Notes: generated from the letters alone by a model not told the origin. A stretch of DNA of 64,000 nt from Chloroflexota bacterium (GCA_021779955.1 JAJXZS010000036.1:1-64000), one strand, 5' to 3'. Shown: positions 1 through 64,000, counted from the stretch's first letter. Numbers and translations are program-made.

Positions 1-440
1 GACGTCAGGTGTTAATGCGGCACCCATAAAGGGTGCAGATACGGGTGCAGATACGGGTGCAGATACGGGTGCAGACAGAGTGGACGGGGGGTGTTAATGC
101 GGCACCCATAAAGGGTGCAGATACGGGTGCAGATACGGGTGCAGATACGGGTGCAGAAACAGGGTGCAGATACGGGTGCAGATACGGGTGCAGAGGCGGG
201 TGCAGATACGGGCGCAGATACGGGTGCAGAGGCGGGCGCAGAGGCGGGTGCAGAGGCGGGTGCAGATGCGGGTGCTGACAGAGTGGACGTGGGGTGTTAA
301 TGCGGCACCCATAAAGGGTGCAGATACGGGTGCAGATACGGGTGCAGATACGGGTGCAGATACGGGTGCAGACAGAGTGGACGGGGGGTGTTAATGCGGC
401 ACCCATGAAGGGTGCAGACAGAGTGGACGTGGGGTGTGCA
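1..440. repeat. Minisatellite with 12-bp units and a higher-order header
   Basis: Tandem 12-bp units (GGGTGCAGATAC and variants with GAGGCG or GATGCG) form blocks of about 4, 13, 5 and 1 copies. The blocks are separated by a roughly 45-bp header (GACAGAGTGGACG followed by a GGTGTTAATGCGGCACCC part) near 85, 279, 372 and 417; a divergent header opens the window. Each header contains the inverted repeat GCACCC-ATAAA-GGGTGC. Because the unit is a multiple of three, several frames stay open and give (GADT)n or (CTRI)n peptides, but no frame has a ribosome site or gene-like composition, so I treat it as non-coding. The left end may extend beyond the window. Confidence 0.9.
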
Positions 441-510
441 GTTACGAAAGCCGGCGGTTGTGCCAAAAAGCCAGGGGGGCGGACAGTTTTAGGTGGATGT
501 CTACCCTTGA

Positions 511-783
511 TCATTCCCCGATGGTCACAGAATCCACAATGCCGACGATGACGGAAATCACGCAGGCGTCGGGGTTGCGCAGAACCTGGCGGGCGCCGTT
601 GCCCTCGCGGTTGATGAGCACAGTATCTCCAATGCCTGCCTGGGTACTGTCCAGGGCAATAAAATCCTCGTCCGCCTTGTCCCCCTCCATGACGAGCGGA
701 CGAACGACCAGCAGCCGCCGGTTCTTGTAATGCGGGTGGCTGATGGTGGTGACCACGGTTCCAACAACTTTGGCTAAGATCAT
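511..783 (-). CDS. BMC pentameric vertex protein (EutN/CcmL family), copy 1
   Basis: A 90-aa protein of the EutN/CcmL (BMC-P) family, which forms the pentamers capping the vertices of microcompartment shells. The start MILAKVVGTVVTT, the central ALDSTQAGIGDTVL segment and the closing VIVGIVDSV strand are the family hallmarks, and the length is normal. It is the last gene of the minus-strand BMC operon, 5 nt from the next BMC-P gene. It is one of three BMC-P paralogues here; multiple pentamer paralogues are usual in BMC loci. Confidence 0.93.
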   Translation of the reverse strand: MILAKVVGTVVTTISHPHYKNRRLLVVRPLVMEGDKADEDFIALDSTQAGIGDTVLINREGNGARQVLRNPDACVISVIVGIVDSVTIGE

Positions 784-788
784 AATCT

Positions 789-1109
789 CTAGGTGTAAGC
801 CGTTCTTCCGGCTTTGAGCGTCACATCGAACTCGCCATCCGGTTTGACTTCGATCTCATCCACGATACCGACGAGGGCGAGATCGACTGGCACGAACTTG
901 ACATCAGGCATGGCGAGGGCGGCTTCACGCGAACGTACCATGACGCACAGGTCACCAGGGCCTGCCTGCACAACGTCAGCAGCGACCTGCAAAGCGCCTA
1001 TGGGCTTCAAGTGCCTGTCCACAGGTTGGACGATGAGCAGCTTGAGCCCCTCGGTGCCAGGGTATTTGAGCGTGCAGACCGCGGTGCCCATCACCTTGCC
1101 GAGCAGCAT
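789..1109 (-). CDS. BMC pentameric vertex protein (EutN/CcmL family), copy 2
   Basis: A 106-aa BMC-P paralogue starting MLLGKVMGTAVCTLKYPG, with the QAGPGDLCVMVRSREAA segment in place of the usual GDxVLxxxGSSAR stretch and the conserved ALVGIVDEI strand. A C-terminal tail of about 14 residues (DGEFDVTLKAGRTAYT) extends past the core fold and is absent from the other two copies. It is tightly packed: 5 nt to copy 1 and 2 nt after the 122-aa gene upstream. The divergent loop may alter pore or neighbour contacts; that is inference. Confidence 0.9.
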   Translation of the reverse strand: MLLGKVMGTAVCTLKYPGTEGLKLLIVQPVDRHLKPIGALQVAADVVQAGPGDLCVMVRSREAALAMPDVKFVPVDLALVGIVDEIEVKPDGEFDVTLKAGRTAYT

Positions 1110-1111
1110 GG

Positions 1112-1480
1112 CTACTTCACTCCCACGTTGTTCAATACGCGGGTGATGATCGTCTCGAGCAGGCTCGGGTCGATCTGGTTGCCGAGCCTGGCTTTGACCG
1201 AATCGCGGATGCGCTGGCGCAGGTCGTCATCCGCACGAGCCGGGACGTCCTGGCAGCAAGGCCTGGCCGCGGGCGCGGCGCCTTTGCTATCAGCGGCAAG
1301 GTACGGGCGAACAGGGGCGGCCGGGGGCTGTTCATTGGGTTGGAGCAGCTTGATGCCCAACTTTTCGGCCTTCTCGTAGGCCAGGTCGGTCAGCACCACC
1401 GAATCGCCGAGTTGCAATGTCCTCTCGCCGCGGTTGACCATGTCTTCGATATCATGTTCGGTAATAAATTGTTTGCTCAT
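1112..1480 (-). CDS. BMC-associated protein with EutT/EutQ-like N-terminal segment
   Basis: A 122-aa protein of unknown function. Residues 4-45 (FITEHDIEDMVNRGERTL, then LTDLAYEKAEKLGIKLL) resemble the short N-terminal segment found on several BMC proteins such as EutT and EutQ. A Pro/Ala-rich linker follows (about 48-82). The C-terminus has two amphipathic helices (DLRQRIRDSVKARLG and LLETIITRVLNNVG) that resemble encapsulation peptides. No catalytic motif is visible apart from a CC pair in the linker. It sits between pentamer and trimer shell genes, so a scaffold or cargo-linking role is my inference. The 47-nt gap to the BMC-T gene contains its ribosome site. Confidence 0.7.
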   Translation of the reverse strand: MSKQFITEHDIEDMVNRGERTLQLGDSVVLTDLAYEKAEKLGIKLLQPNEQPPAAPVRPYLAADSKGAAPAARPCCQDVPARADDDLRQRIRDSVKARLGNQIDPSLLETIITRVLNNVGVK

Positions 1481-1527
1481 CTTTCACCTGTTCCTTCAGC
1501 CGGCCGCAAGGGTCAGCCCGACGCTCT

Positions 1528-2154
1528 TCAACCCTTGATGCCTTCGAGCGCTTCGAGGGCCTGTGTTGCGGCATTCTTCGCGGTGATGATCTCGGATTCA
1601 GAGCCCGAGAGCCACATTCTGCCGAAGCGTCCAACCGACGAGACATGCACGATCTTGATGCTGGCTTTCTTCTCAGCCTCGTTGCAGGCATAGTTGATGT
1701 AGGCAGCCGGAGCGCATTCAAGGACAAGCAGGGTTTCGCCCGGCACGAGCATGCTGCCCCTTCTGAAGCGGTTGAGCAACTGCGCCTGGTAGGGATCAAC
1801 GCGGGTGATCACCTGGGTGGAGACCACCTCGGGTTTGATGCGGTCTTCCACGCGCAAGCCAAGACGGTCGAGCACCACCTGCCCGGCTTCGAGCACGGCA
1901 GCCTGGTTCAGCGAATGGACCTCGAACATGCCAAATTCGCGTTCGACGATCTGCGCACCCGGTTTGGATTCGGTCGCTTTGACGGCAATGTCGACTACGC
2001 GAAATACTTCGTTGCCTGGCGCCATTTCGACGTACAGCGAAGCCATCCCCTCGACAGGGAGATCTCCCTGGGTGATCGTGCCCACGAAGGCAGCGTACTG
2101 CGCCTGCATACGGTCAAGAAACGAATAAGCTCTCAGTGAAAATTGTTCAGCCAT
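1528..2154 (-). CDS. BMC tandem-domain trimeric shell protein (BMC-T)
   Basis: A 208-aa protein with two BMC-type domains in tandem (roughly 30-110 and 115-205). The second domain is recognisable by PGETLLVLECAPAAYINYA and its closing helix ATQALEALEG. The first carries MFEVHSLNQAAVLEAGQVVLD. BMC-T proteins form pseudohexameric trimers, often with large gated pores that pass bulky substrates or cofactors. It is the only BMC-T of the locus, so it is the likely route for CoA, NAD or sugar phosphates. Ten nt separate it from the EutJ-like gene upstream. Confidence 0.88.
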   Translation of the reverse strand: MAEQFSLRAYSFLDRMQAQYAAFVGTITQGDLPVEGMASLYVEMAPGNEVFRVVDIAVKATESKPGAQIVEREFGMFEVHSLNQAAVLEAGQVVLDRLGLRVEDRIKPEVVSTQVITRVDPYQAQLLNRFRRGSMLVPGETLLVLECAPAAYINYACNEAEKKASIKIVHVSSVGRFGRMWLSGSESEIITAKNAATQALEALEGIKG

Positions 2155-2163
2155 CAGTCCTCC

Positions 2164-3039
2164 TTACAGCTCCTGCATATCGGAAAGAGCGATCCCGAGC
2201 GGTGTAACGAATAACGGACGTTCCGGAACGCGCGTGGCAATCCCTGTCATTTCCTCGACGACGCCCGCGATGCCCGGGAAAACAGTCGTCCCACCCACGA
2301 GGGTGATGGAATCCACGTCCATGCCGCGCAAATGACGTTCGACGATGCTGCCCACCTTCTCCATCACCGGCCGGACGATGGGAAACAGCCTCTTCTGCTG
2401 GCGGGGATCCTTTTTGAGTTCCTCCGCCTCTTCGAAGCTGATGTCCAGCGCGCCGGCGATGACCAGCGAGAAGTGAGTGCCGCCAGTGGCTTCATCCGCA
2501 GTGTAGACGACCTTGCCATCCTTGAGCACCGCGATACCGGTTGTCCCGCCGCCCACATCGACGATCGCGCCATCACGCAGGCCGAGCACGTTGTTCGCAG
2601 CGCTTGGCTCGTCGATCAGATCGGGACAGCGCATCCCTGCCGCTTCGACCACATTCGCCGTGGCGCGCACTTCCGCCCGCGGCACGCCCGGCGGAAAACC
2701 GCTGGCGGCATGGGTCAACTCGCGACCGATGCGGTGCTCGACGTGCGTCCTGATCTCGCGCAGCAGGTCGACAGCGCCGATGTAATCCACCACCAGGCCG
2801 TCACGCACCACCTGGGCGAAAGCATACTCGCCTGCGATCACGCTGCCCTGTTGGTTCAGCACCACAAGCACGGTGTAGGCAGTTCCGAGATCCACCCCCA
2901 CCCTCAGGGGTCCCGAAGCGTCGGGAGTACCGGGGATGGGATGCCCGTTGCTGCCAAACGGCAGGATCAGCGTTTCAGCTTTGGCGAGATACTGAGCGGG
3001 ATCGGCTAACACAGGCAGGTAGCCCACTCCATCTCTCAT
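2164..3039 (-). CDS. EutJ-like actin/Hsp70-fold chaperone
   Basis: A 291-aa protein of the EutJ family (actin/Hsp70-like ATPases of BMC operons). Phosphate-1 motif VGVDLGTAYTVLVVL is near residue 48, phosphate-2 IVDVGGGTTGIAVL near 168 and the adenosine motif ITLVGGTTVFPG near 250. It lacks the Hsp70 substrate-binding domain, as EutJ does. An N-terminal extension of about 45 residues precedes the ATPase fold. It lies between BMC-T and BMC-H genes. The family role in cargo or shell assembly is presumed, not proven. Confidence 0.85.
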   Translation of the reverse strand: MRDGVGYLPVLADPAQYLAKAETLILPFGSNGHPIPGTPDASGPLRVGVDLGTAYTVLVVLNQQGSVIAGEYAFAQVVRDGLVVDYIGAVDLLREIRTHVEHRIGRELTHAASGFPPGVPRAEVRATANVVEAAGMRCPDLIDEPSAANNVLGLRDGAIVDVGGGTTGIAVLKDGKVVYTADEATGGTHFSLVIAGALDISFEEAEELKKDPRQQKRLFPIVRPVMEKVGSIVERHLRGMDVDSITLVGGTTVFPGIAGVVEEMTGIATRVPERPLFVTPLGIALSDMQEL

Positions 3040-3053
3040 GCGAAATGACCGGC

Positions 3054-3383
3054 TTATTTCTTCGCTTCAGTGGTGCGGCCGCCGATGCTGCCGCGGGTAT
3101 TCTGGGGCAGGATCATCTCGACATCCTGATGGGGTCTTGGGATGACATGCACCGAAACGAGTTCGCCGACACGCTTGGCAGCCGCAGCACCGGCATCGGT
3201 GGCTGCTTTGACTGCGCCAACGTCGCCGCGGACCATCACGGTCACGTATCCGCCGCCAACGTACTCAGAGCCGATCAATACCACATTTGCTGCTTTTACC
3301 ATGGCATCCGCAGCTTCGATGGAACCCACGAGTCCCTTGGTTTCCACCATTCCCAACGCGATCAGAGCAGTATCTAAAGCCAT
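3054..3383 (-). CDS. BMC hexameric shell protein (BMC-H, PduA/EutM-like)
   Basis: A 109-aa single-domain BMC-H protein, the main facet component of the shell. It starts [20 protein letters not shown] and contains [19 protein letters not shown] and the closing [16 protein letters not shown] segment, all typical of PduA/PduJ/EutM. The last 15 residues ([15 protein letters not shown]) are a short polar tail. It is the only BMC-H gene in the window, so the facets are probably made of one hexamer type plus BMC-T. The ribosome site is a GAAAGGAAT stretch just upstream of the ATG. Confidence 0.96.
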
Positions 3384-3414
3384 TTTTCATTCCTTTCGAT
3401 CAACGAAATCTAGA

Positions 3415-4872
3415 TTATCGGATTTTTAAGATCTCTTCCACAACACTCCGCACCGTGGCTTCGACCTCGGCGGCTGACGGTCCTGCGACCGGTTCGCCGG
3501 GCAGAAGCGCCGCAGGCGGAGGAGCAGACAATTCGTAGGCCAGGCGTTTGACATTGAACAGGTGATAAGTGGTGACGTTGTCTCCGGTGATGGAGCCGCC
3601 CACCCCGCCCGCGCCGAGTGTCAGCGAAGGCATCAGCCCTGTAGTGAGCCCGATGGCGCCCAGCGTGCCCATCGTGTTCACCGCGATGCGAAACACGGGC
3701 TTTTCGAGCCCGAATTCCATGATCACCCGGTCATCCCTGGCGTGAATGATCAGGCTGTGGCCGCGCCCGCCGAACTGGATGAGTTCAATGCAACGCTCGC
3801 AGCCTTTTTCCCAACCGTCGGTATCGTACCAACCGAGCACGGTGGTCAACTTTTCACGAGAAAGCGGCTCTTTGGGTCCAACCCGCTTGAGCCGGCAGAC
3901 GAGCACACGCGTACCCTGGGGGACACTGAACCCCGCCATGCCCGCGAGAGTCATCGCAGGACGCCCCACGGTTGCAGTATTCATCCCACCTTCGGGATTG
4001 AAGAGCAGATTGCGCAGCATCTCGGTTTCGGCTTCGGTGGTGAAATAGGCCCCCTGCTCCTGCATCAACTGAGCCAGGCGACCCGAAATGGGCGAATCGG
4101 CAACGACCGCCTGTTCGGTGGCACAAATGGTGGAGCAGTCGAAAGACTTGGAGGCGACGATATACTTTGCCGCCTTTTCGATATCCGCGGAACGGTCGAC
4201 GTAGACCGGAACGTTGCCAGGGCCGACGCCGTACGCGGGTTTGCCCGTGGAATGCGCCGCGCGGACCATCGGTGTGCCGCCCGTGGCCAGGATGAGCGCG
4301 GTGTACTTGTGGGTCATCAACTCGTTTGTACCGGGCAGGCTGATGTTCTGCATGCAGCCGATGAGCCCATGCGGGGCGCCGTTGGCTTCAGCGACCTGGG
4401 CCATCAGAGTTGCGGTTTCGTAGCAGCAGCGCACCGCTGAAGGGTGCGGAGCGATGACGATGGCATCCCTGGCTTTGACCGCGATGAGAATCTTGTAGAT
4501 GACGGTGGACGTGGGGTTGGTGGAAGGGGTCAGCGCTGCAATGACGCCCATGGGCCAGGCAATCTCGACGATGCGGCGCGCGTCATCCCTGCCGATCTCG
4601 CCAACGGTTTTGATGTCTTTGATGCTCTCCCACACGTTCCTGGCAGCAAACTCATTCTTGAGTTTCTTATGCGTCGGGAAACCGTAGCCGGTCTCTTCGT
4701 GCGCCAGGCGTCCAAGCCGTTCGGCAGCGCCAAAAGCGGCTTCAGCCATGGCAGCGCAGACGCGGTCCACCTGCTCCTGGCTCGCCTTCGCCCAGATCTG
4801 CCACGCGGCGTAAGCGTTGTTCACCAGGTCGCGGGCTTCTTGCATGGACGCAAGATCTTTATCGAGTGCCAT
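3415..4872 (-). CDS. CoA-acylating aldehyde dehydrogenase (PduP/EutE-like) with C-terminal encapsulation peptide
   Basis: A 485-aa aldehyde dehydrogenase that oxidises an aldehyde to acyl-CoA with NAD. The catalytic cysteine is Cys250 in KSFDCSTICATEQ, and GVGPGNVPVYVD is the usual motif upstream. The catalytic domain ends near residue 447; a Pro/Ala-rich linker and the amphipathic helix AEVEATVRSVVEEILKIR follow, the standard C-terminal encapsulation peptide of signature BMC enzymes. With DeoC in the same operon, acetaldehyde is the likely substrate, giving acetyl-CoA. No alcohol dehydrogenase or phosphotransacylase for cofactor recycling is encoded in the window. Confidence 0.93.
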   Translation of the reverse strand: MALDKDLASMQEARDLVNNAYAAWQIWAKASQEQVDRVCAAMAEAAFGAAERLGRLAHEETGYGFPTHKKLKNEFAARNVWESIKDIKTVGEIGRDDARRIVEIAWPMGVIAALTPSTNPTSTVIYKILIAVKARDAIVIAPHPSAVRCCYETATLMAQVAEANGAPHGLIGCMQNISLPGTNELMTHKYTALILATGGTPMVRAAHSTGKPAYGVGPGNVPVYVDRSADIEKAAKYIVASKSFDCSTICATEQAVVADSPISGRLAQLMQEQGAYFTTEAETEMLRNLLFNPEGGMNTATVGRPAMTLAGMAGFSVPQGTRVLVCRLKRVGPKEPLSREKLTTVLGWYDTDGWEKGCERCIELIQFGGRGHSLIIHARDDRVIMEFGLEKPVFRIAVNTMGTLGAIGLTTGLMPSLTLGAGGVGGSITGDNVTTYHLFNVKRLAYELSAPPPAALLPGEPVAGPSAAEVEATVRSVVEEILKIR

Positions 4873-4882
4873 CTCTCTTCGC

Positions 4883-5173
4883 CTATTCCTTGCGGTAGAC
4901 CAATTCGCCGCCGACTTCGAGTGAATCGATCATCGCCATGATGACCGCATCCACCGGAGTATCCCTGGTGATGTTCGTCTGGCGCGCGCTCGACCCGGCA
5001 GCCGTAAGCACCAGGTCGCCCACCCCTGCATCGACGGTATCGACCGCGACGAAGGGCTTGCCGAACGGTTCGCCATGTTCGTCCGTCTGACGCACGATCA
5101 GCAGTTTTCGTCCTGCAAGTTTCTCGTCCTTGATGGTCGAGACTGTGGTTCCAACGACCCTGGCAATCAGCAT
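4883..5173 (-). CDS. BMC pentameric vertex protein (EutN/CcmL family), copy 3
   Basis: A 96-aa BMC-P protein and the most canonical of the three: MLIARVVGTTVSTIKDEKL, AVDTVDAGVGDLVLTAAGSSARQT and DAVIMAMIDSLEVGG. The GSSAR turn is the classic pentamer signature. It lies between the aldehyde dehydrogenase and DeoC genes, 10 nt upstream of the former, so the operon alternates shell and cargo genes. Confidence 0.95.
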   Translation of the reverse strand: MLIARVVGTTVSTIKDEKLAGRKLLIVRQTDEHGEPFGKPFVAVDTVDAGVGDLVLTAAGSSARQTNITRDTPVDAVIMAMIDSLEVGGELVYRKE

Positions 5174-5216
5174 GTTGACTCCGATCTTTACGCGGATTTA
5201 GATCCGCAAATCGATC

Positions 5217-6152
5217 CTAATATCCTTTGGCAGCCGGCGCGGCAGCGGCAGGTTTCGGCTCAGAAACCGCCTGCATGATCTTCACGCCGGCGGACGCGCC
5301 AATGCGCGTTGCGCCCGCTGCGACCATAGCTTCGGCCTCTTCGAAAGTGTGAATGCCGCCCGAGGCTTTGACGCCAACGCCCGGCCCCACCGTGCGGCGC
5401 ATCAATTCCACGTCGTGCACGGTTGCGCCCCCGCCCGAGAACCCCGTTGAGGTTTTGACGAAATCGGCGCCGGCTTCCTTGGCCAGCAGGCAGGCAACCA
5501 CTTTCTCGTCGTCGGTGAGCAGCGCGGTTTCGATAATCACCTTCGTCAGGGCACCCGCTGCATGCGAGGTTTCGACCACCCCGCGGATGTCGCGGGCAAC
5601 CAGTTCGTTGTCACCGGCTTTCAACCCGCCGATGTTGATGACCATGTCGATCTCCGTGGCGCCGTTCTTCAGGGCTGTCTGCGTTTCGAAAACCTTCACC
5701 TCGGGAGGCGTGGCTCCCAACGGGAAGCCGATCACGGTGCAAACCTTGACGTCTGACCCTGCGAGCAGATCGGCGCAAAGTTTGACGTGGGTTGGGTTGA
5801 CGCAAACCGAAGCGAAGTGATATTTCCGCGCTTCGAAGCAGAGTTGGGCAATCATGGCAGAGGTCGCATCCGGCTTGAGCAGGGTGTGGTCGATCATACG
5901 CGCCAATGAGACGTCTTCGGGGATCACGCCGATCGTTGAAGTGAGGCGTTCAGCGCCCGCGCTGACCACATGCCCGGCGTTGTCGAAGCAGGTCTTCACT
6001 TTGACGCCGTTCGCCACATCTACGACGCAGTAAGACCCGTCTGGATTCTTCTGCTTTTCTTCCTGCTCCGCAATGGCAAGCAACACCTCGCGGGTGATCG
6101 TCTCGACAAGCTGCTCGATCATTTTTGCATCTGGGCTCATCTTATTTTCCAT
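5217..6152 (-). CDS. deoC: Deoxyribose-phosphate aldolase (DERA) with N-terminal BMC-targeting extension
   Basis: A 311-aa class I aldolase that splits 2-deoxyribose-5-phosphate into acetaldehyde and glyceraldehyde-3-phosphate. The catalytic residues are intact: Schiff-base Lys233 in [10 protein letters not shown] and Lys262 in VGVKASGGI, plus the [11 protein letters not shown] strand. Free-standing DERA is about 220-260 aa; here about 80 extra N-terminal residues carry an amphipathic helix ([20 protein letters not shown]) and a compact segment with two cysteines ([20 protein letters not shown]). The helix fits an encapsulation peptide. A short Ala/Pro-rich C-terminal tail is also present. 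It overlaps rpiB by 11 nt, so the two are probably translationally coupled. Confidence 0.95.
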
Positions 6153-6762
6153 CCTTAGAAACGCCGGATTCCAGCGCCATAATCTTGTTCACACGCCCGG
6201 CGTGCCTGCCGCCTGCAAATTCGGTGCTGAGCCAGGTCTTGAGGATCAGCTTTGCCTGGTTCACGCCGATCAGCCCTGCTCCAAGGGTCAGCACATTGGC
6301 GTCGTTGTGTTCGCGGCTGTTCACCGCTGTGGCGTAGTCGTAGCACATGGCAGCGCGAACGCCGTCGATCTTGTTGGCTGCCATGCAAGAGCCGATGCCA
6401 GCGCCGTCGATCATCACGCCGCGCCAGGCTTTGCCCTGCGCAACCAGGCGGGCAACGGCCGCGGCGAAATCGGGATAATCCACAGAATCTTTGGTGTTGG
6501 TGCCGCAGTCGATCACTTCATACCCCAGTTCGACGAGGGTAGCCTTGAGGGTTTCTTTAAGCTCAACGCCGCCATGGTCTGTTCCAATGGCGACGATCTT
6601 TTTGTGTCCTGGCATGGCAATGGGCGCGGCCTTGACTTCGACAGGCGGAGTCAGCGGGGCTGCCGCTTTAGGCTGCTCCGGAACCGCAGGTACTGCACCA
6701 AGGGTCCTGCCGACCACACGTTCGACGATGCGGTGAATCTCATCCTGGGGATCTACTGCCAT
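6142..6762 (-). CDS. rpiB: RpiB-like sugar-phosphate isomerase with N-terminal encapsulation helix
   Basis: A 206-aa member of the RpiB/LacAB family; RpiB interconverts ribose-5-phosphate and ribulose-5-phosphate. Residues 1-24 form an amphipathic helix ([16 protein letters not shown]), then a Pro/Ala linker to about 53, then the full RpiB domain ([45 protein letters not shown]). The motif holding the catalytic Cys in E. coli RpiB (ICGTG) reads IDGAG, so Asp replaces Cys; a new Cys sits at SCMAANK. It is the first gene of the BMC operon, reading away from gntR. True isomerase activity is likely but not certain; a related C5 or C6 substrate is the alternative. Confidence 0.85.
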
Positions 6763-6778
6763 TTGGAATGCACTCCAC

Positions 6779-6834
6779 TTGACGAAACCACCAAAAAGTT
6801 AGATAATGAAACTGGTAGTGACCACATGACCAGT
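6779..6834 (+). promoter_or_regulatory. gntR promoter with overlapping GntR operator
   Basis: A -35 box TTGACG (6779-6784), 17-bp spacer and -10 box GATAAT (6802-6807) precede an inverted repeat placed over the expected start site. The outer arms are ACTGGT (6811-6816) and ACCAGT (6829-6834); TGGT-AGTG-ACCA (6813-6824) is nested inside. TGGT/ACCA half-sites are common among GntR operators. The site lies between the divergent BMC operon and gntR, so it can serve both autoregulation and BMC repression. I see no equally good minus-strand promoter. Confidence 0.65.
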
Positions 6835-6866
6835 GATCGTCTTTATCATACCACTTTGAGGTTTTG

Positions 6867-7604
6867 ATGTCAAGAATGATCGATCCATACGATGCCATCC
6901 CGAAGTACTACCAGCTTGCTGCCATCCTGCGCGAGAAGATCGAGAACGGCGATTGGGAACCCCGGTCGGCAATCCCTTCGGAGCGGCAGCTCGAGGTGTT
7001 GTACGACATCAGCCGCACCACCATCCGCGAGGCGATCGACCAGCTTGTGCGCCAGGGGTATCTCTACCGCGAGCACGGGCGCGGCACATTCGTCTCGCCG
7101 CAAAAACTGCAAAAGGCAATGCTCGACCTGACCAGCTTCTCTGAAGACCTGCTGCGCCGCGGTATCCAGCCCGGGCAAATCATCCGCTCGCTCGAGTGGA
7201 TCGTGCCCATTCCAAAGATCCTGCAAAGGCTCGAACTTGCTCCGGCGACCAAAGTGCTGCGCATCGAGCGCATCCGCCTTGGGGACGGCGTTCCGATCGG
7301 GCTGCAGACTTCCTTCCTGGCGCTCAAAGAGGGGCAGGAAATCACACGCGAAGAACTCGAAGAACGCGGCTCGCTATATACGATTCTACAGGAAAAGTTG
7401 CGGATCATCCCATCAGAAGCTGACGAAACACTCGAGGTGACGCTTGCCACCCCGGAGGAAGCGGCGCTGCTGCAGATACCCGCAGGCGCTCCGCTGCTGC
7501 TGAGCGAGCGGGTGCTCTTTGCACAGGACCGCCGCCCGGTGGAATATGTCAAGATCCTCTACCGGGGCGACCGGTATAGATACACCGTGCGCCTGCGCCG
7601 CTAG
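6867..7604 (+). CDS. GntR-family regulator with UTRA (HutC-type) ligand domain
   Basis: A 245-aa regulator. The N-terminal winged helix covers about residues 10-75 (YYQLAAILREKIENG, SERQLEVLYDISRTTIREA, GRGTFVS). A UTRA effector-binding domain follows (about 95-240). HutC-type regulators of this layout sense small molecules, often sugar phosphates or amines. It is divergent from the BMC operon with an operator in the 104-nt gap, so it most likely controls the BMC and itself. ATG 6867 follows GAGGT at good distance; TTG 6864 and ATG 6876 are alternatives. Its stop overlaps the stop of the convergent glycosyltransferase by 4 nt. Confidence 0.92.
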   Translation: MSRMIDPYDAIPKYYQLAAILREKIENGDWEPRSAIPSERQLEVLYDISRTTIREAIDQLVRQGYLYREHGRGTFVSPQKLQKAMLDLTSFSEDLLRRGIQPGQIIRSLEWIVPIPKILQRLELAPATKVLRIERIRLGDGVPIGLQTSFLALKEGQEITREELEERGSLYTILQEKLRIIPSEADETLEVTLATPEEAALLQIPAGAPLLLSERVLFAQDRRPVEYVKILYRGDRYRYTVRLRR

Positions 7605-9766
7605 TTCGAGTTTGCCTGCACGTTCTCGACAGGGGGGACGTAAAAACCGTAGAAATCCTTGCCCTGGTATTCGTTGGTATAAAGGGTGCCAAATCCTGTT
7701 GGATAAAGCAATTTGAGGGCGTCCATGTCGGCAATGTCGTCCGCTTTGACGATGAATAGCTTCGAGCGCGTCTCAGCGGTGGTCAGGCCAAACTGGTCAG
7801 GCCAGATGGCATAATCCTTGGTCGGATAGCCTGAATTGATGCCCACCAGACGTGTATCCACCCAGTAAGGCACGCCCACCACCCAGGCAGTATCCACGCT
7901 GCCGCCCGAATCGATGTAATCCTTGACCACCGCGCCGATCTGGCCGGTGTTCCAGGAGGCTGCCGCGTACTGCGTGGCATATTGATTGAAGACAAGATCG
8001 TAATTCTGCGAAGCTGAAAAGGCGATGATCATCACCCCCGCCGCTACAACAGCCGCCTTGCCTGCACGCTGGCGGGCGCGAATCCATAAGCTGGAGAGCA
8101 TGCCCTCGAGCGCGATGGCGGCGATGATGAAGATGGGAACCGCGGCTCCGGCGGTGCGATTGAGCGCGGGGTTCTCCTCGGGGAAAGCCAGGGAGAGGAT
8201 CGATGGCAGCATCAGCACGGGAACAGAGATCAGCATGAAGAGGTCCTGCCAGGTACGCTGTTTGATGTAGCGCACAAGCAGGGCGACAAACCCGAGCAGG
8301 TACAGCGCGGCGCTGATCACATCAAGCGCAGGTCTGCCAGTCACCGAATGCGCCCAGACATTCCCGTCGCTCCAGAAGGGCATAATCATGGCGTTCCATA
8401 GGTTGGAGAGAAAGATCAGCCCTGCCGGTCCGGGCAAGGGACGTTCGATCGAACCGAGCCTTGAGAAGGCGCGCAGCTCGAACATCTGCGGGTTCTGGCT
8501 CCAGTAGCGTCCAAGCGGCAGGAAGAAGACCAGCGCGAACAGGGCGACCAGGGCAAATCCCCAGAGCGCCATCTTGCGGTCGCTCGAACGCCTGGCATGG
8601 ATGATGAAAAGGATCACCGCAATTCCAACGAGGATGGGCACAATGCGGTAAGGACTATAGCCCTGCAGCCCAATGCCCAATGCGACTCCCGCCAGGATGA
8701 AATCATTGCGGTCCATCCTGCGCAATCCGCGGATGAGATAGAACAACAGCGGCGCCACGAAGAGCGGATAAAGCGTAAAGCGCAGCCCGATGCGTGAGAT
8801 GACATTTGGCCAGTAAGCGATGCCCATCAGAAGCATAGCGAACAGGCCGACCCACCTGTTGCCCAGTTCCTTGCCCAGGCGGTAGACGTAGATCAGCGTC
8901 ACCAGGCCCATCAGCACAGTGCCGATCTTGAGGCTCAAGAAGGAGATGCCGGTGCCGAAGAGCTTGATCACCAAGGCGGTGAGATAGAACTGGAAGGCTT
9001 CGCGACCAGTATTACGCGTGAAGAAGATAGAGGTTTGGCCGTTGAGCACATCGTTGATGTCGAGCAGCTTCTCGGCGTGATCACTGATCATCTGGCCTGG
9101 AACGGCATTCAACTGCGAGGTGCGGAAGAACACGGCCAGAAGGAAAACCGCCAGGAGCAAAAGCTCCCATCCCGAAATGTGGATGCGAATAGCCGGATTT
9201 CGGAAGAATTCCCTCACCTTCGACCATAGGCTTGAGAGCGCCTGGGGGTGACGGGGGATCCAGAACGCCGCGAACGAAGTGGCGATCAGGACGACCCACA
9301 GGGTGATATTCAACGAGGAAAAGAGATTTCCGCTAAATGCCAGGAAAGCGATCACCAGCATGGGAAGCAGGAAAAGAAGGGGGACGCGGCGCACCGAAAA
9401 GTCGTGAGGCTGCGTTTCGGCTTCTTTGAGCGGCGCGATCTGCCATTCGCGAATGAGCAGCGCGCGGACCAGGAATCCGGCGGCGATGGCGAAGCAAATC
9501 ACCGCGAACCCGACGCTGCGCAGGCCCGGTTCGAGAAACCGCTGCCCGACGATGGCAAAGATCAAAGCCAGGATGGAACTCCAGGGAATCCCCTTCCAGC
9601 GCCGGATGGGTTTCTCCTCGGGATTCTCAGGCTCCTGGGGTTCATCCTGCCTCAACTCGTCAATGTCTTGGGCAGAATTGGGAGTCTTGCGAAACTTGAG
9701 TTTTTCTTCGAGATAATCCAGCAGACTGGGCTCGCCCAAAGGACCTTCATCGGGGGGAATAGTCAT
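7601..9766 (-). CDS. Polytopic GT39/ArnT-type glycosyltransferase
   Basis: A 721-aa integral membrane protein with at least twelve hydrophobic segments, resembling the ArnT/PMT superfamily that transfers sugars from polyprenyl-phosphate donors on the outer membrane face. The first extracytoplasmic loop carries the acidic MISDHAEKLLDINDVL stretch and GREAFQFYLTA. The C-terminal soluble part (about 590-721) is typical of bacterial members. The start is ATG 9766, 1 nt after the upstream methyltransferase stop; an in-frame start 39 nt earlier would overlap that gene. It forms an apparent operon with the two methyltransferases upstream, suggesting envelope glycan decoration. Acceptor and donor are unknown. 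Confidence 0.85.
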   Translation of the reverse strand: MTIPPDEGPLGEPSLLDYLEEKLKFRKTPNSAQDIDELRQDEPQEPENPEEKPIRRWKGIPWSSILALIFAIVGQRFLEPGLRSVGFAVICFAIAAGFLVRALLIREWQIAPLKEAETQPHDFSVRRVPLLFLLPMLVIAFLAFSGNLFSSLNITLWVVLIATSFAAFWIPRHPQALSSLWSKVREFFRNPAIRIHISGWELLLLAVFLLAVFFRTSQLNAVPGQMISDHAEKLLDINDVLNGQTSIFFTRNTGREAFQFYLTALVIKLFGTGISFLSLKIGTVLMGLVTLIYVYRLGKELGNRWVGLFAMLLMGIAYWPNVISRIGLRFTLYPLFVAPLLFYLIRGLRRMDRNDFILAGVALGIGLQGYSPYRIVPILVGIAVILFIIHARRSSDRKMALWGFALVALFALVFFLPLGRYWSQNPQMFELRAFSRLGSIERPLPGPAGLIFLSNLWNAMIMPFWSDGNVWAHSVTGRPALDVISAALYLLGFVALLVRYIKQRTWQDLFMLISVPVLMLPSILSLAFPEENPALNRTAGAAVPIFIIAAIALEGMLSSLWIRARQRAGKAAVVAAGVMIIAFSASQNYDLVFNQYATQYAAASWNTGQIGAVVKDYIDSGGSVDTAWVVGVPYWVDTRLVGINSGYPTKDYAIWPDQFGLTTAETRSKLFIVKADDIADMDALKLLYPTGFGTLYTNEYQGKDFYGFYVPPVENVQANSN

Positions 9767-9767
9767 T

Positions 9768-10592
9768 TTATTTTCGTCTCGCGATATAGAAAGTATACGT
9801 CCCATCCGGCTGGATCGAAGGTTCGGCGTACGAACTGCGGGTAATCAGGCCTGTGAGGAAGAGATTCCAACGGTAGGGGGCGATGATCCATTTTCCGAAA
9901 AGCCTGCGGCTGACCAGGGAGGGAAGTCCAAAGTAATGTCCCCATTCCAGCACATGCTCGGCATGGGGGGAAAAATAATGCCAATAATCGACCAAGTCGA
10001 ACCCGGCTTCCTCGAGCCTGGAGCGCCAGGTATCCGGATTGTTGCAATGGTGGTGACGCGCAATGCGGTTGAAAAAAGCCCGGTAAAGGTTGCCCAGGAA
10101 GCGCAGATGGACGCGGTCGAAGAAGGTGCTGATCGAAAGTTTGGGTAAGAAATTGTGATTTGGCACGCAGAAGATGAAAGGCGCGCCGGGTTCGAGCACG
10201 CGCGCCATCTCTTTCAGCACCGGGTCGAGATTGGGAATGTGCTCGAGAACCGAATTGCTCACGGCACTCGCAAAATGCGCATCTTCGAAGGGAATGTCGT
10301 CGCCGCTGGCGCGAATAACCTCGCGGTAACCGCCTCGTTTGACGGCTTCACGGATGGGCGCTGCCCAGGGATCGATGCCGACTTCGAGCGGGCGGTCGAA
10401 GGCAAGCGTGGCAAAATGCCCGTCACCGCAGCCAAGATCGAGAGTTGGAGCAGGCAGATCGATATTTTCGTAAAATCGGGCTTCGACAGCCCTGAGCAGC
10501 CCGCGAAAATAGGGCAGGCTGCTGATTTGCAGCCAGAGGTGATCCTTCTTTGCTTCAGCGGCTTCGACGACGTGCTGATTCCCAAGCGTCAT
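9768..10592 (-). CDS. Class I SAM-dependent methyltransferase
   Basis: A 274-aa protein with a Rossmann-type methyltransferase domain: motif I LDLGCGDGHF (51-60), an acidic motif II strand (VGIDPWAAP) and SVLEHIPNLDPVLKEMARVL, the Methyltransf_11 motif. The C-terminal third is longer than in small-molecule enzymes and has hydrophobic stretches. Its ATG overlaps the stop of the FkbM gene (ATGA-type, 10589-10592), and it is followed directly by the glycosyltransferase, so a role in modifying a glycan or lipid-linked sugar is likely. The exact substrate is unknown. Confidence 0.85.
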   Translation of the reverse strand: MTLGNQHVVEAAEAKKDHLWLQISSLPYFRGLLRAVEARFYENIDLPAPTLDLGCGDGHFATLAFDRPLEVGIDPWAAPIREAVKRGGYREVIRASGDDIPFEDAHFASAVSNSVLEHIPNLDPVLKEMARVLEPGAPFIFCVPNHNFLPKLSISTFFDRVHLRFLGNLYRAFFNRIARHHHCNNPDTWRSRLEEAGFDLVDYWHYFSPHAEHVLEWGHYFGLPSLVSRRLFGKWIIAPYRWNLFLTGLITRSSYAEPSIQPDGTYTFYIARRK

Positions 10593-11386
10593 GGGTTGGA
10601 GTACCTTTCAGCATAGAGATAAGCCAGGTTCTCGTGCACCGGGTTTGGCGTGATCCTTACCCCATAGCCGTTTGCCTCGAGGAACTGTTGCAAATCAACG
10701 CGCGAGTAATGGGTTACGCCATCGTGGACTTCCATGCAGATACGAGTGATCCTGGCAAGCAAATCCGCAGGGGCATTCATTAGAATGTCATACTCAGCGC
10801 CTTCACAGTCCATCTTCAAATAATCGCAAACCTGGATGTTGTTGGTATCAAAAAGATCGGCGAGCGTGACCGTCTGCACTTCGATGCGGGAGGATGTGTC
10901 GCCGGCTCCTGCCGTGGAATGCTGCGCGGCTTCTCCTGTCGCCAGGTTGAGATGCGATGATCCGTTTTGTGACGCTACCGCGCATTCGCACAGGCTGACA
11001 TTGTCAAGCAAATTGAGGTGGAGGTTTTCTTGCAGGAGTTCGACCGACGTGGGGAACGGCTCGACGGCAATCACCCTGCCAGTGCTCATCTGCAGCGCCG
11101 CCCAAATGGCAAAATCTCCCAGTGCGGCGCCGATATCCACCACCGTCCAGCCCATTTGCAGCGGGACGCCCACTTTCTCGTAAGTCCGGTCGAGAATGGT
11201 CTCCTTGAGCACCCACAGGTCCATCAAGGTGAGAGCAAGGAAGTGTGTGCCGTCGCGCAAATCGACCTGGTAGGGTCTGTCAAGCGGTAGATCGAAAAGC
11301 AGCTTAAGCAGCACGCTCCGGTTGCGCACGCCTGCGTTGAGGGTGACAATGGATTTCAAATAATAAGAAAATGCACTGGATTTCAA
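10589..11386 (-). CDS. FkbM-family methyltransferase
   Basis: A 265-aa FkbM-type SAM-dependent methyltransferase. Motif I is TVVDIGAALGDFAIWAAL, followed by VIAVEPFPTSVELLQENL and later VCDYLKMDCEGAEYDIL, the family signature. FkbM enzymes mostly O-methylate sugars or polyketides. First gene of a three-gene minus-strand cluster with another methyltransferase and a membrane glycosyltransferase, which points to methylated envelope glycans. Confidence 0.88.
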   Translation of the reverse strand: MKSSAFSYYLKSIVTLNAGVRNRSVLLKLLFDLPLDRPYQVDLRDGTHFLALTLMDLWVLKETILDRTYEKVGVPLQMGWTVVDIGAALGDFAIWAALQMSTGRVIAVEPFPTSVELLQENLHLNLLDNVSLCECAVASQNGSSHLNLATGEAAQHSTAGAGDTSSRIEVQTVTLADLFDTNNIQVCDYLKMDCEGAEYDILMNAPADLLARITRICMEVHDGVTHYSRVDLQQFLEANGYGVRITPNPVHENLAYLYAERYSNP

Positions 11387-11469
11387 AGCTTCCTCAAACG
11401 ATTAGAACTGGACTCAGGCAATTATAGTCCGTTTAATCCGCAAACCGCCGGGGGAAATCCAATTAAATG

Positions 11470-11497
11470 CTCGACTCCGGTTTGCGCCGGAGTCGAG
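11470..11497 (-). terminator. Stem-loop after the Gly-rich DAK2-like gene
   Basis: A perfect 11-bp stem (CTCGACTCCGG / CCGGAGTCGAG) with a 6-nt loop, 18 nt downstream of the stop of the minus-strand gene at 11515. The minus-strand tail is AT-rich (CATTTAATTGG) but without a long T-run, so termination strength is uncertain. Confidence 0.65.
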
Positions 11498-11514
11498 AGA
11501 TCCGCATATTGAGA

Positions 11515-12243
11515 CTACTTCTTGAGCGCGCCGCCGAGCATTTGCATCAGCGTGTTCGCCACCATTGCGCCGGACTGCTGCCGCGCATTGGAAGAGTTCA
11601 TCCGGCTGCTGCCAACGACCGCATTGAGGATCGCATCGAGGTTCGAGCTGCCCTGCTGTTTGGCCTGCATGTAACTCATCCCGGCATTGAGCAATGTACC
11701 CATATCGAGTCCGCCCTGTTGAGCTGTTGGTGCAGAGGATTCGCCGCCCATTCCCCCGAGCAACGAGCCGAGCAAGTCGCCTGCGCCGCCTGCCGCCCCG
11801 GTGGGCTGCTGCGCACTTTGCATTCCGCCCAGGCCTCCCAGCAGCGAGCCAAGCAGGTCCGCCGTCCCGCCTGAGGCTGGGCTTGCGGATGTACCTGCGC
11901 CCAGCAGGGATTGCACAAGCTGGGCCGCGTTCTGAGCTGTGACTTTTTTCTGCCCCGTCAGGGACTGTGAAGCATCGGTAAGTCCGTCGACATACAACGC
12001 TGAGGATCCGCTGGCTTCCTTTTGCTTGAGTAATTGGGCAGCGTAGGCCAGTTGATCAGAGGGCAGGGCGCTTTTCTTTTCCTTCATAGCCTGGGTGATC
12101 ACCTCAAATGTCTGCACCATATGATCGCCATGGTCATGGTTGTAATCATCTGCCTGGTTCAAAGAAGTACGGTTCTCAGCCAGGGTGTTGGCAACTGCGC
12201 CAAAGACTTTCACGAGATCGATCGATTTTTTGCTGGTGGCCAT
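11515..12243 (-). CDS. Uncharacterised protein, DAK2-like N-terminus and Gly-rich repeats
   Basis: A 242-aa protein. The N-terminal 130 residues are helical and contain ENRTSLNQADDYNHDHGDHM, reminiscent of the GDHG/NM metal-phosphate motif of DAK2 (DhaL) domains, but shorter than a full domain. Residues about 125-190 hold two near-identical Gly-rich elements, DLLGSLLGGLGG and DLLGSLLGGMGG. The C-terminus is helical and Met/Gln-rich. No signal peptide is present. It is a single-gene unit with its own terminator, divergent from the padR operon. I cannot assign a function; DhaK partner genes are absent. Confidence 0.6.
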   Translation of the reverse strand: MATSKKSIDLVKVFGAVANTLAENRTSLNQADDYNHDHGDHMVQTFEVITQAMKEKKSALPSDQLAYAAQLLKQKEASGSSALYVDGLTDASQSLTGQKKVTAQNAAQLVQSLLGAGTSASPASGGTADLLGSLLGGLGGMQSAQQPTGAAGGAGDLLGSLLGGMGGESSAPTAQQGGLDMGTLLNAGMSYMQAKQQGSSNLDAILNAVVGSSRMNSSNARQQSGAMVANTLMQMLGGALKK

Positions 12244-12309
12244 TGATTCCTCCTCTACAGCCGTATGTAATCATTCTAGCACCGCAATGTCATCCACGCT
12301 TTTAGTTCA

Positions 12310-12338
12310 TTGACTTAATGATTTGCTCATGTTATCCT
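12310..12338 (+). promoter_or_regulatory. Sigma-70-type promoter of the padR-ABC operon
   Basis: TTGACT (12310-12315), a 17-bp spacer and TATCCT (12333-12338), 29 nt before the padR ATG. The neighbourhood contains TAATGATT and CACTAATTGAGTAATTA, an AT-rich imperfect palindrome at 12348-12364 just before the start codon that could be a PadR operator. Confidence 0.5.
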
Positions 12339-12367
12339 TTTGATATTCACTAATTGAGTAATTAAAG

Positions 12368-12949
12368 ATGACCCGCGGAAAAACGAATCCCTTCCCCACC
12401 TTCCAATACGCGCTGCTTGGCCTGTTGCTGCCAGGCGCCACCTACGGGTATGAGCTATACAAACAAATCTCAGACCAGTCAGGAATCGGGCTCATCTGGC
12501 AGGTGAAACTTTCCAATCTCTATGCGGTGCTCGACCAGCTTGAAAAGAAGGGGTGGTTGACTGCAACCCGGGTGCCTGGCGACATTCGGCCGGATCGCAA
12601 GGTCTATCGGATCTCTGGCAATGGCGAATCGGCTTTCGAAGAATGGCTCGACGCGCCTGTTACGCACCCGCGCGAATTCAGGCAGGATTTTATGATCAAG
12701 TACTACTTCCGCAGCAGGCGACGTGAAAACCCGGCGCCTTTCCTGCGCGCGCAACTTGGCCACTGCAGAATGTGGCTGCAGAATGCCAGGAAATCCGTAA
12801 AATCGGAGGCCGGTGGATTGAACTTCGGCCAGTCGGTGGCAAGGTTCCGTAAATCACAGATCCAATCGATCGTCGACTGGCTCGAAAAAGAGCTCGAACG
12901 CGTCGAAACTCAAAATCCCATTATCGAGGTAAACCATGAAGAGAATTAA
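12368..12949 (+). CDS. PadR-family transcriptional regulator
   Basis: A 193-aa PadR regulator: N-terminal winged helix (QYALLGLLLPGATYGYELYK to VLDQLEKKGWL, about 13-65), wing with RPDRKVYRISGNGE, and a C-terminal helical dimerisation region (about 85-185) of the long PadR (Vir_act_alpha_C) type. It overlaps the start of the substrate-binding protein gene by 14 nt, so it is co-transcribed with the importer and probably represses it. Confidence 0.9.
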   Translation: MTRGKTNPFPTFQYALLGLLLPGATYGYELYKQISDQSGIGLIWQVKLSNLYAVLDQLEKKGWLTATRVPGDIRPDRKVYRISGNGESAFEEWLDAPVTHPREFRQDFMIKYYFRSRRRENPAPFLRAQLGHCRMWLQNARKSVKSEAGGLNFGQSVARFRKSQIQSIVDWLEKELERVETQNPIIEVNHEEN

Positions 12950-14057
12950 GTTGTTGTCCGGTTTTATCGCAATATTGATGATCTTCAGCTTCTCAGCCGG
13001 ATGCGCTGCTCCCACAGCAAGCCCAGCCCCCACAACAGAAGTCGCGCCAACAGCCCCTCCCGCCACCGGGGTGACGATCACTGACGCCCTGGGCCGCACC
13101 GTCACACTTGACACGCTGCCTCAAAGGATTGTGGTCGCGGGCAAAGCCTCCTCGCTCATCCTCGACGCCATGTACATGTTCCCCGAAGCGGTGGACCGGG
13201 TCATTTCTTACGGCAAGACTTCGCAAACCGGCAAAAACTTCCTTCCAGTGATCGACCCGAAGCTGGATACAAAGACTGCCTTTGATAACAATGTCGGCGC
13301 CGAGCAGATTGCGCCGCTAAAACCCGACCTGGTCATCCTGAAGGACTATCTCAAAGACAGCCTTGGCGCTCCACTCGAAACCCTCGGCTTCAAGGTGGTG
13401 TATCTCAACCTCGAAACCACGGATACCTTTATGCGCGACGTGCGCACCATTGGCCAGATCTTTGGCAACTCGGCGCGGGCAGAGGCGATCGTGTCTTACT
13501 ACGAGTCCACGGTCAAATCGGTGACAGAGCCGCTGCAAAACCTGAGCGACGCGAACCGCCCGAGCGCGCTGCTGCTCGAATATTCGAACAAGGGCGGAAC
13601 AGTGGCATTCAATGTCGCACCCGCAACCTGGCTGCAGACCGACCTGGTCAAATTGGCCGGCGGCAACCCGATCTGGACAGATGTGCCCACCCAGGGTGGG
13701 TGGACGGTGGTGACCCTCGAGCAGATCTCCGCCTGGAACCCGCAGATGATCTTCATCGTCGACTATGCCGGGAATGCCCTCGACATCGTTTCGCAGCTCA
13801 AGACCGATCCACAATGGTCGGCACTGGATGCAGTCAAGAACTCGAAGCTCTACGCCTTTCCTGTCGACTTCCTGAGCTGGGATCAGGCCGATCCGCGTTG
13901 GGCACTCGGCCTCACCTGGCTGGCGACCAAACTTCAGCCTGAGACCTTCGCCTCCGTGGATATGACCGCCAAGGTAACTGAATTCTACAAGACCCTCTAC
14001 AACATGGACGACGCGGCAATCACGTCGCAAGTTTTGCCCATCGTCAAAGGTGATTAG
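12936..14057 (+). CDS. ABC importer substrate-binding lipoprotein (siderophore/corrinoid type)
   Basis: A 373-aa periplasmic-binding protein of the FecB/BtuF class. The lipoprotein signal ends SFSAGCAAP (lipidation Cys near 23), followed by a Thr/Pro/Ala linker. The binding domain starts VTITDALGRTVTLDTLPQRIVV, the hallmark of Fe-siderophore and corrinoid binding proteins, and later has LKPDLVIL and EQISAWNPQMIFIV. Substrate is not decidable from sequence; iron chelate, heme, cobalamin or an oxyanion are possible. It is separated from the permease by a hairpin that could set higher expression of this subunit. Confidence 0.9.
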   Translation: MKRIKLLSGFIAILMIFSFSAGCAAPTASPAPTTEVAPTAPPATGVTITDALGRTVTLDTLPQRIVVAGKASSLILDAMYMFPEAVDRVISYGKTSQTGKNFLPVIDPKLDTKTAFDNNVGAEQIAPLKPDLVILKDYLKDSLGAPLETLGFKVVYLNLETTDTFMRDVRTIGQIFGNSARAEAIVSYYESTVKSVTEPLQNLSDANRPSALLLEYSNKGGTVAFNVAPATWLQTDLVKLAGGNPIWTDVPTQGGWTVVTLEQISAWNPQMIFIVDYAGNALDIVSQLKTDPQWSALDAVKNSKLYAFPVDFLSWDQADPRWALGLTWLATKLQPETFASVDMTAKVTEFYKTLYNMDDAAITSQVLPIVKGD

Positions 14058-14071
14058 GCTATAATAACGAG

Positions 14072-14094
14072 CCGGGATGCAAATCGCATCCCGG
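14072..14094 (+). terminator. Intra-operon hairpin between binding protein and permease genes
   Basis: Perfect 9-bp stem CCGGGATGC / GCATCCCGG around the loop AAATC, then TTTGATC. It lies 15 nt after the binding-protein stop and 20 nt before the chosen permease start. Probably a partial terminator or 3' stabiliser that enriches the binding-protein mRNA. Confidence 0.65.
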
Positions 14095-14113
14095 TTTGAT
14101 CAAGCGAGAACCT

Positions 14114-15112
14114 GTGAACATTCGACGCAAGCAAATCTATACCACCATTTTGCTGATCACCCTCCCCCTGCTGGTTCTCGTGATCGCTTTGTTTGTCGGC
14201 CGCTATCCCAAACCCATCTGGATGAACCCGGCGTTGCTTGGCAGCGATGAGATCGCCCAACGCCTCGTGCTCAACCTGAGATTACCGCGCACGATCACCG
14301 CCATGCTGCTTGGCATGTCGCTGGCAGCAGCGGGCGGGGTGATGCAAATGCTGTTCCGCAATCCACTGGTTGAACCGGGATTTCTGGGCGTTTCTCAGGG
14401 AGCGGGTTTCGGCGCTTCATTGTGCATCGTGTTCCTCACCACCAATCCCCTGGCGATCGAAGGTGTTGCCACCCTGTTCGCCGTGCTCGGCCTGGCCTTC
14501 TCCTATTTCTTTGCACGGAAGATGCGCTACGGAGGATGGCTGCTACGCCTGGTGCTGGCAGGCATCGCCGTTTCGGCATTCTTCTCCGCCGGGCTTGGCA
14601 TCCTCAAATACCTGGCCGACCCGAATTCGCAACTGCAGCAGATCGTCTTCTGGCTGCTCGGCGGGCTCTACTCGATCACCTGGAAGAGCCTGCTGTATAT
14701 CCTGCCTGTGGTCATTGTGGGAATCATCATCATCTACCTGATGCGCTGGCGACTGAACCTGCTGGCACTGGAGGACGAAACCGCCTTCTCGCTTGGCGTA
14801 TCGGTGGGGCGCGAACGCACGCTGCTGCTCGCCGCATCTGTAGCGGTGACTGCGGTGGTGATTTCGGTGGCAGGCATCGTTGCCTGGATTGGATTGATCA
14901 TTCCGCACATTGCCCGCCGGATCACAGGCGCAAACGCCGCCAACTTCATCCCCGTAAGCATCAGCCTTGGAGCGATTTTCGGCATTTTGTGCGACAGCCT
15001 GGCGCGCACTTTAATGCCCGGTGAAATCCCGCTGGGGATCATCACATCCCTGCTTGGAGCAGCCATTTTCATCTTCCTGATGGTCAAGCCAAATTTGAAG
15101 GTGAAAGCATGA
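14114..15112 (+). CDS. FecCD-family ABC transporter permease
   Basis: A 332-aa permease with about ten transmembrane segments, partner of the binding protein upstream. Family motifs: LRLPRTITAMLLGMSLAAAG near the N-terminus, NPLVEPGFLGVSQGAGFGA, and the ATPase-coupling GLIIPHIARRITG near residue 270. I prefer the GTG at 14114 because the in-frame TTG at 14096 sits beside the hairpin; neither has a strong ribosome site. Overlaps the ATPase gene by 4 nt. Confidence 0.9.
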   Translation: MNIRRKQIYTTILLITLPLLVLVIALFVGRYPKPIWMNPALLGSDEIAQRLVLNLRLPRTITAMLLGMSLAAAGGVMQMLFRNPLVEPGFLGVSQGAGFGASLCIVFLTTNPLAIEGVATLFAVLGLAFSYFFARKMRYGGWLLRLVLAGIAVSAFFSAGLGILKYLADPNSQLQQIVFWLLGGLYSITWKSLLYILPVVIVGIIIIYLMRWRLNLLALEDETAFSLGVSVGRERTLLLAASVAVTAVVISVAGIVAWIGLIIPHIARRITGANAANFIPVSISLGAIFGILCDSLARTLMPGEIPLGIITSLLGAAIFIFLMVKPNLKVKA

Positions 15113-15900
15113 GCGACAGAAGCCTGCTGACCATCGACGATCTGACCTTTGCTTACAATACCACCCAGGCTTCCGCGCTGGACAGGGTGAGCTTCGAGAT
15201 CAATGCGGGTACGATCACCACGATCCTTGGGCCAAACGGTGCAGGAAAGACTACCCTGCTTCACCTGCTCCTGGGACTGCGAAAGCCGGCTTCGGGCAGC
15301 ATCCTGCTCGAGGATTTGCCGCTCCACGAATATTCCAGGCGAAATCTCAGCCAGTGGATGGGCCTTGTGCCGCAATCGGAACATGTCTCATTCGAATACA
15401 CCGTACTCGAGTATGTGCTGCTTGGCCGCGCACCTTACCTGGGTCCGCTCGAACTGCCAGGAGATGGTGATATCGTGATCGCCAGGGACGCGCTGCAAAA
15501 AACCGGCATCGCTTTTCTGGAACACCGACCCATCCCTGCGTTGAGCGGCGGTGAACTCCAACTGGTGCTCCTGTCGAGAGCCCTGGCTCAGCAGCCGCGA
15601 ATCTTGCTTCTCGACGAGCCGACATCGCACCTCGACCTTGCCAACCGCAACATCACCCTGCGCATCCTCGATCAACTGCGCAAGGAGGGAACAACGATCC
15701 TCTTTACGACGCACGACCCGGAGGCTGCGCTCATCGTTGCCGATACCATCGTGCTGATGAACAAGGGCAGGGTTCTCGCCGCCGGGGGATTCGAAGAAAC
15801 ATTCACCAGCGAGAAACTCACCCAGACCTACGGCGTTCCGGTCGAAGTGGTCAGAACCGATGGCATCCAGGTGGTCAAATCCATGGGGAGGTTGTCGTGA
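15109..15900 (+). CDS. ABC transporter ATP-binding protein (FecE/BtuD type)
   Basis: A 263-aa ATPase with Walker A LGPNGAGKTTLL (about 43-50), Q-loop MGLVPQSEHV, signature LSGGELQLVLLSRALAQ (a variant of LSGGE/QR), Walker B ILLLDEPTSHLDL and H-loop TTHDPEAA. It energises the FecCD permease. Four-nt overlaps with both neighbours indicate a tightly coupled operon. Confidence 0.93.
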   Translation: MSDRSLLTIDDLTFAYNTTQASALDRVSFEINAGTITTILGPNGAGKTTLLHLLLGLRKPASGSILLEDLPLHEYSRRNLSQWMGLVPQSEHVSFEYTVLEYVLLGRAPYLGPLELPGDGDIVIARDALQKTGIAFLEHRPIPALSGGELQLVLLSRALAQQPRILLLDEPTSHLDLANRNITLRILDQLRKEGTTILFTTHDPEAALIVADTIVLMNKGRVLAAGGFEETFTSEKLTQTYGVPVEVVRTDGIQVVKSMGRLS

Positions 15901-16445
15901 GCGGCGGGAATCCTCAAATCTGGCTGATCTCAGGCAACAGCGAAGCCGGAAAAACAAGTTTCTGCCGAAAGGCAATCGCCAAGGCCATGGAAATGGGATG
16001 TTCGGTTGCGGGCGTGCTCTCACCCGCCGTCTTCGAGGACGGAGGGAAGATCGGCATCGACGTTCAGGATGCCGGCAGCGGCCAGGCCCGCAGGCTCGCC
16101 AACCTTCAGAAAGACGATCCGAATTCGATCACGCCGCACTGGAAGTTCGACCAGGATGCGCTCCATTGGGGCTCAGGCGTTCTTGCGGCGAGCATCCCGT
16201 GCGATGTGCTCGTAGTAGACGAACTCGGGCCGCTCGAGCTCGAGCATGACCAGGGTTGGATTGAGGGCATCCGCGCCATCGACAGCAGGCAATACAGGCT
16301 TGCGCTTGTGGTTGTCCGTAGCGCGCTGTTGAGCAATGCCCTTGCCCGCTGGCCGGGTGCAAGAGTGCACACGATCGCCCGGACGGACGCGGCGGTTACG
16401 GCGGACCGCGGGATCGACGACATCCTTCAATATCTCAGCAACTGA
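15897..16445 (+). CDS. P-loop NTPase of the THEP1 (NTPase_1) type
   Basis: A 182-aa protein with P-loop ISGNSEAGKTSF (Lys19) and Walker B DVLVVDELGPLEL, the signature of THEP1-like nucleoside-triphosphatases, ending with a short helical region. It is the fourth gene of the padR-ABC operon (4-nt overlap with the ATPase), so it probably acts on what the importer brings in, or as a cofactor-related kinase or NTPase. Similar P-loop proteins occur in metal-cofactor contexts, but the actual reaction is unknown. Confidence 0.75.
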   Translation: MSGGNPQIWLISGNSEAGKTSFCRKAIAKAMEMGCSVAGVLSPAVFEDGGKIGIDVQDAGSGQARRLANLQKDDPNSITPHWKFDQDALHWGSGVLAASIPCDVLVVDELGPLELEHDQGWIEGIRAIDSRQYRLALVVVRSALLSNALARWPGARVHTIARTDAAVTADRGIDDILQYLSN

Positions 16446-16594
16446 TCCAGCCAATACAATCGACCTACCGCAGGCAGACCCGGCGGTTCCTCCAACCTTG
16501 CCATCTTTTCATGCACCAGTTCGGAGTTACAGCCTCGTGCGACGATAGCGGGGATTCCTTCGTATAATAAAATGTACAGGAAACGGAGAGACGA

Positions 16595-17404
16595 ATGATG
16601 CGACTTGCCCATAGACTTGGAATCACCCGGCCGAAGATCGGTCTTGCGCTTAGCGGCGGTTCGACCCATGGCGCTGCCCACATCGGCGTGCTGAGAGTTC
16701 TTGAGCAGGAAGGGATTCGCCCCGATTTCATAGCCGGAACCAGCGCCGGAGCCCTGGTGGGTTGCGCATACGCCGCCGGAATTCCACTGGACGACATCGC
16801 CGCCATTTTCAAGAGTATGTCGTGGCCTCAACTCATCCGGCCCAAGCTGATCCATGCCTTATCTCTCTTCGATACGTCGCCCATGGAGGAGTTTTTACGC
16901 GAGAACATAGGCGAAGGCGAGTTCAAGGACCTGGATATTCCCCTGGCCGTGGTCGCCTGCGATATCGTCACCGCCGAGAAGGTAGTCATCACCGAAGGCC
17001 CGCTCGCGCCTGCCGTACGGGCAAGCGCGTCCATCCCCGGCCTGTTCAACCCAGTCGAACTGAACGGGCGTTTGCTGGTGGATGGCGGCATCGTGGATAA
17101 CCTGCCTATCGAAGTTGCCCGCAACATGGGCGCGGATTACGTGATCGCCGTCGATCTTTCACGCCGCGAAGGCGAGAACAAGCGGCCTGAAAACCCCGTC
17201 GAAGTTATCCTGGATATGTTCGATATCATGCAGTCCCGAGCCGCAATGGCCGATCCATCAGAATGCGATTGCTACGTCCGCCCTGAACTGCGCCAGTATT
17301 CCAAGTGGGATTTCGGCAAAGCCGATGGGGTGATCCATGCGGGTGAAGCGGCCGCCGAAAAATGCATCGAAAAGTTGAAATCCGACCTGCGGATGAAGAA
17401 TTGA
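16595..17404 (+). CDS. Patatin-like phospholipase (RssA/YchK-like)
   Basis: A 269-aa patatin-family acyl hydrolase. The nucleophile is Ser50 in FIAGTSAGALVG, and the catalytic Asp163 lies in VDGGIVDNLP, so the Ser-Asp dyad is intact. The oxyanion-hole loop reads LSGGSTHGAAHIG instead of the usual GGGARG, a mild deviation. No signal peptide, so it is a cytoplasmic or membrane-associated lipase. ATG 16595 is preceded by GGAGAGACGA; a -10-like TATAAT is at 16563-16568. It appears monocistronic, ending at a bidirectional terminator. Confidence 0.88.
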   Translation: MMRLAHRLGITRPKIGLALSGGSTHGAAHIGVLRVLEQEGIRPDFIAGTSAGALVGCAYAAGIPLDDIAAIFKSMSWPQLIRPKLIHALSLFDTSPMEEFLRENIGEGEFKDLDIPLAVVACDIVTAEKVVITEGPLAPAVRASASIPGLFNPVELNGRLLVDGGIVDNLPIEVARNMGADYVIAVDLSRREGENKRPENPVEVILDMFDIMQSRAAMADPSECDCYVRPELRQYSKWDFGKADGVIHAGEAAAEKCIEKLKSDLRMKN

Positions 17405-17431
17405 ATTCCTGCACTTTGTGAAACTTGATCG

Positions 17432-17460
17432 AAAAGACCGCCATCGCTGGCGGTCTTTTT
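17432..17460. terminator. Bidirectional intrinsic terminator
   Basis: A 12-bp stem (AAAAGACCGCCA / TGGCGGTCTTTT) with loop TCGC and a T-run on the plus strand, A-run on the left for the minus strand. It lies between the convergent patatin gene and the membrane protein gene at 17464. Confidence 0.93.
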
Positions 17461-17463
17461 TGG

Positions 17464-18480
17464 TCATGCCGGTCTTTTTCGCCGGTCCACTTCGTTGATC
17501 AGATCCTGGCGATTCTTGCGCCAGATCGTTTCGATGCGCGAATCGTAGCCGGTAATTGCGAATGGCGCGCGGGCATGCAAAGCGGCCAAGAGTTCATCGA
17601 CTTTAGGCTGCCTGCCTCCCACCCTGATCGATTTTCCATTGCGGTCGTGGATGACCGCGTAATATGACTTTCCGATCACAACGCCGTACCTGCGGTGAGT
17701 GATCTCCTGCTTGTACATCCAGGCAAGGTCGCCGATGCGCATTGCCTTCAGACCAAGACTGTTGGGCCGGGCAAGCCAATTTTGGCCGACCAGAACGTGC
17801 GCGATCTTGGGTCCGGCCATGGCCATATCGCTGTCCAACTGCATGGCGGTAGCCTCCGGGTCGCCATATGCCGAGAGCATGCGCATGATGGGGTGCGTCT
17901 GCGGATCCATACTGTGCCGGATCACGCTGACAAACAGGATAAAGCAAAGAATGATTACAGCTACTGCCCCAGCAATCCCCAGATATCCCAGGGTTTTGAA
18001 GTCACGCGTATCCAGCATCATAGGCAGGAATGCATTCTTGAGTTGCGGGTATTGACTCTCAAGCCCTGCGACGACTTCAGTTTGCTCTTTTTGAGGAAGT
18101 GAGATCAAACTGCCCGTATAAATGGTGAGCAGTTCCGGTTTGGATGTCCGCACCAGCAGAAACCGGTCCTGCAAGGGGAGCGCCGCATAGTAACTCTTGA
18201 CCGTTTCGTTGCCATGTTCATCCGTTTCGACGTATTGAAAGCCCGTATCGTATGCCTGCTCATCTCCATGCACAGTGATGTAGTATTCGAGCTGACCTTC
18301 AGGTTTCTGCATTGAGATTATTTCTTCCTGGGCGATGAAAAAGGGTCCCTTGATCATGTTATAGAAGTAGCGAGAAAGCAATACTCCCAAAACCAGGACA
18401 ACGATCAAGCCAATCGCCGAAATCAAGAGCGATCCAATATTCGAACGCTGGATCGCCTTTTGAACGAACCCTTCCTGCAT
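17464..18480 (-). CDS. Uncharacterised membrane protein, two transmembrane segments
   Basis: A 338-aa protein I do not recognise. The first transmembrane helix is about residues 15-40 (SLLISAIGLIVVLVLGVLL), followed by an extracytoplasmic domain (about 41-165) with a stretch like EYYITVHGDEQAYDTGFQYV, a second helix about 168-188 (AGAVAVIILCFILFVSVI), then a cytoplasmic domain (about 190-338) that includes GDLAWMYKQEITHRRYGVVI. The layout suggests a signalling or scaffold protein. It follows the SdrD-B-domain lipoprotein gene on the same strand (53 nt apart). Confidence 0.6.
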   Translation of the reverse strand: MQEGFVQKAIQRSNIGSLLISAIGLIVVLVLGVLLSRYFYNMIKGPFFIAQEEIISMQKPEGQLEYYITVHGDEQAYDTGFQYVETDEHGNETVKSYYAALPLQDRFLLVRTSKPELLTIYTGSLISLPQKEQTEVVAGLESQYPQLKNAFLPMMLDTRDFKTLGYLGIAGAVAVIILCFILFVSVIRHSMDPQTHPIMRMLSAYGDPEATAMQLDSDMAMAGPKIAHVLVGQNWLARPNSLGLKAMRIGDLAWMYKQEITHRRYGVVIGKSYYAVIHDRNGKSIRVGGRQPKVDELLAALHARAPFAITGYDSRIETIWRKNRQDLINEVDRRKRPA

Positions 18481-18533
18481 GTTTCCCTCCTTGATGAAAT
18501 CGATGATTAATCAGCCAGGGGCCAGACAGGCTC

Positions 18534-19859
18534 TCAGCGGCTATAAATGACAAATGCAAAATCGGCTCTAACTGTGCTGCCTGGTTTCAAATCAATGGTT
18601 TGTGGGCCTGTGCCTTCCACCGGGCTGACATCTGTGGGGATCGGTCCGATCACCGTAAGGCAATACCTTGCAGGGGGGACGTCATTGAAAACGTAGGTTC
18701 CATCCAGGCCGGTGGTTGCAATTGCTGCAAGTTTTCCCTCCTGCCCGCAATCGCCTTCGGTCAAATTCAGGGTCATGTTTTCGAATCCGGGTTCGCCCGG
18801 ATCCTGAACTAAATTCTTATTTCGATCATACCAAACGAGGCCGCGAATGGTCGTCCCTGTGGATTCGGTCACCTTCCCGATTGCGATGGGACACAGGCCC
18901 GGCTCACTCCCGGTCGGCTCGAAACCGACCGCCCAACGGCAGGTGTTGTCCACATTGGCCAGGGCTTTCAGAGGATAGTATTGCGCCTGGCTGGGAAGCG
19001 GAGAACCGGCCTGTTCCAGAGTGAAATGATCGTTGTAATCGAACAATGCGGGTTTGATCTCGTCTTGCGCCCATGCCCCCCAAAGAAACGCATTGTCGTT
19101 ATCGATGATCGCTTTCTTGAAAGCAATCTGAACTGAACTGAAATCATCCGGATCGATGCGCGCCCAGGCCGCATCCGAATCAAAGCCTTTGCCTGAATCG
19201 AATATCAGTTGCTCATATCCGTCTCCGCTTTTGGAGGGGTCGGCATATATGGGAATGGTCCCTCCGACGTCGTGATTTGCATCGCGCCAAACGGATACCC
19301 CCTCCACCGACCACATCAAACCCGGCTTTTTCGCCGTAACCAGAACATCTCCGCGGCCGTCTACGTCGATATCGATTTCAACGCCGTACATCCCCGAGAG
19401 CAGTTTGCCCTTTGGCACACTGGCAAGCGTGATGGTGACAAAAACCCAATCGTCCGTGCGATAGAGCCCTGCGCTCAGGATGTCCAGTTCGGGAGAATAA
19501 AGGTTCATCGCGCCGGCATTGAAGGGGCGCTCAAAATTGCCGGAATCGAAAGCTTCACCAGCGACGACCTTTCTCGAGCCGGCATACATCGAATCGTCGG
19601 GGTCGATGATTTGAGATTCGAAGCGGTCAGGAGCATCTCCAGGGGTGGCAAGATGATCGATTCTCGGGGTTGGCGAGGCTGTTGGAAGCGGGGTTGCTGA
19701 CGCAGTTGTGACAGTTGGATCGAGCTGAATAGTTGGCGATGGCAGCGTCAATGTCGCGGTCCGAGTTGGCAGAGGCGTGCTCGTCTGGGTTGAAAACGTA
19801 CACCCTGTGATGAAGCTCAACAGGAGCACCAGAGTTATCAACCGACGCCGAATGACCAT
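18534..19859 (-). CDS. Secreted lipoprotein with C-terminal SdrD B-like domain
   Basis: A 441-aa exported protein. The lipoprotein signal LLLSFITGCTF is followed by a Thr/Pro-rich linker of about 50 residues, a common feature of Chloroflexota surface lipoproteins. The middle (about 75-330) is a beta-rich domain with no clear family. The C-terminal 105 residues are a prealbumin-like SdrD_B domain: GTTIRGLVWYDRNKNLVQDP, GEPGFENMTLNL, GTYVFNDVPPARYCL. Such domains act as rigid stalks or adhesion modules. Probably co-transcribed with the membrane protein downstream. Confidence 0.75.
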   Translation of the reverse strand: MVIRRRLITLVLLLSFITGCTFSTQTSTPLPTRTATLTLPSPTIQLDPTVTTASATPLPTASPTPRIDHLATPGDAPDRFESQIIDPDDSMYAGSRKVVAGEAFDSGNFERPFNAGAMNLYSPELDILSAGLYRTDDWVFVTITLASVPKGKLLSGMYGVEIDIDVDGRGDVLVTAKKPGLMWSVEGVSVWRDANHDVGGTIPIYADPSKSGDGYEQLIFDSGKGFDSDAAWARIDPDDFSSVQIAFKKAIIDNDNAFLWGAWAQDEIKPALFDYNDHFTLEQAGSPLPSQAQYYPLKALANVDNTCRWAVGFEPTGSEPGLCPIAIGKVTESTGTTIRGLVWYDRNKNLVQDPGEPGFENMTLNLTEGDCGQEGKLAAIATTGLDGTYVFNDVPPARYCLTVIGPIPTDVSPVEGTGPQTIDLKPGSTVRADFAFVIYSR

Positions 19860-20083
19860 GTCCGCTCCAAAGCCGAGGATTGTACTGACTCATTATAAGT
19901 TCATCATCCACTGTTTACAACACGCGCCAATGGCGCTCAGGTTCAAACAATCAACTTAACAACTTTGCAAGATTTCCCCCAAATAACATCAACATTATTG
20001 TTTTATTACCATCGGATTACTATAATGTTGTTATCCAAATAAGTTAGTTTCAGGTTTTCTTATTGTTATATCGAGGTAAATGG

Positions 20084-20812
20084 ATGCGTGTTCCCGGTTC
20101 TAAACCGCTTCACCTGATTGTCACGACTGTTCTTGCAGTCTGCTTTCTGTTTTCGCCGCTCTCAACGGTGCAGGCGGATACGGTTATCTCAGGCTCAGCG
20201 AGTTCCACGACCAGCGCACTCCAATCCCTGCAGACATTCGCAAGATCGGTCGAAAACGGTCGTTCAAGCCAACTCGTAGGCATTTACGCTCCAGACGTGA
20301 TGGCCTTTTCGGTAGTACAGCAGCCATCCGGCAATGCATCCTTCGTATCGACCCGCACGAGCGTACTGACCCAATTTGCCGCAGCCAGCCGTTATGGCTC
20401 AACCGGAATCCTGGCGCACAATACTCTGGCAGGGGCAAATTTCTATAACCTCAAGACAGGAGACATCGTTTCAGCCATCTACGGTGATGGCACCATCGAT
20501 CTTTACAGAATCGACCAGATCCAGAAATACCAGGCTCTCGATCCGTATTCGCCGTACTCCAACTTCGTGGACCTCTCCAACCCAGGAGTCCAAATCAGCA
20601 GCACCGATCTTTTCTATCGCACTTATGGGCTCGGAAACGTGCTCGTCCTTCAAACTTGCCTCGCCAAAGACGGAAATGACTCATGGGGCCGCACTTTTGT
20701 GATCGCCTCACCATTGAATGGCAACCCTGCTGATTACTATAAAGCATACGGATACGGTAAGATCATTGGCAAAATCACCCCTCGAAGTGTTTCACTCAGT
20801 TCGCTCAACTGA
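20084..20812 (+). CDS. Exported sortase-like protein
   Basis: A 242-aa protein with a signal peptide (cleavage near VQA-DTV, residue 31) and a C-terminal domain resembling sortases. Candidate catalytic residues are in the right order: His112 in GILAHNTL, Cys192 in VLVLQTCLA and Arg203 in SWGRTFVIA, with FYNLKTGDIVS between. This fits the His-Cys-Arg triad and the TLxTC-like strand. The start is ATG 20084 after TCGAGGTAAATGG. No LPxTG substrate is seen next to it; the protein may anchor or crosslink surface proteins, or be a divergent non-sortase. Confidence 0.65.
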   Translation: MRVPGSKPLHLIVTTVLAVCFLFSPLSTVQADTVISGSASSTTSALQSLQTFARSVENGRSSQLVGIYAPDVMAFSVVQQPSGNASFVSTRTSVLTQFAAASRYGSTGILAHNTLAGANFYNLKTGDIVSAIYGDGTIDLYRIDQIQKYQALDPYSPYSNFVDLSNPGVQISSTDLFYRTYGLGNVLVLQTCLAKDGNDSWGRTFVIASPLNGNPADYYKAYGYGKIIGKITPRSVSLSSLN

Positions 20813-20830
20813 CTCCACCTGAGTGAAACC

Positions 20831-20858
20831 AACCGGCGATTCTTCGCCGGTTTTTTTT
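20831..20858 (+). terminator. Intrinsic terminator of the sortase-like gene
   Basis: Nine-bp stem AACCGGCGA / TCGCCGGTT with loop TTCT and an eight-T run. Nineteen nt after the stop codon. Confidence 0.95.
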
Positions 20859-20908
20859 ATGCCCTTTCTGGATTACACTTGATGGATCTACGCTTTGAAA
20901 GGGAACCC

Positions 20909-21448
20909 ATGCTGACATCCATCGCACTCTCTGATTTCAACACCGATATTTTCGACCTCTTCGACCGCGACTGGTTTTTGCTCACCAGCGGCGATCTGCA
21001 AGCCGGCAGCTTCAATTGCATGACTATTTCGTGGGGCAGCCTTGGCACCATCTGGAACCGTCCCTTCGCCCAGGTGGCGGTCCGTCCAACGCGGCACACA
21101 TTTGGATTCATCGACCGGTATCCCGATTTCTCACTTTGTGCATTCAGTGAAGAGTACCGGCCGGCGCTGCAGCTCCTTGGCGCCAAATCGGGAAGGGATG
21201 GCGACAAGATCAAGGAGTCGGGGCTTACGCCCATCGCGTCCGCGAAAATCACCGCACCCGCTTATGCCGAAGCTTCGCTGGTGATCGAGTGCCGCAAGCT
21301 CTACGCGCAGGATCTCGATCCAAAGAATTTCATCGACCCTGCCATCATGAATAGCTACCCCAAGCAGGATTTCCACCGCGTCTATTTTGGCGAAATTTTG
21401 GAGATTCGGGGAACCGGGCGCTATACTCGCCAGGATGGGCACGCGTAA
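20909..21448 (+). CDS. Flavin reductase-family protein (FMN-binding split barrel)
   Basis: A 179-aa protein of the flavin reductase / FMN-binding split-barrel family: GSFNCMTISWGSLGTIWNRP holds the flavin-phosphate motif, then VAVRPTRHTFGFI and the closing VYFGEILEI. Such enzymes reduce free or bound flavin or are anaerobic flavoredoxins. ATG 20909 is preceded by AAAGGGAACCC; in-frame TTG 20879 and ATG 20882 lack a ribosome site. The stop codon lies inside the first unit of a 13-bp tandem repeat. Monocistronic by appearance. Confidence 0.85.
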   Translation: MLTSIALSDFNTDIFDLFDRDWFLLTSGDLQAGSFNCMTISWGSLGTIWNRPFAQVAVRPTRHTFGFIDRYPDFSLCAFSEEYRPALQLLGAKSGRDGDKIKESGLTPIASAKITAPAYAEASLVIECRKLYAQDLDPKNFIDPAIMNSYPKQDFHRVYFGEILEIRGTGRYTRQDGHA

Positions 21449-21501
21449 CGGGCACGCGTGACGAGCACGCGTAACGGGCACGCGTGACGAGCAGCCGTCA
21501 A
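21437..21501. repeat. 13-bp tandem repeat overlapping a stop codon
   Basis: Four 13-bp units, GGGCACGCGTAAC / GGGCACGCGTGAC / GAGCACGCGTAAC / GGGCACGCGTGAC, then a degenerate fifth unit. The repeat starts inside the last codons of the flavin reductase gene; TAA or TGA in each unit would stop translation in alternate frames. It consists of alternating TAA/TGA versions, so it may have expanded as a 26-bp pair. Confidence 0.9.
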
Positions 21502-21529
21502 TGGGCTGCCCGGCCCGGCACGAAAAATT

Positions 21530-21569
21530 AAAAAGCAAATGGCGCGGTTTCCCGGCCATCTGCTTTTTT
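21530..21569. terminator. Intrinsic terminator between convergent genes
   Basis: Fourteen-bp stem with one mismatch (AAAAAGCAAATGGC / GCCATCTGCTTTTT), 11-nt loop, T-run on the plus strand and A-run at the left, so it can serve the flavin reductase and the convergent HD-GYP gene. Confidence 0.88.
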
Positions 21570-21647
21570 CCCCCTGCAACACCGGTCAAACCCTCCCAAA
21601 GGTTCGACCAAGAGCTGACATATCTACCCCAATCGACTTGCCCTGCC

Positions 21648-22787
21648 TCACATACTCAGTACTTCGATCAGCGCGTCCACCACTAATGGATCGTATGCGG
21701 TGCCCTTGCCGTTGATCAATTCCTGGATGGCGGCCTCGTGCTTCAGCGCCTCGCGGTAAACCCGGCCTTCGGTCATGGCGCAGTAAGAATCCACTACTGC
21801 CAAAATCCTACCGCCCAGGGGAATCTCATCCCCTTTAAGTCCCCTGGGGTACCCCTTGCCATCGATGCGCTCGTGATGACTGCGCACCATCGGCGCAAGT
21901 GATTCAAGACCAGAAATCTCGCTTACGATTTTCGCTCCGATTTCAGGGTGGGTCTTCATGCGCTCCCACTCCATTTCATCCAGAGGACCCGGTTTTCGCA
22001 GGATGCTATCTTCGATACCGATTTTCCCAATATCATGCAGCAGCGATGCCCAACAGATTTCGCGGACTTCCTTTGGACTGCAATTGAGCTTCATGGCCAC
22101 TTTTTCTGAAAGCTCTGCGATTCCCTTACTGTGCAGTCCACTGTGAATATCGCGAGTTTCCAGGGTCTTTGAAAGCGCCAGCACGGTCTCCAGCGAAAGG
22201 TTTTCGAGCTGTTGATTGATCCGCGAGCGGTGAATTGCATTGGAGAGCTGGTCAGTGATCAGATCGATGAGATAGCGTGTATCTTCGCGCTGGAAGTCCA
22301 TGCTGAACCCCAGCCCATCGCCAATGACCACCACACCAATACGATTCGACTCGACGCACATAGGTAAAATGCACACCCTGGAGACTGAATTCAGACCCAA
22401 CGAAAGCCGCTCTTCAACCGTAAGGCCTTTCTCATCTGCATTGAGGGTGAAGAGCTTGTTGCCATCGAGTACATTGTTAAAGAGCTTTTCGACTGCTTTT
22501 CCTTCAGGCAAGTTCGCCTGGTTACGAACAACAATGTAATTGCGGTAATAAGCTGCCCGCGTGTAATAATGACCGTTCGTTTCCAGCAAGATGATCTTGC
22601 AATAATCCACACCCAGGATCTCGACGATATGCTGCGTTGCATCTTCCATCAATTCCTGGGGAGTGTCAGCACCCAGGAGGAAATGGCTCAGGTCAGAAAG
22701 TTCGAGCAGTTTCCCTCTGGGTTTCCGGAGAGCAGTAGGGGTGCTTCCGGCTATGTAGTATGGAGCGTTATGAATAAAGTGGCTCAT
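21648..22787 (-). CDS. GAF plus HD-GYP phosphodiesterase
   Basis: A 379-aa protein with an N-terminal GAF-like sensor (about 30-185) and a C-terminal HD-GYP domain (about 205-379) that hydrolyses cyclic di-GMP. The HD pair is His251-Asp252 in LLHDIGKIGIED; SHHERIDGKGYPRGLKGDEI carries the GYP motif; the metal-binding histidines HSGLHSKG and HPEIG are present. It is the last gene of a minus-strand set headed by a 46-aa membrane peptide, 94 nt after the NHLP-like gene, so co-expression with that set is likely. Confidence 0.93.
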   Translation of the reverse strand: MSHFIHNAPYYIAGSTPTALRKPRGKLLELSDLSHFLLGADTPQELMEDATQHIVEILGVDYCKIILLETNGHYYTRAAYYRNYIVVRNQANLPEGKAVEKLFNNVLDGNKLFTLNADEKGLTVEERLSLGLNSVSRVCILPMCVESNRIGVVVIGDGLGFSMDFQREDTRYLIDLITDQLSNAIHRSRINQQLENLSLETVLALSKTLETRDIHSGLHSKGIAELSEKVAMKLNCSPKEVREICWASLLHDIGKIGIEDSILRKPGPLDEMEWERMKTHPEIGAKIVSEISGLESLAPMVRSHHERIDGKGYPRGLKGDEIPLGGRILAVVDSYCAMTEGRVYREALKHEAAIQELINGKGTAYDPLVVDALIEVLSM

Positions 22788-22881
22788 GCCTCATCCATTA
22801 ATGGATTATCCGATAGAGTGCAATCAACCGCCCCCTACGCTCCTTCCAGTTGGTTGGGATAACCCTGTTGTTGAAGTACGA

Positions 22882-23172
22882 CTAATCGGCAGCAGTGCAG
22901 GAAGCACCGGCGAACATGCCCGTGCTGTTCATCTGGCGGGCGAACTCAGCCAGCGACGTGGCGCGGATGGAAGCCAGCCTTCGAGTATCGGCGTTGTCCA
23001 GGTGAAAAGCCTCCCCGCCAAATCCCATGCGCACTGCCATTTCGGGATCAGAAAGTAGAAGTTTGCGGAACTTTTCGTTCACAACCGCGGCAGTCAAAAT
23101 TCGGCTGTATTCTTTTTCTTTCATCGAGACGGGCTTATCAGGACGATCGAAATCATGAAAGATGTTACTCAT
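22882..23172 (-). CDS. Small NHLP/Os1348-like protein, possible RiPP-type precursor
   Basis: A 96-aa protein. Residues 33-80 (VNEKFRKLLLSDPEMAVRMG, then DTRRLASIRATSLAEF) match the pattern FRxxLLxDPxxAxxxxG... of the Os1348/NHLP clan, the nitrile-hydratase-derived leader proteins of some peptide natural products. The end is GMFAGASCTAAD with a single cysteine at residue 92. ATG 23172 follows AAAGGAGTTTAGCC; a longer reading frame would overlap the upstream gene. No radical SAM, YcaO or lanthipeptide synthase is in the window, so a RiPP role is a hypothesis; a regulatory or scaffold role is equally open. Confidence 0.65.
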   Translation of the reverse strand: MSNIFHDFDRPDKPVSMKEKEYSRILTAAVVNEKFRKLLLSDPEMAVRMGFGGEAFHLDNADTRRLASIRATSLAEFARQMNSTGMFAGASCTAAD

Positions 23173-23185
23173 GGCTAAACTCCTT

Positions 23186-23758
23186 TTAAATATCCTTGAC
23201 TTTCTTACCCATATTCCATAACAACCAGATCGCACCAAGCGACATCAAAACGTCTCCGATGCTGAATGCGATTCCGTAATGCATCCAACCGGGGAGAGTG
23301 AACACGTCTGAAAGGAACCAAAGCCTTGTGTTTTCCACGGCAAGGACGATGTCCTTTCCGGTTCCAAGGCGGCTCCCGATCGACCATGCTCCCGCAGGCG
23401 CATTCGGCAGGATCTTTTGGACCGTCTCAGGGCTGATGGGCATCCATCCACCGTTCAGGAGGATGACCGTAAAATTCGCCACCAGGCCCAATATCATCGG
23501 CCAAAAACCCAGGTTACGGATGTTAAAGATCGAGAAAGCAAGAAGAACGACAAGAGAGGAACATAACAGGACTGAAACGATGGTATCTGGCAGGCTTGAT
23601 CGGGTGGCCGGCAGGCTGAAAGCGATGAACTGGGGAACAAAAGCGAGGATCACTAAACCGGGGTAGCGAAGTTCATTGGCACGATATGTGGTCTTATTCA
23701 CCCTTGCGCGGATGAGACCGGCTGCCAGGCCGATGAAGACTGCGATGACCAGTATCAT
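23186..23758 (-). CDS. DUF5317-like integral membrane protein
   Basis: A 190-aa polytopic protein with about five hydrophobic segments (ILVIAVFIGLAAGLIRA; YPGLVILAFVPQFIAFSL; IVSVLLCSSLVVLLAF; MILGLVANFTVILLNGGWMP; a C-terminal helix near 165-185). NGGWMPISPETV after the third or fourth helix is typical of DUF5317 proteins of Firmicutes and Chloroflexota, function unknown. It lies 8 nt after the 46-aa gene and 13 nt before the NHLP-like gene, so it belongs to that operon. Confidence 0.75.
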   Translation of the reverse strand: MILVIAVFIGLAAGLIRARVNKTTYRANELRYPGLVILAFVPQFIAFSLPATRSSLPDTIVSVLLCSSLVVLLAFSIFNIRNLGFWPMILGLVANFTVILLNGGWMPISPETVQKILPNAPAGAWSIGSRLGTGKDIVLAVENTRLWFLSDVFTLPGWMHYGIAFSIGDVLMSLGAIWLLWNMGKKVKDI

Positions 23759-23766
23759 CTACGGGA

Positions 23767-23907
23767 TTATCGTCCGACTGTTCCGGTGATTTCGGCGGCG
23801 CCGGCAGCGAAAATGAACATTGCGAGGGTGAAGACGAGGATCATGACACGGATGGTGTTGGCGTGTTTCATATAGAAGCATGCAGCAGAAGTAGTCAGGG
23901 ATTTCAT
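23767..23907 (-). CDS. 46-aa single-pass membrane peptide
   Basis: A short gene: ATG 23907 preceded by AAGGAGACTCCC, ending at TAA 23767. The product has a basic N-terminus (MKSLTTSAACFYMKHANTIR) and a hydrophobic helix (VMILVFTLAMFIFAAGAAEI), then TGTVGR. The strong ribosome site, normal codon use and 8-nt spacing to the DUF5317 gene support it as real. It heads the operon downstream of the three direct repeats. Function unknown. Confidence 0.7.
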   Translation of the reverse strand: MKSLTTSAACFYMKHANTIRVMILVFTLAMFIFAAGAAEITGTVGR

Positions 23908-23954
23908 GGGAGTCTCCTTATGCAAAAAATAGATTGGGATTTGTCTATTGCTCT

Positions 23955-24004
23955 ATTATCCACCCAGGTAGGATGCAAAACAGGATGCAAAACAGGATGC
24001 AAAA
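23955..24004 (-). promoter_or_regulatory. Three 12-bp direct repeats over the -35 zone (SARP-like operator)
   Basis: GGATGCAAAA occurs at 23971, 23983 and 23995 with an exact 12-bp period (TTTTGCATCCTG on the minus strand). A -10-like GATAAT (minus strand, 23955-23960) places the -35 zone at 23978-23983, inside the repeats, where no consensus is present. SARP/BTAD activators bind direct repeats spaced about one helical turn that overlap a weak -35, so this is a candidate binding site for the adjacent BTAD regulator, driving the 46-aa/DUF5317/NHLP/HD-GYP operon. Confidence 0.6.
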
Positions 24005-24110
24005 TCGGCCTGTTTTTAGACTTTTTTAAGATTTCTAAGGTAGGAAGAGGTCAACGGTGATGGGAGTATTCAATTGTATCGGAAATTACGAAAGAAAAGT
24101 GAAGGAAAGT

Positions 24111-27100
24111 TCAGCGCATCAACATTTCGAAGAGGGCTCTGGTTTGCTGGGCAGGCTCTACGTTCAATTCTTCAGCTAATATTCTTTTGCACTTGTCGAA
24201 CTGCCTGGCAACTTCTGCGCGGCTGCCAACGGCGGCATTTGCCAGCATGATCAGCCGGTAAGCGGCTTCGTTGCAGGGATCTTCCACCAATGCCCGGTTG
24301 GCCGTATGAATAGCTTGCTGATACTGATCCGCCTGAAAATACAGGTTTGCAAGCTTGATCACCGCATCCATGAAGGCATGCTGCATTTGAGTGCGCTGGA
24401 CCAATGCCCATTCTAAGTCAAGTTTGGGTAGAAAGATGCCGCGATATGTGTTAATTGCCGCTTTGAGATGTTTGATCTGATCGGGAGCCATATCGCTTGC
24501 GTTCGCTTCCGACAGAGCAGCCATAAAATCTTCGGCGTCATATTCGTAATCGACCGACCTATTGAATCGGTAATAGTCATCGATATATGAAATACAATCC
24601 GCCCCTACCGCCCTGCGAACTCGATAGATCGTATTCTTGAAGCGTAAACGGATTGTCTCGGCAGATCCAAAAGGCCAGAAGATCTCAGCAATTTCTTCTT
24701 TTGTGGCACCTTCCGGATGCGCCAAAAGGAACAGAAAGAAATCGCGAGATGTCTGTGTTTTCCAGTTTGCAGTTGTGACGGCACGATCCCCGACCTTGAC
24801 TTGCACTTTGCCAAGCGTGCGCACGACTATGTGTGCTGGAGCATCGGCGACCAAAGAGGTTTTCCCCCTGAGCACCTTGCGCATTTCTGGAAGCTGGCGT
24901 TCCAAATCATCTATGTTTGCCATGTACTCAGCAAACAGCTTGTTGTCCACAATTTGCTCGCGGCAGAGAGTAAGAAATTCCTTGAACTCGATCCCCAAAA
25001 TGAATAACGCCTGTCTAGAAGTTACAGCAAATGGACTGGCAAAAAGGCGATTGATTATTTTGCGTACTTTTGTTTTACTCTTGAGCCCGATACTTGACAC
25101 GAGGAACAGTAGATCGCATTTGTCGGATTCCAACATCCGGCCGTTCTGTCGGAAGACTTCAAACAAACGAGGCAAAAGCGTGTCGGTTTCGGTGTACCTT
25201 CCCTGATGAATTGCCAAAGCAGCAGCTTCCAGCCCACATAAGGCATTTTCGAATGATGCATCTTTTGACTTCGTGATTTCGTTAGCTTGCCTTAAGTTTT
25301 CAAATGCAGCATCGAAATTACCGGTGACCCGTTCCAAAACAGATTGGGAAAGGTACTGGTATAACGCAAGCGATTGATCTGGAGTGGTACGAATCATGTC
25401 CCAGGAATGGCTGTAAGCCGCCCGCGCTTGCTGGATCGCTCCCAAATCACGGTAAAGATCGCCGATGCTATTTAAAATATAAGCCTCAACGCGGGGATAT
25501 CCCGAGGTACTTGCGTATTGCAGCGCTTTGTCCAACGAAAAAGCAGCTTTGTCATATTCGCCTAATAAATATTGCAAGACCCCCAGATTGTTGTAGAGGT
25601 TGGCACTCATCAAAGCATTACCTGATTTCTGTATGACTTTCAGCGCTGTCGTATACGCTTTTTCAGTTTCCTCAAATTGTCCAATTTGACGATGTGCCAA
25701 TCCCAAGTCGAACAAAACCCTTGCTTCGTCCATTTCTCTGCCAAGCTTTCGATAGATGCTGACTGCTTCAACGAGTAATGTCATCGCTTCTTGCGGCTGC
25801 CCTTGTGTAATGAGCAAAATCCCTTTTGAGCGCAGCGCTTCTGCCAGTTGAAGCACGAAGTCGGGTTTGTCCTTTGACAGCCTGATCGCATTCTCGGCGT
25901 CTTCCATGGCTGCGCTGTAGTTGCCCAGTTGGCGAAGCGCAGCTGACCTTCGGTTGTACGAGTCGATCAGATCGATGGCTGCCCCCCCTCGCAAGCGCTC
26001 GACCGCAAGATCGAAGTACTCCAGGCTTTGCTTCAAATCACCTCGTATGAGCGTGACAGCCCCCCTCAGTGAAAGCAGCTCCGGACTCTCTCTGAACATG
26101 TCCGGTCGCAGCTCGTCCAGCCAGGTCGAAAGGGTGACCAGCCTCCCTCCGGCGATCAGGTCAGGGCCGGCTTCGTGGATGAGATCGGCAATATGCTCGA
26201 GATCGTTCAACCGGGCATAAATGGCATACGCCCGCTCCCACTCGCGAATCTCTTCCAGGTAGGCCGCGAGCGTCTTTTCGATTTTCTCGGTTTCTTCAGG
26301 ACGTTCAAGGCGTACGCGGTTCTGCAAGAAATCGCGGAAGAGATGGTGGAATCGCAAATAGACCGTGCTCTCGCCCACCTGCACAACAAAAAGGTTATCG
26401 TTCAGCACCCTGTCGATCAAATCCTGCCAATATGACTTCGACCGTTCTTCGACGGGCGCAAGCATCTTCTCGCACATCGCAGCATCGAACTCTTCGAGCA
26501 GCGATGTTCTGAGCAGAAACTCGCGGACATCCTGCGCCTGCCTATCGAAGACCTGCTGCGCGAGATATTCATAGATGCCAATCCCGGAGACTTTCGCCAC
26601 GCGCTGACGCTCGTCAACGCCTTTCTGTGAAAGCTGGGTGGAAAGGAGCAGCCCGGTGATCCAGCCCTCGGTTTGATCGAGCAGTTCTTTGATCTTCGCG
26701 TCAGTGGCTTCCTGATGATAGTTGGTTTCCAACAACTGCTTGATCTCGTCGGGCAGAAAGGCGAGCTCTTCGAAGCTCAAGCCGCCGACCTGCGAGCGGG
26801 CAACCAGCAGGGATAGATCAGGCAAGGTGAGCAGGGTGCGCGATGCGATGATGAAATGCACGTTCTCGCCGATCTCGAGGATCACCCTGTTGATAAAGGC
26901 TTCGACTTCCTTGCTTTCGCGCACCAGGTGGTAATCATCAAGGACGACCACAAAGTGTTCGCTGATGTGATCGTAGGCATCGTTGACGATCGCCGAAACA
27001 ATCGGGTCGATATCGGCCGAATCCTGGTTCATATTCGCGAGGACGGAGAAAGAATCAGTTCCGAATTCGTTGAACCGGTGGTGGATGGAAGCGATCAGGT

Positions 27101-27347
27101 GAGTGGTGAAGCGTTTGAGATCGTTATCGAGGGGGTCGAGCGCCAGCCAGCACATGGGAAGCTGGGTGTGCTTCGAGAAATCGACCAGGAGCGAGGTCTT
27201 GCCGTAGCCGGCGGGCGCGGCAAGAATGAGCAGCTTGAGTTCAAGGATGTCATGGAGGATATTCAACAGCCGGGGACGGGAGATGATCTCACGCCGGCGC
27301 TGCGGGATGATTATCTTCGTGCGAATGACCGGAATATCCGTCTTCAT
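24111..27347 (-). CDS. MalT-type STAND ATPase regulator with C-terminal BTAD (SARP-like)
   Basis: A 1078-aa regulator. Residues 1-340 are a STAND/MalT-like NTPase: P-loop LILAAPAGYGKTSLL, CWLALDPLDNDLKRF and the Walker B strand FVVVLDDYHLV. The middle (about 350-780) is TPR-like repeats. At about 835-925 a winged-helix begins (RTLGKVQVKVGDRAV, ATKEEIAEIFWPFGSAETIR), followed by a BTAD domain to the end. This layout integrates ATP-dependent signal sensing with SARP-type DNA binding. It is transcribed in the same direction as the downstream small operon, 203 nt away. Confidence 0.88.
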   Translation of the reverse strand: MKTDIPVIRTKIIIPQRRREIISRPRLLNILHDILELKLLILAAPAGYGKTSLLVDFSKHTQLPMCWLALDPLDNDLKRFTTHLIASIHHRFNEFGTDSFSVLANMNQDSADIDPIVSAIVNDAYDHISEHFVVVLDDYHLVRESKEVEAFINRVILEIGENVHFIIASRTLLTLPDLSLLVARSQVGGLSFEELAFLPDEIKQLLETNYHQEATDAKIKELLDQTEGWITGLLLSTQLSQKGVDERQRVAKVSGIGIYEYLAQQVFDRQAQDVREFLLRTSLLEEFDAAMCEKMLAPVEERSKSYWQDLIDRVLNDNLFVVQVGESTVYLRFHHLFRDFLQNRVRLERPEETEKIEKTLAAYLEEIREWERAYAIYARLNDLEHIADLIHEAGPDLIAGGRLVTLSTWLDELRPDMFRESPELLSLRGAVTLIRGDLKQSLEYFDLAVERLRGGAAIDLIDSYNRRSAALRQLGNYSAAMEDAENAIRLSKDKPDFVLQLAEALRSKGILLITQGQPQEAMTLLVEAVSIYRKLGREMDEARVLFDLGLAHRQIGQFEETEKAYTTALKVIQKSGNALMSANLYNNLGVLQYLLGEYDKAAFSLDKALQYASTSGYPRVEAYILNSIGDLYRDLGAIQQARAAYSHSWDMIRTTPDQSLALYQYLSQSVLERVTGNFDAAFENLRQANEITKSKDASFENALCGLEAAALAIHQGRYTETDTLLPRLFEVFRQNGRMLESDKCDLLFLVSSIGLKSKTKVRKIINRLFASPFAVTSRQALFILGIEFKEFLTLCREQIVDNKLFAEYMANIDDLERQLPEMRKVLRGKTSLVADAPAHIVVRTLGKVQVKVGDRAVTTANWKTQTSRDFFLFLLAHPEGATKEEIAEIFWPFGSAETIRLRFKNTIYRVRRAVGADCISYIDDYYRFNRSVDYEYDAEDFMAALSEANASDMAPDQIKHLKAAINTYRGIFLPKLDLEWALVQRTQMQHAFMDAVIKLANLYFQADQYQQAIHTANRALVEDPCNEAAYRLIMLANAAVGSRAEVARQFDKCKRILAEELNVEPAQQTRALFEMLMR

Positions 27348-27481
27348 CAGTTCAACTTATCAACGATTGAAATCGAGTCTCAGATTATCATACTATCCAC
27401 TAATCAATAAAGCAACCTGAATAATACCAAAAAGACCCGGGAAGAACGTTCCCTTCCGGGGCAATGAAGCTCTCAATTTTG

Positions 27482-27850
27482 TCAGGCGGCGTGCGCCAGG
27501 GGTCCCTGGTAGGAATAATCGCCAAATGCCAGAATCGGAATGAAGATGAACGGCAGGAATATCAATCCAATCCCAAAGGCGGAGCTTCTGCCGAACACGT
27601 AGGCCAATTCGATCATCATGATGATGCCGATGACAAAATTGACAAATGGTACAAACAGAAGCAAGAGCCACCACCAGGGCCTGCCGATAATAAGCAGTTG
27701 GATGTAACTGTTAAGAACGGGGATGATCGATGTCCATCCCGGCTGGTTTGCCCTGGCAAATATCCTCCAATAACAATAGAGATAGAAGACGACAATTGCG
27801 AAATAAAACAGTATCAGAAGCAGCGATAATGCAGGGTCCTGCGAATCCAT
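27482..27850 (-). CDS. DUF5684-like small membrane protein
   Basis: A 122-aa integral membrane protein with three to four helices, containing YWRIFARANQPGWTSIIPVL and LIIGRPWWWLLLLF, the pattern of DUF5684 proteins that are often near signal peptidase I genes. No peptidase is adjacent here. Function unknown. It is divergent from the ydcF-like gene, with a short 61-nt spacer. Confidence 0.7.
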   Translation of the reverse strand: MDSQDPALSLLLILFYFAIVVFYLYCYWRIFARANQPGWTSIIPVLNSYIQLLIIGRPWWWLLLLFVPFVNFVIGIIMMIELAYVFGRSSAFGIGLIFLPFIFIPILAFGDYSYQGPLAHAA

Positions 27851-27911
27851 ATTTTTCCCCTTTCGAAGTGTGATAGAGTTAAGTCTACATCATAATCACG
27901 GGGAGCATCCC

Positions 27912-28706
27912 TTGTTCATCTTTCTTTCCAAATTCCTGCCCCTGCTGGTCTATCCAATGGGGGCAGCAGCGCTCTTTCTCCTTTTCGCCTGGATCTTCCG
28001 GCGGCATCGACGCTTCACCAAATGGCTGGTAATCCTCTCATTCTTGATATTATTCATCGCGGGCAACCGTTACGCATCCTTTGCACTGGCGCGCACCCTC
28101 GAGTGGAGATACGCAACCCAGGCTGAACCGCCCTCTGCCGATGTGATCGTGGTGCTCGGCGGCGGAACCGAGCCGCAAGTCCCACCCCGCCCGATCGTCG
28201 AGGTCAATGCCGCAGCGGACCGCATGTTCTACGGCGCCGAGTTGTACAAAGAGGGTAAGGCGCCGCGTATCCTCCTCAGCGGCGGCGATATCGAGTTTCT
28301 GAGCACAGGCACCCAATCGCCTGCCCAAGATATGGCAGCCATCATGGAAATGCTCGGAGTCCCCGAAAGCGCGCTGATCCTGCAGGGTAACTCGCAGAAC
28401 ACCCATGAAGACGCAGTGTACTCCTGCCAGTGGGTGAAAGATCACGGGTTGAACAGCATCCTGCTGGTGACCTCGGCCACGCACATGCCTCGGGCGATGA
28501 TGCTGTTCGAGAAGGAAGGCTGCCGGGTCACCGCGGCGCCCACAGATTTCACCGTCACTTATGCCGCATGGGACAGGCTGTGGCACCCCAACGTGGAGGA
28601 ATTCTTCATCAACCTGGTGCCAAACTATAGCAACCTCTCATTATTCACCAGGTCGCTCAAGGAATACATCGGGATCGCCGTTTACAGACTGCAAGGCTGG
28701 TTATAG
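27912..28706 (+). CDS. YdcF/SanA-family (DUF218) membrane protein
   Basis: A 264-aa protein with two N-terminal transmembrane helices and a DUF218 domain: VIVVLGGGTEPQ, RILLSGGD, LILQGNSQNTHEDAVYS and LLVTSATHMPRAMMLF. Family members are linked to envelope integrity and vancomycin tolerance (SanA) or bind SAM (YdcF). I use TTG 27912, preceded by GGGGAGCATCCC; a GTG at 27870 in frame lacks a ribosome site. Confidence 0.85.
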   Translation: MFIFLSKFLPLLVYPMGAAALFLLFAWIFRRHRRFTKWLVILSFLILFIAGNRYASFALARTLEWRYATQAEPPSADVIVVLGGGTEPQVPPRPIVEVNAAADRMFYGAELYKEGKAPRILLSGGDIEFLSTGTQSPAQDMAAIMEMLGVPESALILQGNSQNTHEDAVYSCQWVKDHGLNSILLVTSATHMPRAMMLFEKEGCRVTAAPTDFTVTYAAWDRLWHPNVEEFFINLVPNYSNLSLFTRSLKEYIGIAVYRLQGWL

Positions 28707-28712
28707 GCAGCA

Positions 28713-28744
28713 AAACAGGGATGGCCGGCGAGCCATCCCTGTTT
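28713..28744. terminator. Bidirectional terminator-like hairpin
   Basis: Perfect 13-bp stem AAACAGGGATGGC / GCCATCCCTGTTT with a 6-nt loop between the convergent ydcF-like and phnE-like genes. Confidence 0.85.
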
Positions 28745-28759
28745 CAACGGAATTCAAGA

Positions 28760-29905
28760 CTAGATCATCTGTTTGCGGACTTCAGATGAGAGGAAATCGA
28801 GCGCCCATACCACCAGGATGATAGCCAGCAAGGCGGTTCCGGCAGCGTTGTATTGCAGAGTGTTGATCCTCAATGAAAGGAAGTATCCGATACCGCCACC
28901 GCCCACGAAACCGATCACGGTGGAAATACGGACGTTGATGTCCCAATGGTAGATGGTGAACGAGAGAAAATCGGGGGTGATTTGAGGAACCACCGCATAC
29001 ATGATCACCTGCAGGCGGTTCGCACCCGTCGCTGTCACGGCCTCGATGGGCCCTTCATCGATGCTTTCCACACTTTCAGAGAACATCTTCCCCAACGAAG
29101 CGGCTGTGGTGATAGTCAGGGCGATCACACCTGCAAAGGGACTGCCAAAACCGACGATCATGGCAAAAATGGTCGCAAGAACCAAAGCCTCGTAGGAGCG
29201 GATCAGGCTTAAAAGACTCCGCACTATATAGTAGACTATCGTTCCGACCTTGCCCTTGCGCATGAGGTTCGAAGCCGCCATGAAGCTCAATGGAATGGCA
29301 ATAATAGTGCCCAGGGTTGTGGCGATCAATGCCATAAAAATGGTCACGAACATTGTATCGACGACATCCTTGAGCGTTTGCGACGCAACAAGCTTTCCAC
29401 TAGGCAGGGAGATTTCGATGGAAATCTGGGCAGCTTTTCCATCCGCAGCTGCGGTAATCGGCCTGATTTCGATCTTCTCGTTTAACCCGCCATTCGCATC
29501 TGTCTTGGCATTACGAATACTCAGCAATCCTCCGGTTGGCAAAATCCATCGCAGAGATACATTTGCATTCTTTGGTAGGTCATATCCATAAAGAGTAAGT
29601 GTATCACCCGGGTTGCCGCAGACAGGATCCACTGATAAGCGAGGACCAGAGGTGGCAGGCTCAGGGTTGGGTACACTTCCGCAGGGAACCGGAATTGTTA
29701 ATGATAAACTGGTCTTCTCTGCTTTGCGGGTAGTAAGCTGGGGGTTAAGCAGTTGGGAAAGGATGTCTCCGGCTTTGGGCGCTGAAGAGATCAGTTTTCC
29801 AAGATCAGGCTGTGTCACCCGGATACTAAAAATGAGAAACGCAATTAACCCGATGGGGAGCAGTATTTTTCCAATAAGCTGTAGAATTTTGCTTATACGC
29901 TTCAT
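28760..29905 (-). CDS. phnE: PhnE-type ABC permease with extracytoplasmic Ig-like insertion (second permease)
   Basis: A 381-aa permease of the phosphonate/phosphite family. After a first helix (about 8-27) there is a periplasmic segment (about 28-165) with a pair of cysteines (VPCGSVPN, DPVCGNPGD) and an Ig/TIG-like strand set (TLTLYGYDLPKNANVSLRWI). The usual PhnE core follows (about 180-380) with the EAA-type coupling loop EAVTATGANRLQVIMYAV. Ordinary PhnE is about 260 aa, so the insertion is extra. It starts 1 nt after the stop of the first permease. Confidence 0.85.
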   Translation of the reverse strand: MKRISKILQLIGKILLPIGLIAFLIFSIRVTQPDLGKLISSAPKAGDILSQLLNPQLTTRKAEKTSLSLTIPVPCGSVPNPEPATSGPRLSVDPVCGNPGDTLTLYGYDLPKNANVSLRWILPTGGLLSIRNAKTDANGGLNEKIEIRPITAAADGKAAQISIEISLPSGKLVASQTLKDVVDTMFVTIFMALIATTLGTIIAIPLSFMAASNLMRKGKVGTIVYYIVRSLLSLIRSYEALVLATIFAMIVGFGSPFAGVIALTITTAASLGKMFSESVESIDEGPIEAVTATGANRLQVIMYAVVPQITPDFLSFTIYHWDINVRISTVIGFVGGGGIGYFLSLRINTLQYNAAGTALLAIILVVWALDFLSSEVRKQMI

Positions 29906-29906
29906 A

Positions 29907-31286
29907 TCACACCAACCGTTCCCGGATTTGGGCGCTGAGGAAGTCCATAATGATCACGACGACAGCGATAGCGAAAAAGGAGGAACCAACCGCCCTAAAA
30001 TCCTGCAGGATAATCCATTGCCATAGGAAAAATCCGATACCCCCGCCTCCCACAAATCCAATGATCGTGGATGAACGAACATTAATATCCCAACGGTAGA
30101 TCGTAAGCGCTGTAAAAGACGGAACAATTTGCGGAATTACCGCGAACCTCACCACCTGGAGCCAGTTGGCGCCGGTGGCACGAATAGCTTCAATCGGCCC
30201 GGCATCAATCCCTTCGATCACTTCCGAATATAATTTTCCCAGTGCGGCAGTTGTGTGGATAGTCAGGGCGATCATGCCCGGGAAAGGCCCCAACCCGACG
30301 ATGATGACGAAAATGATCGCCATGATCAAGGCTTCGATCGAGCGGGTGATATTTAGAATCGTGCGGATGATAAAGTAAAACAGTGTTCCAATGGGGCTGC
30401 CTGTCATCAAATTACGCGCCGCCAGGAATCCAAAGGGAATGGCAAATAATGCCCCTACGATTGTAGAGAGAAAAGCCAGACCGAGGGTTTCAGAAATACC
30501 CTGGAGAACGTACCCGCCCACAGAAGAGAGTTCAATGCCGCCACTCGGATGTTCCTGGGTTAATACAACGCGATGTATTTGGGGAATGGAAGGGTCAGGT
30601 GCGTTCGAATATACAATGGGGAGCACCTGCCAATCCAACTTTACGTTCCCCTGTGCATCAGACATAACTGTAGTACTCATGGCTTGTGGGCCAATGGGAA
30701 TATGCCATGCAACAGTAACTGATTCATTCGGCCAAAAGCCGGAACCTTCGATTGTGATTATGTCTCCATTATTGGCGCAGGGTTGAAGGATCGTCACAGT
30801 CACATCGCCAGTGGAATGATTAGGCGCTTTCAGCGCCGAAGAGCAGGGTGATTCAATTTCTGAAAAACCTGTGCGCTTTTCAGTAAGGGGTTGAACAAAA
30901 TCAGGATGCAAAATCTCCCTGATCATGGTTTGTGATCTTCCAACATTCTGGAAAAGCGCCGGAAGATTAAATTCGGTGACTTTTGCTCCCACTCCGTATG
31001 CCAGAATCAGCCAGAGGAAAACCGGGATGAGCGCGCTGGAAGCCTTCGGGAAAAAGGCAACATTAAAAATGTTCCAAAGCCAAATCAAAGCCGGAATGAT
31101 CATCCAGGATGAACTTTCAGCTCCGGTGTATCCCCTATCCCAAAAAACGACTGCCAGCGAAGTGGCAAAAGCCAGAAAGATGTATAACCCAGTCCGGATG
31201 CGACGTTGGAATGCCTGCCCAAGACCCGGCAGGAATGCAGATAATAGAATGGCCAACCATTTGGGTGCTGTCTTGGTTTTCGTCAT
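29907..31286 (-). CDS. phnE: PhnE-type ABC permease with extra N-terminal helices and Ig-like insertion (first permease)
   Basis: A 459-aa permease. Three or four hydrophobic segments open it (LAILLSAFLPGLGQAF, TGLYIFLAFATSLAVVFW, WMIIPALIWLWNIF), then a periplasmic segment with paired cysteines (SPCSSALK, QPCANNGDIITIEG) and an Ig-like fold, then the canonical PhnE core with coupling loop EAIRATGANWLQVVRFAV. I take ATG 31286, 4 nt after the phnC stop; a start 48 nt earlier would overlap phnC. It pairs with the second permease as a likely heterodimer. Confidence 0.83.
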   Translation of the reverse strand: MTKTKTAPKWLAILLSAFLPGLGQAFQRRIRTGLYIFLAFATSLAVVFWDRGYTGAESSSWMIIPALIWLWNIFNVAFFPKASSALIPVFLWLILAYGVGAKVTEFNLPALFQNVGRSQTMIREILHPDFVQPLTEKRTGFSEIESPCSSALKAPNHSTGDVTVTILQPCANNGDIITIEGSGFWPNESVTVAWHIPIGPQAMSTTVMSDAQGNVKLDWQVLPIVYSNAPDPSIPQIHRVVLTQEHPSGGIELSSVGGYVLQGISETLGLAFLSTIVGALFAIPFGFLAARNLMTGSPIGTLFYFIIRTILNITRSIEALIMAIIFVIIVGLGPFPGMIALTIHTTAALGKLYSEVIEGIDAGPIEAIRATGANWLQVVRFAVIPQIVPSFTALTIYRWDINVRSSTIIGFVGGGGIGFFLWQWIILQDFRAVGSSFFAIAVVVIIMDFLSAQIRERLV

Positions 31287-31290
31287 GTGA

Positions 31291-32058
31291 TTATTCGAGA
31301 GCGGTTGCACGAATATCTTGTGCTTCTTCGCCATAGATTTCTTTGAATTTCACCCGGTTAATTTCAGACGGCAAGCCTTCAAAAACCTTCACGCCGTCTT
31401 TCAAACCGATCACCCGGGTGGCATACCGTTGGATCAGGTCAAGATAATGCAAGCTGCAAATAACCGTCACTTTGTCATCCTTGTTCAATTGTTCAAGATA
31501 CTGCAAAATGGAATGCGCCAAAACAGGATCAAGGCTGGCAACGGGTTCATCCGCCAGGATCAATTTCGGCTCTTGCATCAGAGTGCGGGCAATTCCCACA
31601 CGCTGCTGTTGACCCCCCGAGAGTTCATCAGCGCGGCTGTGAACTTTGTCTTCAATCCCAAGGCGGGCCAGCGCTTGCTGAGCCCGTTTCTTTTCTTCGG
31701 CTGGGAAAATCCCCATGGTTGACAACCATGGATTCAAGTAGCCCAAACGTCCGTTCAAGACATTGGTCATCACCGAAGAGCGTTTAACTAGATTGAAATG
31801 CTGGAAAATCATGCCGATCTGACGGCGGATATGGCGCAACTCTGCCCCTTTTGCCGCAGTGATGTCAGCCCCGTCCATGGTGATCTTGCCTTCGGTGGGA
31901 TCGATCAGACGGTTGATGCAGCGCAGAAGCGTAGACTTTCCGGAACCGGAAAGCCCAATGACCACGAGGAATTCGCCATCCTCAACTTCAAAACTTAAGT
32001 CCTTCAGGGCAACCGTTCCACCCGGGTAAACCTTGGTCAAGTGTTCGACTTTTAGCAA
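31291..32058 (-). CDS. phnC: Phosphonate-type ABC transporter ATP-binding protein
   Basis: A 255-aa ATPase closest to PhnC: Walker A IGLSGSGKSTLLR, Q-loop IGMIFQHFNLVKR, signature LSGGQQQRVGIART, Walker B LILADEPVASLDPV and H-loop CSLHYLDL. It drives the two PhnE-type permeases downstream. It is separated from the phnD-like gene by a strong hairpin with a T-run. Confidence 0.92.
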   Translation of the reverse strand: MLKVEHLTKVYPGGTVALKDLSFEVEDGEFLVVIGLSGSGKSTLLRCINRLIDPTEGKITMDGADITAAKGAELRHIRRQIGMIFQHFNLVKRSSVMTNVLNGRLGYLNPWLSTMGIFPAEEKKRAQQALARLGIEDKVHSRADELSGGQQQRVGIARTLMQEPKLILADEPVASLDPVLAHSILQYLEQLNKDDKVTVICSLHYLDLIQRYATRVIGLKDGVKVFEGLPSEINRVKFKEIYGEEAQDIRATALE

Positions 32059-32090
32059 TGTGAAATCCTCATCCTGGAGCTATAAAAATT

Positions 32091-32118
32091 GGGGGGGAGA
32101 GGATTACTTCTCCCCCCC
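32091..32118 (-). terminator. Intrinsic terminator after the phnD-like gene
   Basis: Ten-bp stem GGGGGGGAGA / TCTCCCCCCC with an 8-nt loop, followed on the minus strand by AATTTTTATAG. It sits between the binding-protein gene and phnC, so it likely lets only part of transcription into the ATPase and permease genes. Confidence 0.88.
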
Positions 32119-32143
32119 GGGTTGAGTTGCTTTTCTGAATGTA

Positions 32144-33184
32144 CTACTGAACCATTGTGGTGATATCGATACCGGATGCCTGGAGGGCAGCGCGGAAGGG
32201 ATCGTAGAAGGAATCTTCAGCAACCTTCAAGCCCTCAATATCGTATCCCATGTTCTTGAGAACTTCGCGTCCTGAATCACTGCCGGACATGTCGAGCAAT
32301 GCCTGGGTGACCTTGGAAGCAATATCAGCAGGCATGGTGGTGGAGTAGGAAACATTATCATTGGGGATAATGTTATCTGTACGCCAAATGACCACGATCT
32401 TGTCCATCACATCCGGATAGGTCTTCTGGATGCTGGTACGGGCATCGATGTAGGTGGCGCCGAAATCGCAGATGCCGCCAACATACAGCGCAGAAACAAC
32501 AGCCGGGTGACCCTGGACAGCTGCCGGGGTCTTATATTTCACACCGTATTGGCTGAGCAGGCCACCGGGGATGATGTATCCGGAGGTGGACAGCGGGTCG
32601 GTGAAGCAGGGGCGCTTGCCCTCGAACTGGGCAAGGGCGGTGGCTGCATCGGCGGTGTTGGCGTTGGTCGCGGGATCAAAATAAGATGTGAAACCGCTTG
32701 AAACATTGGCTATATACTGCGCACCATAGAAGTCAGATCCGAAGCGGACGGTCACGAGAGCAACATCCGCGGCGCCTTTTTGCTTGGCTAGCAGGTAGGC
32801 AAAGGTCGGCATCCACCCAATCTGCGCATTACCGGAAGCCATGGCTTCGATTAGGGCAGTGTAGCTGTTGGGGATGATGACCTTGAATTCATAGCCGGTA
32901 AGTTCCTTTAATTTCGCGGCAATGGCATCGCCACCGACGGTCAACTGATCGGCTGTGGCTGAGGGAGCAAGCGCCATCACGATGGGGTTATCAGCAGTGC
33001 CGAGTGCGGCAGCAGCAGTGGGTGCTTCTGTCGTTGCGGGTGCTTCGGTGGTGGCGGGCGCAGCTGTGGTGGCTGCTTCGGTCGTCGCGGGTGCAGCGGT
33101 GGGCGTTGCTCCGCAGGCGCTCAACAGCATGCTGCTGAGGATGAGCACGGACGTCAAAACAAGCAAGAATCTAGTTCTTTTCAC
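32144..33184 (-). CDS. phnD: Phosphonate/phosphite-type ABC substrate-binding lipoprotein
   Basis: A 346-aa lipoprotein: signal ILSSMLLSACGAT (lipidation Cys near 24), a linker of repeated TTEAPATTEA units, then a PhnD-like domain (NPIVMALAPSATADQL, AMASGNAQIGWMPTFAYLLA, GGICDFGATYIDART). PhnD relatives bind phosphonates, phosphite or similar oxyanions. No C-P lyase or phosphite dehydrogenase is in the window, so the ligand is open. The start is GTG 33184 after AGGAGGAGAGAA. Confidence 0.88.
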   Translation of the reverse strand: MKRTRFLLVLTSVLILSSMLLSACGATPTAAPATTEAATTAAPATTEAPATTEAPTAAAALGTADNPIVMALAPSATADQLTVGGDAIAAKLKELTGYEFKVIIPNSYTALIEAMASGNAQIGWMPTFAYLLAKQKGAADVALVTVRFGSDFYGAQYIANVSSGFTSYFDPATNANTADAATALAQFEGKRPCFTDPLSTSGYIIPGGLLSQYGVKYKTPAAVQGHPAVVSALYVGGICDFGATYIDARTSIQKTYPDVMDKIVVIWRTDNIIPNDNVSYSTTMPADIASKVTQALLDMSGSDSGREVLKNMGYDIEGLKVAEDSFYDPFRAALQASGIDITTMVQ

Positions 33185-33247
33185 TTCTCTCCTCCTAATA
33201 GATTGGGGTCGTACATTATCTTGAGCTTTTGGCTTAAAGCAAGGTTA

Positions 33248-33276
33248 ATAATATATCAAACATTTTCAAAACGCAA
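33248..33276 (-). promoter_or_regulatory. Promoter of the phnDCEE operon
   Basis: Minus-strand TTGCGT (33271-33276), 17-bp spacer and TATTAT (33248-33253), 64 nt before the GTG start. The spacer contains TTTGAAAAT, and a second copy in inverted orientation (plus-strand TTTGAAAAT at 33284-33292) lies just upstream, forming a possible operator. Confidence 0.6.
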
Positions 33277-33444
33277 GTCATAGTTTGAAAATACTGTGCA
33301 TTTGTAAAAATTCTCATTAAAGTTACTTGCCTGTCAGTTTTTTGGAGCCTCGAGCGGCTTTTGATGGCCTGAGTTGTAAAGCGCTCTGCAAATTTTGGGG
33401 AATGCAAAGGTCAGCATGACTGCTGACCTTTAATTCATGCCGGG

Positions 33445-34035
33445 TTACTCTTTACCGGGCAAACTCGACTGGATGAGGTGATTGGTCATTTCGGCCAAAG
33501 GCACGCTCTCATTCTTACGCACGCCAAAAATCAGATCATCCCTCAGACAATAAGAGGCTTTCATCCATTTTCCGATCGCTTTTTGGATCACTTCAACCGA
33601 GCCCGTGTCCATGGCTTTTTGTTTTTCGTAGCGCGCAAGGATGGTTTTGTGGAACACAATATAGCCGACAATGAACAGGGCATAGAACCCACCCATGTAC
33701 CAGAAAATCTCGGGCTGTGTCAGGTAGATTTGGTAGAGTAAGAATACCGCCAGCGCGCTAAACACCACCACGACCATATCGGGGCTGATCGTCTTCAAGA
33801 GCTGCGGCTTTCCCTGCGGAGGTTCGAACTGGTGGACCAGGTCGCGCAGGACTTTTGTCACCTCGCCTTTCGGCTTACCGGAGTTGCCGCTCGCTTCGAG
33901 GAAACGGTCTACTTCTGGAGTTTTCGCTCCTTCGGAATCCTTCAGCTTCTCCAGGCATTCCATGTAGATCAGCCGAACGTGAAAGACGAGATCATCCTGA
34001 CCGCAGGTTGGGCATTTGACTTGGTTCGAAGGCAT
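33445..34035 (-). CDS. Uncharacterised membrane protein with N-terminal CxxC motif
   Basis: A 196-aa protein starting with a zinc-ribbon-like knuckle (VKCPTCGQDD); only one CxxC pair is visible. A cytoplasmic region to about 85 is followed by two helices (VVVVFSALAVFLLYQIYL and FWYMGGFYALFIVGYIVF, about 87-132) and a C-terminal soluble part. I do not recognise a family. It follows the 112-aa membrane protein by 9 nt, so the two form a unit. Confidence 0.6.
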   Translation of the reverse strand: MPSNQVKCPTCGQDDLVFHVRLIYMECLEKLKDSEGAKTPEVDRFLEASGNSGKPKGEVTKVLRDLVHQFEPPQGKPQLLKTISPDMVVVVFSALAVFLLYQIYLTQPEIFWYMGGFYALFIVGYIVFHKTILARYEKQKAMDTGSVEVIQKAIGKWMKASYCLRDDLIFGVRKNESVPLAEMTNHLIQSSLPGKE

Positions 34036-34044
34036 ATTCCGCTC

Positions 34045-34383
34045 CTACCTTAACGCCAGGGAAAAGAGCAAGATGCCAACAGTCACAGGCACCCACCATG
34101 CCGAATTGAGAGAAGGCGAAAGAAACTGGGCGCCCGCAATTGCCGCACCAAAAGCGATCAGAAGCAGGCCCACCCCTCCAAACCACCAGTTGACCACGCG
34201 CACCCCCATGGCAGACCAGCGCACCTCTGGCGGCTGCTGCTCACCCTTCTTCTTACGGGCCTTATCGACCGCGGCGTATTGCATTTTGGCGGTCTTCACC
34301 TTCTGCCGTTGTAAAATGATCAGCCGCAAGTAGAAGAGAGTTACAGCAACAATCGTAACGATCGTGCCAACATCGAATTTCAT
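34045..34383 (-). CDS. Uncharacterised small membrane protein
   Basis: A 112-aa protein with three hydrophobic segments (IVTIVAVTLFYLRLIIL; VVNWWFGGVGLLLIAFGAAI; WWVPVTVGILLFSLAL) and a basic cytoplasmic loop rich in Lys (KARKKKGEQQ). Function unknown; upstream partner of the CxxC membrane protein. Confidence 0.55.
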   Translation of the reverse strand: MKFDVGTIVTIVAVTLFYLRLIILQRQKVKTAKMQYAAVDKARKKKGEQQPPEVRWSAMGVRVVNWWFGGVGLLLIAFGAAIAGAQFLSPSLNSAWWVPVTVGILLFSLALR

Positions 34384-34550
34384 ATCTTAACCCTGCATTG
34401 CGAGATTTGGAGGTGCATGACAGTGAAGTTTGGAAGCCGAGCTTGATTATGGTAGAAAGGGGCGGGTTTGTCAATCCCCATTCATTTTGCCAAACAGCAT
34501 CTGCAATGGAACACGGGGGAAAAGAGATGATTACATTTATCATGTTTTTC

Positions 34551-34600
34551 TTAATTGTTTGACAATTAAACTTGAATTTGATTTTCAAACATGCTATGAT
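34551..34600 (+). promoter_or_regulatory. Promoter with adjacent 19-bp palindrome upstream of the nucleobase permease
   Basis: A perfect inverted repeat TTAATTGT-TTG-ACAATTAA (34551-34569) ends 2 nt before a -35 box TTGAAT (34572-34577); after a 17-bp spacer comes TATGAT (34595-34600). The palindrome has the size and position of a dimeric regulator site. It is the best promoter in the 667-nt gap before the catabolic region. Confidence 0.6.
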
Positions 34601-35050
34601 AAATCCAATAAATTATTTCCCGAAGTTAATATTTTTGAGCCGCGTTGAATTTAAACCTACATTATTGTCGTACCAGTGGGTAGCTTTTAGTTATCCATAG
34701 GTGTTACCGGCTTAACCATAGCAATGCAAATAGGTCGAGAAGCATACGGAAGAAGAGAATGATTTTACTGTCACTCGATCTGACCAAAGACCGTGGACTT
34801 ATGCCCATTGTTTTTTGCTACCTGGTTCCATTTGGCCAATCCCTTCCCCCTGTAACTCTGAAGATTAAACTGTGTTAAAGAGAGTGGAGTGGATTGGTTT
34901 TTTTCTTTTGTAGGACGTAGAAACCCAGGGTTTCTTCTTCTAAAATCAGCTGGATTGGAGGTGCACCCATCGATAATTACGGCAACCCGGCAACAAACCT
35001 TCGTGTAATCTTGTTTATTTCGCAACTCAACAACAATAAGGAGTGAGAAT
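34601..35050 (+). other. Long untranslated leader of the nucleobase permease gene
   Basis: About 440 nt from the predicted start site to the ATG without a credible gene. An 84-codon frame on the minus strand (34771-35025) has no ribosome site or recognisable product. Weak stem-loops are present, for example AGAAAC-CCAGG-GTTTCT followed by TCTTCT (34919-34934). I did not recognise a purine, xanthine or molybdenum-cofactor riboswitch, but the length allows a regulatory RNA. A clear ribosome site (AAGGAGTGAGAAT) precedes the ATG. Confidence 0.45.
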
Positions 35051-36445
35051 ATGGCAGCAGCTGAAGTGAAAGCAGCACCTAAATCAGTTGTAGGTTATTT
35101 GCCGCAAGATGTACCACCATTTGGCGCAATGGTCTCCCTGGGTTTGCAGCAGGTTTTGACCATGTTCCCCGCGACCGTCCTCGTTGCGATCCTGACAAAA
35201 TTTGATGTCGGTGTCACCCTGATGGCATCAGGTATTGGCACGATCGTGGCTCTGTTCGTCTCCGGACGCCGCATCCCCATGTATTACGGCTCATCTTTCA
35301 GCTACATCTCCGTCATTATCACGGTCATGAGCCTGTACGCTAAAGACTGCTTCGCGAGCACCGCTGTGTACTGCCCTGAGGGTGTACGGCTGGTTCAGGT
35401 CGGCATCATGGGTACGGCAGTCATCGAAATCCTCATCGGCCTCTTGATCATGGCAGTCGGCAAGGAAGCGCTGGACAAGGTCCTGCCTCCTACCATCACC
35501 GGCTCTGTCGCCATCATCATCGGTATCGCCCTGGCCGGCACTGCACTCTCCGAAGCCAATTCCAACTGGGCAGTTGCATTCATCACCCTGGTGGTGACCA
35601 TTGGATTCTCCGTGTATCTGCAGGGTAAAGGCCTCATCGGCATGCTTCCCATTCTATTTGGCGCTATCGTCGGTTGGCTGGTCTCGCTGGCATTCCCCGG
35701 CTTGATCAACCTTGCCCCTGTTGCCTCTGCACAATGGCTGCGCCTCCCCGCTGTCACACTGCCCGCTTTCACCAGCGGCGAAGCCTGGGGCGCCATGCTC
35801 AGTATTGCACTGATCGCTATCGCAACCGTTCCAGAATCCACCGCTCACCTGTACCAGATGAGCCTGTACATCGACGCACTTGCCAAAGAAATCGGCCGCG
35901 CCCCCATCGAAATCAAGCGCCTCATCGGCCTCAACCTTGTTGCTGATGGTTCCGATGACCTGGTCGTTGGATTCCTCGGCGGATGCGCAGGAACCAACTA
36001 CGGCGAGAACAACAGCCTCATGGCCATCACCCGCAACTACTCTGTAGCTGTGTTGATGACCGCAGGCGTCATCGCCATCCTGTTGGGCTTCGTTGGCAAA
36101 CTGGCTGCAATAGTCAACACCTTGCCGACCGCAGTCGTAGGTGGCCTGTCCATCTACCTGTTCGGCGTCATCGGCATGCAAGGTGTTGCCCTCATCCAGA
36201 GCGAGAAGGTCAACTTGTTCGACCCGAAGCAGCTGGCAGTTGGCGCAACGATCCTTGTCCTGGGTATCGGTGGTGCGATGGGCCTGCCTAACGGCTTGTT
36301 CCCCTTCCCCATCCCCGTGATCTTCCCCAGCGGCATCCCCGCCATCGTCTTCGCTGCGTTCGCAGGCATCGTCCTCAATCTGCTGTTCCTGCTGCTCAAA
36401 CCCGAATGGTTCGGCATCAAGGAACGCGCGAACATCAACGACTAA
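35051..36445 (+). CDS. NCS2-family nucleobase (xanthine/uracil-type) permease
   Basis: A 464-aa permease of the nucleobase-cation symporter-2 family with about 12-14 helices. N-terminal FGAMVSLGLQQVLTMFPATV and the helix-10 region FLGGCAGTNYGENNSLMAITR, with the family motif GTNYGEN, are clear; VPESTAHLYQMSLYID is in the middle. NCS2 members import xanthine, urate or uracil by proton or sodium symport. It heads a co-directional catabolic region with a molybdenum hydroxylase, so a purine or pyrimidine base is the expected cargo. Confidence 0.92.
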   Translation: MAAAEVKAAPKSVVGYLPQDVPPFGAMVSLGLQQVLTMFPATVLVAILTKFDVGVTLMASGIGTIVALFVSGRRIPMYYGSSFSYISVIITVMSLYAKDCFASTAVYCPEGVRLVQVGIMGTAVIEILIGLLIMAVGKEALDKVLPPTITGSVAIIIGIALAGTALSEANSNWAVAFITLVVTIGFSVYLQGKGLIGMLPILFGAIVGWLVSLAFPGLINLAPVASAQWLRLPAVTLPAFTSGEAWGAMLSIALIAIATVPESTAHLYQMSLYIDALAKEIGRAPIEIKRLIGLNLVADGSDDLVVGFLGGCAGTNYGENNSLMAITRNYSVAVLMTAGVIAILLGFVGKLAAIVNTLPTAVVGGLSIYLFGVIGMQGVALIQSEKVNLFDPKQLAVGATILVLGIGGAMGLPNGLFPFPIPVIFPSGIPAIVFAAFAGIVLNLLFLLLKPEWFGIKERANIND

Positions 36446-36497
36446 TTCGCAAGATTGTTCAAATTCCCTCCCTCCGGTTGGGGGGAGGGACCATCTC

Positions 36498-36539
36498 GTA
36501 GCGTGTTTTCTGGGGAACTGACACTGGAAAACACGCTAC
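36498..36539 (+). other. Intergenic hairpin between permease and hydroxylase genes
   Basis: A perfect 13-bp stem GTAGCGTGTTTTC / GAAAACACGCTAC with a 16-nt loop, preceded by a second G/C-rich inverted repeat (CCCTCCC ... GGGAGGG, about 36466-36489). No T-run follows, so mRNA processing or stability is more likely than termination. Confidence 0.65.
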
Positions 36540-36561
36540 AACTAAAAAGACTGGAAACAAT

Positions 36562-37455
36562 ATGATCAATCCACATCCAGGACTCCCCGAACTCGAATAT
36601 TTGAAGCCTGCTTCGCTCGAAGAAGCCAGCAAATTCCTGGCCGACCATGCAGGCGAAGCCCGTCCGTTCTCTGGCGGAACGGATAGTCTCGTCCGCTTGC
36701 GCGACGGCGTGTGGAAGGTCAACACGCTGGTCGACGTGAAGCGACTGGACGGGACGCATGAACTCTCGTTCGACCCCAAGAAAGGGTTGACCATCGGCGC
36801 TGCTGTAACCATGAACAAGGTCGCCGCGCACCCGGACGTGCTCAAGCACTATCCGGTTCTGGCCGAAGCCGCCAAATCGGTTGCCAGCTATCAACTGCGC
36901 AATCGCGCCACCATTATCGGCAACATCTGCAATGCATCGCCTGCCGGAGACAGCATCGGCGCTTGCATGATCCTCGACGGCGTACTCAACGTTCACGGTG
37001 TGAACGGCTTTTACGCCATTCCTTTGAGCAACTTCTTCCTCGGACCCGGCAAGACTGTTTTGAAACCCGGCGACATCGTCGTCTCGATCACCCTCCCCGT
37101 TCCACCCAAGGGGTTTGCAGGCACTTACAAGAAACTCGGACGCAATACGATCGGCGATCTTTCCATCGTCGGCGTTGCGGTTCTGGGCTATCCAACCGGC
37201 GAGACCAAATCCGGCTACCGCTTCCGGATTGCCCTGGCCTCCGTTGCCCCAACCCCTTACGAATCACTCAAAGCTGAAGCTGTGCTCGCCGAAAAATCCA
37301 TCACCGCAGACACGATCGCTGAAGCAGCGCTGGCAGCCATGGATTCCGTCACACCCATCGACGATGTGCGCGGCTCAGCCCGCTATCGCAAATTCATGGT
37401 GCGCAATCTCACCCGTGAAGCGGTAACGGAAATTTGGAAGAAAATCAGCAAATAG
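36562..37455 (+). CDS. Molybdenum hydroxylase FAD-binding subunit (CoxM/XdhB type)
   Basis: A 297-aa FAD subunit. FAD-binding motifs: FSGGTDSLVRLRDG near residue 34, TIGAAVTMNKV near 77, and RNRATIIGNICNASPAGDS near 113, plus the C-terminal CO-dehydrogenase flavoprotein domain. It carries electrons from the Fe-S subunit to an acceptor. Gene order FAD, 2Fe-2S, Mo subunits matches three-subunit xanthine dehydrogenase-type hydroxylases. Confidence 0.93.
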   Translation: MINPHPGLPELEYLKPASLEEASKFLADHAGEARPFSGGTDSLVRLRDGVWKVNTLVDVKRLDGTHELSFDPKKGLTIGAAVTMNKVAAHPDVLKHYPVLAEAAKSVASYQLRNRATIIGNICNASPAGDSIGACMILDGVLNVHGVNGFYAIPLSNFFLGPGKTVLKPGDIVVSITLPVPPKGFAGTYKKLGRNTIGDLSIVGVAVLGYPTGETKSGYRFRIALASVAPTPYESLKAEAVLAEKSITADTIAEAALAAMDSVTPIDDVRGSARYRKFMVRNLTREAVTEIWKKISK

Positions 37456-37492
37456 CCTCAAGCAGGCTGTTTGATCTCTTTTCGGAGGTACT

Positions 37493-37957
37493 ATGGGCTT
37501 TCAAAGAATCACACTTACTGTTAACGACCTCGTCGAAACGGTAGATGTCCCAACCAATATGACTTTGCTCCAAATGCTGCGCGACAAACTCTCGCTGACA
37601 GGAACCAAGAACGGCTGCACTGCAGGCGAATGCGGCGCATGCACCGTGTTGATGAACGGCGAACCGGTCAACAGTTGCATGGTCCTTGCTGCCGAATGCG
37701 AAAGCGCTGTCATCACCACCGTCGAAGGTTTGGCAAAAGACGGCAAATTGAGCAAAGTTCAGCAGGCGATCATCAAGACCGGCGGCGTTCAGTGCGGTTT
37801 TTGCACACCCGGCATGTTGATCTCTGCCACAGCGCTGCTCGCGCGCAATCCCAACCCAACCGATCACGAGATTCGCGAGGCACTGGTTGGCAATCTCTGC
37901 CGCTGCACCGGTTACGTGCGTATCGTCGACGCTGTTAAAGAAGCAGCCAAGATGTGA
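37493..37957 (+). CDS. Molybdenum hydroxylase 2Fe-2S subunit
   Basis: A 154-aa subunit with both [2Fe-2S] sites: the plant-ferredoxin-type motif GCTAGECGACTVLMNG with a further Cys in PVNSC, and the helical domain motif CGFCTPGMLI plus NLCRCTGYVRIVDA. It passes electrons from the Mo centre to FAD. ATG 37493 follows TTCGGAGGTACT. Confidence 0.96.
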   Translation: MGFQRITLTVNDLVETVDVPTNMTLLQMLRDKLSLTGTKNGCTAGECGACTVLMNGEPVNSCMVLAAECESAVITTVEGLAKDGKLSKVQQAIIKTGGVQCGFCTPGMLISATALLARNPNPTDHEIREALVGNLCRCTGYVRIVDAVKEAAKM

Positions 37958-38010
37958 ACCGGGCTGGAGATTCAGATAAGGATAGCAGATATCCTCTAAG
38001 GAGCCGATCT

Positions 38011-40368
38011 ATGGCAAACGTTAAAAATAAAGAAAAGAGCACCAGCGTCATCGGCGCGAGCGTGCCGCGTAACGATGTTTACGAAAAAGTGACCGGTACG
38101 GCAATCTACACCGAAGACATTCAATTTGGCAACAAACTTCTTTATGCCCGCGTCAAGCGCAGCCCCTATCCCCACGCCCTGGTCAAGAAAGTCGACGTCA
38201 GCAAGGCGCGTGCGCTGCCCGGCGTGAAAGCAGTCATCGTTGGCGCAGACTTCCCCAACAAAATCGGGCTTTATCTCAAAGATAAGAACATCCTCGCCAC
38301 CGACCGCGTACGCTTCATCGGCGAACCGGTTGCTGCCGTGGCTGCCACAAGCAACGAGATCGCCATGAAAGCCCTCGAGTTGATCGATGTGGAATACGAG
38401 GAGCTCGAGCCGGTTTTCGATCCGGTTTACGGCGCATCGAAAGAAGCCCCGCTCATCCACCCCGATCTGGGCACCTACCAGTGGCCCAACTTCATTTTCC
38501 CGGAACCCGGAACCAACATTGCCAACCACTTCAAGATACGCAAGGGTAATCTTGAAGAAGGCTGGAAGAAATGCAAATATATCGTCGAACGCACCTACAA
38601 AATACCGCACATTCAGCACGTTCCCATCGAAACCCATGGCGCAACTGCCATGATGGACGAAAAGGGCAAGATCACCCTGTGGGCATCTTCGCAGTCTCCC
38701 TTCGCCCAACGTGCGCTGATCGCCGAATCGCTCAACATCTCTCCAACCGACCTGCGCGTCATTGCGCCGTTCGTCGGCGGCGGCTTCGGTTCGAAGGCGG
38801 GCGTCACCATGGAGGCCATCCCCGTCGCGCTTGCCACCAGATGCAAGGGCTGGCCGGTGCGCTTCACCCTTACCCGTGAGGAAGAGTTCTACACCAACTT
38901 CGTCCGCCAGGGCCTCGTCATTACGGTCAAGGTCGGCTGCGATGAAAAGGGCCGCCTTCTTTGCCTGAAGAATATGATGTACTTCGATGGCGGCGGTTCC
39001 ACCGAATACGGCGTCAATGTCACCCGCGCGGCCGGCTATTCAAGCTCTGGCCCGTATGACATCGAGAACGTTGAGACCGATTCCATCTGCGTCTACACCA
39101 ACCACCCCATCGGCGGCGCATACCGCGGATTCGGCATGTCCGAACTGCACACAGGCCTCGACCAGGCCATGGACGAGCTTGCCGAGAAGGTCGGGCTCGA
39201 CAAAGTGGAATTCTTGAAGATGAACACGGTCAAAGCCGGCGACAAGCTGGATACCGGCATGATTATGCATCCCACCGGCGTCAACCAGTGTATCGACAAT
39301 GTGGCCAAGTCTCTCAAGTGGCACCAGCCTGCCAAACCGTCCAGCCCCAACAAGCTGCGCGGACGCGGCATCGCCATCATGTGGAAGGCACCTGCCATGC
39401 CGCCAAACGCCGGGTCGAGCGCCTGGGTCGAACTGGCCGAGGACGGCCATGTCACCGTCGGCGTCGGCGGCCAGGAAATCGGCCAGGGTACTTTCACCGT
39501 CATGGCACAGATGGCCGCCGCAGCTCTTGGCGTGCCTTACGAAAACGTGCGCATCGCAGGCCCTGTGGATACCCAGTACAGCCCGTACGAGTGGCAAACC
39601 GTGGCTTCGCGCCTCACCTGGAGCATGGGCAATGCCGTGCGCAATGCCGCCATGGATGCGCGCAAGCAGATCCTGGACGTTGTCGCCCAGGCATGGCATG
39701 AGAATCCCGAAGACCTGGATATCGTCAACGGCGTGGTGGTCTCTTACAAGACCGAGCAGGAAACCTCGCTCAAAAACATCGCCATCTACGGCATGTCCAA
39801 AGAGAACGATCAGGGCTGGATCGGCGGACCCATCATCGGCCGCGGCAGCTTCATGCCCTCCTACGTCACAGGCCTGGATCCCGAGACCGGGCAGGGCACC
39901 CGCTCAGTTGTGCATTACACCACGGGCTGTGAAGGCCTGGATATCGAGATCGACAAGAACACCGGACAGATCACGGTGCTCAATGCCGCAGCATCGTTCG
40001 ACGTGGGGCACGCCATCAACCCTGTCCTGGTGAAGTCACAGATCGAAGGCGGTTTCGTCCAGGGGTTGAGCTCTGCCATGTTCGAAGAGATCAAGCTCAA
40101 GAAGGGCGTGATGACAAACCCCAGCTTCGTGGATTACCGCATCGCCACGGCAGCAGACGTCGAATTCCCCATCGAAACCCCGTTCGTCGAAGTACCGCAG
40201 GATGACGGCCCCTGGGGCGCCCGCGGGGTTGGCGAACATCCCATGGTTCCGACGATCGCAGCTCTCGGCAATGCCATCTACGCTGCCACAGGCTTGCGTC
40301 TGCCAGGCCCGCCTTACTCGGCGGAAAAGGTCTACCTTGCCATGCAAGACGCGGGCATCGTCAAGTAA
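38011..40368 (+). CDS. Molybdenum hydroxylase large (Mo-pterin) subunit
   Basis: A 785-aa subunit that hydroxylates the substrate with water-derived oxygen. VGGGFGSKAGV, GGAYRGFGMSELH and GGQEIGQGTFTVMAQM bind the Mo-pterin, and catalytic Glu742 lies in GVGEHPM. The AYRGFG loop matches xanthine-dehydrogenase-type enzymes and not CO dehydrogenase (AYRCSFR). Neighbouring permease and deaminase-like genes point to a nucleobase substrate such as hypoxanthine, xanthine or uracil. ATG 38011 is preceded by AAGGAGCCGATCT; an earlier in-frame start is unsupported. Confidence 0.93.
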   Translation: MANVKNKEKSTSVIGASVPRNDVYEKVTGTAIYTEDIQFGNKLLYARVKRSPYPHALVKKVDVSKARALPGVKAVIVGADFPNKIGLYLKDKNILATDRVRFIGEPVAAVAATSNEIAMKALELIDVEYEELEPVFDPVYGASKEAPLIHPDLGTYQWPNFIFPEPGTNIANHFKIRKGNLEEGWKKCKYIVERTYKIPHIQHVPIETHGATAMMDEKGKITLWASSQSPFAQRALIAESLNISPTDLRVIAPFVGGGFGSKAGVTMEAIPVALATRCKGWPVRFTLTREEEFYTNFVRQGLVITVKVGCDEKGRLLCLKNMMYFDGGGSTEYGVNVTRAAGYSSSGPYDIENVETDSICVYTNHPIGGAYRGFGMSELHTGLDQAMDELAEKVGLDKVEFLKMNTVKAGDKLDTGMIMHPTGVNQCIDNVAKSLKWHQPAKPSSPNKLRGRGIAIMWKAPAMPPNAGSSAWVELAEDGHVTVGVGGQEIGQGTFTVMAQMAAAALGVPYENVRIAGPVDTQYSPYEWQTVASRLTWSMGNAVRNAAMDARKQILDVVAQAWHENPEDLDIVNGVVVSYKTEQETSLKNIAIYGMSKENDQGWIGGPIIGRGSFMPSYVTGLDPETGQGTRSVVHYTTGCEGLDIEIDKNTGQITVLNAAASFDVGHAINPVLVKSQIEGGFVQGLSSAMFEEIKLKKGVMTNPSFVDYRIATAADVEFPIETPFVEVPQDDGPWGARGVGEHPMVPTIAALGNAIYAATGLRLPGPPYSAEKVYLAMQDAGIVK

Positions 40369-40371
40369 TTC

Positions 40372-40404
40372 AACGCCTGCTGGACTTTCCGTTCAGCAGG
40401 CGTT
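40372..40404 (+). terminator. Terminator-like hairpin after the hydroxylase genes
   Basis: Eleven-bp stem AACGCCTGCTG / CAGCAGGCGTT, 11-nt loop, then TTGTACC. The short U-tract suggests partial termination before the amidohydrolase gene 42 nt later. Confidence 0.7.
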
Positions 40405-40445
40405 TTGTACCACGAACAATCCTATTATCAAGATAGAGGTCAAAC

Positions 40446-41681
40446 ATGGCAGAAAAGTACGATTTGATCATCCGTAATGCTACGCTGCGCAGCAATGAGA
40501 AGGTGGATATCGCCGTTGCCGGCGGCAAGATCGCAGCCATCGCCCCCAGGATCGAAGCCAAAGCCGCCAGCGAAGTGGATGCTGCAGGAAACCTGGTTAC
40601 CGAATCCTTCGTCAACACCCATCTGCATCTGTGCAAAGTCTATACGTTGATGATGATGGACGAGGAAGCCCTCAAAGATTATCACGGCGCGGATATGGGC
40701 AAAGCCATGACCGCAATCGAAGCCGCGATGAAAGTCAAGGAAAAGTACGACGAGAAATGGATCATCAAGAACGTGCGCAAAGCCGCTGCCCTGGCCGGGC
40801 GATACGGCTGCACCCACATTCGCGCCTTTGCCGATGTCGATTCTAAAGCCAGGCTCGAAGGGGTGAAAGCGCTGCTCAAAGCCCGCGATGAATTCAAGGG
40901 CATTGTGGATATCCAGGTGGTAGCCTTCGCCCAAGACGGCCTGGCTCGCGAACCCGGCGCCGAGAAGCTGATGCGCGAGGCCATGAAACTGGGCTGCGAC
41001 GTTGTCGGCGGAATTCCGTGGATCGAATACACCGATGCTGATATTGCCGAACATGTGCGCATCTGCTTCCAAATTGCCAAAGAATTCGACAAGCCAGTCT
41101 CCATGCTCGTCGATGACGCCGGAGACAACGGCCTGCGCTCCATCGAAGTGATGGCGCTAGAAACCATCAAGACCGGCTGGCAGGGCCGCTCGCTGGCGCA
41201 TCACGCGCGCGCCATGTCGCTTTACCCCAAACCCTACCTGCAGAAACTAGCGCACCTGCTCAAACAGGCAGGCATGGGTCTGGTTTCTGACCCGCATACC
41301 GGACCGCTGCACGCGCGCGTGCGCGAACTGCAGGAAGAGAATGTGCTCGTTTGCCTCGGCCAGGACGATATTTCGGACGCTTACTACCCCTATGGCCGCA
41401 ACAACATGCTTGAGGTCGCCTTCCTCAATTCGCACCTGCTCTGGTACACCACCCGCGAAGACATGGAAACCCTCTACGACATGGTGACCAAGAATGCGGC
41501 GAAATGCATCGGCGTTGAAGACTATGGGCTCAAGGTCGGCGCAACGGCCAACCTTGTTGTGCTCGACCAACCGAATGTACTCGAAGCCCTGAGATTCCAT
41601 GAAGCGCCCAAGATCGTGGTGAGCCATGGCAAGGTCGTCGATCAACTGAAAATGGACCTGATCTACAAGGAAAACAGCTAA
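40446..41681 (+). CDS. CodA-like amidohydrolase (cytosine deaminase family) with altered metal site
   Basis: A 411-aa amidohydrolase. The overall pattern follows E. coli cytosine deaminase: first metal motif VNTHLHLCK (His59, His61), LAHHARAMS (His252) and CLGQDDISDAYYPYGRNNML (Asp307), the last strongly like CodA GHDDVFDPWYP. At the third metal position, where CodA has HCDE, this protein reads LVDD (Leu221-Asp224), so the usual His ligand and catalytic Glu are missing. It may use another metal geometry or a different nucleobase-like substrate. Placed between the Mo hydroxylase and the nucleoside importer. Confidence 0.82.
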   Translation: MAEKYDLIIRNATLRSNEKVDIAVAGGKIAAIAPRIEAKAASEVDAAGNLVTESFVNTHLHLCKVYTLMMMDEEALKDYHGADMGKAMTAIEAAMKVKEKYDEKWIIKNVRKAAALAGRYGCTHIRAFADVDSKARLEGVKALLKARDEFKGIVDIQVVAFAQDGLAREPGAEKLMREAMKLGCDVVGGIPWIEYTDADIAEHVRICFQIAKEFDKPVSMLVDDAGDNGLRSIEVMALETIKTGWQGRSLAHHARAMSLYPKPYLQKLAHLLKQAGMGLVSDPHTGPLHARVRELQEENVLVCLGQDDISDAYYPYGRNNMLEVAFLNSHLLWYTTREDMETLYDMVTKNAAKCIGVEDYGLKVGATANLVVLDQPNVLEALRFHEAPKIVVSHGKVVDQLKMDLIYKENS

Positions 41682-41707
41682 CAGGCAAGCCGGTTTACAA
41701 AGTATAG

Positions 41708-41734
41708 CGCCGCAGGGGGAGCAGCCCTGCGGCG
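41708..41734 (+). terminator. Hairpin after the amidohydrolase gene
   Basis: Perfect 10-bp stem CGCCGCAGGG / CCCTGCGGCG with a 7-nt loop; the tail TGTTGC is poor in T. Probable end of the first catabolic transcript. Confidence 0.7.
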
Positions 41735-41742
41735 TGTTGCAA

Positions 41743-41808
41743 TGTGACGAAAGTCACTGTATTCGAAGGGAATTATTGATTGACAAGTTGTTCTGTTGTT
41801 TATATAGT
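41743..41808 (+). promoter_or_regulatory. Strong promoter with CRP/FNR-like site upstream of the BMP importer
   Basis: TTGACA (41780-41785), 17-bp spacer and TATAGT (41803-41808). Upstream is TGTGA-CGAAAG-TCACT (41743-41758), a near-perfect CRP-type palindrome centred about -64 from the expected start, a class I activator position. The predicted start near 41815 leaves a leader of about 270 nt before the importer gene. Confidence 0.7.
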
Positions 41809-42085
41809 AGTTGAATTGGAATAGTGTTCCTTATTGGTTACAAGTAAATAATAATCTTGGTCGAACATTTCTCTTCGAATCGTTCAATCGTGATCCGTAA
41901 TTGCGGGCCACGTGTATATGGGTAGACATTTACAAACCGGCAGGATGACAACGAGAACATCTTCGCATATTGACCGGAGAATTTTCCGAGCAATAAAAAT
42001 TCATCTTCGAGGAGGAGAATATTCTGAATGATTTGTCGTGTTGTGCGTGTTCATCCAAACATTTCGATATTTTGGGAGGAGAATC
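41809..42085 (+). other. Long leader of the BMP-importer operon
   Basis: About 270 nt between promoter and ATG with no known riboswitch motif that I can recognise. It contains inverted segments around TTCGAATCGTTC (41875-41886) and CCGGAGAATTTTCCGAG (41973-41989). A short upstream reading frame closes it (see 42028). Confidence 0.45.
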
Positions 42086-42093
42086 ATGTCTAA
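42028..42093 (+). CDS. Possible 21-aa leader peptide overlapping the BMP-lipoprotein start
   Basis: ATG 42028 is preceded by GGAGGAGAATATTCTGA; the frame (MICRVVRVHPNISIFWEENH plus V) ends at TAA 42091-42093, just past the ATG of the lipoprotein gene at 42086 and in another frame. The arrangement would couple translation of the two. It could also be chance; no amino-acid-specific codon run is present. Confidence 0.35.
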   Translation: MICRVVRVHPNISIFWEENHV

Positions 42094-43096
42094 GAAACTT
42101 GTACCAGTATTGGTTGTACTGCTCATCGTTGCGTCCCTGATTGCAGGGTGCGCACAGAGCAACACCGGTGCCACCAGCGGCAAAATCAAAGTCTTTGGCG
42201 CTTACGCAACCCCAATCGAGGAACCCTGGGACGGCGTGATCCACCAGGCATTGAACGCAGCCAAGGAAGCAGGCACCATCGATTACACATATACCGAGAA
42301 TATTGGCTATTCCGGTGATATGGAACGCATATTGCGTGAAGTTGCCGATCAACAGAAACCGGACGTCATTATGGGAGATGCGTTTGGAAATGAAGAGGCA
42401 GTCCGCCGCGTTGCCAAAGACTATCCCAATATCGCGTTCGTTTTTGGCTCGGGCCTTGGCCCTGCTGATCCGAACTTCTCAGTGTTCGATAACTGGATCC
42501 AGGAACCCGCATATCTATCGGGCATGCTTGCCGCAGGAATGAGCAAGAGCGCCACTATCGGTGTGGTCGGCGGCTATCCTGTTCCCGAAGTCAACCGTCT
42601 GGTCAATGCCTTTATCGCAGGCGCCAAATCCGTCAATCCGAATACGAAGGTCCTGGTCTCCTTCATCAACAGTTGGTTCGATCCTGCTGCTGCGAAGGAA
42701 GCCGCCCTGGCTCAGATCGATGCCGGCGCTGACGTGCTCTATGCCGAGCGCTTTGGCGTTATCGATGCGGCCAAGGAAAAAGGCCTTCTGGCCATCGGCA
42801 ACATGAGCGATCAGAATTCGCTTGCGCCCGATACCGTGATCACCAGCCCGGTTTGGGACATGACCGCAACCGTTGCTTACGTGATTGCCCAGGTGAAAGC
42901 CGGTGCCTACACGTCCATGGACCTGAAGGACTTCAGCATGATGGCAAAGGGCGGCGCCACATTGGCCCCATTCCATAATCTTGAGTCCGCGATCCCTGCC
43001 GATCTTCTGGCTACAGTCACGCAGCGCCAGAATGACATCAAGAGCGGCCTGTTCCGCGTCGATGTCGACGAGGCTCAACCCCAGGCAGTGAACTAG
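42086..43096 (+). CDS. BMP-family (PnrA/Med-like) nucleoside-type binding lipoprotein
   Basis: A 336-aa lipoprotein: signal LIVASLIAGCAQ, then a BMP domain (KIKVFGAYATPIEEPWDGVI, PDVIMGDAFGNEEAVRRVAK, FGSGLGPADPNFSVFDNW, EPAYLSGMLAAGMSKSATIG). BMP proteins bind purine nucleosides (PnrA) or related ligands. The ATG follows GGGAGGAGAATC. It is the binding component of the ABC importer encoded downstream. Nucleoside or nucleobase is the likely cargo given the neighbours. Confidence 0.92.
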   Translation: MSKKLVPVLVVLLIVASLIAGCAQSNTGATSGKIKVFGAYATPIEEPWDGVIHQALNAAKEAGTIDYTYTENIGYSGDMERILREVADQQKPDVIMGDAFGNEEAVRRVAKDYPNIAFVFGSGLGPADPNFSVFDNWIQEPAYLSGMLAAGMSKSATIGVVGGYPVPEVNRLVNAFIAGAKSVNPNTKVLVSFINSWFDPAAAKEAALAQIDAGADVLYAERFGVIDAAKEKGLLAIGNMSDQNSLAPDTVITSPVWDMTATVAYVIAQVKAGAYTSMDLKDFSMMAKGGATLAPFHNLESAIPADLLATVTQRQNDIKSGLFRVDVDEAQPQAVN

Positions 43097-43105
43097 TTTT
43101 TGTAC

Positions 43106-43141
43106 GCAGGGCGGCGAGCGGCAAAACGTTTGCCGCCCTGC
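43106..43141 (+). terminator. Hairpin between BMP lipoprotein and ATPase genes
   Basis: Ten-bp stem GCAGGGCGGC / GCCGCCCTGC with an alternative inner stem GCGGCAAA / TTTGCCGC, followed by TTTAAGG. It could reduce read-through into the ATPase and permease genes or stabilise the upstream message. Confidence 0.7.
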
Positions 43142-43155
43142 TTTAAGGATGGACT

Positions 43156-44640
43156 ATGTACGCAGTTGAGATGCTGGGCATTACTAAGCGGTTTGGAAAT
43201 GTTCTGGCTAACGACAATGTGCATTTTTGCCTCGAACAGGGCGAGATCCATGCCCTTCTTGGCGAGAATGGCGCAGGCAAAACGACGTTAATGCGTATTC
43301 TTTACGGTCTATACAAAGCAGATGCAGGTGAAATTTTCATCGATGGAAAGAAAGTTGAAATCACCTCGCCGAAACAAGCCATCCAGGCTGGCATCGGCAT
43401 GGTAACCCAACACTTCACACTTGTGCCTACCTTAACCGTTGCAGAGAATATCATTTTAGGTTACCACGACAAGCAAACCGTTTCCAAAACCGAGATCGAA
43501 GCAAAAGTCAAAGCAGCTTCTGAAAAATACGGCATTCATGTCGAACCGGGAGCCCTGGTGCGGCAGCTTTCTGTTGGTGAACGACAGCGGGTAGAGATTT
43601 TGAAAGCGCTCTATCGTAATGCCAGAATTCTGATCATGGATGAACCCACTGCAGTCCTCGTTCCTCAAGAAGTTGAAGTCTTGTTCGAATCTCTTCTCCG
43701 TCTGGTGAAATCCGGACTTTCGGTGATCTTTATCAGCCATAAACTCCATGAGGTGATGGCTGTTTGCGATCGTATTACCGTTTTACGCGATGGACATGTG
43801 ACCGGTACGGTGAGCAAGGCAGCCACAACCCAACAGAGCCTGGCCAACATGATGGTTGGCCGTGAGACCTTCGGCGTCAGCCGCCAATCCAAACGCAAGA
43901 CTGGCAAGGTGATCTATACCGTCAAAAACCTTTGTGCATGCAATTCGCAGGGGTTGCCCGCGCTGAACGACTGCTGTTTCGAACTCCATGCCGGCGAGAT
44001 ACTGGGCGTGGCAGGGGTTTCGGGCAACGGCCAGGCAGAACTGACCCAGGTGCTCACCGGGCTGGTCAAGCCCACAAAAGGCAGCGTCAAGCTCGACGGC
44101 ACCGACCTGACCAATGCAGAACCGCACGACATTACGGATGCAGGCGTTGGCCGCACACCCGAAGACCGCCATGAAGGCTCCATCGGAACACTCACCGTCG
44201 CCGAGAATCTTGCGCTCGAAGACCTTGACAAGTTCATCCGTCACGGCATGCTGGACCAGTCCTTGATCATCGAGAATGCCAGGAAATACATCGAGGAATA
44301 CCAGATCAAGGCTTCCCCCACCGACCAGTTGCGCAAGCTCTCAGGCGGGAACATGCAGAAGGTCATCCTGGCACGCGCTCTCAGCCGCAAGCCCAAGGTG
44401 GTGATCGCTTCGCAGCCAACCCGCGGCCTGGATGTTGGCGCAACCGAGTATGTGCGCAACAGGCTGCTTGCCGAACGCGACCGCGGCGCCGGGGTGCTTC
44501 TGGTGTCCGAGGATCTGGACGAGATCATCGCCCTTTCAGACCGCATCGCTGTGATCTATGAAGGGTGCATCAAGGGAATCATGCCCGCTGCTGAAGCCAC
44601 TGCCGAGAAACTCGGCATGATGATGGCCGGGGCCTGCTAG
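43156..44640 (+). CDS. Dual-domain ABC ATPase of the BMP/nucleoside importer
   Basis: A 494-aa protein with two ATPase domains (about 1-240 and 250-494), as in YufO/NupA-type and sugar importers. The first domain has Walker A LGENGAGKTTLM, signature LSVGERQRVEILK and Walker B ILIMDEPTAVL. The second has the degenerate GVSGNGQAELTQ Walker A and LSGGNMQKVILAR signature. It energises the two permeases downstream. Confidence 0.93.
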   Translation: MYAVEMLGITKRFGNVLANDNVHFCLEQGEIHALLGENGAGKTTLMRILYGLYKADAGEIFIDGKKVEITSPKQAIQAGIGMVTQHFTLVPTLTVAENIILGYHDKQTVSKTEIEAKVKAASEKYGIHVEPGALVRQLSVGERQRVEILKALYRNARILIMDEPTAVLVPQEVEVLFESLLRLVKSGLSVIFISHKLHEVMAVCDRITVLRDGHVTGTVSKAATTQQSLANMMVGRETFGVSRQSKRKTGKVIYTVKNLCACNSQGLPALNDCCFELHAGEILGVAGVSGNGQAELTQVLTGLVKPTKGSVKLDGTDLTNAEPHDITDAGVGRTPEDRHEGSIGTLTVAENLALEDLDKFIRHGMLDQSLIIENARKYIEEYQIKASPTDQLRKLSGGNMQKVILARALSRKPKVVIASQPTRGLDVGATEYVRNRLLAERDRGAGVLLVSEDLDEIIALSDRIAVIYEGCIKGIMPAAEATAEKLGMMMAGAC

Positions 44641-44667
44641 GGCTGGGGGACGAAAGGAGGTCAAACC

Positions 44668-45741
44668 ATGCTTAAGCAATTCAAGATCGAACGCGTCCCC
44701 GCTCCCCGATGGTCGGTTATCGTCATTCCCATCGTTGCGGTACTGGTCACATTTTTGGTCAGCTCCATCCTGGTCATCCTGGCTGGGGCTAATCCGTTCG
44801 CGGCTTTCTTCAACTTTATCGTCACTCCTCTCTCGAGCCAGGTATCCGCGCTCGAAGTGCTGGTCAAAGCCACACCGTTGATCCTCACGGGTATTGCCGT
44901 CACCTTTGCCTTTACCGCCGGTTACTTCAACATCGGTGCAGAAGGCCAGTTGTACGCAGGCGCCGTGCTGGCGACCTGGGTGGGATTCACATTTACCAGC
45001 CTGCCAAGCATCATCATCATCCCGTTGATGATCGCCGCGGGCATTCTGGGCGGCGTTCTATGGTCGCTCATCCCCGCAATCCTCAAGATCAGGCTCAAAG
45101 TGGACGAGGTGGTGACGACGCTGCTCATGAATTCGGTGATGCTCTACATCGTCAGCTGGCTGCTCAACGGACCCTGGCGCAATCCGCTGTCCGGCTGGCC
45201 CCAATCGCCTGAGATCAGCGCTGCAGCGCACTTCGCCACGCTGTTCCCCAAATCGAGGCTGCACATCGGCTTCCTGATTGCGATTGCCGTTGTGGCGATC
45301 GCGTACATCGTTATCAAGCGCACTCCGCTTGGCTTGAAGATGCGGGCAGCAGGCGCGAGTCTGACGGGCGCACGCTTCGCCGGCATCGACACCACCCGCA
45401 CCATGCTGACCGCTGCGCTGGTCAGCGGCGGCATCGCCGGCCTGGCAGGCGCTGTGGAGATCGGTGGGATTCACTTCCATCTGATCGACGCGATCTCGAA
45501 CGGCCTCGGATACACCGGCATCATTGTGGCGACTTTGGGCAGCCTGAACCCCATCGGCGCAGGTGTTGCCGCCATGTTCATCGGTTTGATCAGCACAGGC
45601 TCACAAACGGTCAGCCGCGTGCTCGGCGTCCCGGTCTACCTCGGGGATGTGGTTCAGAACACACTGCTCCTCGTGACATTGGCCATGTTCCTGCTTCAGA
45701 ATTACCGGATTAAGAGGGTGCGATGGATACTTTTATCGTAG
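44668..45741 (+). CDS. BMP-importer permease 1 (YufP type)
   Basis: A 357-aa permease of the branched-chain amino acid/nucleoside type (BPD_transp_2) with about nine helices. FTAGYFNIGAEGQLYAGAVL is the family motif, and the coupling loop is RAAGASLTGARFAGID. The ribosome site AAAGGAGGTC is excellent. Its 3' end overlaps the second permease gene by 19 nt. Confidence 0.92.
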   Translation: MLKQFKIERVPAPRWSVIVIPIVAVLVTFLVSSILVILAGANPFAAFFNFIVTPLSSQVSALEVLVKATPLILTGIAVTFAFTAGYFNIGAEGQLYAGAVLATWVGFTFTSLPSIIIIPLMIAAGILGGVLWSLIPAILKIRLKVDEVVTTLLMNSVMLYIVSWLLNGPWRNPLSGWPQSPEISAAAHFATLFPKSRLHIGFLIAIAVVAIAYIVIKRTPLGLKMRAAGASLTGARFAGIDTTRTMLTAALVSGGIAGLAGAVEIGGIHFHLIDAISNGLGYTGIIVATLGSLNPIGAGVAAMFIGLISTGSQTVSRVLGVPVYLGDVVQNTLLLVTLAMFLLQNYRIKRVRWILLS

Positions 45742-46634
45742 GTTTGATTGCAGCAACCTTAAGGGTTGCCACTCCATTGATCTTCGGAACCCTCGGTGAA
45801 TTGTTCTGCGAACGTGCCGGCATTCTGAACCTGGGTATCGAGGGAACCATGTTCTTCGGGGCTTTCACCGGCTTTGCGGTGGCTGCCAGTACAGGCTCGC
45901 TGTGGCTTGGCTTACTCGCCGCCATCCTTTCCGGCATCCTGGCCGGCCTGCTGATGAGCCTTTTTGCGGTGAAATTGGGCGTCAACCAGCACGTCTCCGG
46001 CCTCGGCATCACCTTGCTGCTGACCGCCCTCTCGCTGTACAGCTTCCGCCTGATCTTCGGCGAGAGCTCAGTCAACCCAAGCATCGAAGGATTCCAGCAG
46101 CTCAGCATCTTCTCGAGCTCACCCATCCTGGGGCCCATCTTCAGCCAGTACCTGCTCACCTACATCGCCATTGCGTTGATCCCGCTGGTGGGCTGGGTGA
46201 TCTACCGCACCAACTTCGGCCTGCAGATTCGCGCCGTGGGTGAAAATCCCGAAGCGACGGATGCCGCAGGCTTGAACGTGATCCGCCTGCGCACGCTTGC
46301 CCTGGCGATCGGCGGCGGGCTCATGGCACTTGGCGGCGCCTTCCTCTCGATTGCGCAGCTCGGCTCGTTCACCTTCGGCATCATCTCGGGCCGCGGCTGG
46401 GTCTGCATTGCGCTGATCATCTTCGCCAACTGGCAGCCGATCAAAGTGCTGTGGGGCTCGCTACTCTTCGGCGGCGTCTCAGCCCTTCAACTGCGGCTGC
46501 AGGGCCTTGGCCTGGATATGCCCTACGAAGTCTTCCTCACCCTGCCCTACATCGTCACCATCATCGCGTTAACTTTGGGCGGCCGCAACGCGCAGGCTCC
46601 AGCGGCCATGCTCAAGCCATACCGCCGCGAATAA
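45723..46634 (+). CDS. BMP-importer permease 2 (YufQ type)
   Basis: A 303-aa permease with about eight helices and the motif CERAGILNLGIEGTMFFGAF. The coupling loop is RAVGENPEATDAAGLNV. Pairs with the first permease as the heterodimeric channel of a nucleoside-type importer. The operon ends at the hairpin just downstream. Confidence 0.93.
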   Translation: MDTFIVGLIAATLRVATPLIFGTLGELFCERAGILNLGIEGTMFFGAFTGFAVAASTGSLWLGLLAAILSGILAGLLMSLFAVKLGVNQHVSGLGITLLLTALSLYSFRLIFGESSVNPSIEGFQQLSIFSSSPILGPIFSQYLLTYIAIALIPLVGWVIYRTNFGLQIRAVGENPEATDAAGLNVIRLRTLALAIGGGLMALGGAFLSIAQLGSFTFGIISGRGWVCIALIIFANWQPIKVLWGSLLFGGVSALQLRLQGLGLDMPYEVFLTLPYIVTIIALTLGGRNAQAPAAMLKPYRRE

Positions 46635-46654
46635 GGCGCTTTTCACACGAAATA

Positions 46655-46680
46655 CAGGCAGGAGGGCGTCCTTCTGCCTG
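46655..46680 (+). terminator. Intrinsic terminator of the BMP-importer operon
   Basis: Eleven-bp stem CAGGCAGGAGG / CCTTCTGCCTG (one G-T pair), loop GCGT, followed by ATTTCTTTCT. Confidence 0.8.
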
Positions 46681-46760
46681 ATTTCTTTCTCACAAAAATG
46701 AACTTTTCAAGCGCGAAATTAGACATGACAAACAACGTTGCAGGATGAGAATCCTATCAC

Positions 46761-46789
46761 TTGAAATGTCAGACATCTTCCTCTACACT
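46761..46789 (+). promoter_or_regulatory. Promoter of the decarboxylase-FdrA operon
   Basis: TTGAAA (46761-46766), 17-bp spacer and TACACT (46784-46789), 48 nt before the ATG. The spacer holds the palindrome ATGTC-A-GACAT (46766-46776), a possible operator. Confidence 0.5.
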
Positions 46790-46836
46790 TTAACCTAAGA
46801 GATTATTTCCCATCATTACTCTTGACGGAGGCTTAA

Positions 46837-48408
46837 ATGGAGCAGACTGAACAAGGCCACGCTGCCGTTAATCAAAAATTGGCAGAGTTACGTGACCAAA
46901 TGCTGTTAGGCGGCGGTCAGAAACGCATCGACGCACAGCATGCAAAAGGCAAAAAGACGGCTCGCGAACGCGTGGCTGCCTTCCTTGACGAAGGTTCATT
47001 CCAGGAAATCAACGGATTGATGACCAATCGCCACGTTGAATTCGGAATGGACAAAGACAAGGCGTTGGGAGATGGCATGGTCGCCGGTTTCGGCGCAGTC
47101 AACGGCCGCAAGATCGCCATTTACGCACAGGACTTCACGGTTATGGGTGGGTCGTTTGGTGAAGTTGCCGGGCAAAAAGTCGCACGCGTGATGGACCTCG
47201 CGGTTTCTGCAGGTGTCCCCGTGGTCTGCCTGAATGATGGCGGCGGCGCTCGCATCCAGGAGGGCATCTACAGCCTGGCAGCCTTTGGCGAACTATTCTA
47301 TCGCAACGTGCAGGCAAGCGGCGTCATCCCTCAGATCAGCGTCATTCTCGGGCCTTGCGCCGGCGGTGCTGTCTACTCGCCCGCCATGACCGACTTCATC
47401 ATCATGACCCAGGGTGAAAGCAACATGTTCATCACCGGTCCTGAAGTGATCAAAACCGTGACAGGTGAGGAAATCGATGCCGAATCACTTGGCGGAGCCC
47501 TTGCCCACAGCACGACCAGCGGCGTGGCGCACTTTGTGGGTCAGAATGAGGAAGATACCCTCAACATCGTCAAGAAACTGCTTGAGTACATCCCTGACAA
47601 CAACACCGAAGCCCCCAAACGCCTCCAAACCACCGATTCTCCCATGCGCGCCGACAAATCCCTTGATTCCGTGGTGCCTGTCGACCCGAACCAGACCTAC
47701 GACATCCACAGCGTGATCGAACCTGTCGTCGACCAGGGCTCCTTCTTCGAAGTCATGGCTGCCTATGCTGCCAACGCCGTTGTCGGCTTCGCGCGTTTGA
47801 ACGGCGAAGTGATCGGTGTGGTGGCCAACCAGCCTGCCAACCTCGCGGGGGTGCTGGACATCAACGCTTCCGATAAGATCGCGCGCTTCGTTCGCTTCTG
47901 CGATGCCTACAACATCCCGTTGATCACCTTCGTCGATTGCCCGGGATTCATGCCCGGATCGGCAATGGAACACAGCGGCATCATTCGGCACGGCGCGAAG
48001 ATCGTTTACGCCTTCTCAGAAGCTTCAGTTCCAAAGATCTCTGTCGTCACCCGCAAGGCGTACGGCGGCGCGTACATCGTCATGAGCTCAAAGCACATCC
48101 GCGCTGATATGGTTTTCGCATGGCCGACTGCTGAGATCGCAGTCATGGGCGCCGAAGGTGCAGTGAACATCCTATACGGCCGCGAACTTAAAACCAAGAC
48201 CCCCGAGGAAGCCGCAACCATGCGCAGCGACCTGGTGGACACATTCAAAGAAAAATTCCAGAATCCGTATGCCGCAGCTTCGAGCGGTTTTGTGGACGAG
48301 GTGATCCTGCCGAGCGAAACCCGCCAGCGCCTGATCGCATCCCTCGACATGCTGCGCAACAAGCAGTCCACATCACTGCCCAAGAAGCACGGAAACATAC
48401 CTCTGTAA
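46837..48408 (+). CDS. Biotin-dependent carboxyltransferase subunit (methylmalonyl-CoA decarboxylase alpha type)
   Basis: A 523-aa acyl-CoA carboxyltransferase of the MmdA/PccB type. The N-terminal carboxyltransferase half has VVCLNDGGGARIQEGIYSLA and ISVILGPCAGGAVYSPAM; the C-terminal half has FVDCPGFMPGSAMEHSGIIR and AYGGAYIVMSSKHI. With OadG-, biotin- and OadB-type subunits downstream it forms a sodium-translocating decarboxylase, in which it transfers the carboxyl group from an acyl-CoA to biotin. Methylmalonyl-CoA is the usual substrate; malonyl-CoA or another acid is possible in this context. Confidence 0.92.
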   Translation: MEQTEQGHAAVNQKLAELRDQMLLGGGQKRIDAQHAKGKKTARERVAAFLDEGSFQEINGLMTNRHVEFGMDKDKALGDGMVAGFGAVNGRKIAIYAQDFTVMGGSFGEVAGQKVARVMDLAVSAGVPVVCLNDGGGARIQEGIYSLAAFGELFYRNVQASGVIPQISVILGPCAGGAVYSPAMTDFIIMTQGESNMFITGPEVIKTVTGEEIDAESLGGALAHSTTSGVAHFVGQNEEDTLNIVKKLLEYIPDNNTEAPKRLQTTDSPMRADKSLDSVVPVDPNQTYDIHSVIEPVVDQGSFFEVMAAYAANAVVGFARLNGEVIGVVANQPANLAGVLDINASDKIARFVRFCDAYNIPLITFVDCPGFMPGSAMEHSGIIRHGAKIVYAFSEASVPKISVVTRKAYGGAYIVMSSKHIRADMVFAWPTAEIAVMGAEGAVNILYGRELKTKTPEEAATMRSDLVDTFKEKFQNPYAAASSGFVDEVILPSETRQRLIASLDMLRNKQSTSLPKKHGNIPL

Positions 48409-48422
48409 TGTGAGGGTAAACC

Positions 48423-48773
48423 ATGCTAGATAATCTACTCATAGCCCTTAAAGTATCCGGGATCGGAATCGTCGTCTTGCTGCTCGCCCTGACTGTATTT
48501 GCCGGCCTGGTCAGCTTGATGACCCGCTTCCTGAAAGATAGACCCGAAGAGGAAGAGTCTGGGGAAGTGGAAGAAGCAGAAATCGCAGAATCCGAAACGA
48601 TTCCCGCCGAATCTGAACTCGGCCGTATCGCAGCCATCGCTGTGGCCATTGCCAGGGCGCAGTCTGCATTTGTCACATCCAGCAATCCCTCGAGCTCGGC
48701 TCTGAGCTCATGGGGCCAATTCCATCTCAATCGTCGCTTGAACTCAAGCGTGCCTACCAGGAGAACGAAATGA
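48423..48773 (+). CDS. OadG-type small membrane subunit of the Na+ decarboxylase
   Basis: A 116-aa subunit with one N-terminal helix (LLIALKVSGIGIVVLLLALTV) and an acidic cytoplasmic tail (DRPEEEESGEVEEAEIAE), the delta/gamma layout that holds the complex together. It overlaps the biotin-carrier gene by 4 nt. The acidic stretch is followed by RIAAIAVAIARAQSAFV, seen in related delta subunits. Confidence 0.88.
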   Translation: MLDNLLIALKVSGIGIVVLLLALTVFAGLVSLMTRFLKDRPEEEESGEVEEAEIAESETIPAESELGRIAAIAVAIARAQSAFVTSSNPSSSALSSWGQFHLNRRLNSSVPTRRTK

Positions 48774-49213
48774 AACACTTCCGCTTGTCAGTAGATGGCA
48801 AACCTTACGAAATTGAAATTCTCAGCGACCCAAGAGGCGATGAGGTGTTATTGAAAGTCGACGGCGAGGAAATCACTGTCACGGCTGAAAACCTGGATGT
48901 TCAGGTTGCCACGGCGGCGGAAGCGCCTGCTGCGGCACCCGTTGCCAAAGCTCCGGTTGCCGCCCCCAAACCCGCTGCAGCTCCCGCGGTCGAGGCAGGC
49001 TCCAATACCCTCAAAGCTCCGCTTCCTGGCGTGATCAATGCCATCAAAGTACGCGAAGGGCAGACCGTCAAACCGAATGACCCGCTGGTCGTCATCGAAG
49101 CCATGAAAGCCATGAATGTGATTCGGGCTCAGCGCCCAGGTACCATTACCAGGATCTATGTCAATACCGGCGACCGCATTCCCTACGGCGCGCCTTTATT
49201 GGACATTGAATAG
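48770..49213 (+). CDS. Biotin carrier subunit of the decarboxylase
   Basis: A 147-aa biotinyl carrier: a short beta-rich N-terminus (FRLSVDGKPYEIEILSD), Ala/Pro-rich hinge (about 48-78) and the biotinyl domain with Lys113 in IEAMKAMNVIRAQ. The usual motif is AMKM; here the residue after the lysine is Ala. ATG 48770 lies in the ATGA overlap with the upstream gene, after AGGAGAACGAA. The carrier moves the carboxyl group to the membrane subunit. Confidence 0.9.
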   Translation: MKHFRLSVDGKPYEIEILSDPRGDEVLLKVDGEEITVTAENLDVQVATAAEAPAAAPVAKAPVAAPKPAAAPAVEAGSNTLKAPLPGVINAIKVREGQTVKPNDPLVVIEAMKAMNVIRAQRPGTITRIYVNTGDRIPYGAPLLDIE

Positions 49214-49231
49214 CCGCGAAAGGATTTAGCC

Positions 49232-50377
49232 ATGACCTTGGATTTTTCGGGTTTATTAGGCGGCTTGTTGGACATAAATTACCTGCAGCTCATTATGGTG
49301 GCGATTGGCCTTGGGTTGATGTACCTTGGCATCTTCAAGGAATATGAACCCAACCTGCTGATTCCCATCGGCTTTGGAGCCATCCTGGGTAACCTGCCCG
49401 TAGCCGTTAACATGATCGGTCCGAACGGTTTCTTTGGCATTCTCTATTCGGCCGGTATTGCAAACGAGTTGTTCCCCCTCTTGATCTTCCTCGGCGTTGG
49501 CGCCATGCTAGACCTGCGACCTCTGTTAAGCCAACCGATCATGTTCATCATGGGCGCGCTCGCTCACCTCGGCATTTTTGCCACGCTGATCATCGCGGTC
49601 TTGCTCGGCTTCAATCTTGCTGAGGCCACCGCCATCGGTATGATCGGTGCCATCGACGGTCCAACCGTCATCTATGTGAACTCCAAGTTGGGCGGTTTGT
49701 TCCAGACCCCGGGCCTCGCGGCAGCCATCGCAGTGACCGCGTACTCCTACATGAGCCTGGTTCCCATCATCCAACCCCCACTGATGCGGCTCTTCACCAC
49801 CAAGGCTGAACGCGGTATCCACATGGAATACACGCCGCGCCCTGTGTCGAAGCTCACCGTCATCCTCTTCCCTGTGCTGCTGACCATCATCGGCGCAATC
49901 TTCCTCCCCGAAGCTGCCCCGTTAATCGCTACACTGATGTTCGGTAACCTTATTAAAGAATCGGGTGTGGTCGAAGGACTTGTTGGAACCGCAAAAGACA
50001 CCATTACCAACGTTGCCACCATCTTCCTCGGCCTGGTCATCGGCTCGACGATGCAGGCAGCCACCTTCTTGAATACCGGAACGCTGCGCGTGCTCTTCCT
50101 GGGCCTCATCGCTTTCGCGTTGAACACCATCGGCGGGCTTCTCTTTGGCAAGCTGGTGTGCGTGCTTTCCGGCCGCAAGATCAACCCGCTCGTCGGCGCC
50201 GCCGCAATCAGCGCCTTCCCCATGAGCGGACGCCTTGCCCAAAAAGTCGCTCTCGAAACCGACAACAACAACTTCATCCTGATGCATGCTCTCGGCGCCA
50301 ATGCCGCCGGGCAGGTTGCTTCGGTCCTTGCCGCAGGCGTCTTGATGCAAATGATCTTCCCAATCTTGCTCCACTAG
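49232..50377 (+). CDS. OadB-family Na+-pumping decarboxylase membrane subunit
   Basis: A 381-aa integral membrane protein with about nine helices. GMIGAIDGPTVIYVNSKLGG holds the conserved aspartate used in Na+ binding and carboxybiotin decarboxylation, and LMFGNLIKESGVVEGLVG and AAAISAFPMSGRLAQK are further family motifs. It couples CO2 release to sodium export, so the operon conserves energy from an acid intermediate of the pathway. Confidence 0.93.
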   Translation: MTLDFSGLLGGLLDINYLQLIMVAIGLGLMYLGIFKEYEPNLLIPIGFGAILGNLPVAVNMIGPNGFFGILYSAGIANELFPLLIFLGVGAMLDLRPLLSQPIMFIMGALAHLGIFATLIIAVLLGFNLAEATAIGMIGAIDGPTVIYVNSKLGGLFQTPGLAAAIAVTAYSYMSLVPIIQPPLMRLFTTKAERGIHMEYTPRPVSKLTVILFPVLLTIIGAIFLPEAAPLIATLMFGNLIKESGVVEGLVGTAKDTITNVATIFLGLVIGSTMQAATFLNTGTLRVLFLGLIAFALNTIGGLLFGKLVCVLSGRKINPLVGAAAISAFPMSGRLAQKVALETDNNNFILMHALGANAAGQVASVLAAGVLMQMIFPILLH

Positions 50378-50411
50378 GACATCACCAACTTTTGAAAGGA
50401 GGAATGTTCAA

Positions 50412-51962
50412 TTGACAGTCAAATCGCTTATCAAAGCCAGTGAATATCACGACTCGGTCAGCTTGATGCTGGTTGCCAAGGAATTGGTCAAGTTCCCCGG
50501 CGTCAAAGATGCCTCCGTTATGATGGGAACCGATGCCAACAAATCGCTGCTCGAACAGAGCGGACTGCTGACCCCCGAAGGTAAAGCTGCCACACCGAAC
50601 GACCTGATCATCGCGGTCAGCACCGATGCTGATGTCGACGCTGCCCTGGCTCATGCAGAATCCCTGCTCAACAAGAAAGCTGAAGCTGAAGAAGGGATCG
50701 AATTCCGTCCCAAGACCGTTCGCAGCGCCAGGAGGGCACATCCCAATGCCAACGTGGCGATCATCTCCATTGCGGGACGCTACGCTGCCGAAGAAGCCTG
50801 GGAGTGCCTCTTCCAGGGCATGCACGTGCTGCTCTTCTCGGATAACGTGAGCAAGGAAGACGAACTCGCCCTGAAGAAGTACGGCCGCGACCATGGCCTG
50901 CTGGTGATGGGTCCGGGCGCTGGCACCGCGATCCTCAATGGCGTCGCGCTTGCCTTCGCCAACGTCATCCCGGCCGGCCCGGTGGGTATCGTTTCTGCTG
51001 CAGGCACCGGCCTGCAGGAGACAAGCACTCTGCTCGCCAAGAACGGAGTGGGCATCACCCAGGGTATCGGCACCGGCGGCGGCGACGTCAAGAAGGAAAT
51101 CGGCGGCATCATGTACATCGAAGGCCTGAAAGCTTTACAGGCCGACCCCGCCACCAAAGTCATTCTGATGGTCAGCAAGCTTCCCGATCTCGAGGTCGAA
51201 CAAACCCTGCTCGAGCAGGTCAAAGCCAGCCAGAAACCCACAGTCATCTGCCTGCTGGGCGGCAAAGCCCGAAGCGCTCAACTCCCCGAGAACGCAATCG
51301 TGGTCAGCACGCTCGAAGAAGCAGGGCTCACCGCGGCAAAATTGGCGGGCGCAAAGATCGGCGACATCAAAGCCGCCATCGCTGCTGAAGCCGAAGAAAC
51401 CAGGAAGCAGGCGATTGAGCTCAAGAAGCTGCTCAAGCCCGGCCAGAAGCACTTGCGCGGTCTCTTCTCAGGCGGAACCCTGTGCTACGAATCGCAGGTC
51501 ATCTGGCGCGACAACTTCGAGATGGAAGTCTACTCAAACGCTCCCCTCGACAAGCACTTCAAGATGAAAGACTCCACGCGCAGCGAAGGCGATTGCGTGA
51601 TCGACCTGGGTGAAGAAGAATTCACCGTTGGCCGTCCGCACCCCATGATCGACAACGATCTGCGCGTCCGCAGGATCTTGCAGGAAGCTGCCGACCCGTC
51701 TGTTGCAGTGATCATGCTCGACGTGGTCATCGGTTACGGCGCGCACCCCGACCCCGCTGCTGAACTTGGCGACGCCATCCTCAAAGCCCGCGCAGCTGCC
51801 AAGAAAGACGGCCGTGAAGTGCTCTTCGTCGCATCCGTCACAGGCACTGAAGAAGACCCGCAGTGCCTCAGCCGCACCACCGATATGCTCCAGGCTGCCG
51901 GCGTGCATGTGCTCAAAGACAACGCGATGGCTTCACGTCTCGCAGGGTACCTCATTTCCTGA
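50412..51962 (+). CDS. fdrA: FdrA-family protein (carbamoyltransferase-type subunit)
   Basis: A 516-aa FdrA protein, related to succinyl-CoA synthetase alpha/beta domains. Features: N-terminal domain with SLMLVAKELVKFPGVKDASV, a CoA-ligase-like Rossmann part (GPGAGTAILNGVALAFANV, GPVGIVSAAGTGLQETSTLL) and the C-terminal HPMIDNDLRVRRILQEAADP. In E. coli, FdrA with YlbE and YlbF forms a three-subunit oxamate carbamoyltransferase; the DUF1116 and DUF2877 genes here complete that set. The start is TTG 50412 after GAAAGGAGG. Confidence 0.88.
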   Translation: MTVKSLIKASEYHDSVSLMLVAKELVKFPGVKDASVMMGTDANKSLLEQSGLLTPEGKAATPNDLIIAVSTDADVDAALAHAESLLNKKAEAEEGIEFRPKTVRSARRAHPNANVAIISIAGRYAAEEAWECLFQGMHVLLFSDNVSKEDELALKKYGRDHGLLVMGPGAGTAILNGVALAFANVIPAGPVGIVSAAGTGLQETSTLLAKNGVGITQGIGTGGGDVKKEIGGIMYIEGLKALQADPATKVILMVSKLPDLEVEQTLLEQVKASQKPTVICLLGGKARSAQLPENAIVVSTLEEAGLTAAKLAGAKIGDIKAAIAAEAEETRKQAIELKKLLKPGQKHLRGLFSGGTLCYESQVIWRDNFEMEVYSNAPLDKHFKMKDSTRSEGDCVIDLGEEEFTVGRPHPMIDNDLRVRRILQEAADPSVAVIMLDVVIGYGAHPDPAAELGDAILKARAAAKKDGREVLFVASVTGTEEDPQCLSRTTDMLQAAGVHVLKDNAMASRLAGYLIS

Positions 51963-51980
51963 AAGGAGAGGAGCGCAAAA

Positions 51981-53387
51981 ATGGCAGAAAGAAAAATCCA
52001 AGATCTATTCGGAAAACCCGTGGAGGTTGTCAATGTTGGCCTTCAGGGGTTCATCCAACCCATGAAAGACCAGGGCGTCCCCGTTGTGGACGTCGACTGG
52101 CGCCCTCCCAAGGAAGGGATCCGCCACCTTCGGGTCACCAGGAACGGAAAGTCCATCGACGAAGCCAACGATGAGGTCGTCAGCCGCATCAAGAAAGCCC
52201 GCCCCGTGCTGGTTGGCATGGGCCTGGCCATCGACACCATCCCCGGCTACAAACCCAACCTGATCCTGCACGCTGGCCCCCCGATCACCTGGGAGCGCAT
52301 GTGCGGACCCACGAAGGGTGCGGTGATGGGCGCTCTCATCTACGAGGGCCTGGCCAAAGACGAGAAGGAAGCCGCGGCTCTGGCTGCATCAGGCAAGATC
52401 GAATTTGCTCCGTGCCACCACTACCACGCTGTCGGACCCATGGCAGGTGTTGTGTCTGCGCACATGCCCGTCTTCATCATCGAGAACAAGGCTTTCGGCA
52501 ACAAGGCATATGCCACCATGAACGAAGGGTTGGGCAAGGTCCTCCGCTTCGGCGGCATGGGACCCGATGTCTACGCCCGGCTGCACTGGATGACAGACGT
52601 CCTCTATCCCTCCCTTAAGCGCGCGCTGGCAACCCTGCCAGACGGCATCGATATCAAATCATTGATCGCCCAGGCGCTACACATGGGTGACGAGTGCCAC
52701 AACCGCAACCGCGCTGGAACTTCGTTGTTCCTCCGCGCGATCGCACCAGCCCTCGCCCGCACCAGCACCGACAACGAAACCCTTGCCAAAGTGATCGAGT
52801 TCATCGACAAGAACGATCACTTCTTCCTCAATCTCTCGATGCCCGCAGGAAAAGCGGCCCTCGAGCCCGCGGAGGGCGTCGAAGGCAGCTCAGTGATGAC
52901 CATCATGGCCCGCAACGGCACAGATTTCGGCATCCAGATCAGCTCGATGCCCGGCAAGTGGTTCACGGCCCCGGCTCCCATGGTGGAAGGCCTCTACTTC
53001 CCCGGTTTCAGCGAAAAGGATGCCAACCCCGATATCGGCGATAGCACGGTTTGTGAGACCGCCGGTTACGGCGGCGTTGCCATGGCTGCAGCCCCTGCCA
53101 TCGTCAAGTTCGTTGGCGGCACCCCGCAAATGGCCATCGACAGCACGCTCGAGGCGTACGAGATCACCTACAGCGAGCATGAAGGCTTTACCATCCCGGT
53201 TCTGAACTTCCGCGGCACGCCGCTTGGTTTCGATGTCCGCAAGGTTATGGAGACCGGAATCATGCCCAAAATCAACACCGGAATCGCCCACAAGGATCCA
53301 GGAGTGGGCGGCATTGGCGCAGGAATCCTGCGCGCTCCTGAAAAGGTTTTCAAGGACGCGTTTGATGAATTCAGCAAATTCTGCTAG
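51981..53387 (+). CDS. DUF1116 (YlbE-like) protein
   Basis: A 468-aa DUF1116 protein. Conserved stretches include HAGPPITWERMCGPTKGAVM, CHHYHAVGPMAGVVS, MGDECHNRNRAGTSLFLRAI and NGTDFGIQISSMPGKWFTAP. The His, Cys, Asn and Arg residues in these blocks suggest a catalytic role; E. coli YlbE is the second subunit of the oxamate carbamoyltransferase. It follows fdrA by 18 nt with ribosome site GAAAGGAGAGGAG. Confidence 0.9.
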   Translation: MAERKIQDLFGKPVEVVNVGLQGFIQPMKDQGVPVVDVDWRPPKEGIRHLRVTRNGKSIDEANDEVVSRIKKARPVLVGMGLAIDTIPGYKPNLILHAGPPITWERMCGPTKGAVMGALIYEGLAKDEKEAAALAASGKIEFAPCHHYHAVGPMAGVVSAHMPVFIIENKAFGNKAYATMNEGLGKVLRFGGMGPDVYARLHWMTDVLYPSLKRALATLPDGIDIKSLIAQALHMGDECHNRNRAGTSLFLRAIAPALARTSTDNETLAKVIEFIDKNDHFFLNLSMPAGKAALEPAEGVEGSSVMTIMARNGTDFGIQISSMPGKWFTAPAPMVEGLYFPGFSEKDANPDIGDSTVCETAGYGGVAMAAAPAIVKFVGGTPQMAIDSTLEAYEITYSEHEGFTIPVLNFRGTPLGFDVRKVMETGIMPKINTGIAHKDPGVGGIGAGILRAPEKVFKDAFDEFSKFC

Positions 53388-53412
53388 TCAACTCAGTTAA
53401 GGAGAATAAAGT

Positions 53413-54294
53413 ATGAAACTCATCGATTTGACTCTGCCTTTAGGAATTGCAACGCCCGCGTGGCCCACCTACGAACCTCTGCAGGTGAAATACTTCAAAC
53501 GCCTGGCACCCAACGGCGCAAATGGACAACTCCTCACCCACTCCAACCACCTCGGTACGCACCTTGATGGCGAGTGCCACTTCTGGACCGCCGGTAAAGA
53601 TATCGCGTCCCTCACGATGGACTACCTGGTCAATGAAGCCGCGGTAGTCGATTTGAGCGACGTTGCCGGTGACTATGATGTGTACACCTCAAAGATGGTT
53701 ACAGACCGCGTCGAAGTCAAGCACGGCGATATCCTCATCATCCATACCGGTTACCACCACTTCGGATGGGATATGCCGGAAGCCGACGAAGTCCGCTACA
53801 TGGTTCAGCATCCGGGTCCTGATGTCGAATTTGCCAAGTGGGCTCAGAAACTCGAGCTGCGCTGGATCGGTGTCGATTGCGGTTCTGCTGACCACCCCAT
53901 GAACACCATCATTCGCAACTGGATGCCCCGCCAGGCGAAACAGGCCGAGAAAGTATTCCAGAAGAAATTCCACAAATCGCTGGAAGAATTCTACACAGAC
54001 GAAAAGTACCAGTTCATGCACCTCGATATGTTCCCGCATCACATTCTGCATGCTGAATGCCTTGGCGGCGATCTCGACTTGCTGCTCAACCGCCGCGTCA
54101 AGATCGGTTTCTTCCCCTGGCGCTTCGTCGATGGTGAATCCTCCATCGGACGCTGCGTGGCCTTCGTCGAAGATGATGAATATGAGAAGCTGATGGCAAA
54201 GAAAGCCACCATGCCCAAGTCGAAATTCGGTGACTGCTACGAACCCAAGCATATCGAATCACTCAACAAGTTGACTAAAGCCAACCTGGCTTAG
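53413..54294 (+). CDS. Cyclase-family metal-dependent amide hydrolase
   Basis: A 293-aa member of the cyclase/kynurenine-formamidase/isatin-hydrolase family. The metal motif SNHLGTHLDGECHFW follows the family pattern HxGTHxDxPxHF, with Glu-Cys in place of the usual Pro. LGTHLDGECHF and GDILIIHTGYHHFGW complete the core. Relatives open cyclic or acyl amides, so opening of a nucleobase-derived ring or ureide is plausible. The protein is longer than typical (about 210-260 aa) with an extra C-terminal part from about 190. Confidence 0.85.
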   Translation: MKLIDLTLPLGIATPAWPTYEPLQVKYFKRLAPNGANGQLLTHSNHLGTHLDGECHFWTAGKDIASLTMDYLVNEAAVVDLSDVAGDYDVYTSKMVTDRVEVKHGDILIIHTGYHHFGWDMPEADEVRYMVQHPGPDVEFAKWAQKLELRWIGVDCGSADHPMNTIIRNWMPRQAKQAEKVFQKKFHKSLEEFYTDEKYQFMHLDMFPHHILHAECLGGDLDLLLNRRVKIGFFPWRFVDGESSIGRCVAFVEDDEYEKLMAKKATMPKSKFGDCYEPKHIESLNKLTKANLA

Positions 54295-54323
54295 TAGACC
54301 CATATTATTAAAAGGAGTTTGCC

Positions 54324-55049
54324 GTGAAATTCGAATTGCCTGAAAAAGCATCTGTAGAGACCCTGGAAATCGACGCTCGCGAAGTCGAAGCCATGCTCCA
54401 GGGCCCCAAAATGGATCTCAAACCCTGGCCCGGTGCCCAGGTCAAATTGAAGGACGGACGCATCCTCTTCATCCGCGAAGCTCGTCTCGACGAAGCCCCC
54501 AAGATGCTCACCTACATGGAAAAGATCATGCACGTCGATCACGACTTCTATGATATCGTGGGCGCCCGCGTCTATTCCGAGATCCTCGGCTGGTATCGCT
54601 CGCGCCTCAAGGACCCCTATACCCTCGTCGGTTTGATCGACGGCAAATGGGCAGGCTTCGCCAACGGCCGCCTGATGAACGAGGATATCAACATTTCCCT
54701 CCACACCATGGCCCTCCTGCGCGGCGGACGTATTGGCGCAGTGATGTATTACGCCAAAGCCTACTACGGTTTCGAAATCCTTGGCAACAAGGAATGGTGG
54801 GCGACCTACGAAAGCTACAACGGCTGGATGCGCTGGGGTCTCGGCATGGCTCAACCTTCCTACCCATGGCCCGATGTCCAACACGAACTCGGCGGCGCCA
54901 AGGTCTACTATGTCACCAAGAAGTACTGGGATCAGTTGATCAAACAGTACGTGCGCCAGATGGCCGGCGCCGATCTCGACTTCAACGTGTCTGATGAAGT
55001 TCGCAAAGCCAACGAAGAACTCATCGTCCCCGACGAAATCCTGGTCTAA
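54324..55049 (+). CDS. Uncharacterised protein, possibly GNAT-like
   Basis: A 241-aa cytoplasmic protein. Residues 45-150 resemble a GNAT acetyltransferase layout: a beta strand ILFIREARLDEAPKM, then YTLVGLIDGKWAGFANGRL and the loop LLRGGRIGAVMYYAKAYYGF. It is aromatic-rich in the middle (EWWATYESYNGWMRWGLGM). This similarity is weak. It is the last gene of the operon with FdrA, DUF1116 and the cyclase, so it likely takes part in the same pathway. Confidence 0.5.
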   Translation: MKFELPEKASVETLEIDAREVEAMLQGPKMDLKPWPGAQVKLKDGRILFIREARLDEAPKMLTYMEKIMHVDHDFYDIVGARVYSEILGWYRSRLKDPYTLVGLIDGKWAGFANGRLMNEDINISLHTMALLRGGRIGAVMYYAKAYYGFEILGNKEWWATYESYNGWMRWGLGMAQPSYPWPDVQHELGGAKVYYVTKKYWDQLIKQYVRQMAGADLDFNVSDEVRKANEELIVPDEILV

Positions 55050-55065
55050 GCCTCAATCACCTTCA

Positions 55066-55097
55066 ACTCCCGAGATTTCAAAACAAATCTCGGGAGT
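55066..55097 (+). terminator. Intrinsic terminator of the catabolic operon
   Basis: Perfect 13-bp stem ACTCCCGAGATTT / AAATCTCGGGAGT, 6-nt loop, then CTGCTTTTTA. It lies 17 nt after the last gene. Confidence 0.93.
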
Positions 55098-55352
55098 CTG
55101 CTTTTTAGCTGCAGATTCGCCGAAGGAGGCGAATAGACGGTTAAAAAAAGCGGAACCAGATACGGCAAGCCAGCGCTCGCTGGCTCAGAGGATTACAGGC
55201 GGAAATCGCCTCATCCCAGCGCTTCTTTCAACTAGGCTTTATCAGCTTCCACCTGCCAGCGCTCTCTCCTTATAGACCTACCTACAAGGACTTAGTTGAC
55301 AAACTAAAGCGGGATCTTTTTGAAAATAAATAGAATTTCGCCTGATTGCCTA
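55098..55352. other. Intergenic stretch with small inverted repeats
   Basis: No gene is supported. Two small inverted repeats are visible: ATTCGCC-GAAGGA-GGCGAAT (about 55109-55128) and GCCAGCG-CT-CGCTGGC (about 55171-55186). A GGACTTAGTTGACAAACTAA stretch at about 55289 contains AGTTTG/CAAACT-type symmetry. Nothing recognisable otherwise. Confidence 0.4.
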
Positions 55353-55380
55353 TTGACAACCCTCTCATTCGATTTATACT
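55353..55380 (+). promoter_or_regulatory. Promoter of the membrane protein/HTH pair
   Basis: TTGACA (55353-55358), 16-bp spacer and TATACT (55375-55380), 54 nt before the ATG at 55434. Confidence 0.65.
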
Positions 55381-55433
55381 ATAAATAGATTTGCAGTGCA
55401 AACTATTATTCAAATCAGTGGGAGGTGGATGCC

Positions 55434-56060
55434 ATGCAAAATCTAGATAAGACGCGCTTTATCGCCGCGAATTATTCGAACTTGCAGGGTCTCAAGGGCG
55501 TGCCGATGGGGCTGCTGCTGATCACGGTTGTGCTTTGGGCCAACCAGCTACACGGGCGGGCTACCGATCTGTCGCTTCCGATCCTATTCGGGGTTGTAAC
55601 GATTGTGGTGACTTTCCTGATCTACCGTTATTACAAGTCCCATTTTGGAAAGGTCGAGAGCACCCCGAAACAGAAGCGGGTGGTATTTCTCCTCTCTATT
55701 GTCGGGGCGTTGGTGGCATTAGGCGCGTTTCTGGGCGATAATTATCTGCACCTTCCGCTTAGCCTGGTTGGATTGGTGTTCGCAGCGACAGTGGTGACGG
55801 AATACCTGCGTATGCAGTGGATCGCACCGGGACACTACCTACTGCCCGCGATGCTGGCTTGTTTCGTCATCATCCTATTGGTGAGCATTTTGCCGCTACT
55901 GGGAGCAGGGGATTGGTGGAAACTGCTTGGACTGCGCGAGCAGATGTTCGGGGTACTGGTGGTAGTCGGCGCGGTGATTGTGGCATACGGCCTGTTCGGG
56001 CACTGGTACTTCGTCCACCAACTGCCGCTTGTGACTCCTGAAGCAAAAGGCGAGGAATAA
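55434..56060 (+). CDS. Uncharacterised six-helix membrane protein
   Basis: A 208-aa protein with about six hydrophobic segments (MGLLLITVVLWANQL; LPILFGVVTIVVTFLIY; VVFLLSIVGALVALGAFLG; LPLSLVGLVFAATVV; LLPAMLACFVIILLVSIL; MFGVLVVVGAVIVAYGLFG). No family recognised. The ATG at 55434 follows GGGAGGTGGATGCC. It is 3 nt from an HTH regulator gene, a pairing common for small self-regulated membrane modules. Confidence 0.65.
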   Translation: MQNLDKTRFIAANYSNLQGLKGVPMGLLLITVVLWANQLHGRATDLSLPILFGVVTIVVTFLIYRYYKSHFGKVESTPKQKRVVFLLSIVGALVALGAFLGDNYLHLPLSLVGLVFAATVVTEYLRMQWIAPGHYLLPAMLACFVIILLVSILPLLGAGDWWKLLGLREQMFGVLVVVGAVIVAYGLFGHWYFVHQLPLVTPEAKGEE

Positions 56061-56063
56061 CCT

Positions 56064-56390
56064 ATGGGCAGCGTATTCGAAGAAATGGCCGGGTTGGACC
56101 GATTGATCCACGAGCCCTCGCGGCTGGCGATTCTGACGGCGCTTTCCACCTGCCAGCGCGCCGATTTCGTTTTCCTGCAGCGTATCACCGGTTTGACGGG
56201 GGGGAACTTATCCAGCCAAATCTCGAAACTGGCAGATGCCGGGTTGGTGAGCGTGGAGAAGAAGATCATCGCCAAACGCTCCAACACTCTTGTGCAAATC
56301 ACGCCACGGGGCCAGGAGGCAATCGAGCAGCACTGGCAGCAACTCGAGCAGCTGCGCAAAAGCGCACAGGAGTGGAAGCCGAAATCCTAA
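56064..56390 (+). CDS. Winged-helix regulator (HTH_27, MarR/ArsR-like)
   Basis: A 108-aa DNA-binding protein: LDRLIHEPSRLAILTALSTC, recognition helix GGNLSSQISKLADAGLVSVE, wing NTLVQITPRGQEA. This pattern matches the one-domain winged-helix regulators (HTH_27) often paired with small membrane proteins. Likely regulates its own operon; no operator identified. Confidence 0.85.
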   Translation: MGSVFEEMAGLDRLIHEPSRLAILTALSTCQRADFVFLQRITGLTGGNLSSQISKLADAGLVSVEKKIIAKRSNTLVQITPRGQEAIEQHWQQLEQLRKSAQEWKPKS

Positions 56391-56540
56391 CAGAAAGCTT
56401 CAGACTTAAACGCGATTGGCCCGTTTTCTGGCATTCTACTCACCTATTTTGGCGTGACTATAGTTATTTAAGAAGAATCCCGAAATCTTCAAACACAGAT
56501 TACGGGATGCGAATTCGAGGATAAGAATTGGCGCGACGGT

Positions 56541-57425
56541 TCAGGCAGGCAGAAGCGCGGCAGCCATCCCCGCAAAAGCATCGATGCCTGAAGAGTTGCC
56601 GAAGGATTCCAGCTTTCGCGCAATGGTGACCGGATCCATCTTGCAGGTATTGAGCAGCACCATCGCCGCCATGCCGACCCGCTCGTCCACCAGGCGCTGG
56701 ATCGCGGCTTCGATCAGGTTCGCCGAAATCCAGGTCGTCTGTTTACGCGCCAGCTCAAGCGCTAACGCGTTGAGTTGGCTGGTGAATTCATCCACGGCTC
56801 CCTCGCGGTTGAGCAGGCAGTTCAAGATCAGCAGGTAACCGGCCGTGATATCGTCACCGGACGGCGTCAATCCCATGCCGTTGCCCAAAATTAGCTTGAG
56901 GGCGTCTTCACAGGCAGCCAGATCCTTCGCACGCGTCCCCTGGCGCAGATTGCGCACCGCAACCCACAACTCCTGCTTCGCAGGGTCCACCGGAACCCTC
57001 TTGTTGAACAGCGCATCGACAACGAACAGGCAAGAGTCCTCGTGCCCGCCCCGGTCAAGCAATTGAAAGATCGAAACGATCTGCGAGACGATCGTCCCTT
57101 TCATAGCGTGTGCTTTCACCTGGGGCAGGGGCTCAGGCGCGATTTCGGTCAGCGAGGATAAATCCAAATCCCATTCGCCCATGCGCAGATGATTATCCGC
57201 CAGGCTCGCGCGTGTATTCAACGCCAAACCCCCGGGGTACTCCTCAGGATCGTCTATCTGTATGCTGAACGGATTATCGATACTGTTCCCGGTCAGGAAC
57301 ACAACTCGATCTCCGAAGAGGACGAAGATCCCCTTCGAGGTAATCCCAATCACTTTTCCATCAACGTTGGATCGCAATAACGGGGCGATGAAGCTCCCGG
57401 CTTTATGAATCTTTACAGGCATCAT
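56541..57425 (-). CDS. DUF2877 protein (YlbF-like, third carbamoyltransferase subunit)
   Basis: A 294-aa DUF2877 protein, recognised by ILGNGMGLTPSGDDITAGYL near residue 178, the family signature, with IAPEPLPQVKAHAMKGTIV upstream. In E. coli YlbF it is the third subunit of the FdrA/YlbE/YlbF oxamate carbamoyltransferase. The gene is on the opposite strand, about 1.5 kb from the fdrA-DUF1116 operon, so expression is uncoupled. It overlaps the upstream peptidase gene by 4 nt. Confidence 0.87.
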   Translation of the reverse strand: MMPVKIHKAGSFIAPLLRSNVDGKVIGITSKGIFVLFGDRVVFLTGNSIDNPFSIQIDDPEEYPGGLALNTRASLADNHLRMGEWDLDLSSLTEIAPEPLPQVKAHAMKGTIVSQIVSIFQLLDRGGHEDSCLFVVDALFNKRVPVDPAKQELWVAVRNLRQGTRAKDLAACEDALKLILGNGMGLTPSGDDITAGYLLILNCLLNREGAVDEFTSQLNALALELARKQTTWISANLIEAAIQRLVDERVGMAAMVLLNTCKMDPVTIARKLESFGNSSGIDAFAGMAAALLPA

Positions 57426-58273
57426 TGTTCGCTATCCTCTGTTTCGAGGTAGATCGCCATGTTGCCAAGCACGCCCCAGGATGCCGAGAACAACTTGTTG
57501 GTCACCTCATAAATCTCACTGTTGTTCATGTAGCGGATGGTTTGCGAGCCGTAACCGGTGACGATGACCACATGCTCGTACGCCGCCACGGTAGTGACAT
57601 TCCCTTCGCTGTCGACATATTCCTCCGGCGTGCCGTACGTGACGTTCCCGATCACCCAGACGATCACAGGGTTGCCCTTTGCCACGCTGGCTTTGATGTC
57701 GTCAAGCGTCAACCCTTTGGCAGCTTTGGCGTTCAGACCGTAATCGCGCAGCAGCGCAGCGACCGGCCCGGCATGCACGCCATAATCCTCGGGGGGAATG
57801 TGCCCCCATGAGCCTTCAACGTCACCCACGAAGCCAAGGTCCGGATTGTCGGAAATGGGCAGTTCGTCCTGGAATTCCTTTTCGTTGATCGTCACACCGA
57901 AATAGCGCGCCCAATCGACAGCCGCTGCAGCCTCGCAGCCGATGCTGTAAAACTGGCGGTGACCCTTGATGTCGGTAATATAGAATTTGTCGGGAAACAG
58001 CGGGCTGGACGTCTCTGTGGGGGGAACGGGAGTAAGAGTTTTCGTTGCGGTTGGAGGAATTCGAGTCGAGGTGGGCGTGCGAGTGGGAGCAGGCCGGTAG
58101 GTGATGGCTTTTGTCGGCGTTGCTGATCTTGTGGCCGATGGCACGGACAAGTTGTTCAGAGCGTGGCCTTGCGGCCTGGCAGCCTTTTCCACCTGGAAGA
58201 CAGAAACAAGCACCGCCAGCCCCATGAAACCAATCATTGCGTAAGCGAGAAGAGATGGCGGTTTCCCATTCAT
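57422..58273 (-). CDS. Exported C39-like peptidase-family protein
   Basis: A 283-aa protein: N-terminal membrane anchor (LLAYAMIGFMGLAVLVSVF), Thr/Pro-rich linker (about 48-92), and a C39_2-type papain fold. Candidate residues are Cys in FYSIGCEAAAAVDWARYFG, the middle helix GPVAALLRDYG and His in AAYEHVVIVTGYG. Similar proteins bind or cleave peptides outside the cell. Its co-transcription with the DUF2877 gene looks accidental. Confidence 0.82.
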   Translation of the reverse strand: MNGKPPSLLAYAMIGFMGLAVLVSVFQVEKAARPQGHALNNLSVPSATRSATPTKAITYRPAPTRTPTSTRIPPTATKTLTPVPPTETSSPLFPDKFYITDIKGHRQFYSIGCEAAAAVDWARYFGVTINEKEFQDELPISDNPDLGFVGDVEGSWGHIPPEDYGVHAGPVAALLRDYGLNAKAAKGLTLDDIKASVAKGNPVIVWVIGNVTYGTPEEYVDSEGNVTTVAAYEHVVIVTGYGSQTIRYMNNSEIYEVTNKLFSASWGVLGNMAIYLETEDSEQ

Positions 58274-58356
58274 ACGACAAATAATCCCTCACAATCATAC
58301 CCGAGAATCGATTCAACTTCCAGCCGGTTAATGGTCGAATGTGCTGCCTTAAACCA

Positions 58357-58378
58357 AAACGCCCCTTACGGGCGTTTC
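58357..58378 (-). terminator. Terminator of tRNA-Phe
   Basis: On the minus strand, AACGCCC-GTAAG-GGGCGTT followed by TTGGTTTAAG, 3 nt past the tRNA. Seven-bp stem. Confidence 0.75.
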
Positions 58379-58380
58379 AG

Positions 58381-58453
58381 TGCCGAGACTGGGAATCGGA
58401 CCCAGGACACCACAATTTTCAGTCGTGTGCTCTACCAACTGAGCTATCTCGGC
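58381..58453 (-). tRNA. tRNA-Phe (anticodon GAA)
   Basis: A cloverleaf on the minus strand: acceptor GCCGAGA / TCTCGGC with discriminator A, D-arm TAGCTCAGTTGGTAGAGCA, anticodon stem CACGA / TTGTG with loop CTGAAAA (anticodon GAA), and T-arm GGGTCCGATTCCC. 73 nt; CCA is not encoded. Confidence 0.96.
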
Positions 58454-58503
58454 GGGGTGTAAAGAATTTTACCTGCTCGAGGCGAGTATGTCAAGAAAAA
58501 AGA

Positions 58504-58670
58504 CGAGAATCGAGAATAGAGAGTGGAGATTGGTAAAAAACACTGAGAGCCATTGTCATTGCCAGGGTTAGCCAGCTCGTGAATGCACAATAAGAAATCC
58601 TCCATGACATGAATCGATTGGATGACAAAGGAGGTTTTTACTGTTCTCCATTCTCCACTCTCGATTCTCG
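58504..58670. repeat. Imperfect inverted repeat pair flanking 110 bp
   Basis: CGAGAATCGAGAATAGAGAG (from 58504) and the reverse complement of 58644-58670 (CGAGAATCGAGAGTGGAGAA and on) share CGAGAATCGAGA, GAGTGGAGA and a nearby GTAAAAA. The 110 bp between has no gene. It may be a small degenerate non-autonomous element or a large hairpin in front of the EamA gene. Confidence 0.5.
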
Positions 58671-58728
58671 AACTTTTTTACCATTATAATAAGGCGTCAT
58701 TCATATCACTGAAAAGAGAACTCTCTCC

Positions 58729-59709
58729 ATGCCATCGTCAGCATCACGCATCTCTCGCGGATACACCACCGCCCTCATCAGCGCCCTCCTGCTTTCGACC
58801 ACTGCCATCCTCATCCGGATTCTCACCCTGAATAACCAGATGCCCGCCCTGGTGCTCGCGTTGTGGCGCGATGTGATCGGCGCCAGTATCGCCTTTATCG
58901 CCATGGCGATCGTCAAACCCGCGTTGCTCAAGATACAGCGCAAGGATCTGGTTTACCTGATTGGATACGGACTGATTCTCGCCCTCTTCAACGGCCTCTG
59001 GACGCTTTCTGTGGCTTTGAACGGCGCTGCCATCGCCACCGTGCTGGTATACAGCTCTGCGGCATTTACCGCTATTCTGGGCAGGTGGCTGCTCAAAGAA
59101 TCCATCGATTGGGTCAAAATCCTCGCCATCGTGCTCACCTTCGCGGGCTGCGTGTTCGTCTCCGGCCTGCTCGACCAGGCGCAGCTTACCGCCAACTTGA
59201 TCGGAATCCTGACAGGCATCCTGGGCGGTCTGCTTTATGCGGTCTACAGCCTGATGGGCCGCTTTGCCTCGCAGCGCGGTTTGAGCCCCTGGACCACCCT
59301 GCCCTACATTTTTGCCTTTGCCTCGGTCTTCCTCCTCGGCATCAACTTTGCCTTCATGGGCACGATGCCAGGAGCGCCTGTACACGCTGTGGATATCCTC
59401 TGGCGCGAAGGCAGCCTGGGCGGCTGGGCAATCCTCTCCGCCCTAGCAGTCGGCCCGACCCTGCTGGGATTCGGCACCTACCTGGTGAGCCTGAGTTACC
59501 TGCCTTCATCGGTCGCCAACCTTCTGATGACATCCGAACCGGTGTTCACTGCGATTACCGCTTACTTCCTGCTTAATGAACGCATGACAGGCAGCCAGAT
59601 CGGCGGCAGCCTGCTCATCCTGGTAGGCGTGGTGTTCATGCGTGTTATGGAAGGCCGCAGGTCGAAATCACTTCAACCTGTCGAAGAAATTCAGCCCGCA
59701 GCCGATTAA
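58729..59709 (+). CDS. EamA/DMT-family transporter
   Basis: A 326-aa membrane protein with ten predicted helices in two EamA repeats (about 10-145 and 150-305). YSSAAFTAILGRWLLKESID closes repeat 1 and SEPVFTAITAYFLLNERMTG repeat 2. DMT members export amino acids or metabolites; substrate not decidable. A -10-like TATAAT is at 58685-58690. Transcribed alone. Confidence 0.92.
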   Translation: MPSSASRISRGYTTALISALLLSTTAILIRILTLNNQMPALVLALWRDVIGASIAFIAMAIVKPALLKIQRKDLVYLIGYGLILALFNGLWTLSVALNGAAIATVLVYSSAAFTAILGRWLLKESIDWVKILAIVLTFAGCVFVSGLLDQAQLTANLIGILTGILGGLLYAVYSLMGRFASQRGLSPWTTLPYIFAFASVFLLGINFAFMGTMPGAPVHAVDILWREGSLGGWAILSALAVGPTLLGFGTYLVSLSYLPSSVANLLMTSEPVFTAITAYFLLNERMTGSQIGGSLLILVGVVFMRVMEGRRSKSLQPVEEIQPAAD

Positions 59710-59752
59710 CCCATAATTTTGGGGCAAACCACCCCCCACCGACATGTACGTA

Positions 59753-60304
59753 TCAATCGATTGGCGTTTTCGAAAATGCGAACTCGCAAACGAGCTGAGA
59801 GTCTTTATGAGAAACCAAAGAATGGGCTTCGAAGTATCTTCCTCCGCTCGCCCAAAACAACAATCCCTGCAGCAACCCTTCGACAAAATAGCAGAACTGG
59901 CTTTGCAGTTCCACCTTTTCTTCCTTACCGGTTGAATTCAATTGGTAATTCAGCGAGGTTGCTTCTATGCTGACTGTACTCTTCCACCCCCATGTCGATT
60001 CGAACCAGGCTGCCAACGCTTCGAAGCCTTTGCGCGCGCGGCGGCGCATCGGCAGCATGCGAATGGCAGGGTCCTGCAGGCCGATCTCCTGGCCGTAATC
60101 GCGTAAAAGCATATCGAAGGCTTCCCTGCCTGCTTCGAGCGATAAACCGTCCGCCCCTTTGGCGTCCGTAAGTGCACGCAGCCATCCTGCAGCCGCGTCG
60201 AAAGTAGGCGCCACCTCTGCGAATGCTTCCCCCCCAAATAACCTCTTCAAACCGCTTATGTAAAGATCATCAGGAAAGATCGTCATCGCCTTCACCTTGC
60301 TCAT
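59753..60304 (-). CDS. V4R-like domain protein
   Basis: A 183-aa protein; its C-terminal part (CYFVEGLLQGLLFWASGG, then CEFAFSKTPI) resembles the V4R (4-vinyl-reductase-type) small-molecule-binding domain, although the middle His/Cys of some relatives is not obvious. ATG 60304 overlaps the stop of the GTPase gene (TGATG). Together with the GTPase and DUF4388 genes it forms a three-gene module, typical of signalling systems in this phylum. Confidence 0.65.
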   Translation of the reverse strand: MSKVKAMTIFPDDLYISGLKRLFGGEAFAEVAPTFDAAAGWLRALTDAKGADGLSLEAGREAFDMLLRDYGQEIGLQDPAIRMLPMRRRARKGFEALAAWFESTWGWKSTVSIEATSLNYQLNSTGKEEKVELQSQFCYFVEGLLQGLLFWASGGRYFEAHSLVSHKDSQLVCEFAFSKTPID

Positions 60305-60849
60305 CAGGACCGGTTTGCGTCCATTTCTTCGAGGATGCCAAACAGCAGCTCGAGCAGCACGTTCTTGACCGAACTCTTCTTCTTTGCCACGCAAGGCATG
60401 ATCTTGATGCTGTGATCCAGTCTCAGCGCAACCCGCATGTCTTCAACGTCCCACGCGTCTGCGCAGTCCTGCTTGTTGGCAGCCACGATGTAGGGCGTCG
60501 GCGCATAAGCGTGAAAAGTCTCGAGGATGCTGCGCGCCTCGCGGAACGTCTCAGGGCGCGTGCTGTCGACCATGACGATGAACCCAAGCATCCCTTCAGA
60601 AAGGATTTCCCACATGAAATCGAAGCGTTTCTGACCCGGCGTGCCAAAGAGGAATAGCACCAGGTCGTCGTCCACGGTGATGCGGCCGAAATCCATGGCA
60701 ACCGTGGTCGATTCCTTGACCTTTTCGGCTTCGGCTGTGATCTTCTTTTCGGTCGAAACCACATCGATCTCACTTACAGAACGGATCAGCTCCGTCTTGC
60801 CCGAGTTGAAGGGACCGGTCACCACGATTTTCACTGTTTGGGTTTGCAT
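60304..60849 (-). CDS. MglA/Roadblock-type small GTPase-like protein
   Basis: A 181-aa GTP-binding protein: P-loop VVTGPFNSGKTEL (12-19), G3 LFLFGTPGQKRF and G4 AANKQD, as in bacterial MglA- or Ras-like GTPases. ATG 60849 is preceded by GAAGGA 9 nt upstream; other in-frame starts at 60858 and 60894 exist. It probably acts as a switch for the DUF4388 protein upstream and the V4R protein downstream. Confidence 0.88.
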   Translation of the reverse strand: MQTQTVKIVVTGPFNSGKTELIRSVSEIDVVSTEKKITAEAEKVKESTTVAMDFGRITVDDDLVLFLFGTPGQKRFDFMWEILSEGMLGFIVMVDSTRPETFREARSILETFHAYAPTPYIVAANKQDCADAWDVEDMRVALRLDHSIKIMPCVAKKKSSVKNVLLELLFGILEEMDANRS

Positions 60850-60871
60850 AGAGTACATTCCTTCATCGATG

Positions 60872-61687
60872 TTAGATTGCACGGATTCGGTCAATTAGAC
60901 GATTGACGATCGATTTCTGCTCGTCGCGATCTTGCGCCACAAATGTGCGCCCGGGGGTGATCACAGCGCCGCTGGCGGGTCGGATGATTTCGACGATGCC
61001 TGCCTGCAAGAGCGCATAAACCACCCGGCGGATATCCATCTCGTTCAGACGGGTCGCATGGGCGATCTGGGTGATGGAATTCTTGGGGTTGACGTAGGAT
61101 ACGACGCGCCATTCATCCTGGCTCAGGTTGATCGCACGCATATTGGTGCCTGGCCGGTCGGAGAATTTCAGCGCCATTTCGAGGGATGGAATTTCGTCCT
61201 TGAGTTGTTCGTATTCTTTGAGCTTGCGCGCGCCTTCGACGATCAGATCTTCCAGGCTTTCGCGCACCATGATATTGCCTTCGGGCGCGCTTTCGGGGCC
61301 TTCGAAGTGGAAGAAGCCGTCTTCCCAGATGAAAAGCTGCTTCACCACGCCGCTGTAATATGCACGCAGCGTGTCCAGGATATCTTCCTGGGAAAGGTAC
61401 CCGCCATTGACCAGGCAAAGCCCCAATTCGGCGGGCTGAAGGTCTTTGAACTTCTCCTGCAGCATCACCACCTGGGAACGCTTGAGCTTCTTCGAGGATG
61501 CCAGGATTTTCAGCAAGTCGAAGCTCTGATTTGCGTTCTGAGCAAACGAAATCTTCCCATCGCGGAAATATACCGCCACAGTGTCGCTCCCACCTTCCAC
61601 ATAAAGCGCCCCGGTTTTGGTCGCAATGTGGATCAGGTTGAGCAACTGAGTGATGGAAAAATCTCTTAAGTTGCCTTTTAACGCCAT
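60872..61687 (-). CDS. DUF4388 (PATAN-like) domain protein
   Basis: A 271-aa protein. The N-terminal 115 residues form a DUF4388 domain (MALKGNLRDFSITQLLNLIH, GALYVEGGSDTVAVYFRDGK), linked to prokaryotic signalling. The C-terminal part (about 180-271) is winged-helix-like (SYVNPKNSITQIAHATRLNE, VVYALLQAGIVEI). ATG 61687 follows AAGGGAAATTA. First gene of the GTPase module. Confidence 0.85.
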   Translation of the reverse strand: MALKGNLRDFSITQLLNLIHIATKTGALYVEGGSDTVAVYFRDGKISFAQNANQSFDLLKILASSKKLKRSQVVMLQEKFKDLQPAELGLCLVNGGYLSQEDILDTLRAYYSGVVKQLFIWEDGFFHFEGPESAPEGNIMVRESLEDLIVEGARKLKEYEQLKDEIPSLEMALKFSDRPGTNMRAINLSQDEWRVVSYVNPKNSITQIAHATRLNEMDIRRVVYALLQAGIVEIIRPASGAVITPGRTFVAQDRDEQKSIVNRLIDRIRAI

Positions 61688-61840
61688 TAATTTCCCTTGA
61701 GTGACAAAGGTACCTTTAGGATTATACAGGTAAGGCAAAAGCGAGTCAATTCACAGGCGTTACAAGCTTGTAAGGGCAGCCCGCGAACCGGGATTGAGTA
61801 TAATCAATACAGCCTCTCACCCCACACCCAAGGATGCGCC

Positions 61841-62755
61841 ATGCCCACAAAACTGATTTTCAACCCGACAGCCAACCTGGGGCGCGCCTCGTCGCTGCTT
61901 CCCGAGATCCTTTCAGCCGTCAAGGATATGCCCGACGTGGAAATGAACGTCACCCTCTCTCACGGTCATGCCGTTGAAATGGCTTCAAAAGCTGCTGAGG
62001 AGGGTTTTGAGCGGGTCATCGCCATGGGAGGGGATGGAACTACCCACGAGATCGTCAACGGCCTGATGACCATTGCGGAGCCCCTGCGTCCAGAACTCGG
62101 AATCGTCCCGCTCGGTTCGGGCAACGATTTTTCATTCGCAGGCGGGCTAAAAGGCGAGAGGAGCGATCTGCTCGATTTTGCGCTGCATGGAAAGAGCCGC
62201 AGCGTCGACATCGGCGTGATTCACGACAACCTCGGCAGGCACGAGTATTGGGTAAACTCTCTCGGCATCGGCTTAGACGCATTGATCAATATCTATTCCA
62301 GGCAGATGCGCGTCGTCAAAGGATTCTGGATTTATCTGCTGGCTGCCCTGCGCACGATCCTCTTCAATTACACCTCGTTTCGCTTCAGCGCCCGAATGGA
62401 TGATGCTGAGTGGAAAGATTCGCTGACCATGCTCGTTATCGCCAACGGCAAACGCGAGGGCGGAGCATTCATGATCGCGCCTTCGGGCAGGTTGGACGAC
62501 AATAAGCTCGATTTTTCCGCCGCAAGCAACATGTCGCGCTTGCAGATGATCAGGACGCTCATGGCTTACATCAAGGGCACGCAGAACAACCTCCCCTACA
62601 TCCATGCCGGTTCGTTCACTTCGCTCGACCTGACCGCCGACTGCCCGCTGATCCTCCACGCCGACGGCGAAATCCTGGCAGGCCTGGATTCGCAGGTGAC
62701 CCACGTGCAGATCGAATCGGTACCTGCCGCGATTCGGCTGGTCAGCCGGGTCTGA
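61841..62755 (+). CDS. Diacylglycerol kinase-family lipid kinase (YegS/DgkB-like)
   Basis: A 304-aa protein of the DAGK catalytic family: KLIFNPTANLG, the nucleotide-binding IAMGGDGTTHEIVNGLM, LGIVPLGSGNDFS and IAPSGRLDDNKLDF. It phosphorylates a lipid such as diacylglycerol or undecaprenol, probably at the membrane. ATG 61841 follows AAGGATGCGCC. Confidence 0.9.
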   Translation: MPTKLIFNPTANLGRASSLLPEILSAVKDMPDVEMNVTLSHGHAVEMASKAAEEGFERVIAMGGDGTTHEIVNGLMTIAEPLRPELGIVPLGSGNDFSFAGGLKGERSDLLDFALHGKSRSVDIGVIHDNLGRHEYWVNSLGIGLDALINIYSRQMRVVKGFWIYLLAALRTILFNYTSFRFSARMDDAEWKDSLTMLVIANGKREGGAFMIAPSGRLDDNKLDFSAASNMSRLQMIRTLMAYIKGTQNNLPYIHAGSFTSLDLTADCPLILHADGEILAGLDSQVTHVQIESVPAAIRLVSRV

Positions 62756-62764
62756 GGGAGATAT

Positions 62765-64000
62765 ATGCCCGATCTTCACCACCTGCTGCACGACACCGAT
62801 CTCGATTTCCTGGAACGCGTTTCGCATTTCTGGGACTTCGAACTGCCGCTGAACAGTTTCGACGAAGCGCTCGGAATGCTCGAAAGCAGGCTGAAAGATG
62901 CGCAGCAGGCAGCGCAGGTGATCGAATCATCGCCCGAAGAGGCAAAAGAGGCATGGAACGGGCTGATCGAGCAGCGGGGAAGGATGACCTCGGCCCAGTT
63001 CTCGCGTGAATACGGAGAGATACGCGTGATGGGTGTAGCCAAACGCAAACGCGAGCAGCCTGATCTTCACCCGTCATCGCCTGCGGAGATGCTCTGGTAT
63101 CGCGCGCTCATCGGCAAGGGGATTTTCGCCGCGGAAGGCGAACCGCAGGAATTTGTATACATTCCAGACGAACTGGTCACCCTCTTTGCCGCACCAGAGC
63201 CGCCGATTCAAGCCCTCACCTTCCGACCTGCTGCGGATGATGAACACTTGTTCACAACGCCCGCCAACGACGAGATCCTCGACCGCCTGGCGGTGCTCCT
63301 CTGCGAATTGCGCAAGGATCCACAGCCCCCCGCGTTGCTCAAATCGCCCCGCACCCCACGCCTGACATTCATGCTTGAACTGCTCAAATCGCTTGGCATG
63401 CTTGGCGCTGCGAATCAAATCGACCCTGAGAAGATCCGCGAGCTCCTCGAGGCAAATCGGGGGCTCGCGCTGCTTCATTGCTACACGCATTGGCTGGAGA
63501 GCGACCGAATCAATGACCTGCGCATGCTTCCGGGCTTGACTTTCGAGGGCAACTGGCAGAATTCACCGCTGCTCCCGCGGAAGATCCTTCTAAACGCCCT
63601 CACTCAAACCGGGCCAGGTTCCTGGTGGAGCATTCCATCGCTTGTGGCGGAGATCAAGAGCAAGCAGCCCGATTTCCAGCGCCCAGCAGGCGACTACGAT
63701 TCGTGGTTCATCCGGCGTCCATCTGACAACCGCTATCTTCGCGGCTTCGACGCATGGGATGAGGTGGAGGGCTATTTGATCCGCTACCTCATCAGCGGCC
63801 CGCTGCATTGGCTTGGCGTTGTCGATCTCGGGTTTGCCGCGAAAAATCAGCCTGCGGTGTGCTTCAGGCTGTCTTCAGCAGGGCGCATGCTCATTCAAGG
63901 CATATCACCTGAGCGGGCTTTTGCGGCGAATTCCGAAGTCAAAATCAGCTCGAGCGGACAATTCCAACTCCCGGCAGGCATCTCTATGGCGCTGCGTTAC
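62765..64000 (+). CDS. Large protein, start only (possible helicase-associated XPB-like N-terminus)
   Basis: An uninterrupted frame of 412 codons from ATG 62765 (after GAGGGAGATAT) to the window end, so the gene continues. It has an N-terminal helical part (LDTDLDFLERVSHFWDFEL-like), RPSDNRYLRGFDAWDEVEGY and PLHWLGVVDLGFA. This last block resembles proteins annotated as helicase-associated (XPB/Ssl2 N-terminal-like), but I am not certain. No motor motifs are in the visible part. Confidence 0.55.
   Translation, partial: MPDLHHLLHDTDLDFLERVSHFWDFELPLNSFDEALGMLESRLKDAQQAAQVIESSPEEAKEAWNGLIEQRGRMTSAQFSREYGEIRVMGVAKRKREQPDLHPSSPAEMLWYRALIGKGIFAAEGEPQEFVYIPDELVTLFAAPEPPIQALTFRPAADDEHLFTTPANDEILDRLAVLLCELRKDPQPPALLKSPRTPRLTFMLELLKSLGMLGAANQIDPEKIRELLEANRGLALLHCYTHWLESDRINDLRMLPGLTFEGNWQNSPLLPRKILLNALTQTGPGSWWSIPSLVAEIKSKQPDFQRPAGDYDSWFIRRPSDNRYLRGFDAWDEVEGYLIRYLISGPLHWLGVVDLGFAAKNQPAVCFRLSSAGRMLIQGISPERAFAANSEVKISSSGQFQLPAGISMALRY

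Follow-up and report, generated by a model that had tools for sequence, protein, structure and literature searches.

A chromosomal island (Table 1) was found at positions 35,051 to 57,425 of the window, the whole 64,000-nucleotide stretch of DNA analysed here, in a genome related most closely, among named organisms, to Anaerolineaceae (Chloroflexota). All of the island genes were open, without internal stops, and profile searches against Pfam and NCBIfam matched the named genes to library models, confirming the NCS2 permease, Mo hydroxylase, CodA-like protein, BMP importer, decarboxylase, FdrA, DUF1116, cyclase and DUF2877 of the original prediction. Judged by spacing, the plus-strand genes form three units (35051-41681, 42038-46634 and 46837-55049), the first two ~356 bp apart and the second ~202 bp from the third. 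The third unit comprises the pump, AllF, AllG, the cyclase and a GNAT-fold protein, separated by no more than 34 bp or overlapping, and AllH lies on the opposite strand to all three. The protein at 55425..56060 matched no Pfam or NCBIfam family.

Table 1. Genes of the island, with positions in the window and the matches that identify them
Feature	Position	Strand	Evidence
NCS2 permease, UraA-like (uracil type)	35051..36445	+	PF00860 179.5 bits, cut-off 27
Mo hydroxylase FAD subunit	36562..37455	+	PF00941, PF03450
Mo hydroxylase 2Fe-2S subunit	37493..37957	+	PF01799, PF00111
Mo hydroxylase molybdopterin subunit	37954..40368	+	PF02738, PF20256, PF01315; GGGFGSKA motif
CodA/AtzC-like amidohydrolase, without third metal His	40446..41681	+	PF07969; alignment
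BMP-family binding protein, ABC importer	42038..43096	+	PF02608
ABC importer ATPase (double)	43156..44640	+	PF00005 twice
ABC importer permease 1	44668..45741	+	PF02653
ABC importer permease 2	45723..46634	+	PF02653
Carboxyltransferase alpha, Na+ decarboxylase, acyl-CoA type	46837..48408	+	PF01039 620 bits; TIGR01117 740.5, cut-off 998.8
OadG-like gamma subunit	48423..48773	+	PF04277 26.5 bits, cut-off 27; TIGR01195 28.3, cut-off 36.05
Biotin carrier	48710..49213	+	PF00364 58.7, cut-off 22.1; EAMKAM biotin motif
OadB, predicted Na+-pumping membrane subunit	49232..50377	+	PF03977 442 bits; TIGR01109 388.8, cut-off 190.6; DGPT motif
AllF (FdrA)	50412..51962	+	NF004760 488.3, cut-off 433; 42% identity to E. 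coli AllF
AllG (DUF1116)	51981..53387	+	PF06545 329, cut-off 27; 46% identity to E. coli AllG
Metal-dependent cyclase-family hydrolase, candidate ring opener	53413..54294	+	PF04199 100.6, cut-off 23.1
GNAT-fold protein, conserved cyclase partner	54324..55049	+	AlphaFold model, Foldseek, alignment A1
Membrane protein, membership doubtful	55425..56060	+	hydrophobic sequence
AllH (DUF2877)	56541..57425	-	PF11392 66.7 bits, cut-off 25; 29% identity to E. coli AllH

The cyclase, its GNAT-fold partner and their neighbourhoods

The last gene of the third unit had been predicted as an unknown protein, and it matched no Pfam or NCBIfam family. Foldseek analysis of its AlphaFold model showed a GNAT fold (E 9e-6 to GNATs), and of the 50 matches with E no higher than 0.001 several have CoA bound. 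The CoA pyrophosphate loop of GNATs is (R/Q)xxGx(G/A); its candidate counterpart in the window reads RGGRIG, with Arg133, Arg136 and Gly138 invariant in nine sequences, and because Arg136 is invariant the fourth residue of the loop is Arg rather than Gly. The cyclase carries HLGTHLD at residues 46-52, with His46, Gly48, Thr49, His50 and Asp52 invariant in 22 sequences, and its fold resembles those of isatin hydrolase and kynurenine formamidase. To our knowledge, the cyclase and GNAT groups recovered here contain no protein with an assigned activity.

Co-occurrence was examined in loci with GNAT relatives (the best 80 of 257) and, as other samples, in 70 AllG regions and 400 Chloroflexota genomes; 50 cluster genomes represented 43 of the 80 loci and 7 more, selected by hand. 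All counts are uncorrected for common descent. Among the best 80 GNAT loci, the cyclase was present in 67 and directly upstream in 53, and Mo hydroxylase, AllH and AllG were found in 35, 32 and 29, respectively. The cyclase was alone among the counted families in 16 of these 80, and 9 had none; since many loci hold the cyclase and GNAT genes with AllFG or the pump not nearby, these two may act more widely. AllG occurred in 48/50 cluster genomes compared to 71/400 in the phylum, and all 7 of the 400 genomes with the GNAT gene also had AllG. Cyclase and Mo hydroxylase were together in 28 of the 70 AllG regions, both missing from 36, and one alone in 6. The co-occurrence on which the original prediction depended was therefore borne out, as the families travel together in related loci, and gene neighbourhood also supported its order of hydroxylase, cyclase, AllFGH and decarboxylase. 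The island is a conserved unit, more than a chance row of genes.

We found that an amidase/nitrilase-type gene accompanied none of the 29 GNAT loci with AllG compared to 12 of the 26 AllG-cyclase regions without GNAT (0/17 versus 12/25 when at least 3 kb was available on each side; 2 of the 12 are weak matches). A malonyl-CoA-synthase-like gene was present in some GNAT-less sister clusters, with an amidase alongside, and in 3/70 AllG regions. In the two genomes scanned, the acyl-CoA synthetase near the AllH/hydroxylase genes scored 554 bits for malonyl-CoA synthase (cut-off 558), and an exonuclease gene lay between it and AllH. Dihydropyrimidinase-like genes (40-42%) were found in two GNAT-AllFG-hydroxylase loci with no cyclase detected (L109 and L112). 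Dihydropyrimidinase/hydantoinase-like genes were present in 7/70 AllG regions, four with at least 50% identity to the query, itself taken from one of these.

Predicted uptake and ring hydroxylation

The NCS2 permease was 34.1% identical to E. coli UraA compared to 24.5% to XanQ. Its PESTAH and YGEN aligned with AEHVGH and YGEN of UraA, with XanQ differing, and its Glu, His and YGEN at what we take to be the substrate site of UraA match that protein and not XanQ. The scores were under the curated uracil cut-offs (PRK10720, 209 of 477; TIGR00801, 211.8 of 291.8). The molybdopterin subunit probably starts at Met at 38011, because many orthologues are 777-790 aa long, and it scored under every equivalog cut-off listed. 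It also fell short of the XdhA equivalog cut-offs for xanthine dehydrogenase (NF043082, 495.2 of 780; NF007426, 470.8 of 916; TIGR03196, 405.8 of 783.65). Its GGGFGSKA has Ala at what is presumably the position of the purine-binding Glu of xanthine dehydrogenases (after GGGFGxK), and the Arg of RGFG, located on the same assumption, is retained. The first motif could be read in 19 of the 21 relatives with 45% identity or more, always with Ala, and RGFG was found in 17.

Among solved structures, the amidohydrolase was nearest to AtzC, a triazine enzyme, and then to CodA. The CodA subfamily cut-offs were missed (NF005748, 270.5 of 438; NF006685, 217.3 of 483). The metal ligands of E. coli CodA, which we number as His61, His63, His214 and Asp313, are retained in the window except His214, a position occupied by Leu there and in the six orthologues covering the site, among 11 aligned. 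With the third metal His replaced, a plain cytosine deaminase was not supported.

The importer scored best against 'putative B6 transporter' models of NCBIfam, though far under their cut-offs (ATPase, 476 of 670; permease, 207 of 465). Together with the AtzC-like amidohydrolase and the two related hydroxylase/cyclase sets of one genome (L040 and L041), through which more than one ring may be used, this would fit import by the BMP system of a less common N-heterocycle (for example a product of vitamin B6, a flavin or a modified base) from which AllFGH would cleave a derived acyl-urea. We regard this as quite improbable, since NCS2 permeases recur in 9 of the best 80 of 257 loci and 9/70 AllG regions, the BMP protein was found in only 11 of the same 80, and BMP importers also carry nucleosides.

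The membrane decarboxylase and AllFGH

Carboxyltransferase alpha was the sole match in the genome, and its TIGR01117 score was below the mmdA cut-off for methylmalonyl-CoA decarboxylase. OadB passed its model, and its DGPT motif is presumed to have a role there. The gamma subunit, marginally under the PF04277 cut-off, fits an OadG type in position and size, and the carrier, with its biotin-lysine motif, probably starts at Met at 48770, because this gives an ATGA overlap with the gamma gene. We infer Na+ as the coupling ion. Acyl-CoA-type carboxyltransferases require a CoA thioester substrate, and the island genes include no recognised CoA ligase. The formation of this thioester, needed ahead of the carboxyltransferase, and the GNAT step were omitted from the original prediction.

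A complete pump was present in 24 of the best 80 of 257 GNAT loci, 24/24 in Chloroflexota records. Of these 24 loci, 20 have OadB immediately ahead of the cyclase, as do 21 of all 25 loci with OadB. AllG and the pump shared only 3 of the 80 loci (L062, L087 and L093), and no complete pump turned up in the 70 further AllG regions sampled from the phylum. The nearest relative, L062, was 96% identical in GNAT, 91% in AllG, 90% in the cyclase and 54% in OadB. The pump slot was retained while the pump itself was exchanged, with two divergent pump types in one slot. Three GNAT/cyclase genomes had a thiolase and a 118-aa protein in place of the pump, and L090 had the pump and a GNAT sequence with no cyclase detected. 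Alternatively, the island could consist of separate systems side by side: genes for nucleobase oxidation, an importer, and a methylmalonyl-CoA decarboxylase that serves general propionate metabolism and precedes AllFG by chance. The gaps between the units are consistent with this, and as the only alpha in the genome the pump could serve general metabolism. We consider such a coincidence highly unlikely, because the pump, AllF, AllG, cyclase and GNAT genes make up one tight operon, the pump stands beside the cyclase in many loci of otherwise different gene content, and both pump types occupy the same slot.

All three AllFGH subunits passed their models, and AllG was the sole match in the genome. 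The E. coli carbamate kinase, AllC, AllD and AllE had no tblastn match in the window at E 1e-5. The kinase, predicted to be missing, is encoded elsewhere in the genome (G000:C19:5441-6364, 385.9 bits, cut-off 358.25). The one-operon arrangement of E. coli was not found, AllH being on the other strand and the kinase on another contig. Among the 400 Chloroflexota genomes, 53/71 with AllG had a carbamate kinase compared to 62/329 without, and it occurred in 17/70 other Chloroflexota AllG regions.

These enzymes could instead act on a purine-derived or hydantoin-type ring, which would be hydroxylated and opened to oxalurate, with AllFGH yielding oxamate and carbamoyl phosphate and the pump unrelated. 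E. coli AllFGH was tested and works on oxalurate, according to PMC11326118, and its AllF and AllG subunits share 42% and 46% identity with those of the island. The hydantoinase-like genes in 7/70 AllG regions point the same way. We judge this route rather unlikely, since the permease is of UraA type, the Mo subunit has Ala for the presumed purine-binding Glu, and the acyl-CoA carboxyltransferase pump, directly before the cyclase in 20/24 loci, has no known use for oxamate or oxalate.

Proposed pyrimidine breakdown and known systems

From the genes, their conserved linkage, the families and folds of the products and the carbamate kinase, we infer substrates, reactions and directions for an anaerobic oxidative breakdown of pyrimidines (uracil and/or thymine) tied to energy conservation, a reading to which we give an even chance. 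The original interpretation is thus partly supported, in co-occurrence and gene order though not in a plain cytosine deaminase or the missing kinase. Of its two routes, uracil via barbiturate to a malonate-like acid and purine to oxamate, the former is favoured by the UraA-type permease, the loss of the presumed purine-binding Glu, and the genes resembling malonyl-CoA synthase and dihydropyrimidinase that some sister clusters contain, with putative substrates and products.

In the proposed pyrimidine route, a base or nucleoside would be imported by the permease or the BMP importer, and the Mo hydroxylase would oxidise ring C6 with water, giving barbiturate or 5-methylbarbiturate and two electrons. 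The cyclase would hydrolyse one of the ring amides, and the resulting ureidomalonate or ureidomethylmalonate would present the same acyl-urea group as oxalurate. AllF-AllG-AllH would then transfer the carbamoyl group to phosphate, from which carbamate kinase would form ATP. The leftover amide acid, or the ureido acid itself, would become malonyl-CoA or methylmalonyl-CoA, probably with the help of the GNAT-fold product, after which the biotin-dependent decarboxylase in the membrane would release CO2 and export Na+, leaving acetyl-CoA or propionyl-CoA. More speculatively, and with low confidence, the GNAT protein might be a new kind of enzyme that moves the acyl group from malonamate, ureidomalonate or a methyl form of either to CoA with release of ammonia or urea, replacing an amidase and a malonyl-CoA synthetase, feeding the Na+-pumping decarboxylase and, with AllFGH and carbamate kinase, making up a pyrimidine fermentation. 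If so, each ring would yield a fermenting bacterium both ATP and a sodium gradient, a possible livelihood from RNA and DNA bases.

Among the closest known systems is E. coli allFGH-allK, encoding oxamic transcarbamylase and carbamate kinase (PMC11326118). The island has homologues of AllF, AllG and AllH (42, 46 and 29% identity) and a carbamate kinase in the genome; unlike E. coli, its window lacks AllC/AllD/AllE similarity (among 74 other regions, AllC matched just L151 and L153 and AllD just L193, at 28-35%), AllH is on the opposite strand, and the Mo hydroxylase, cyclase, GNAT protein and Na+ pump are added. The E. coli xdhA-xdhD/ygeW/hyuA/yqeA region likewise combines Mo hydroxylases and nucleobase permeases with a hydrolase of hydantoinase type, a putative carbamoyltransferase and a putative amino acid kinase, but HyuA and YgeW are other families for ring opening and carbamoyl transfer, the permeases are XanQ/GhxQ/UacT, and the stretch read contains no decarboxylase pump. 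The oxidative pyrimidine pathway of Rhodococcus and Nocardia uses uracil dehydrogenase, a barbiturase of the AtzD/TrzD family and ureidomalonase. Barbiturate and ureidomalonate are proposed intermediates here too, whereas the island would be anaerobic and would use a cyclase-family hydrolase and AllFGH; AtzD/TrzD (barbiturase/cyanuric acid hydrolase, PF09663) matched 0/50 cluster genomes, its own included, a weak absence because control genomes gave no match either.

Na+-translocating methylmalonyl-CoA/malonate decarboxylases likewise have an alpha carboxyltransferase, a biotin carrier and OadB, along with a gamma subunit that the OadG-like candidate here resembles. Known operon partners of these decarboxylases serve succinate or malonate use, whereas here the alpha subunit is below the mmdA cut-off and the partner is the proposed ring-opening pathway. 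Isatin hydrolase and kynurenine formamidase (PF04199) both hydrolyse an amide, the former opening a ring, and share the fold and HxGTHxD metal motif of the cyclase, though at 13-17% identity over structural matches. In comammox and archaeal nitrifier MAGs, allFGHK was read as oxalurate use beside triuret/biuret genes, and the excerpted text does not mention the pump or cyclase set (PMC12625717). The same excerpts describe AllFGH with carbamate kinase, and bmpA-nupABC importers near related genes, features shared with the genome studied here (PMC12625717).

Gene layout and substrate clues

The window comprises contig C40 (64,218 bases; genome 2.83 Mb) minus 218 bases. Among named organisms, members of the Anaerolineaceae (Chloroflexota) are its closest relatives. 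All the genes named in the original prediction were in place and open, and were matched by Pfam or NCBIfam library models. They form two units set off by spacing, a tight operon and a separate allH gene. The annotated starts of the Mo subunit and the biotin carrier are probably too early, judging from homology or overlap. The pairing of AllH with a Peptidase_C39-like protein was seen again in seven relatives' loci (L062, L064, L066, L070, L073, L074 and L091), with no evident reason in a transcarbamylase.

Features of the island and its surroundings; L-numbers denote loci of relatives, in their own coordinates
Feature	Position	Strand	Remark
ABC importer with phosphonate-type binding protein	29907-33184	-	adjoins island
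NCS2 permease, Mo hydroxylase (FAD, 2Fe-2S and Mo subunits), amidohydrolase	35051-41681		unit 1, set off by spacing
Amidohydrolase	40446-41681		within unit 1
BMP importer	42038-46634		unit 2, set off by spacing
Carboxyltransferase, OadG-like, biotin carrier, OadB, AllF, AllG, cyclase, GNAT protein	46837-55049		single tight operon
Putative Na+ decarboxylase (pump) genes	46837-50377		counterpart of L062 1773-5276
Stretch with no reported DNA similarity to L062	48177-50394		clear similarity on both flanks
GNAT protein	54324-55049	+
Membrane protein, 211 aa	55425-56060		between GNAT and AllH; no Pfam/NCBIfam family match
AllH	1.5 kb beyond operon	opposite to operon
Peptidase_C39-like protein	57422-58273	-	4-base overlap with AllH
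Cyclase/GNAT/thiolase locus	L048 7008-10192
Cyclase/GNAT/thiolase locus	L046 4413-7627
GNAT-like similarity, about twice the usual span	L090 9176-10714		directly after OadB; cyclase not detected

At 34.1% identity, the permease was closer to E. coli UraA than to XanQ (24.5%). It scored under the curated uracil permease cut-off and retains the Glu, His and YGEN residues of UraA's substrate site. The Mo subunit scored under all equivalog cut-offs listed. The Glu that follows GGGFGxK in xanthine dehydrogenases is replaced by Ala, and the Arg of RGFG is conserved. Of 21 relatives at 45% identity or more, 19 could be read at GGGFGxK, each with Ala, and 17 at RGFG. A xanthine route was rejected on the grounds that the Mo subunit falls below the xanthine dehydrogenase cut-offs, the Glu is replaced and the permease is unlike XanQ.

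The closest solved structures to the amidohydrolase were AtzC and CodA. Leu replaces the third metal-binding His in the window protein, as it does in the 6 of 11 aligned orthologues that cover the site, and the protein that had been described as CodA-like was therefore not called a cytosine deaminase. With the rest of the site kept, the sequences suggest that this clade has either a different metal site or a different chemistry. A metal motif is present in the cyclase, whose model is similar in fold to two amide-hydrolysing enzymes, kynurenine formamidase and isatin hydrolase; model residues 11-50, covering part of the motif, were of low confidence. The known barbiturase family gave no match in 50 selected genomes, a weak negative because no control genome matched either.

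Linkage of the island families in relatives

GNAT relatives were scanned in 84,980 species genomes, which yielded 257, and the best 80 were retained. Partners were counted by tblastn with the window proteins, because a greedy gene caller chose antisense ORFs in GC-rich loci. The expected co-occurrence of the island families was seen: the cyclase was found in 67 of these best 80 of 257 loci (directly upstream of GNAT in 53), a Mo hydroxylase subunit in 35, AllH in 32, AllG in 29, AllF in 26, a complete pump in 24, the amidohydrolase in 12, the BMP protein in 11 and the NCS2 permease in 9, counts that are description and not independent trials because the loci have common ancestry and in some cases lie on one contig (e.g. 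L105/L113 and L099/L114), leaving fewer than 80 independent genomes. When only the 46 loci flanked by 5 kb or more on each side were counted, the cyclase was present in 40, Mo hydroxylase in 26, AllG in 18 and the pump in 16. The cyclase was the sole counted partner in 16 of the 80, and 9 held none of the counted partners (one of these with AllF, another with AllH). The loci came from Anaerolineae and, farther off, from records titled Thermotogaceae, Acidimicrobiaceae, Elusimicrobia and others; all 24 complete pumps were in records titled Chloroflexota.

OadB was the gene immediately preceding the cyclase in 20 of the 24 loci with a complete pump and in 21 of the 25 loci with OadB; L073, with its alpha gene cut off, was not counted as complete. 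In the four exceptions OadB was followed by AllF (L062 and L087), by the amidohydrolase and AllFG before the cyclase (L093), or by GNAT sequence with no cyclase detected (L090), where two consecutive GNAT genes are perhaps present, as the length of the similarity suggests. AllG and the pump shared a locus in three of the 80 besides the window (L062, L087 and L093). L062 was the closest locus, with identities to the window of 96-97% for GNAT, 91% for AllG, 90% for the cyclase and 54% for OadB. Its OadB was 84% identical to that of L066, and the window OadB was 87% identical to that of L063. Sequence comparison thus indicates two pump lineages filling one slot, with the pump replaced in place, and their occupation of the same slot suggests that a pump is functionally required at that position.

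At the genome level, AllG was found in 71 of 400 Chloroflexota genomes, the window's own included; 7 of these 400 had GNAT, each of them together with AllG. Seven genomes of this sample and those of 43 of the 80 loci made up the selected set of 50, hand-picked and mostly with cyclase and GNAT, of which 48 had AllG; the exceptions, G414 and G419, are assemblies of 1.8 and 2.3 Mb of unstated completeness. Loci with only hydroxylase, pump, cyclase and GNAT therefore generally lie in genomes with AllG elsewhere, such as L041 with L040. L040 and L041 hold different hydroxylase-cyclase-GNAT sets, one with AllF-AllG and the other with the pump, and because both types occur in one genome we considered thymine as the possible substrate of one and uracil as that of the other. 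A cultivated relative, Bellilinea caldifistulae GOMI-1, has the cyclase, GNAT and AllH in one locus (L080), and its genome, which corresponds to G104, also carries AllF-AllG (L042).

The original prediction had stated that no carbamate kinase was present. The gene exists in the same genome on another contig (TIGR00746, 385.9 bits; cut-off 358.25), and 44 of the 50 selected genomes had a match above that cut-off. Among the 400 Chloroflexota genomes, carbamate kinase (E<=1e-90) was found in 53 of 71 with AllG versus 62 of 329 without it (Fisher 4e-19, ignoring descent). Within the window's own family the link is weak, since 10 of 10 sampled genomes have the kinase regardless of AllG.

We also read 74 further regions, 70 of them with AllG. 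Besides the window's own, the 400-genome sample has 70 AllG genomes, and these regions represent 66 of them (outside are G068, G161, G174 and G217). Cyclase and Mo hydroxylase were both present in 28 of the 70, both missing from 36 and found singly in 6, to be read against about 5 Mo-subunit homologues in the window's 2.83 Mb genome. Carbamate kinase lay within 17 of the 70, and a recurring layout placed kinase-AllG-AllF-AllH beside hydroxylase-cyclase (L156, L158 and L163). A second layout (L053, L057 and L182) comprised permease, XdhC-type maturation protein, hydroxylase, amidase, AllF, AllG, cyclase, AllH and a synthetase, which in L057 is separated from AllH by an exonuclease gene; the synthetases of L057 and L053 scored 554.4 and 553.9 bits as malonyl-CoA synthase, just under the cut-off of 558. 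Dihydropyrimidinase-like genes occurred in 7 of the 70, 3 of them at 23-32% identity only, and in L055 a dihydropyrimidinase (577 bits; cut-off 393) adjoins AllH. No complete pump was found in these 70 regions (a weak alpha match alone in 2). Two of the GNAT loci in Acidimicrobiaceae records (L109 and L112) held GNAT, AllFG, Mo hydroxylase and a dihydropyrimidinase-like gene (40-42%) with no cyclase detected, as if that gene and the cyclase were interchangeable ring openers.

The GNAT protein and the CoA step

The GNAT protein of the window had no matches to Pfam or NCBIfam models. An AlphaFold model built from nine relatives (mean pLDDT 78.9) had the strand and helix order of a GNAT, and Foldseek against the PDB returned GNAT enzymes, several of them CoA-bound (best E 9e-6; 50 matches at E<=0.001). 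A sequence search against the PDB gave matches at chance level only, and a literature look-up for entry 8HMO yielded nothing useful. The CoA pyrophosphate loop of GNATs has the consensus (R/Q)xxGx(G/A); RGGRIG stands at this position, making the loop non-canonical, and both Arg and the last Gly were invariant in nine sequences. The protein is likely a CoA-using enzyme. No CoA ligase was found in the island and no malonyl-CoA-synthase-like match in the window, and GNAT is the likeliest candidate for a CoA-type enzyme of the island besides the pump and AllF. Among distant GNAT relatives, the scanned neighbours in L131, L137, L139 and L141 were unrelated genes, and L117 had a nucleoside-phosphorylase-type gene nearby.

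GNAT and an amidase/nitrilase-type gene were never found together: such a gene occurred in 0 of 29 GNAT loci with AllG versus 12 of the 26 regions that have AllG and the cyclase but lack GNAT. Two of the 12 matches are weak (L050, 80 bits; L155, 60 bits), and dropping them gives 10 of 26. When flanks of 3 kb or more were required on each side, the figures were 0 of 17 versus 12 of 25. The two sets were kept separate because some regions repeat loci of the 80 (e.g. L040 and L126). This exclusion suggests, but does not show, that GNAT takes over the role of amidase plus synthetase. A full replacement of AllFGH by a urea-releasing GNAT was ruled out by the occurrence of AllG somewhere in 48 of the 50 cluster genomes. 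In three genomes (L045, L046 and L048) GNAT was followed by a thiolase and a 118-aa protein, with the pump absent there; this arrangement again points to a CoA ester.

A proposed ring-degradation pathway

We consider it likely that the island encodes a single pathway that degrades a ring by way of a ureide and ends in a CoA ester and the pump, and rate the chances that the ring is a pyrimidine as even. Uracil or thymine would be hydroxylated to barbiturate or methylbarbiturate, and the ring opened to ureidomalonate or ureidomethylmalonate, an acyl-urea like oxalurate. AllFGH would cleave this to carbamoyl phosphate and malonamate or methylmalonamate. Carboxyltransferases of the pump's family act on CoA thioesters, so a CoA ester would have to be made before the pump's carboxyltransferase step. 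Counting against the pathway, the cyclase-GNAT pair was also found among the 80 loci without the other parts nearby. The restriction of complete pumps to Chloroflexota records in this set, and the mere three of 80 loci besides the window in which AllG and a pump occur together, count against it as well. The E. coli AllFGH enzyme is a tested precedent for the carbamoyl-transfer chemistry (PMC11326118). It is possible that the AllFG step acts instead on oxalurate, and a paper on nitrifiers interprets their allFGHK genes as serving oxalurate use (PMC12625717); on the ureidomalonate route that we prefer, AllFGH would act on a related acyl-urea.

Members of the Anaerolineaceae are frequent in digesters and sediments, and little is known about what they live on. 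If the pathway is right, it puts names to the genes of a complete oxidative route for pyrimidines in anaerobes, gives this cyclase subfamily a ring-opening role and the AllFGH transcarbamylase a second substrate, and ties base breakdown to a sodium pump. It would also provide a first functional setting for a family of GNAT proteins, of which the window's member has no match among Pfam or NCBIfam models. The gene combination was undescribed in the literature searched, which included parts of PMC12625717 and PMC3364942 and had most subscription journals outside its scope. Every family in the island is already known, the function of AllFGH having been assigned in 2024 (PMC11326118); the GNAT step itself could be new.
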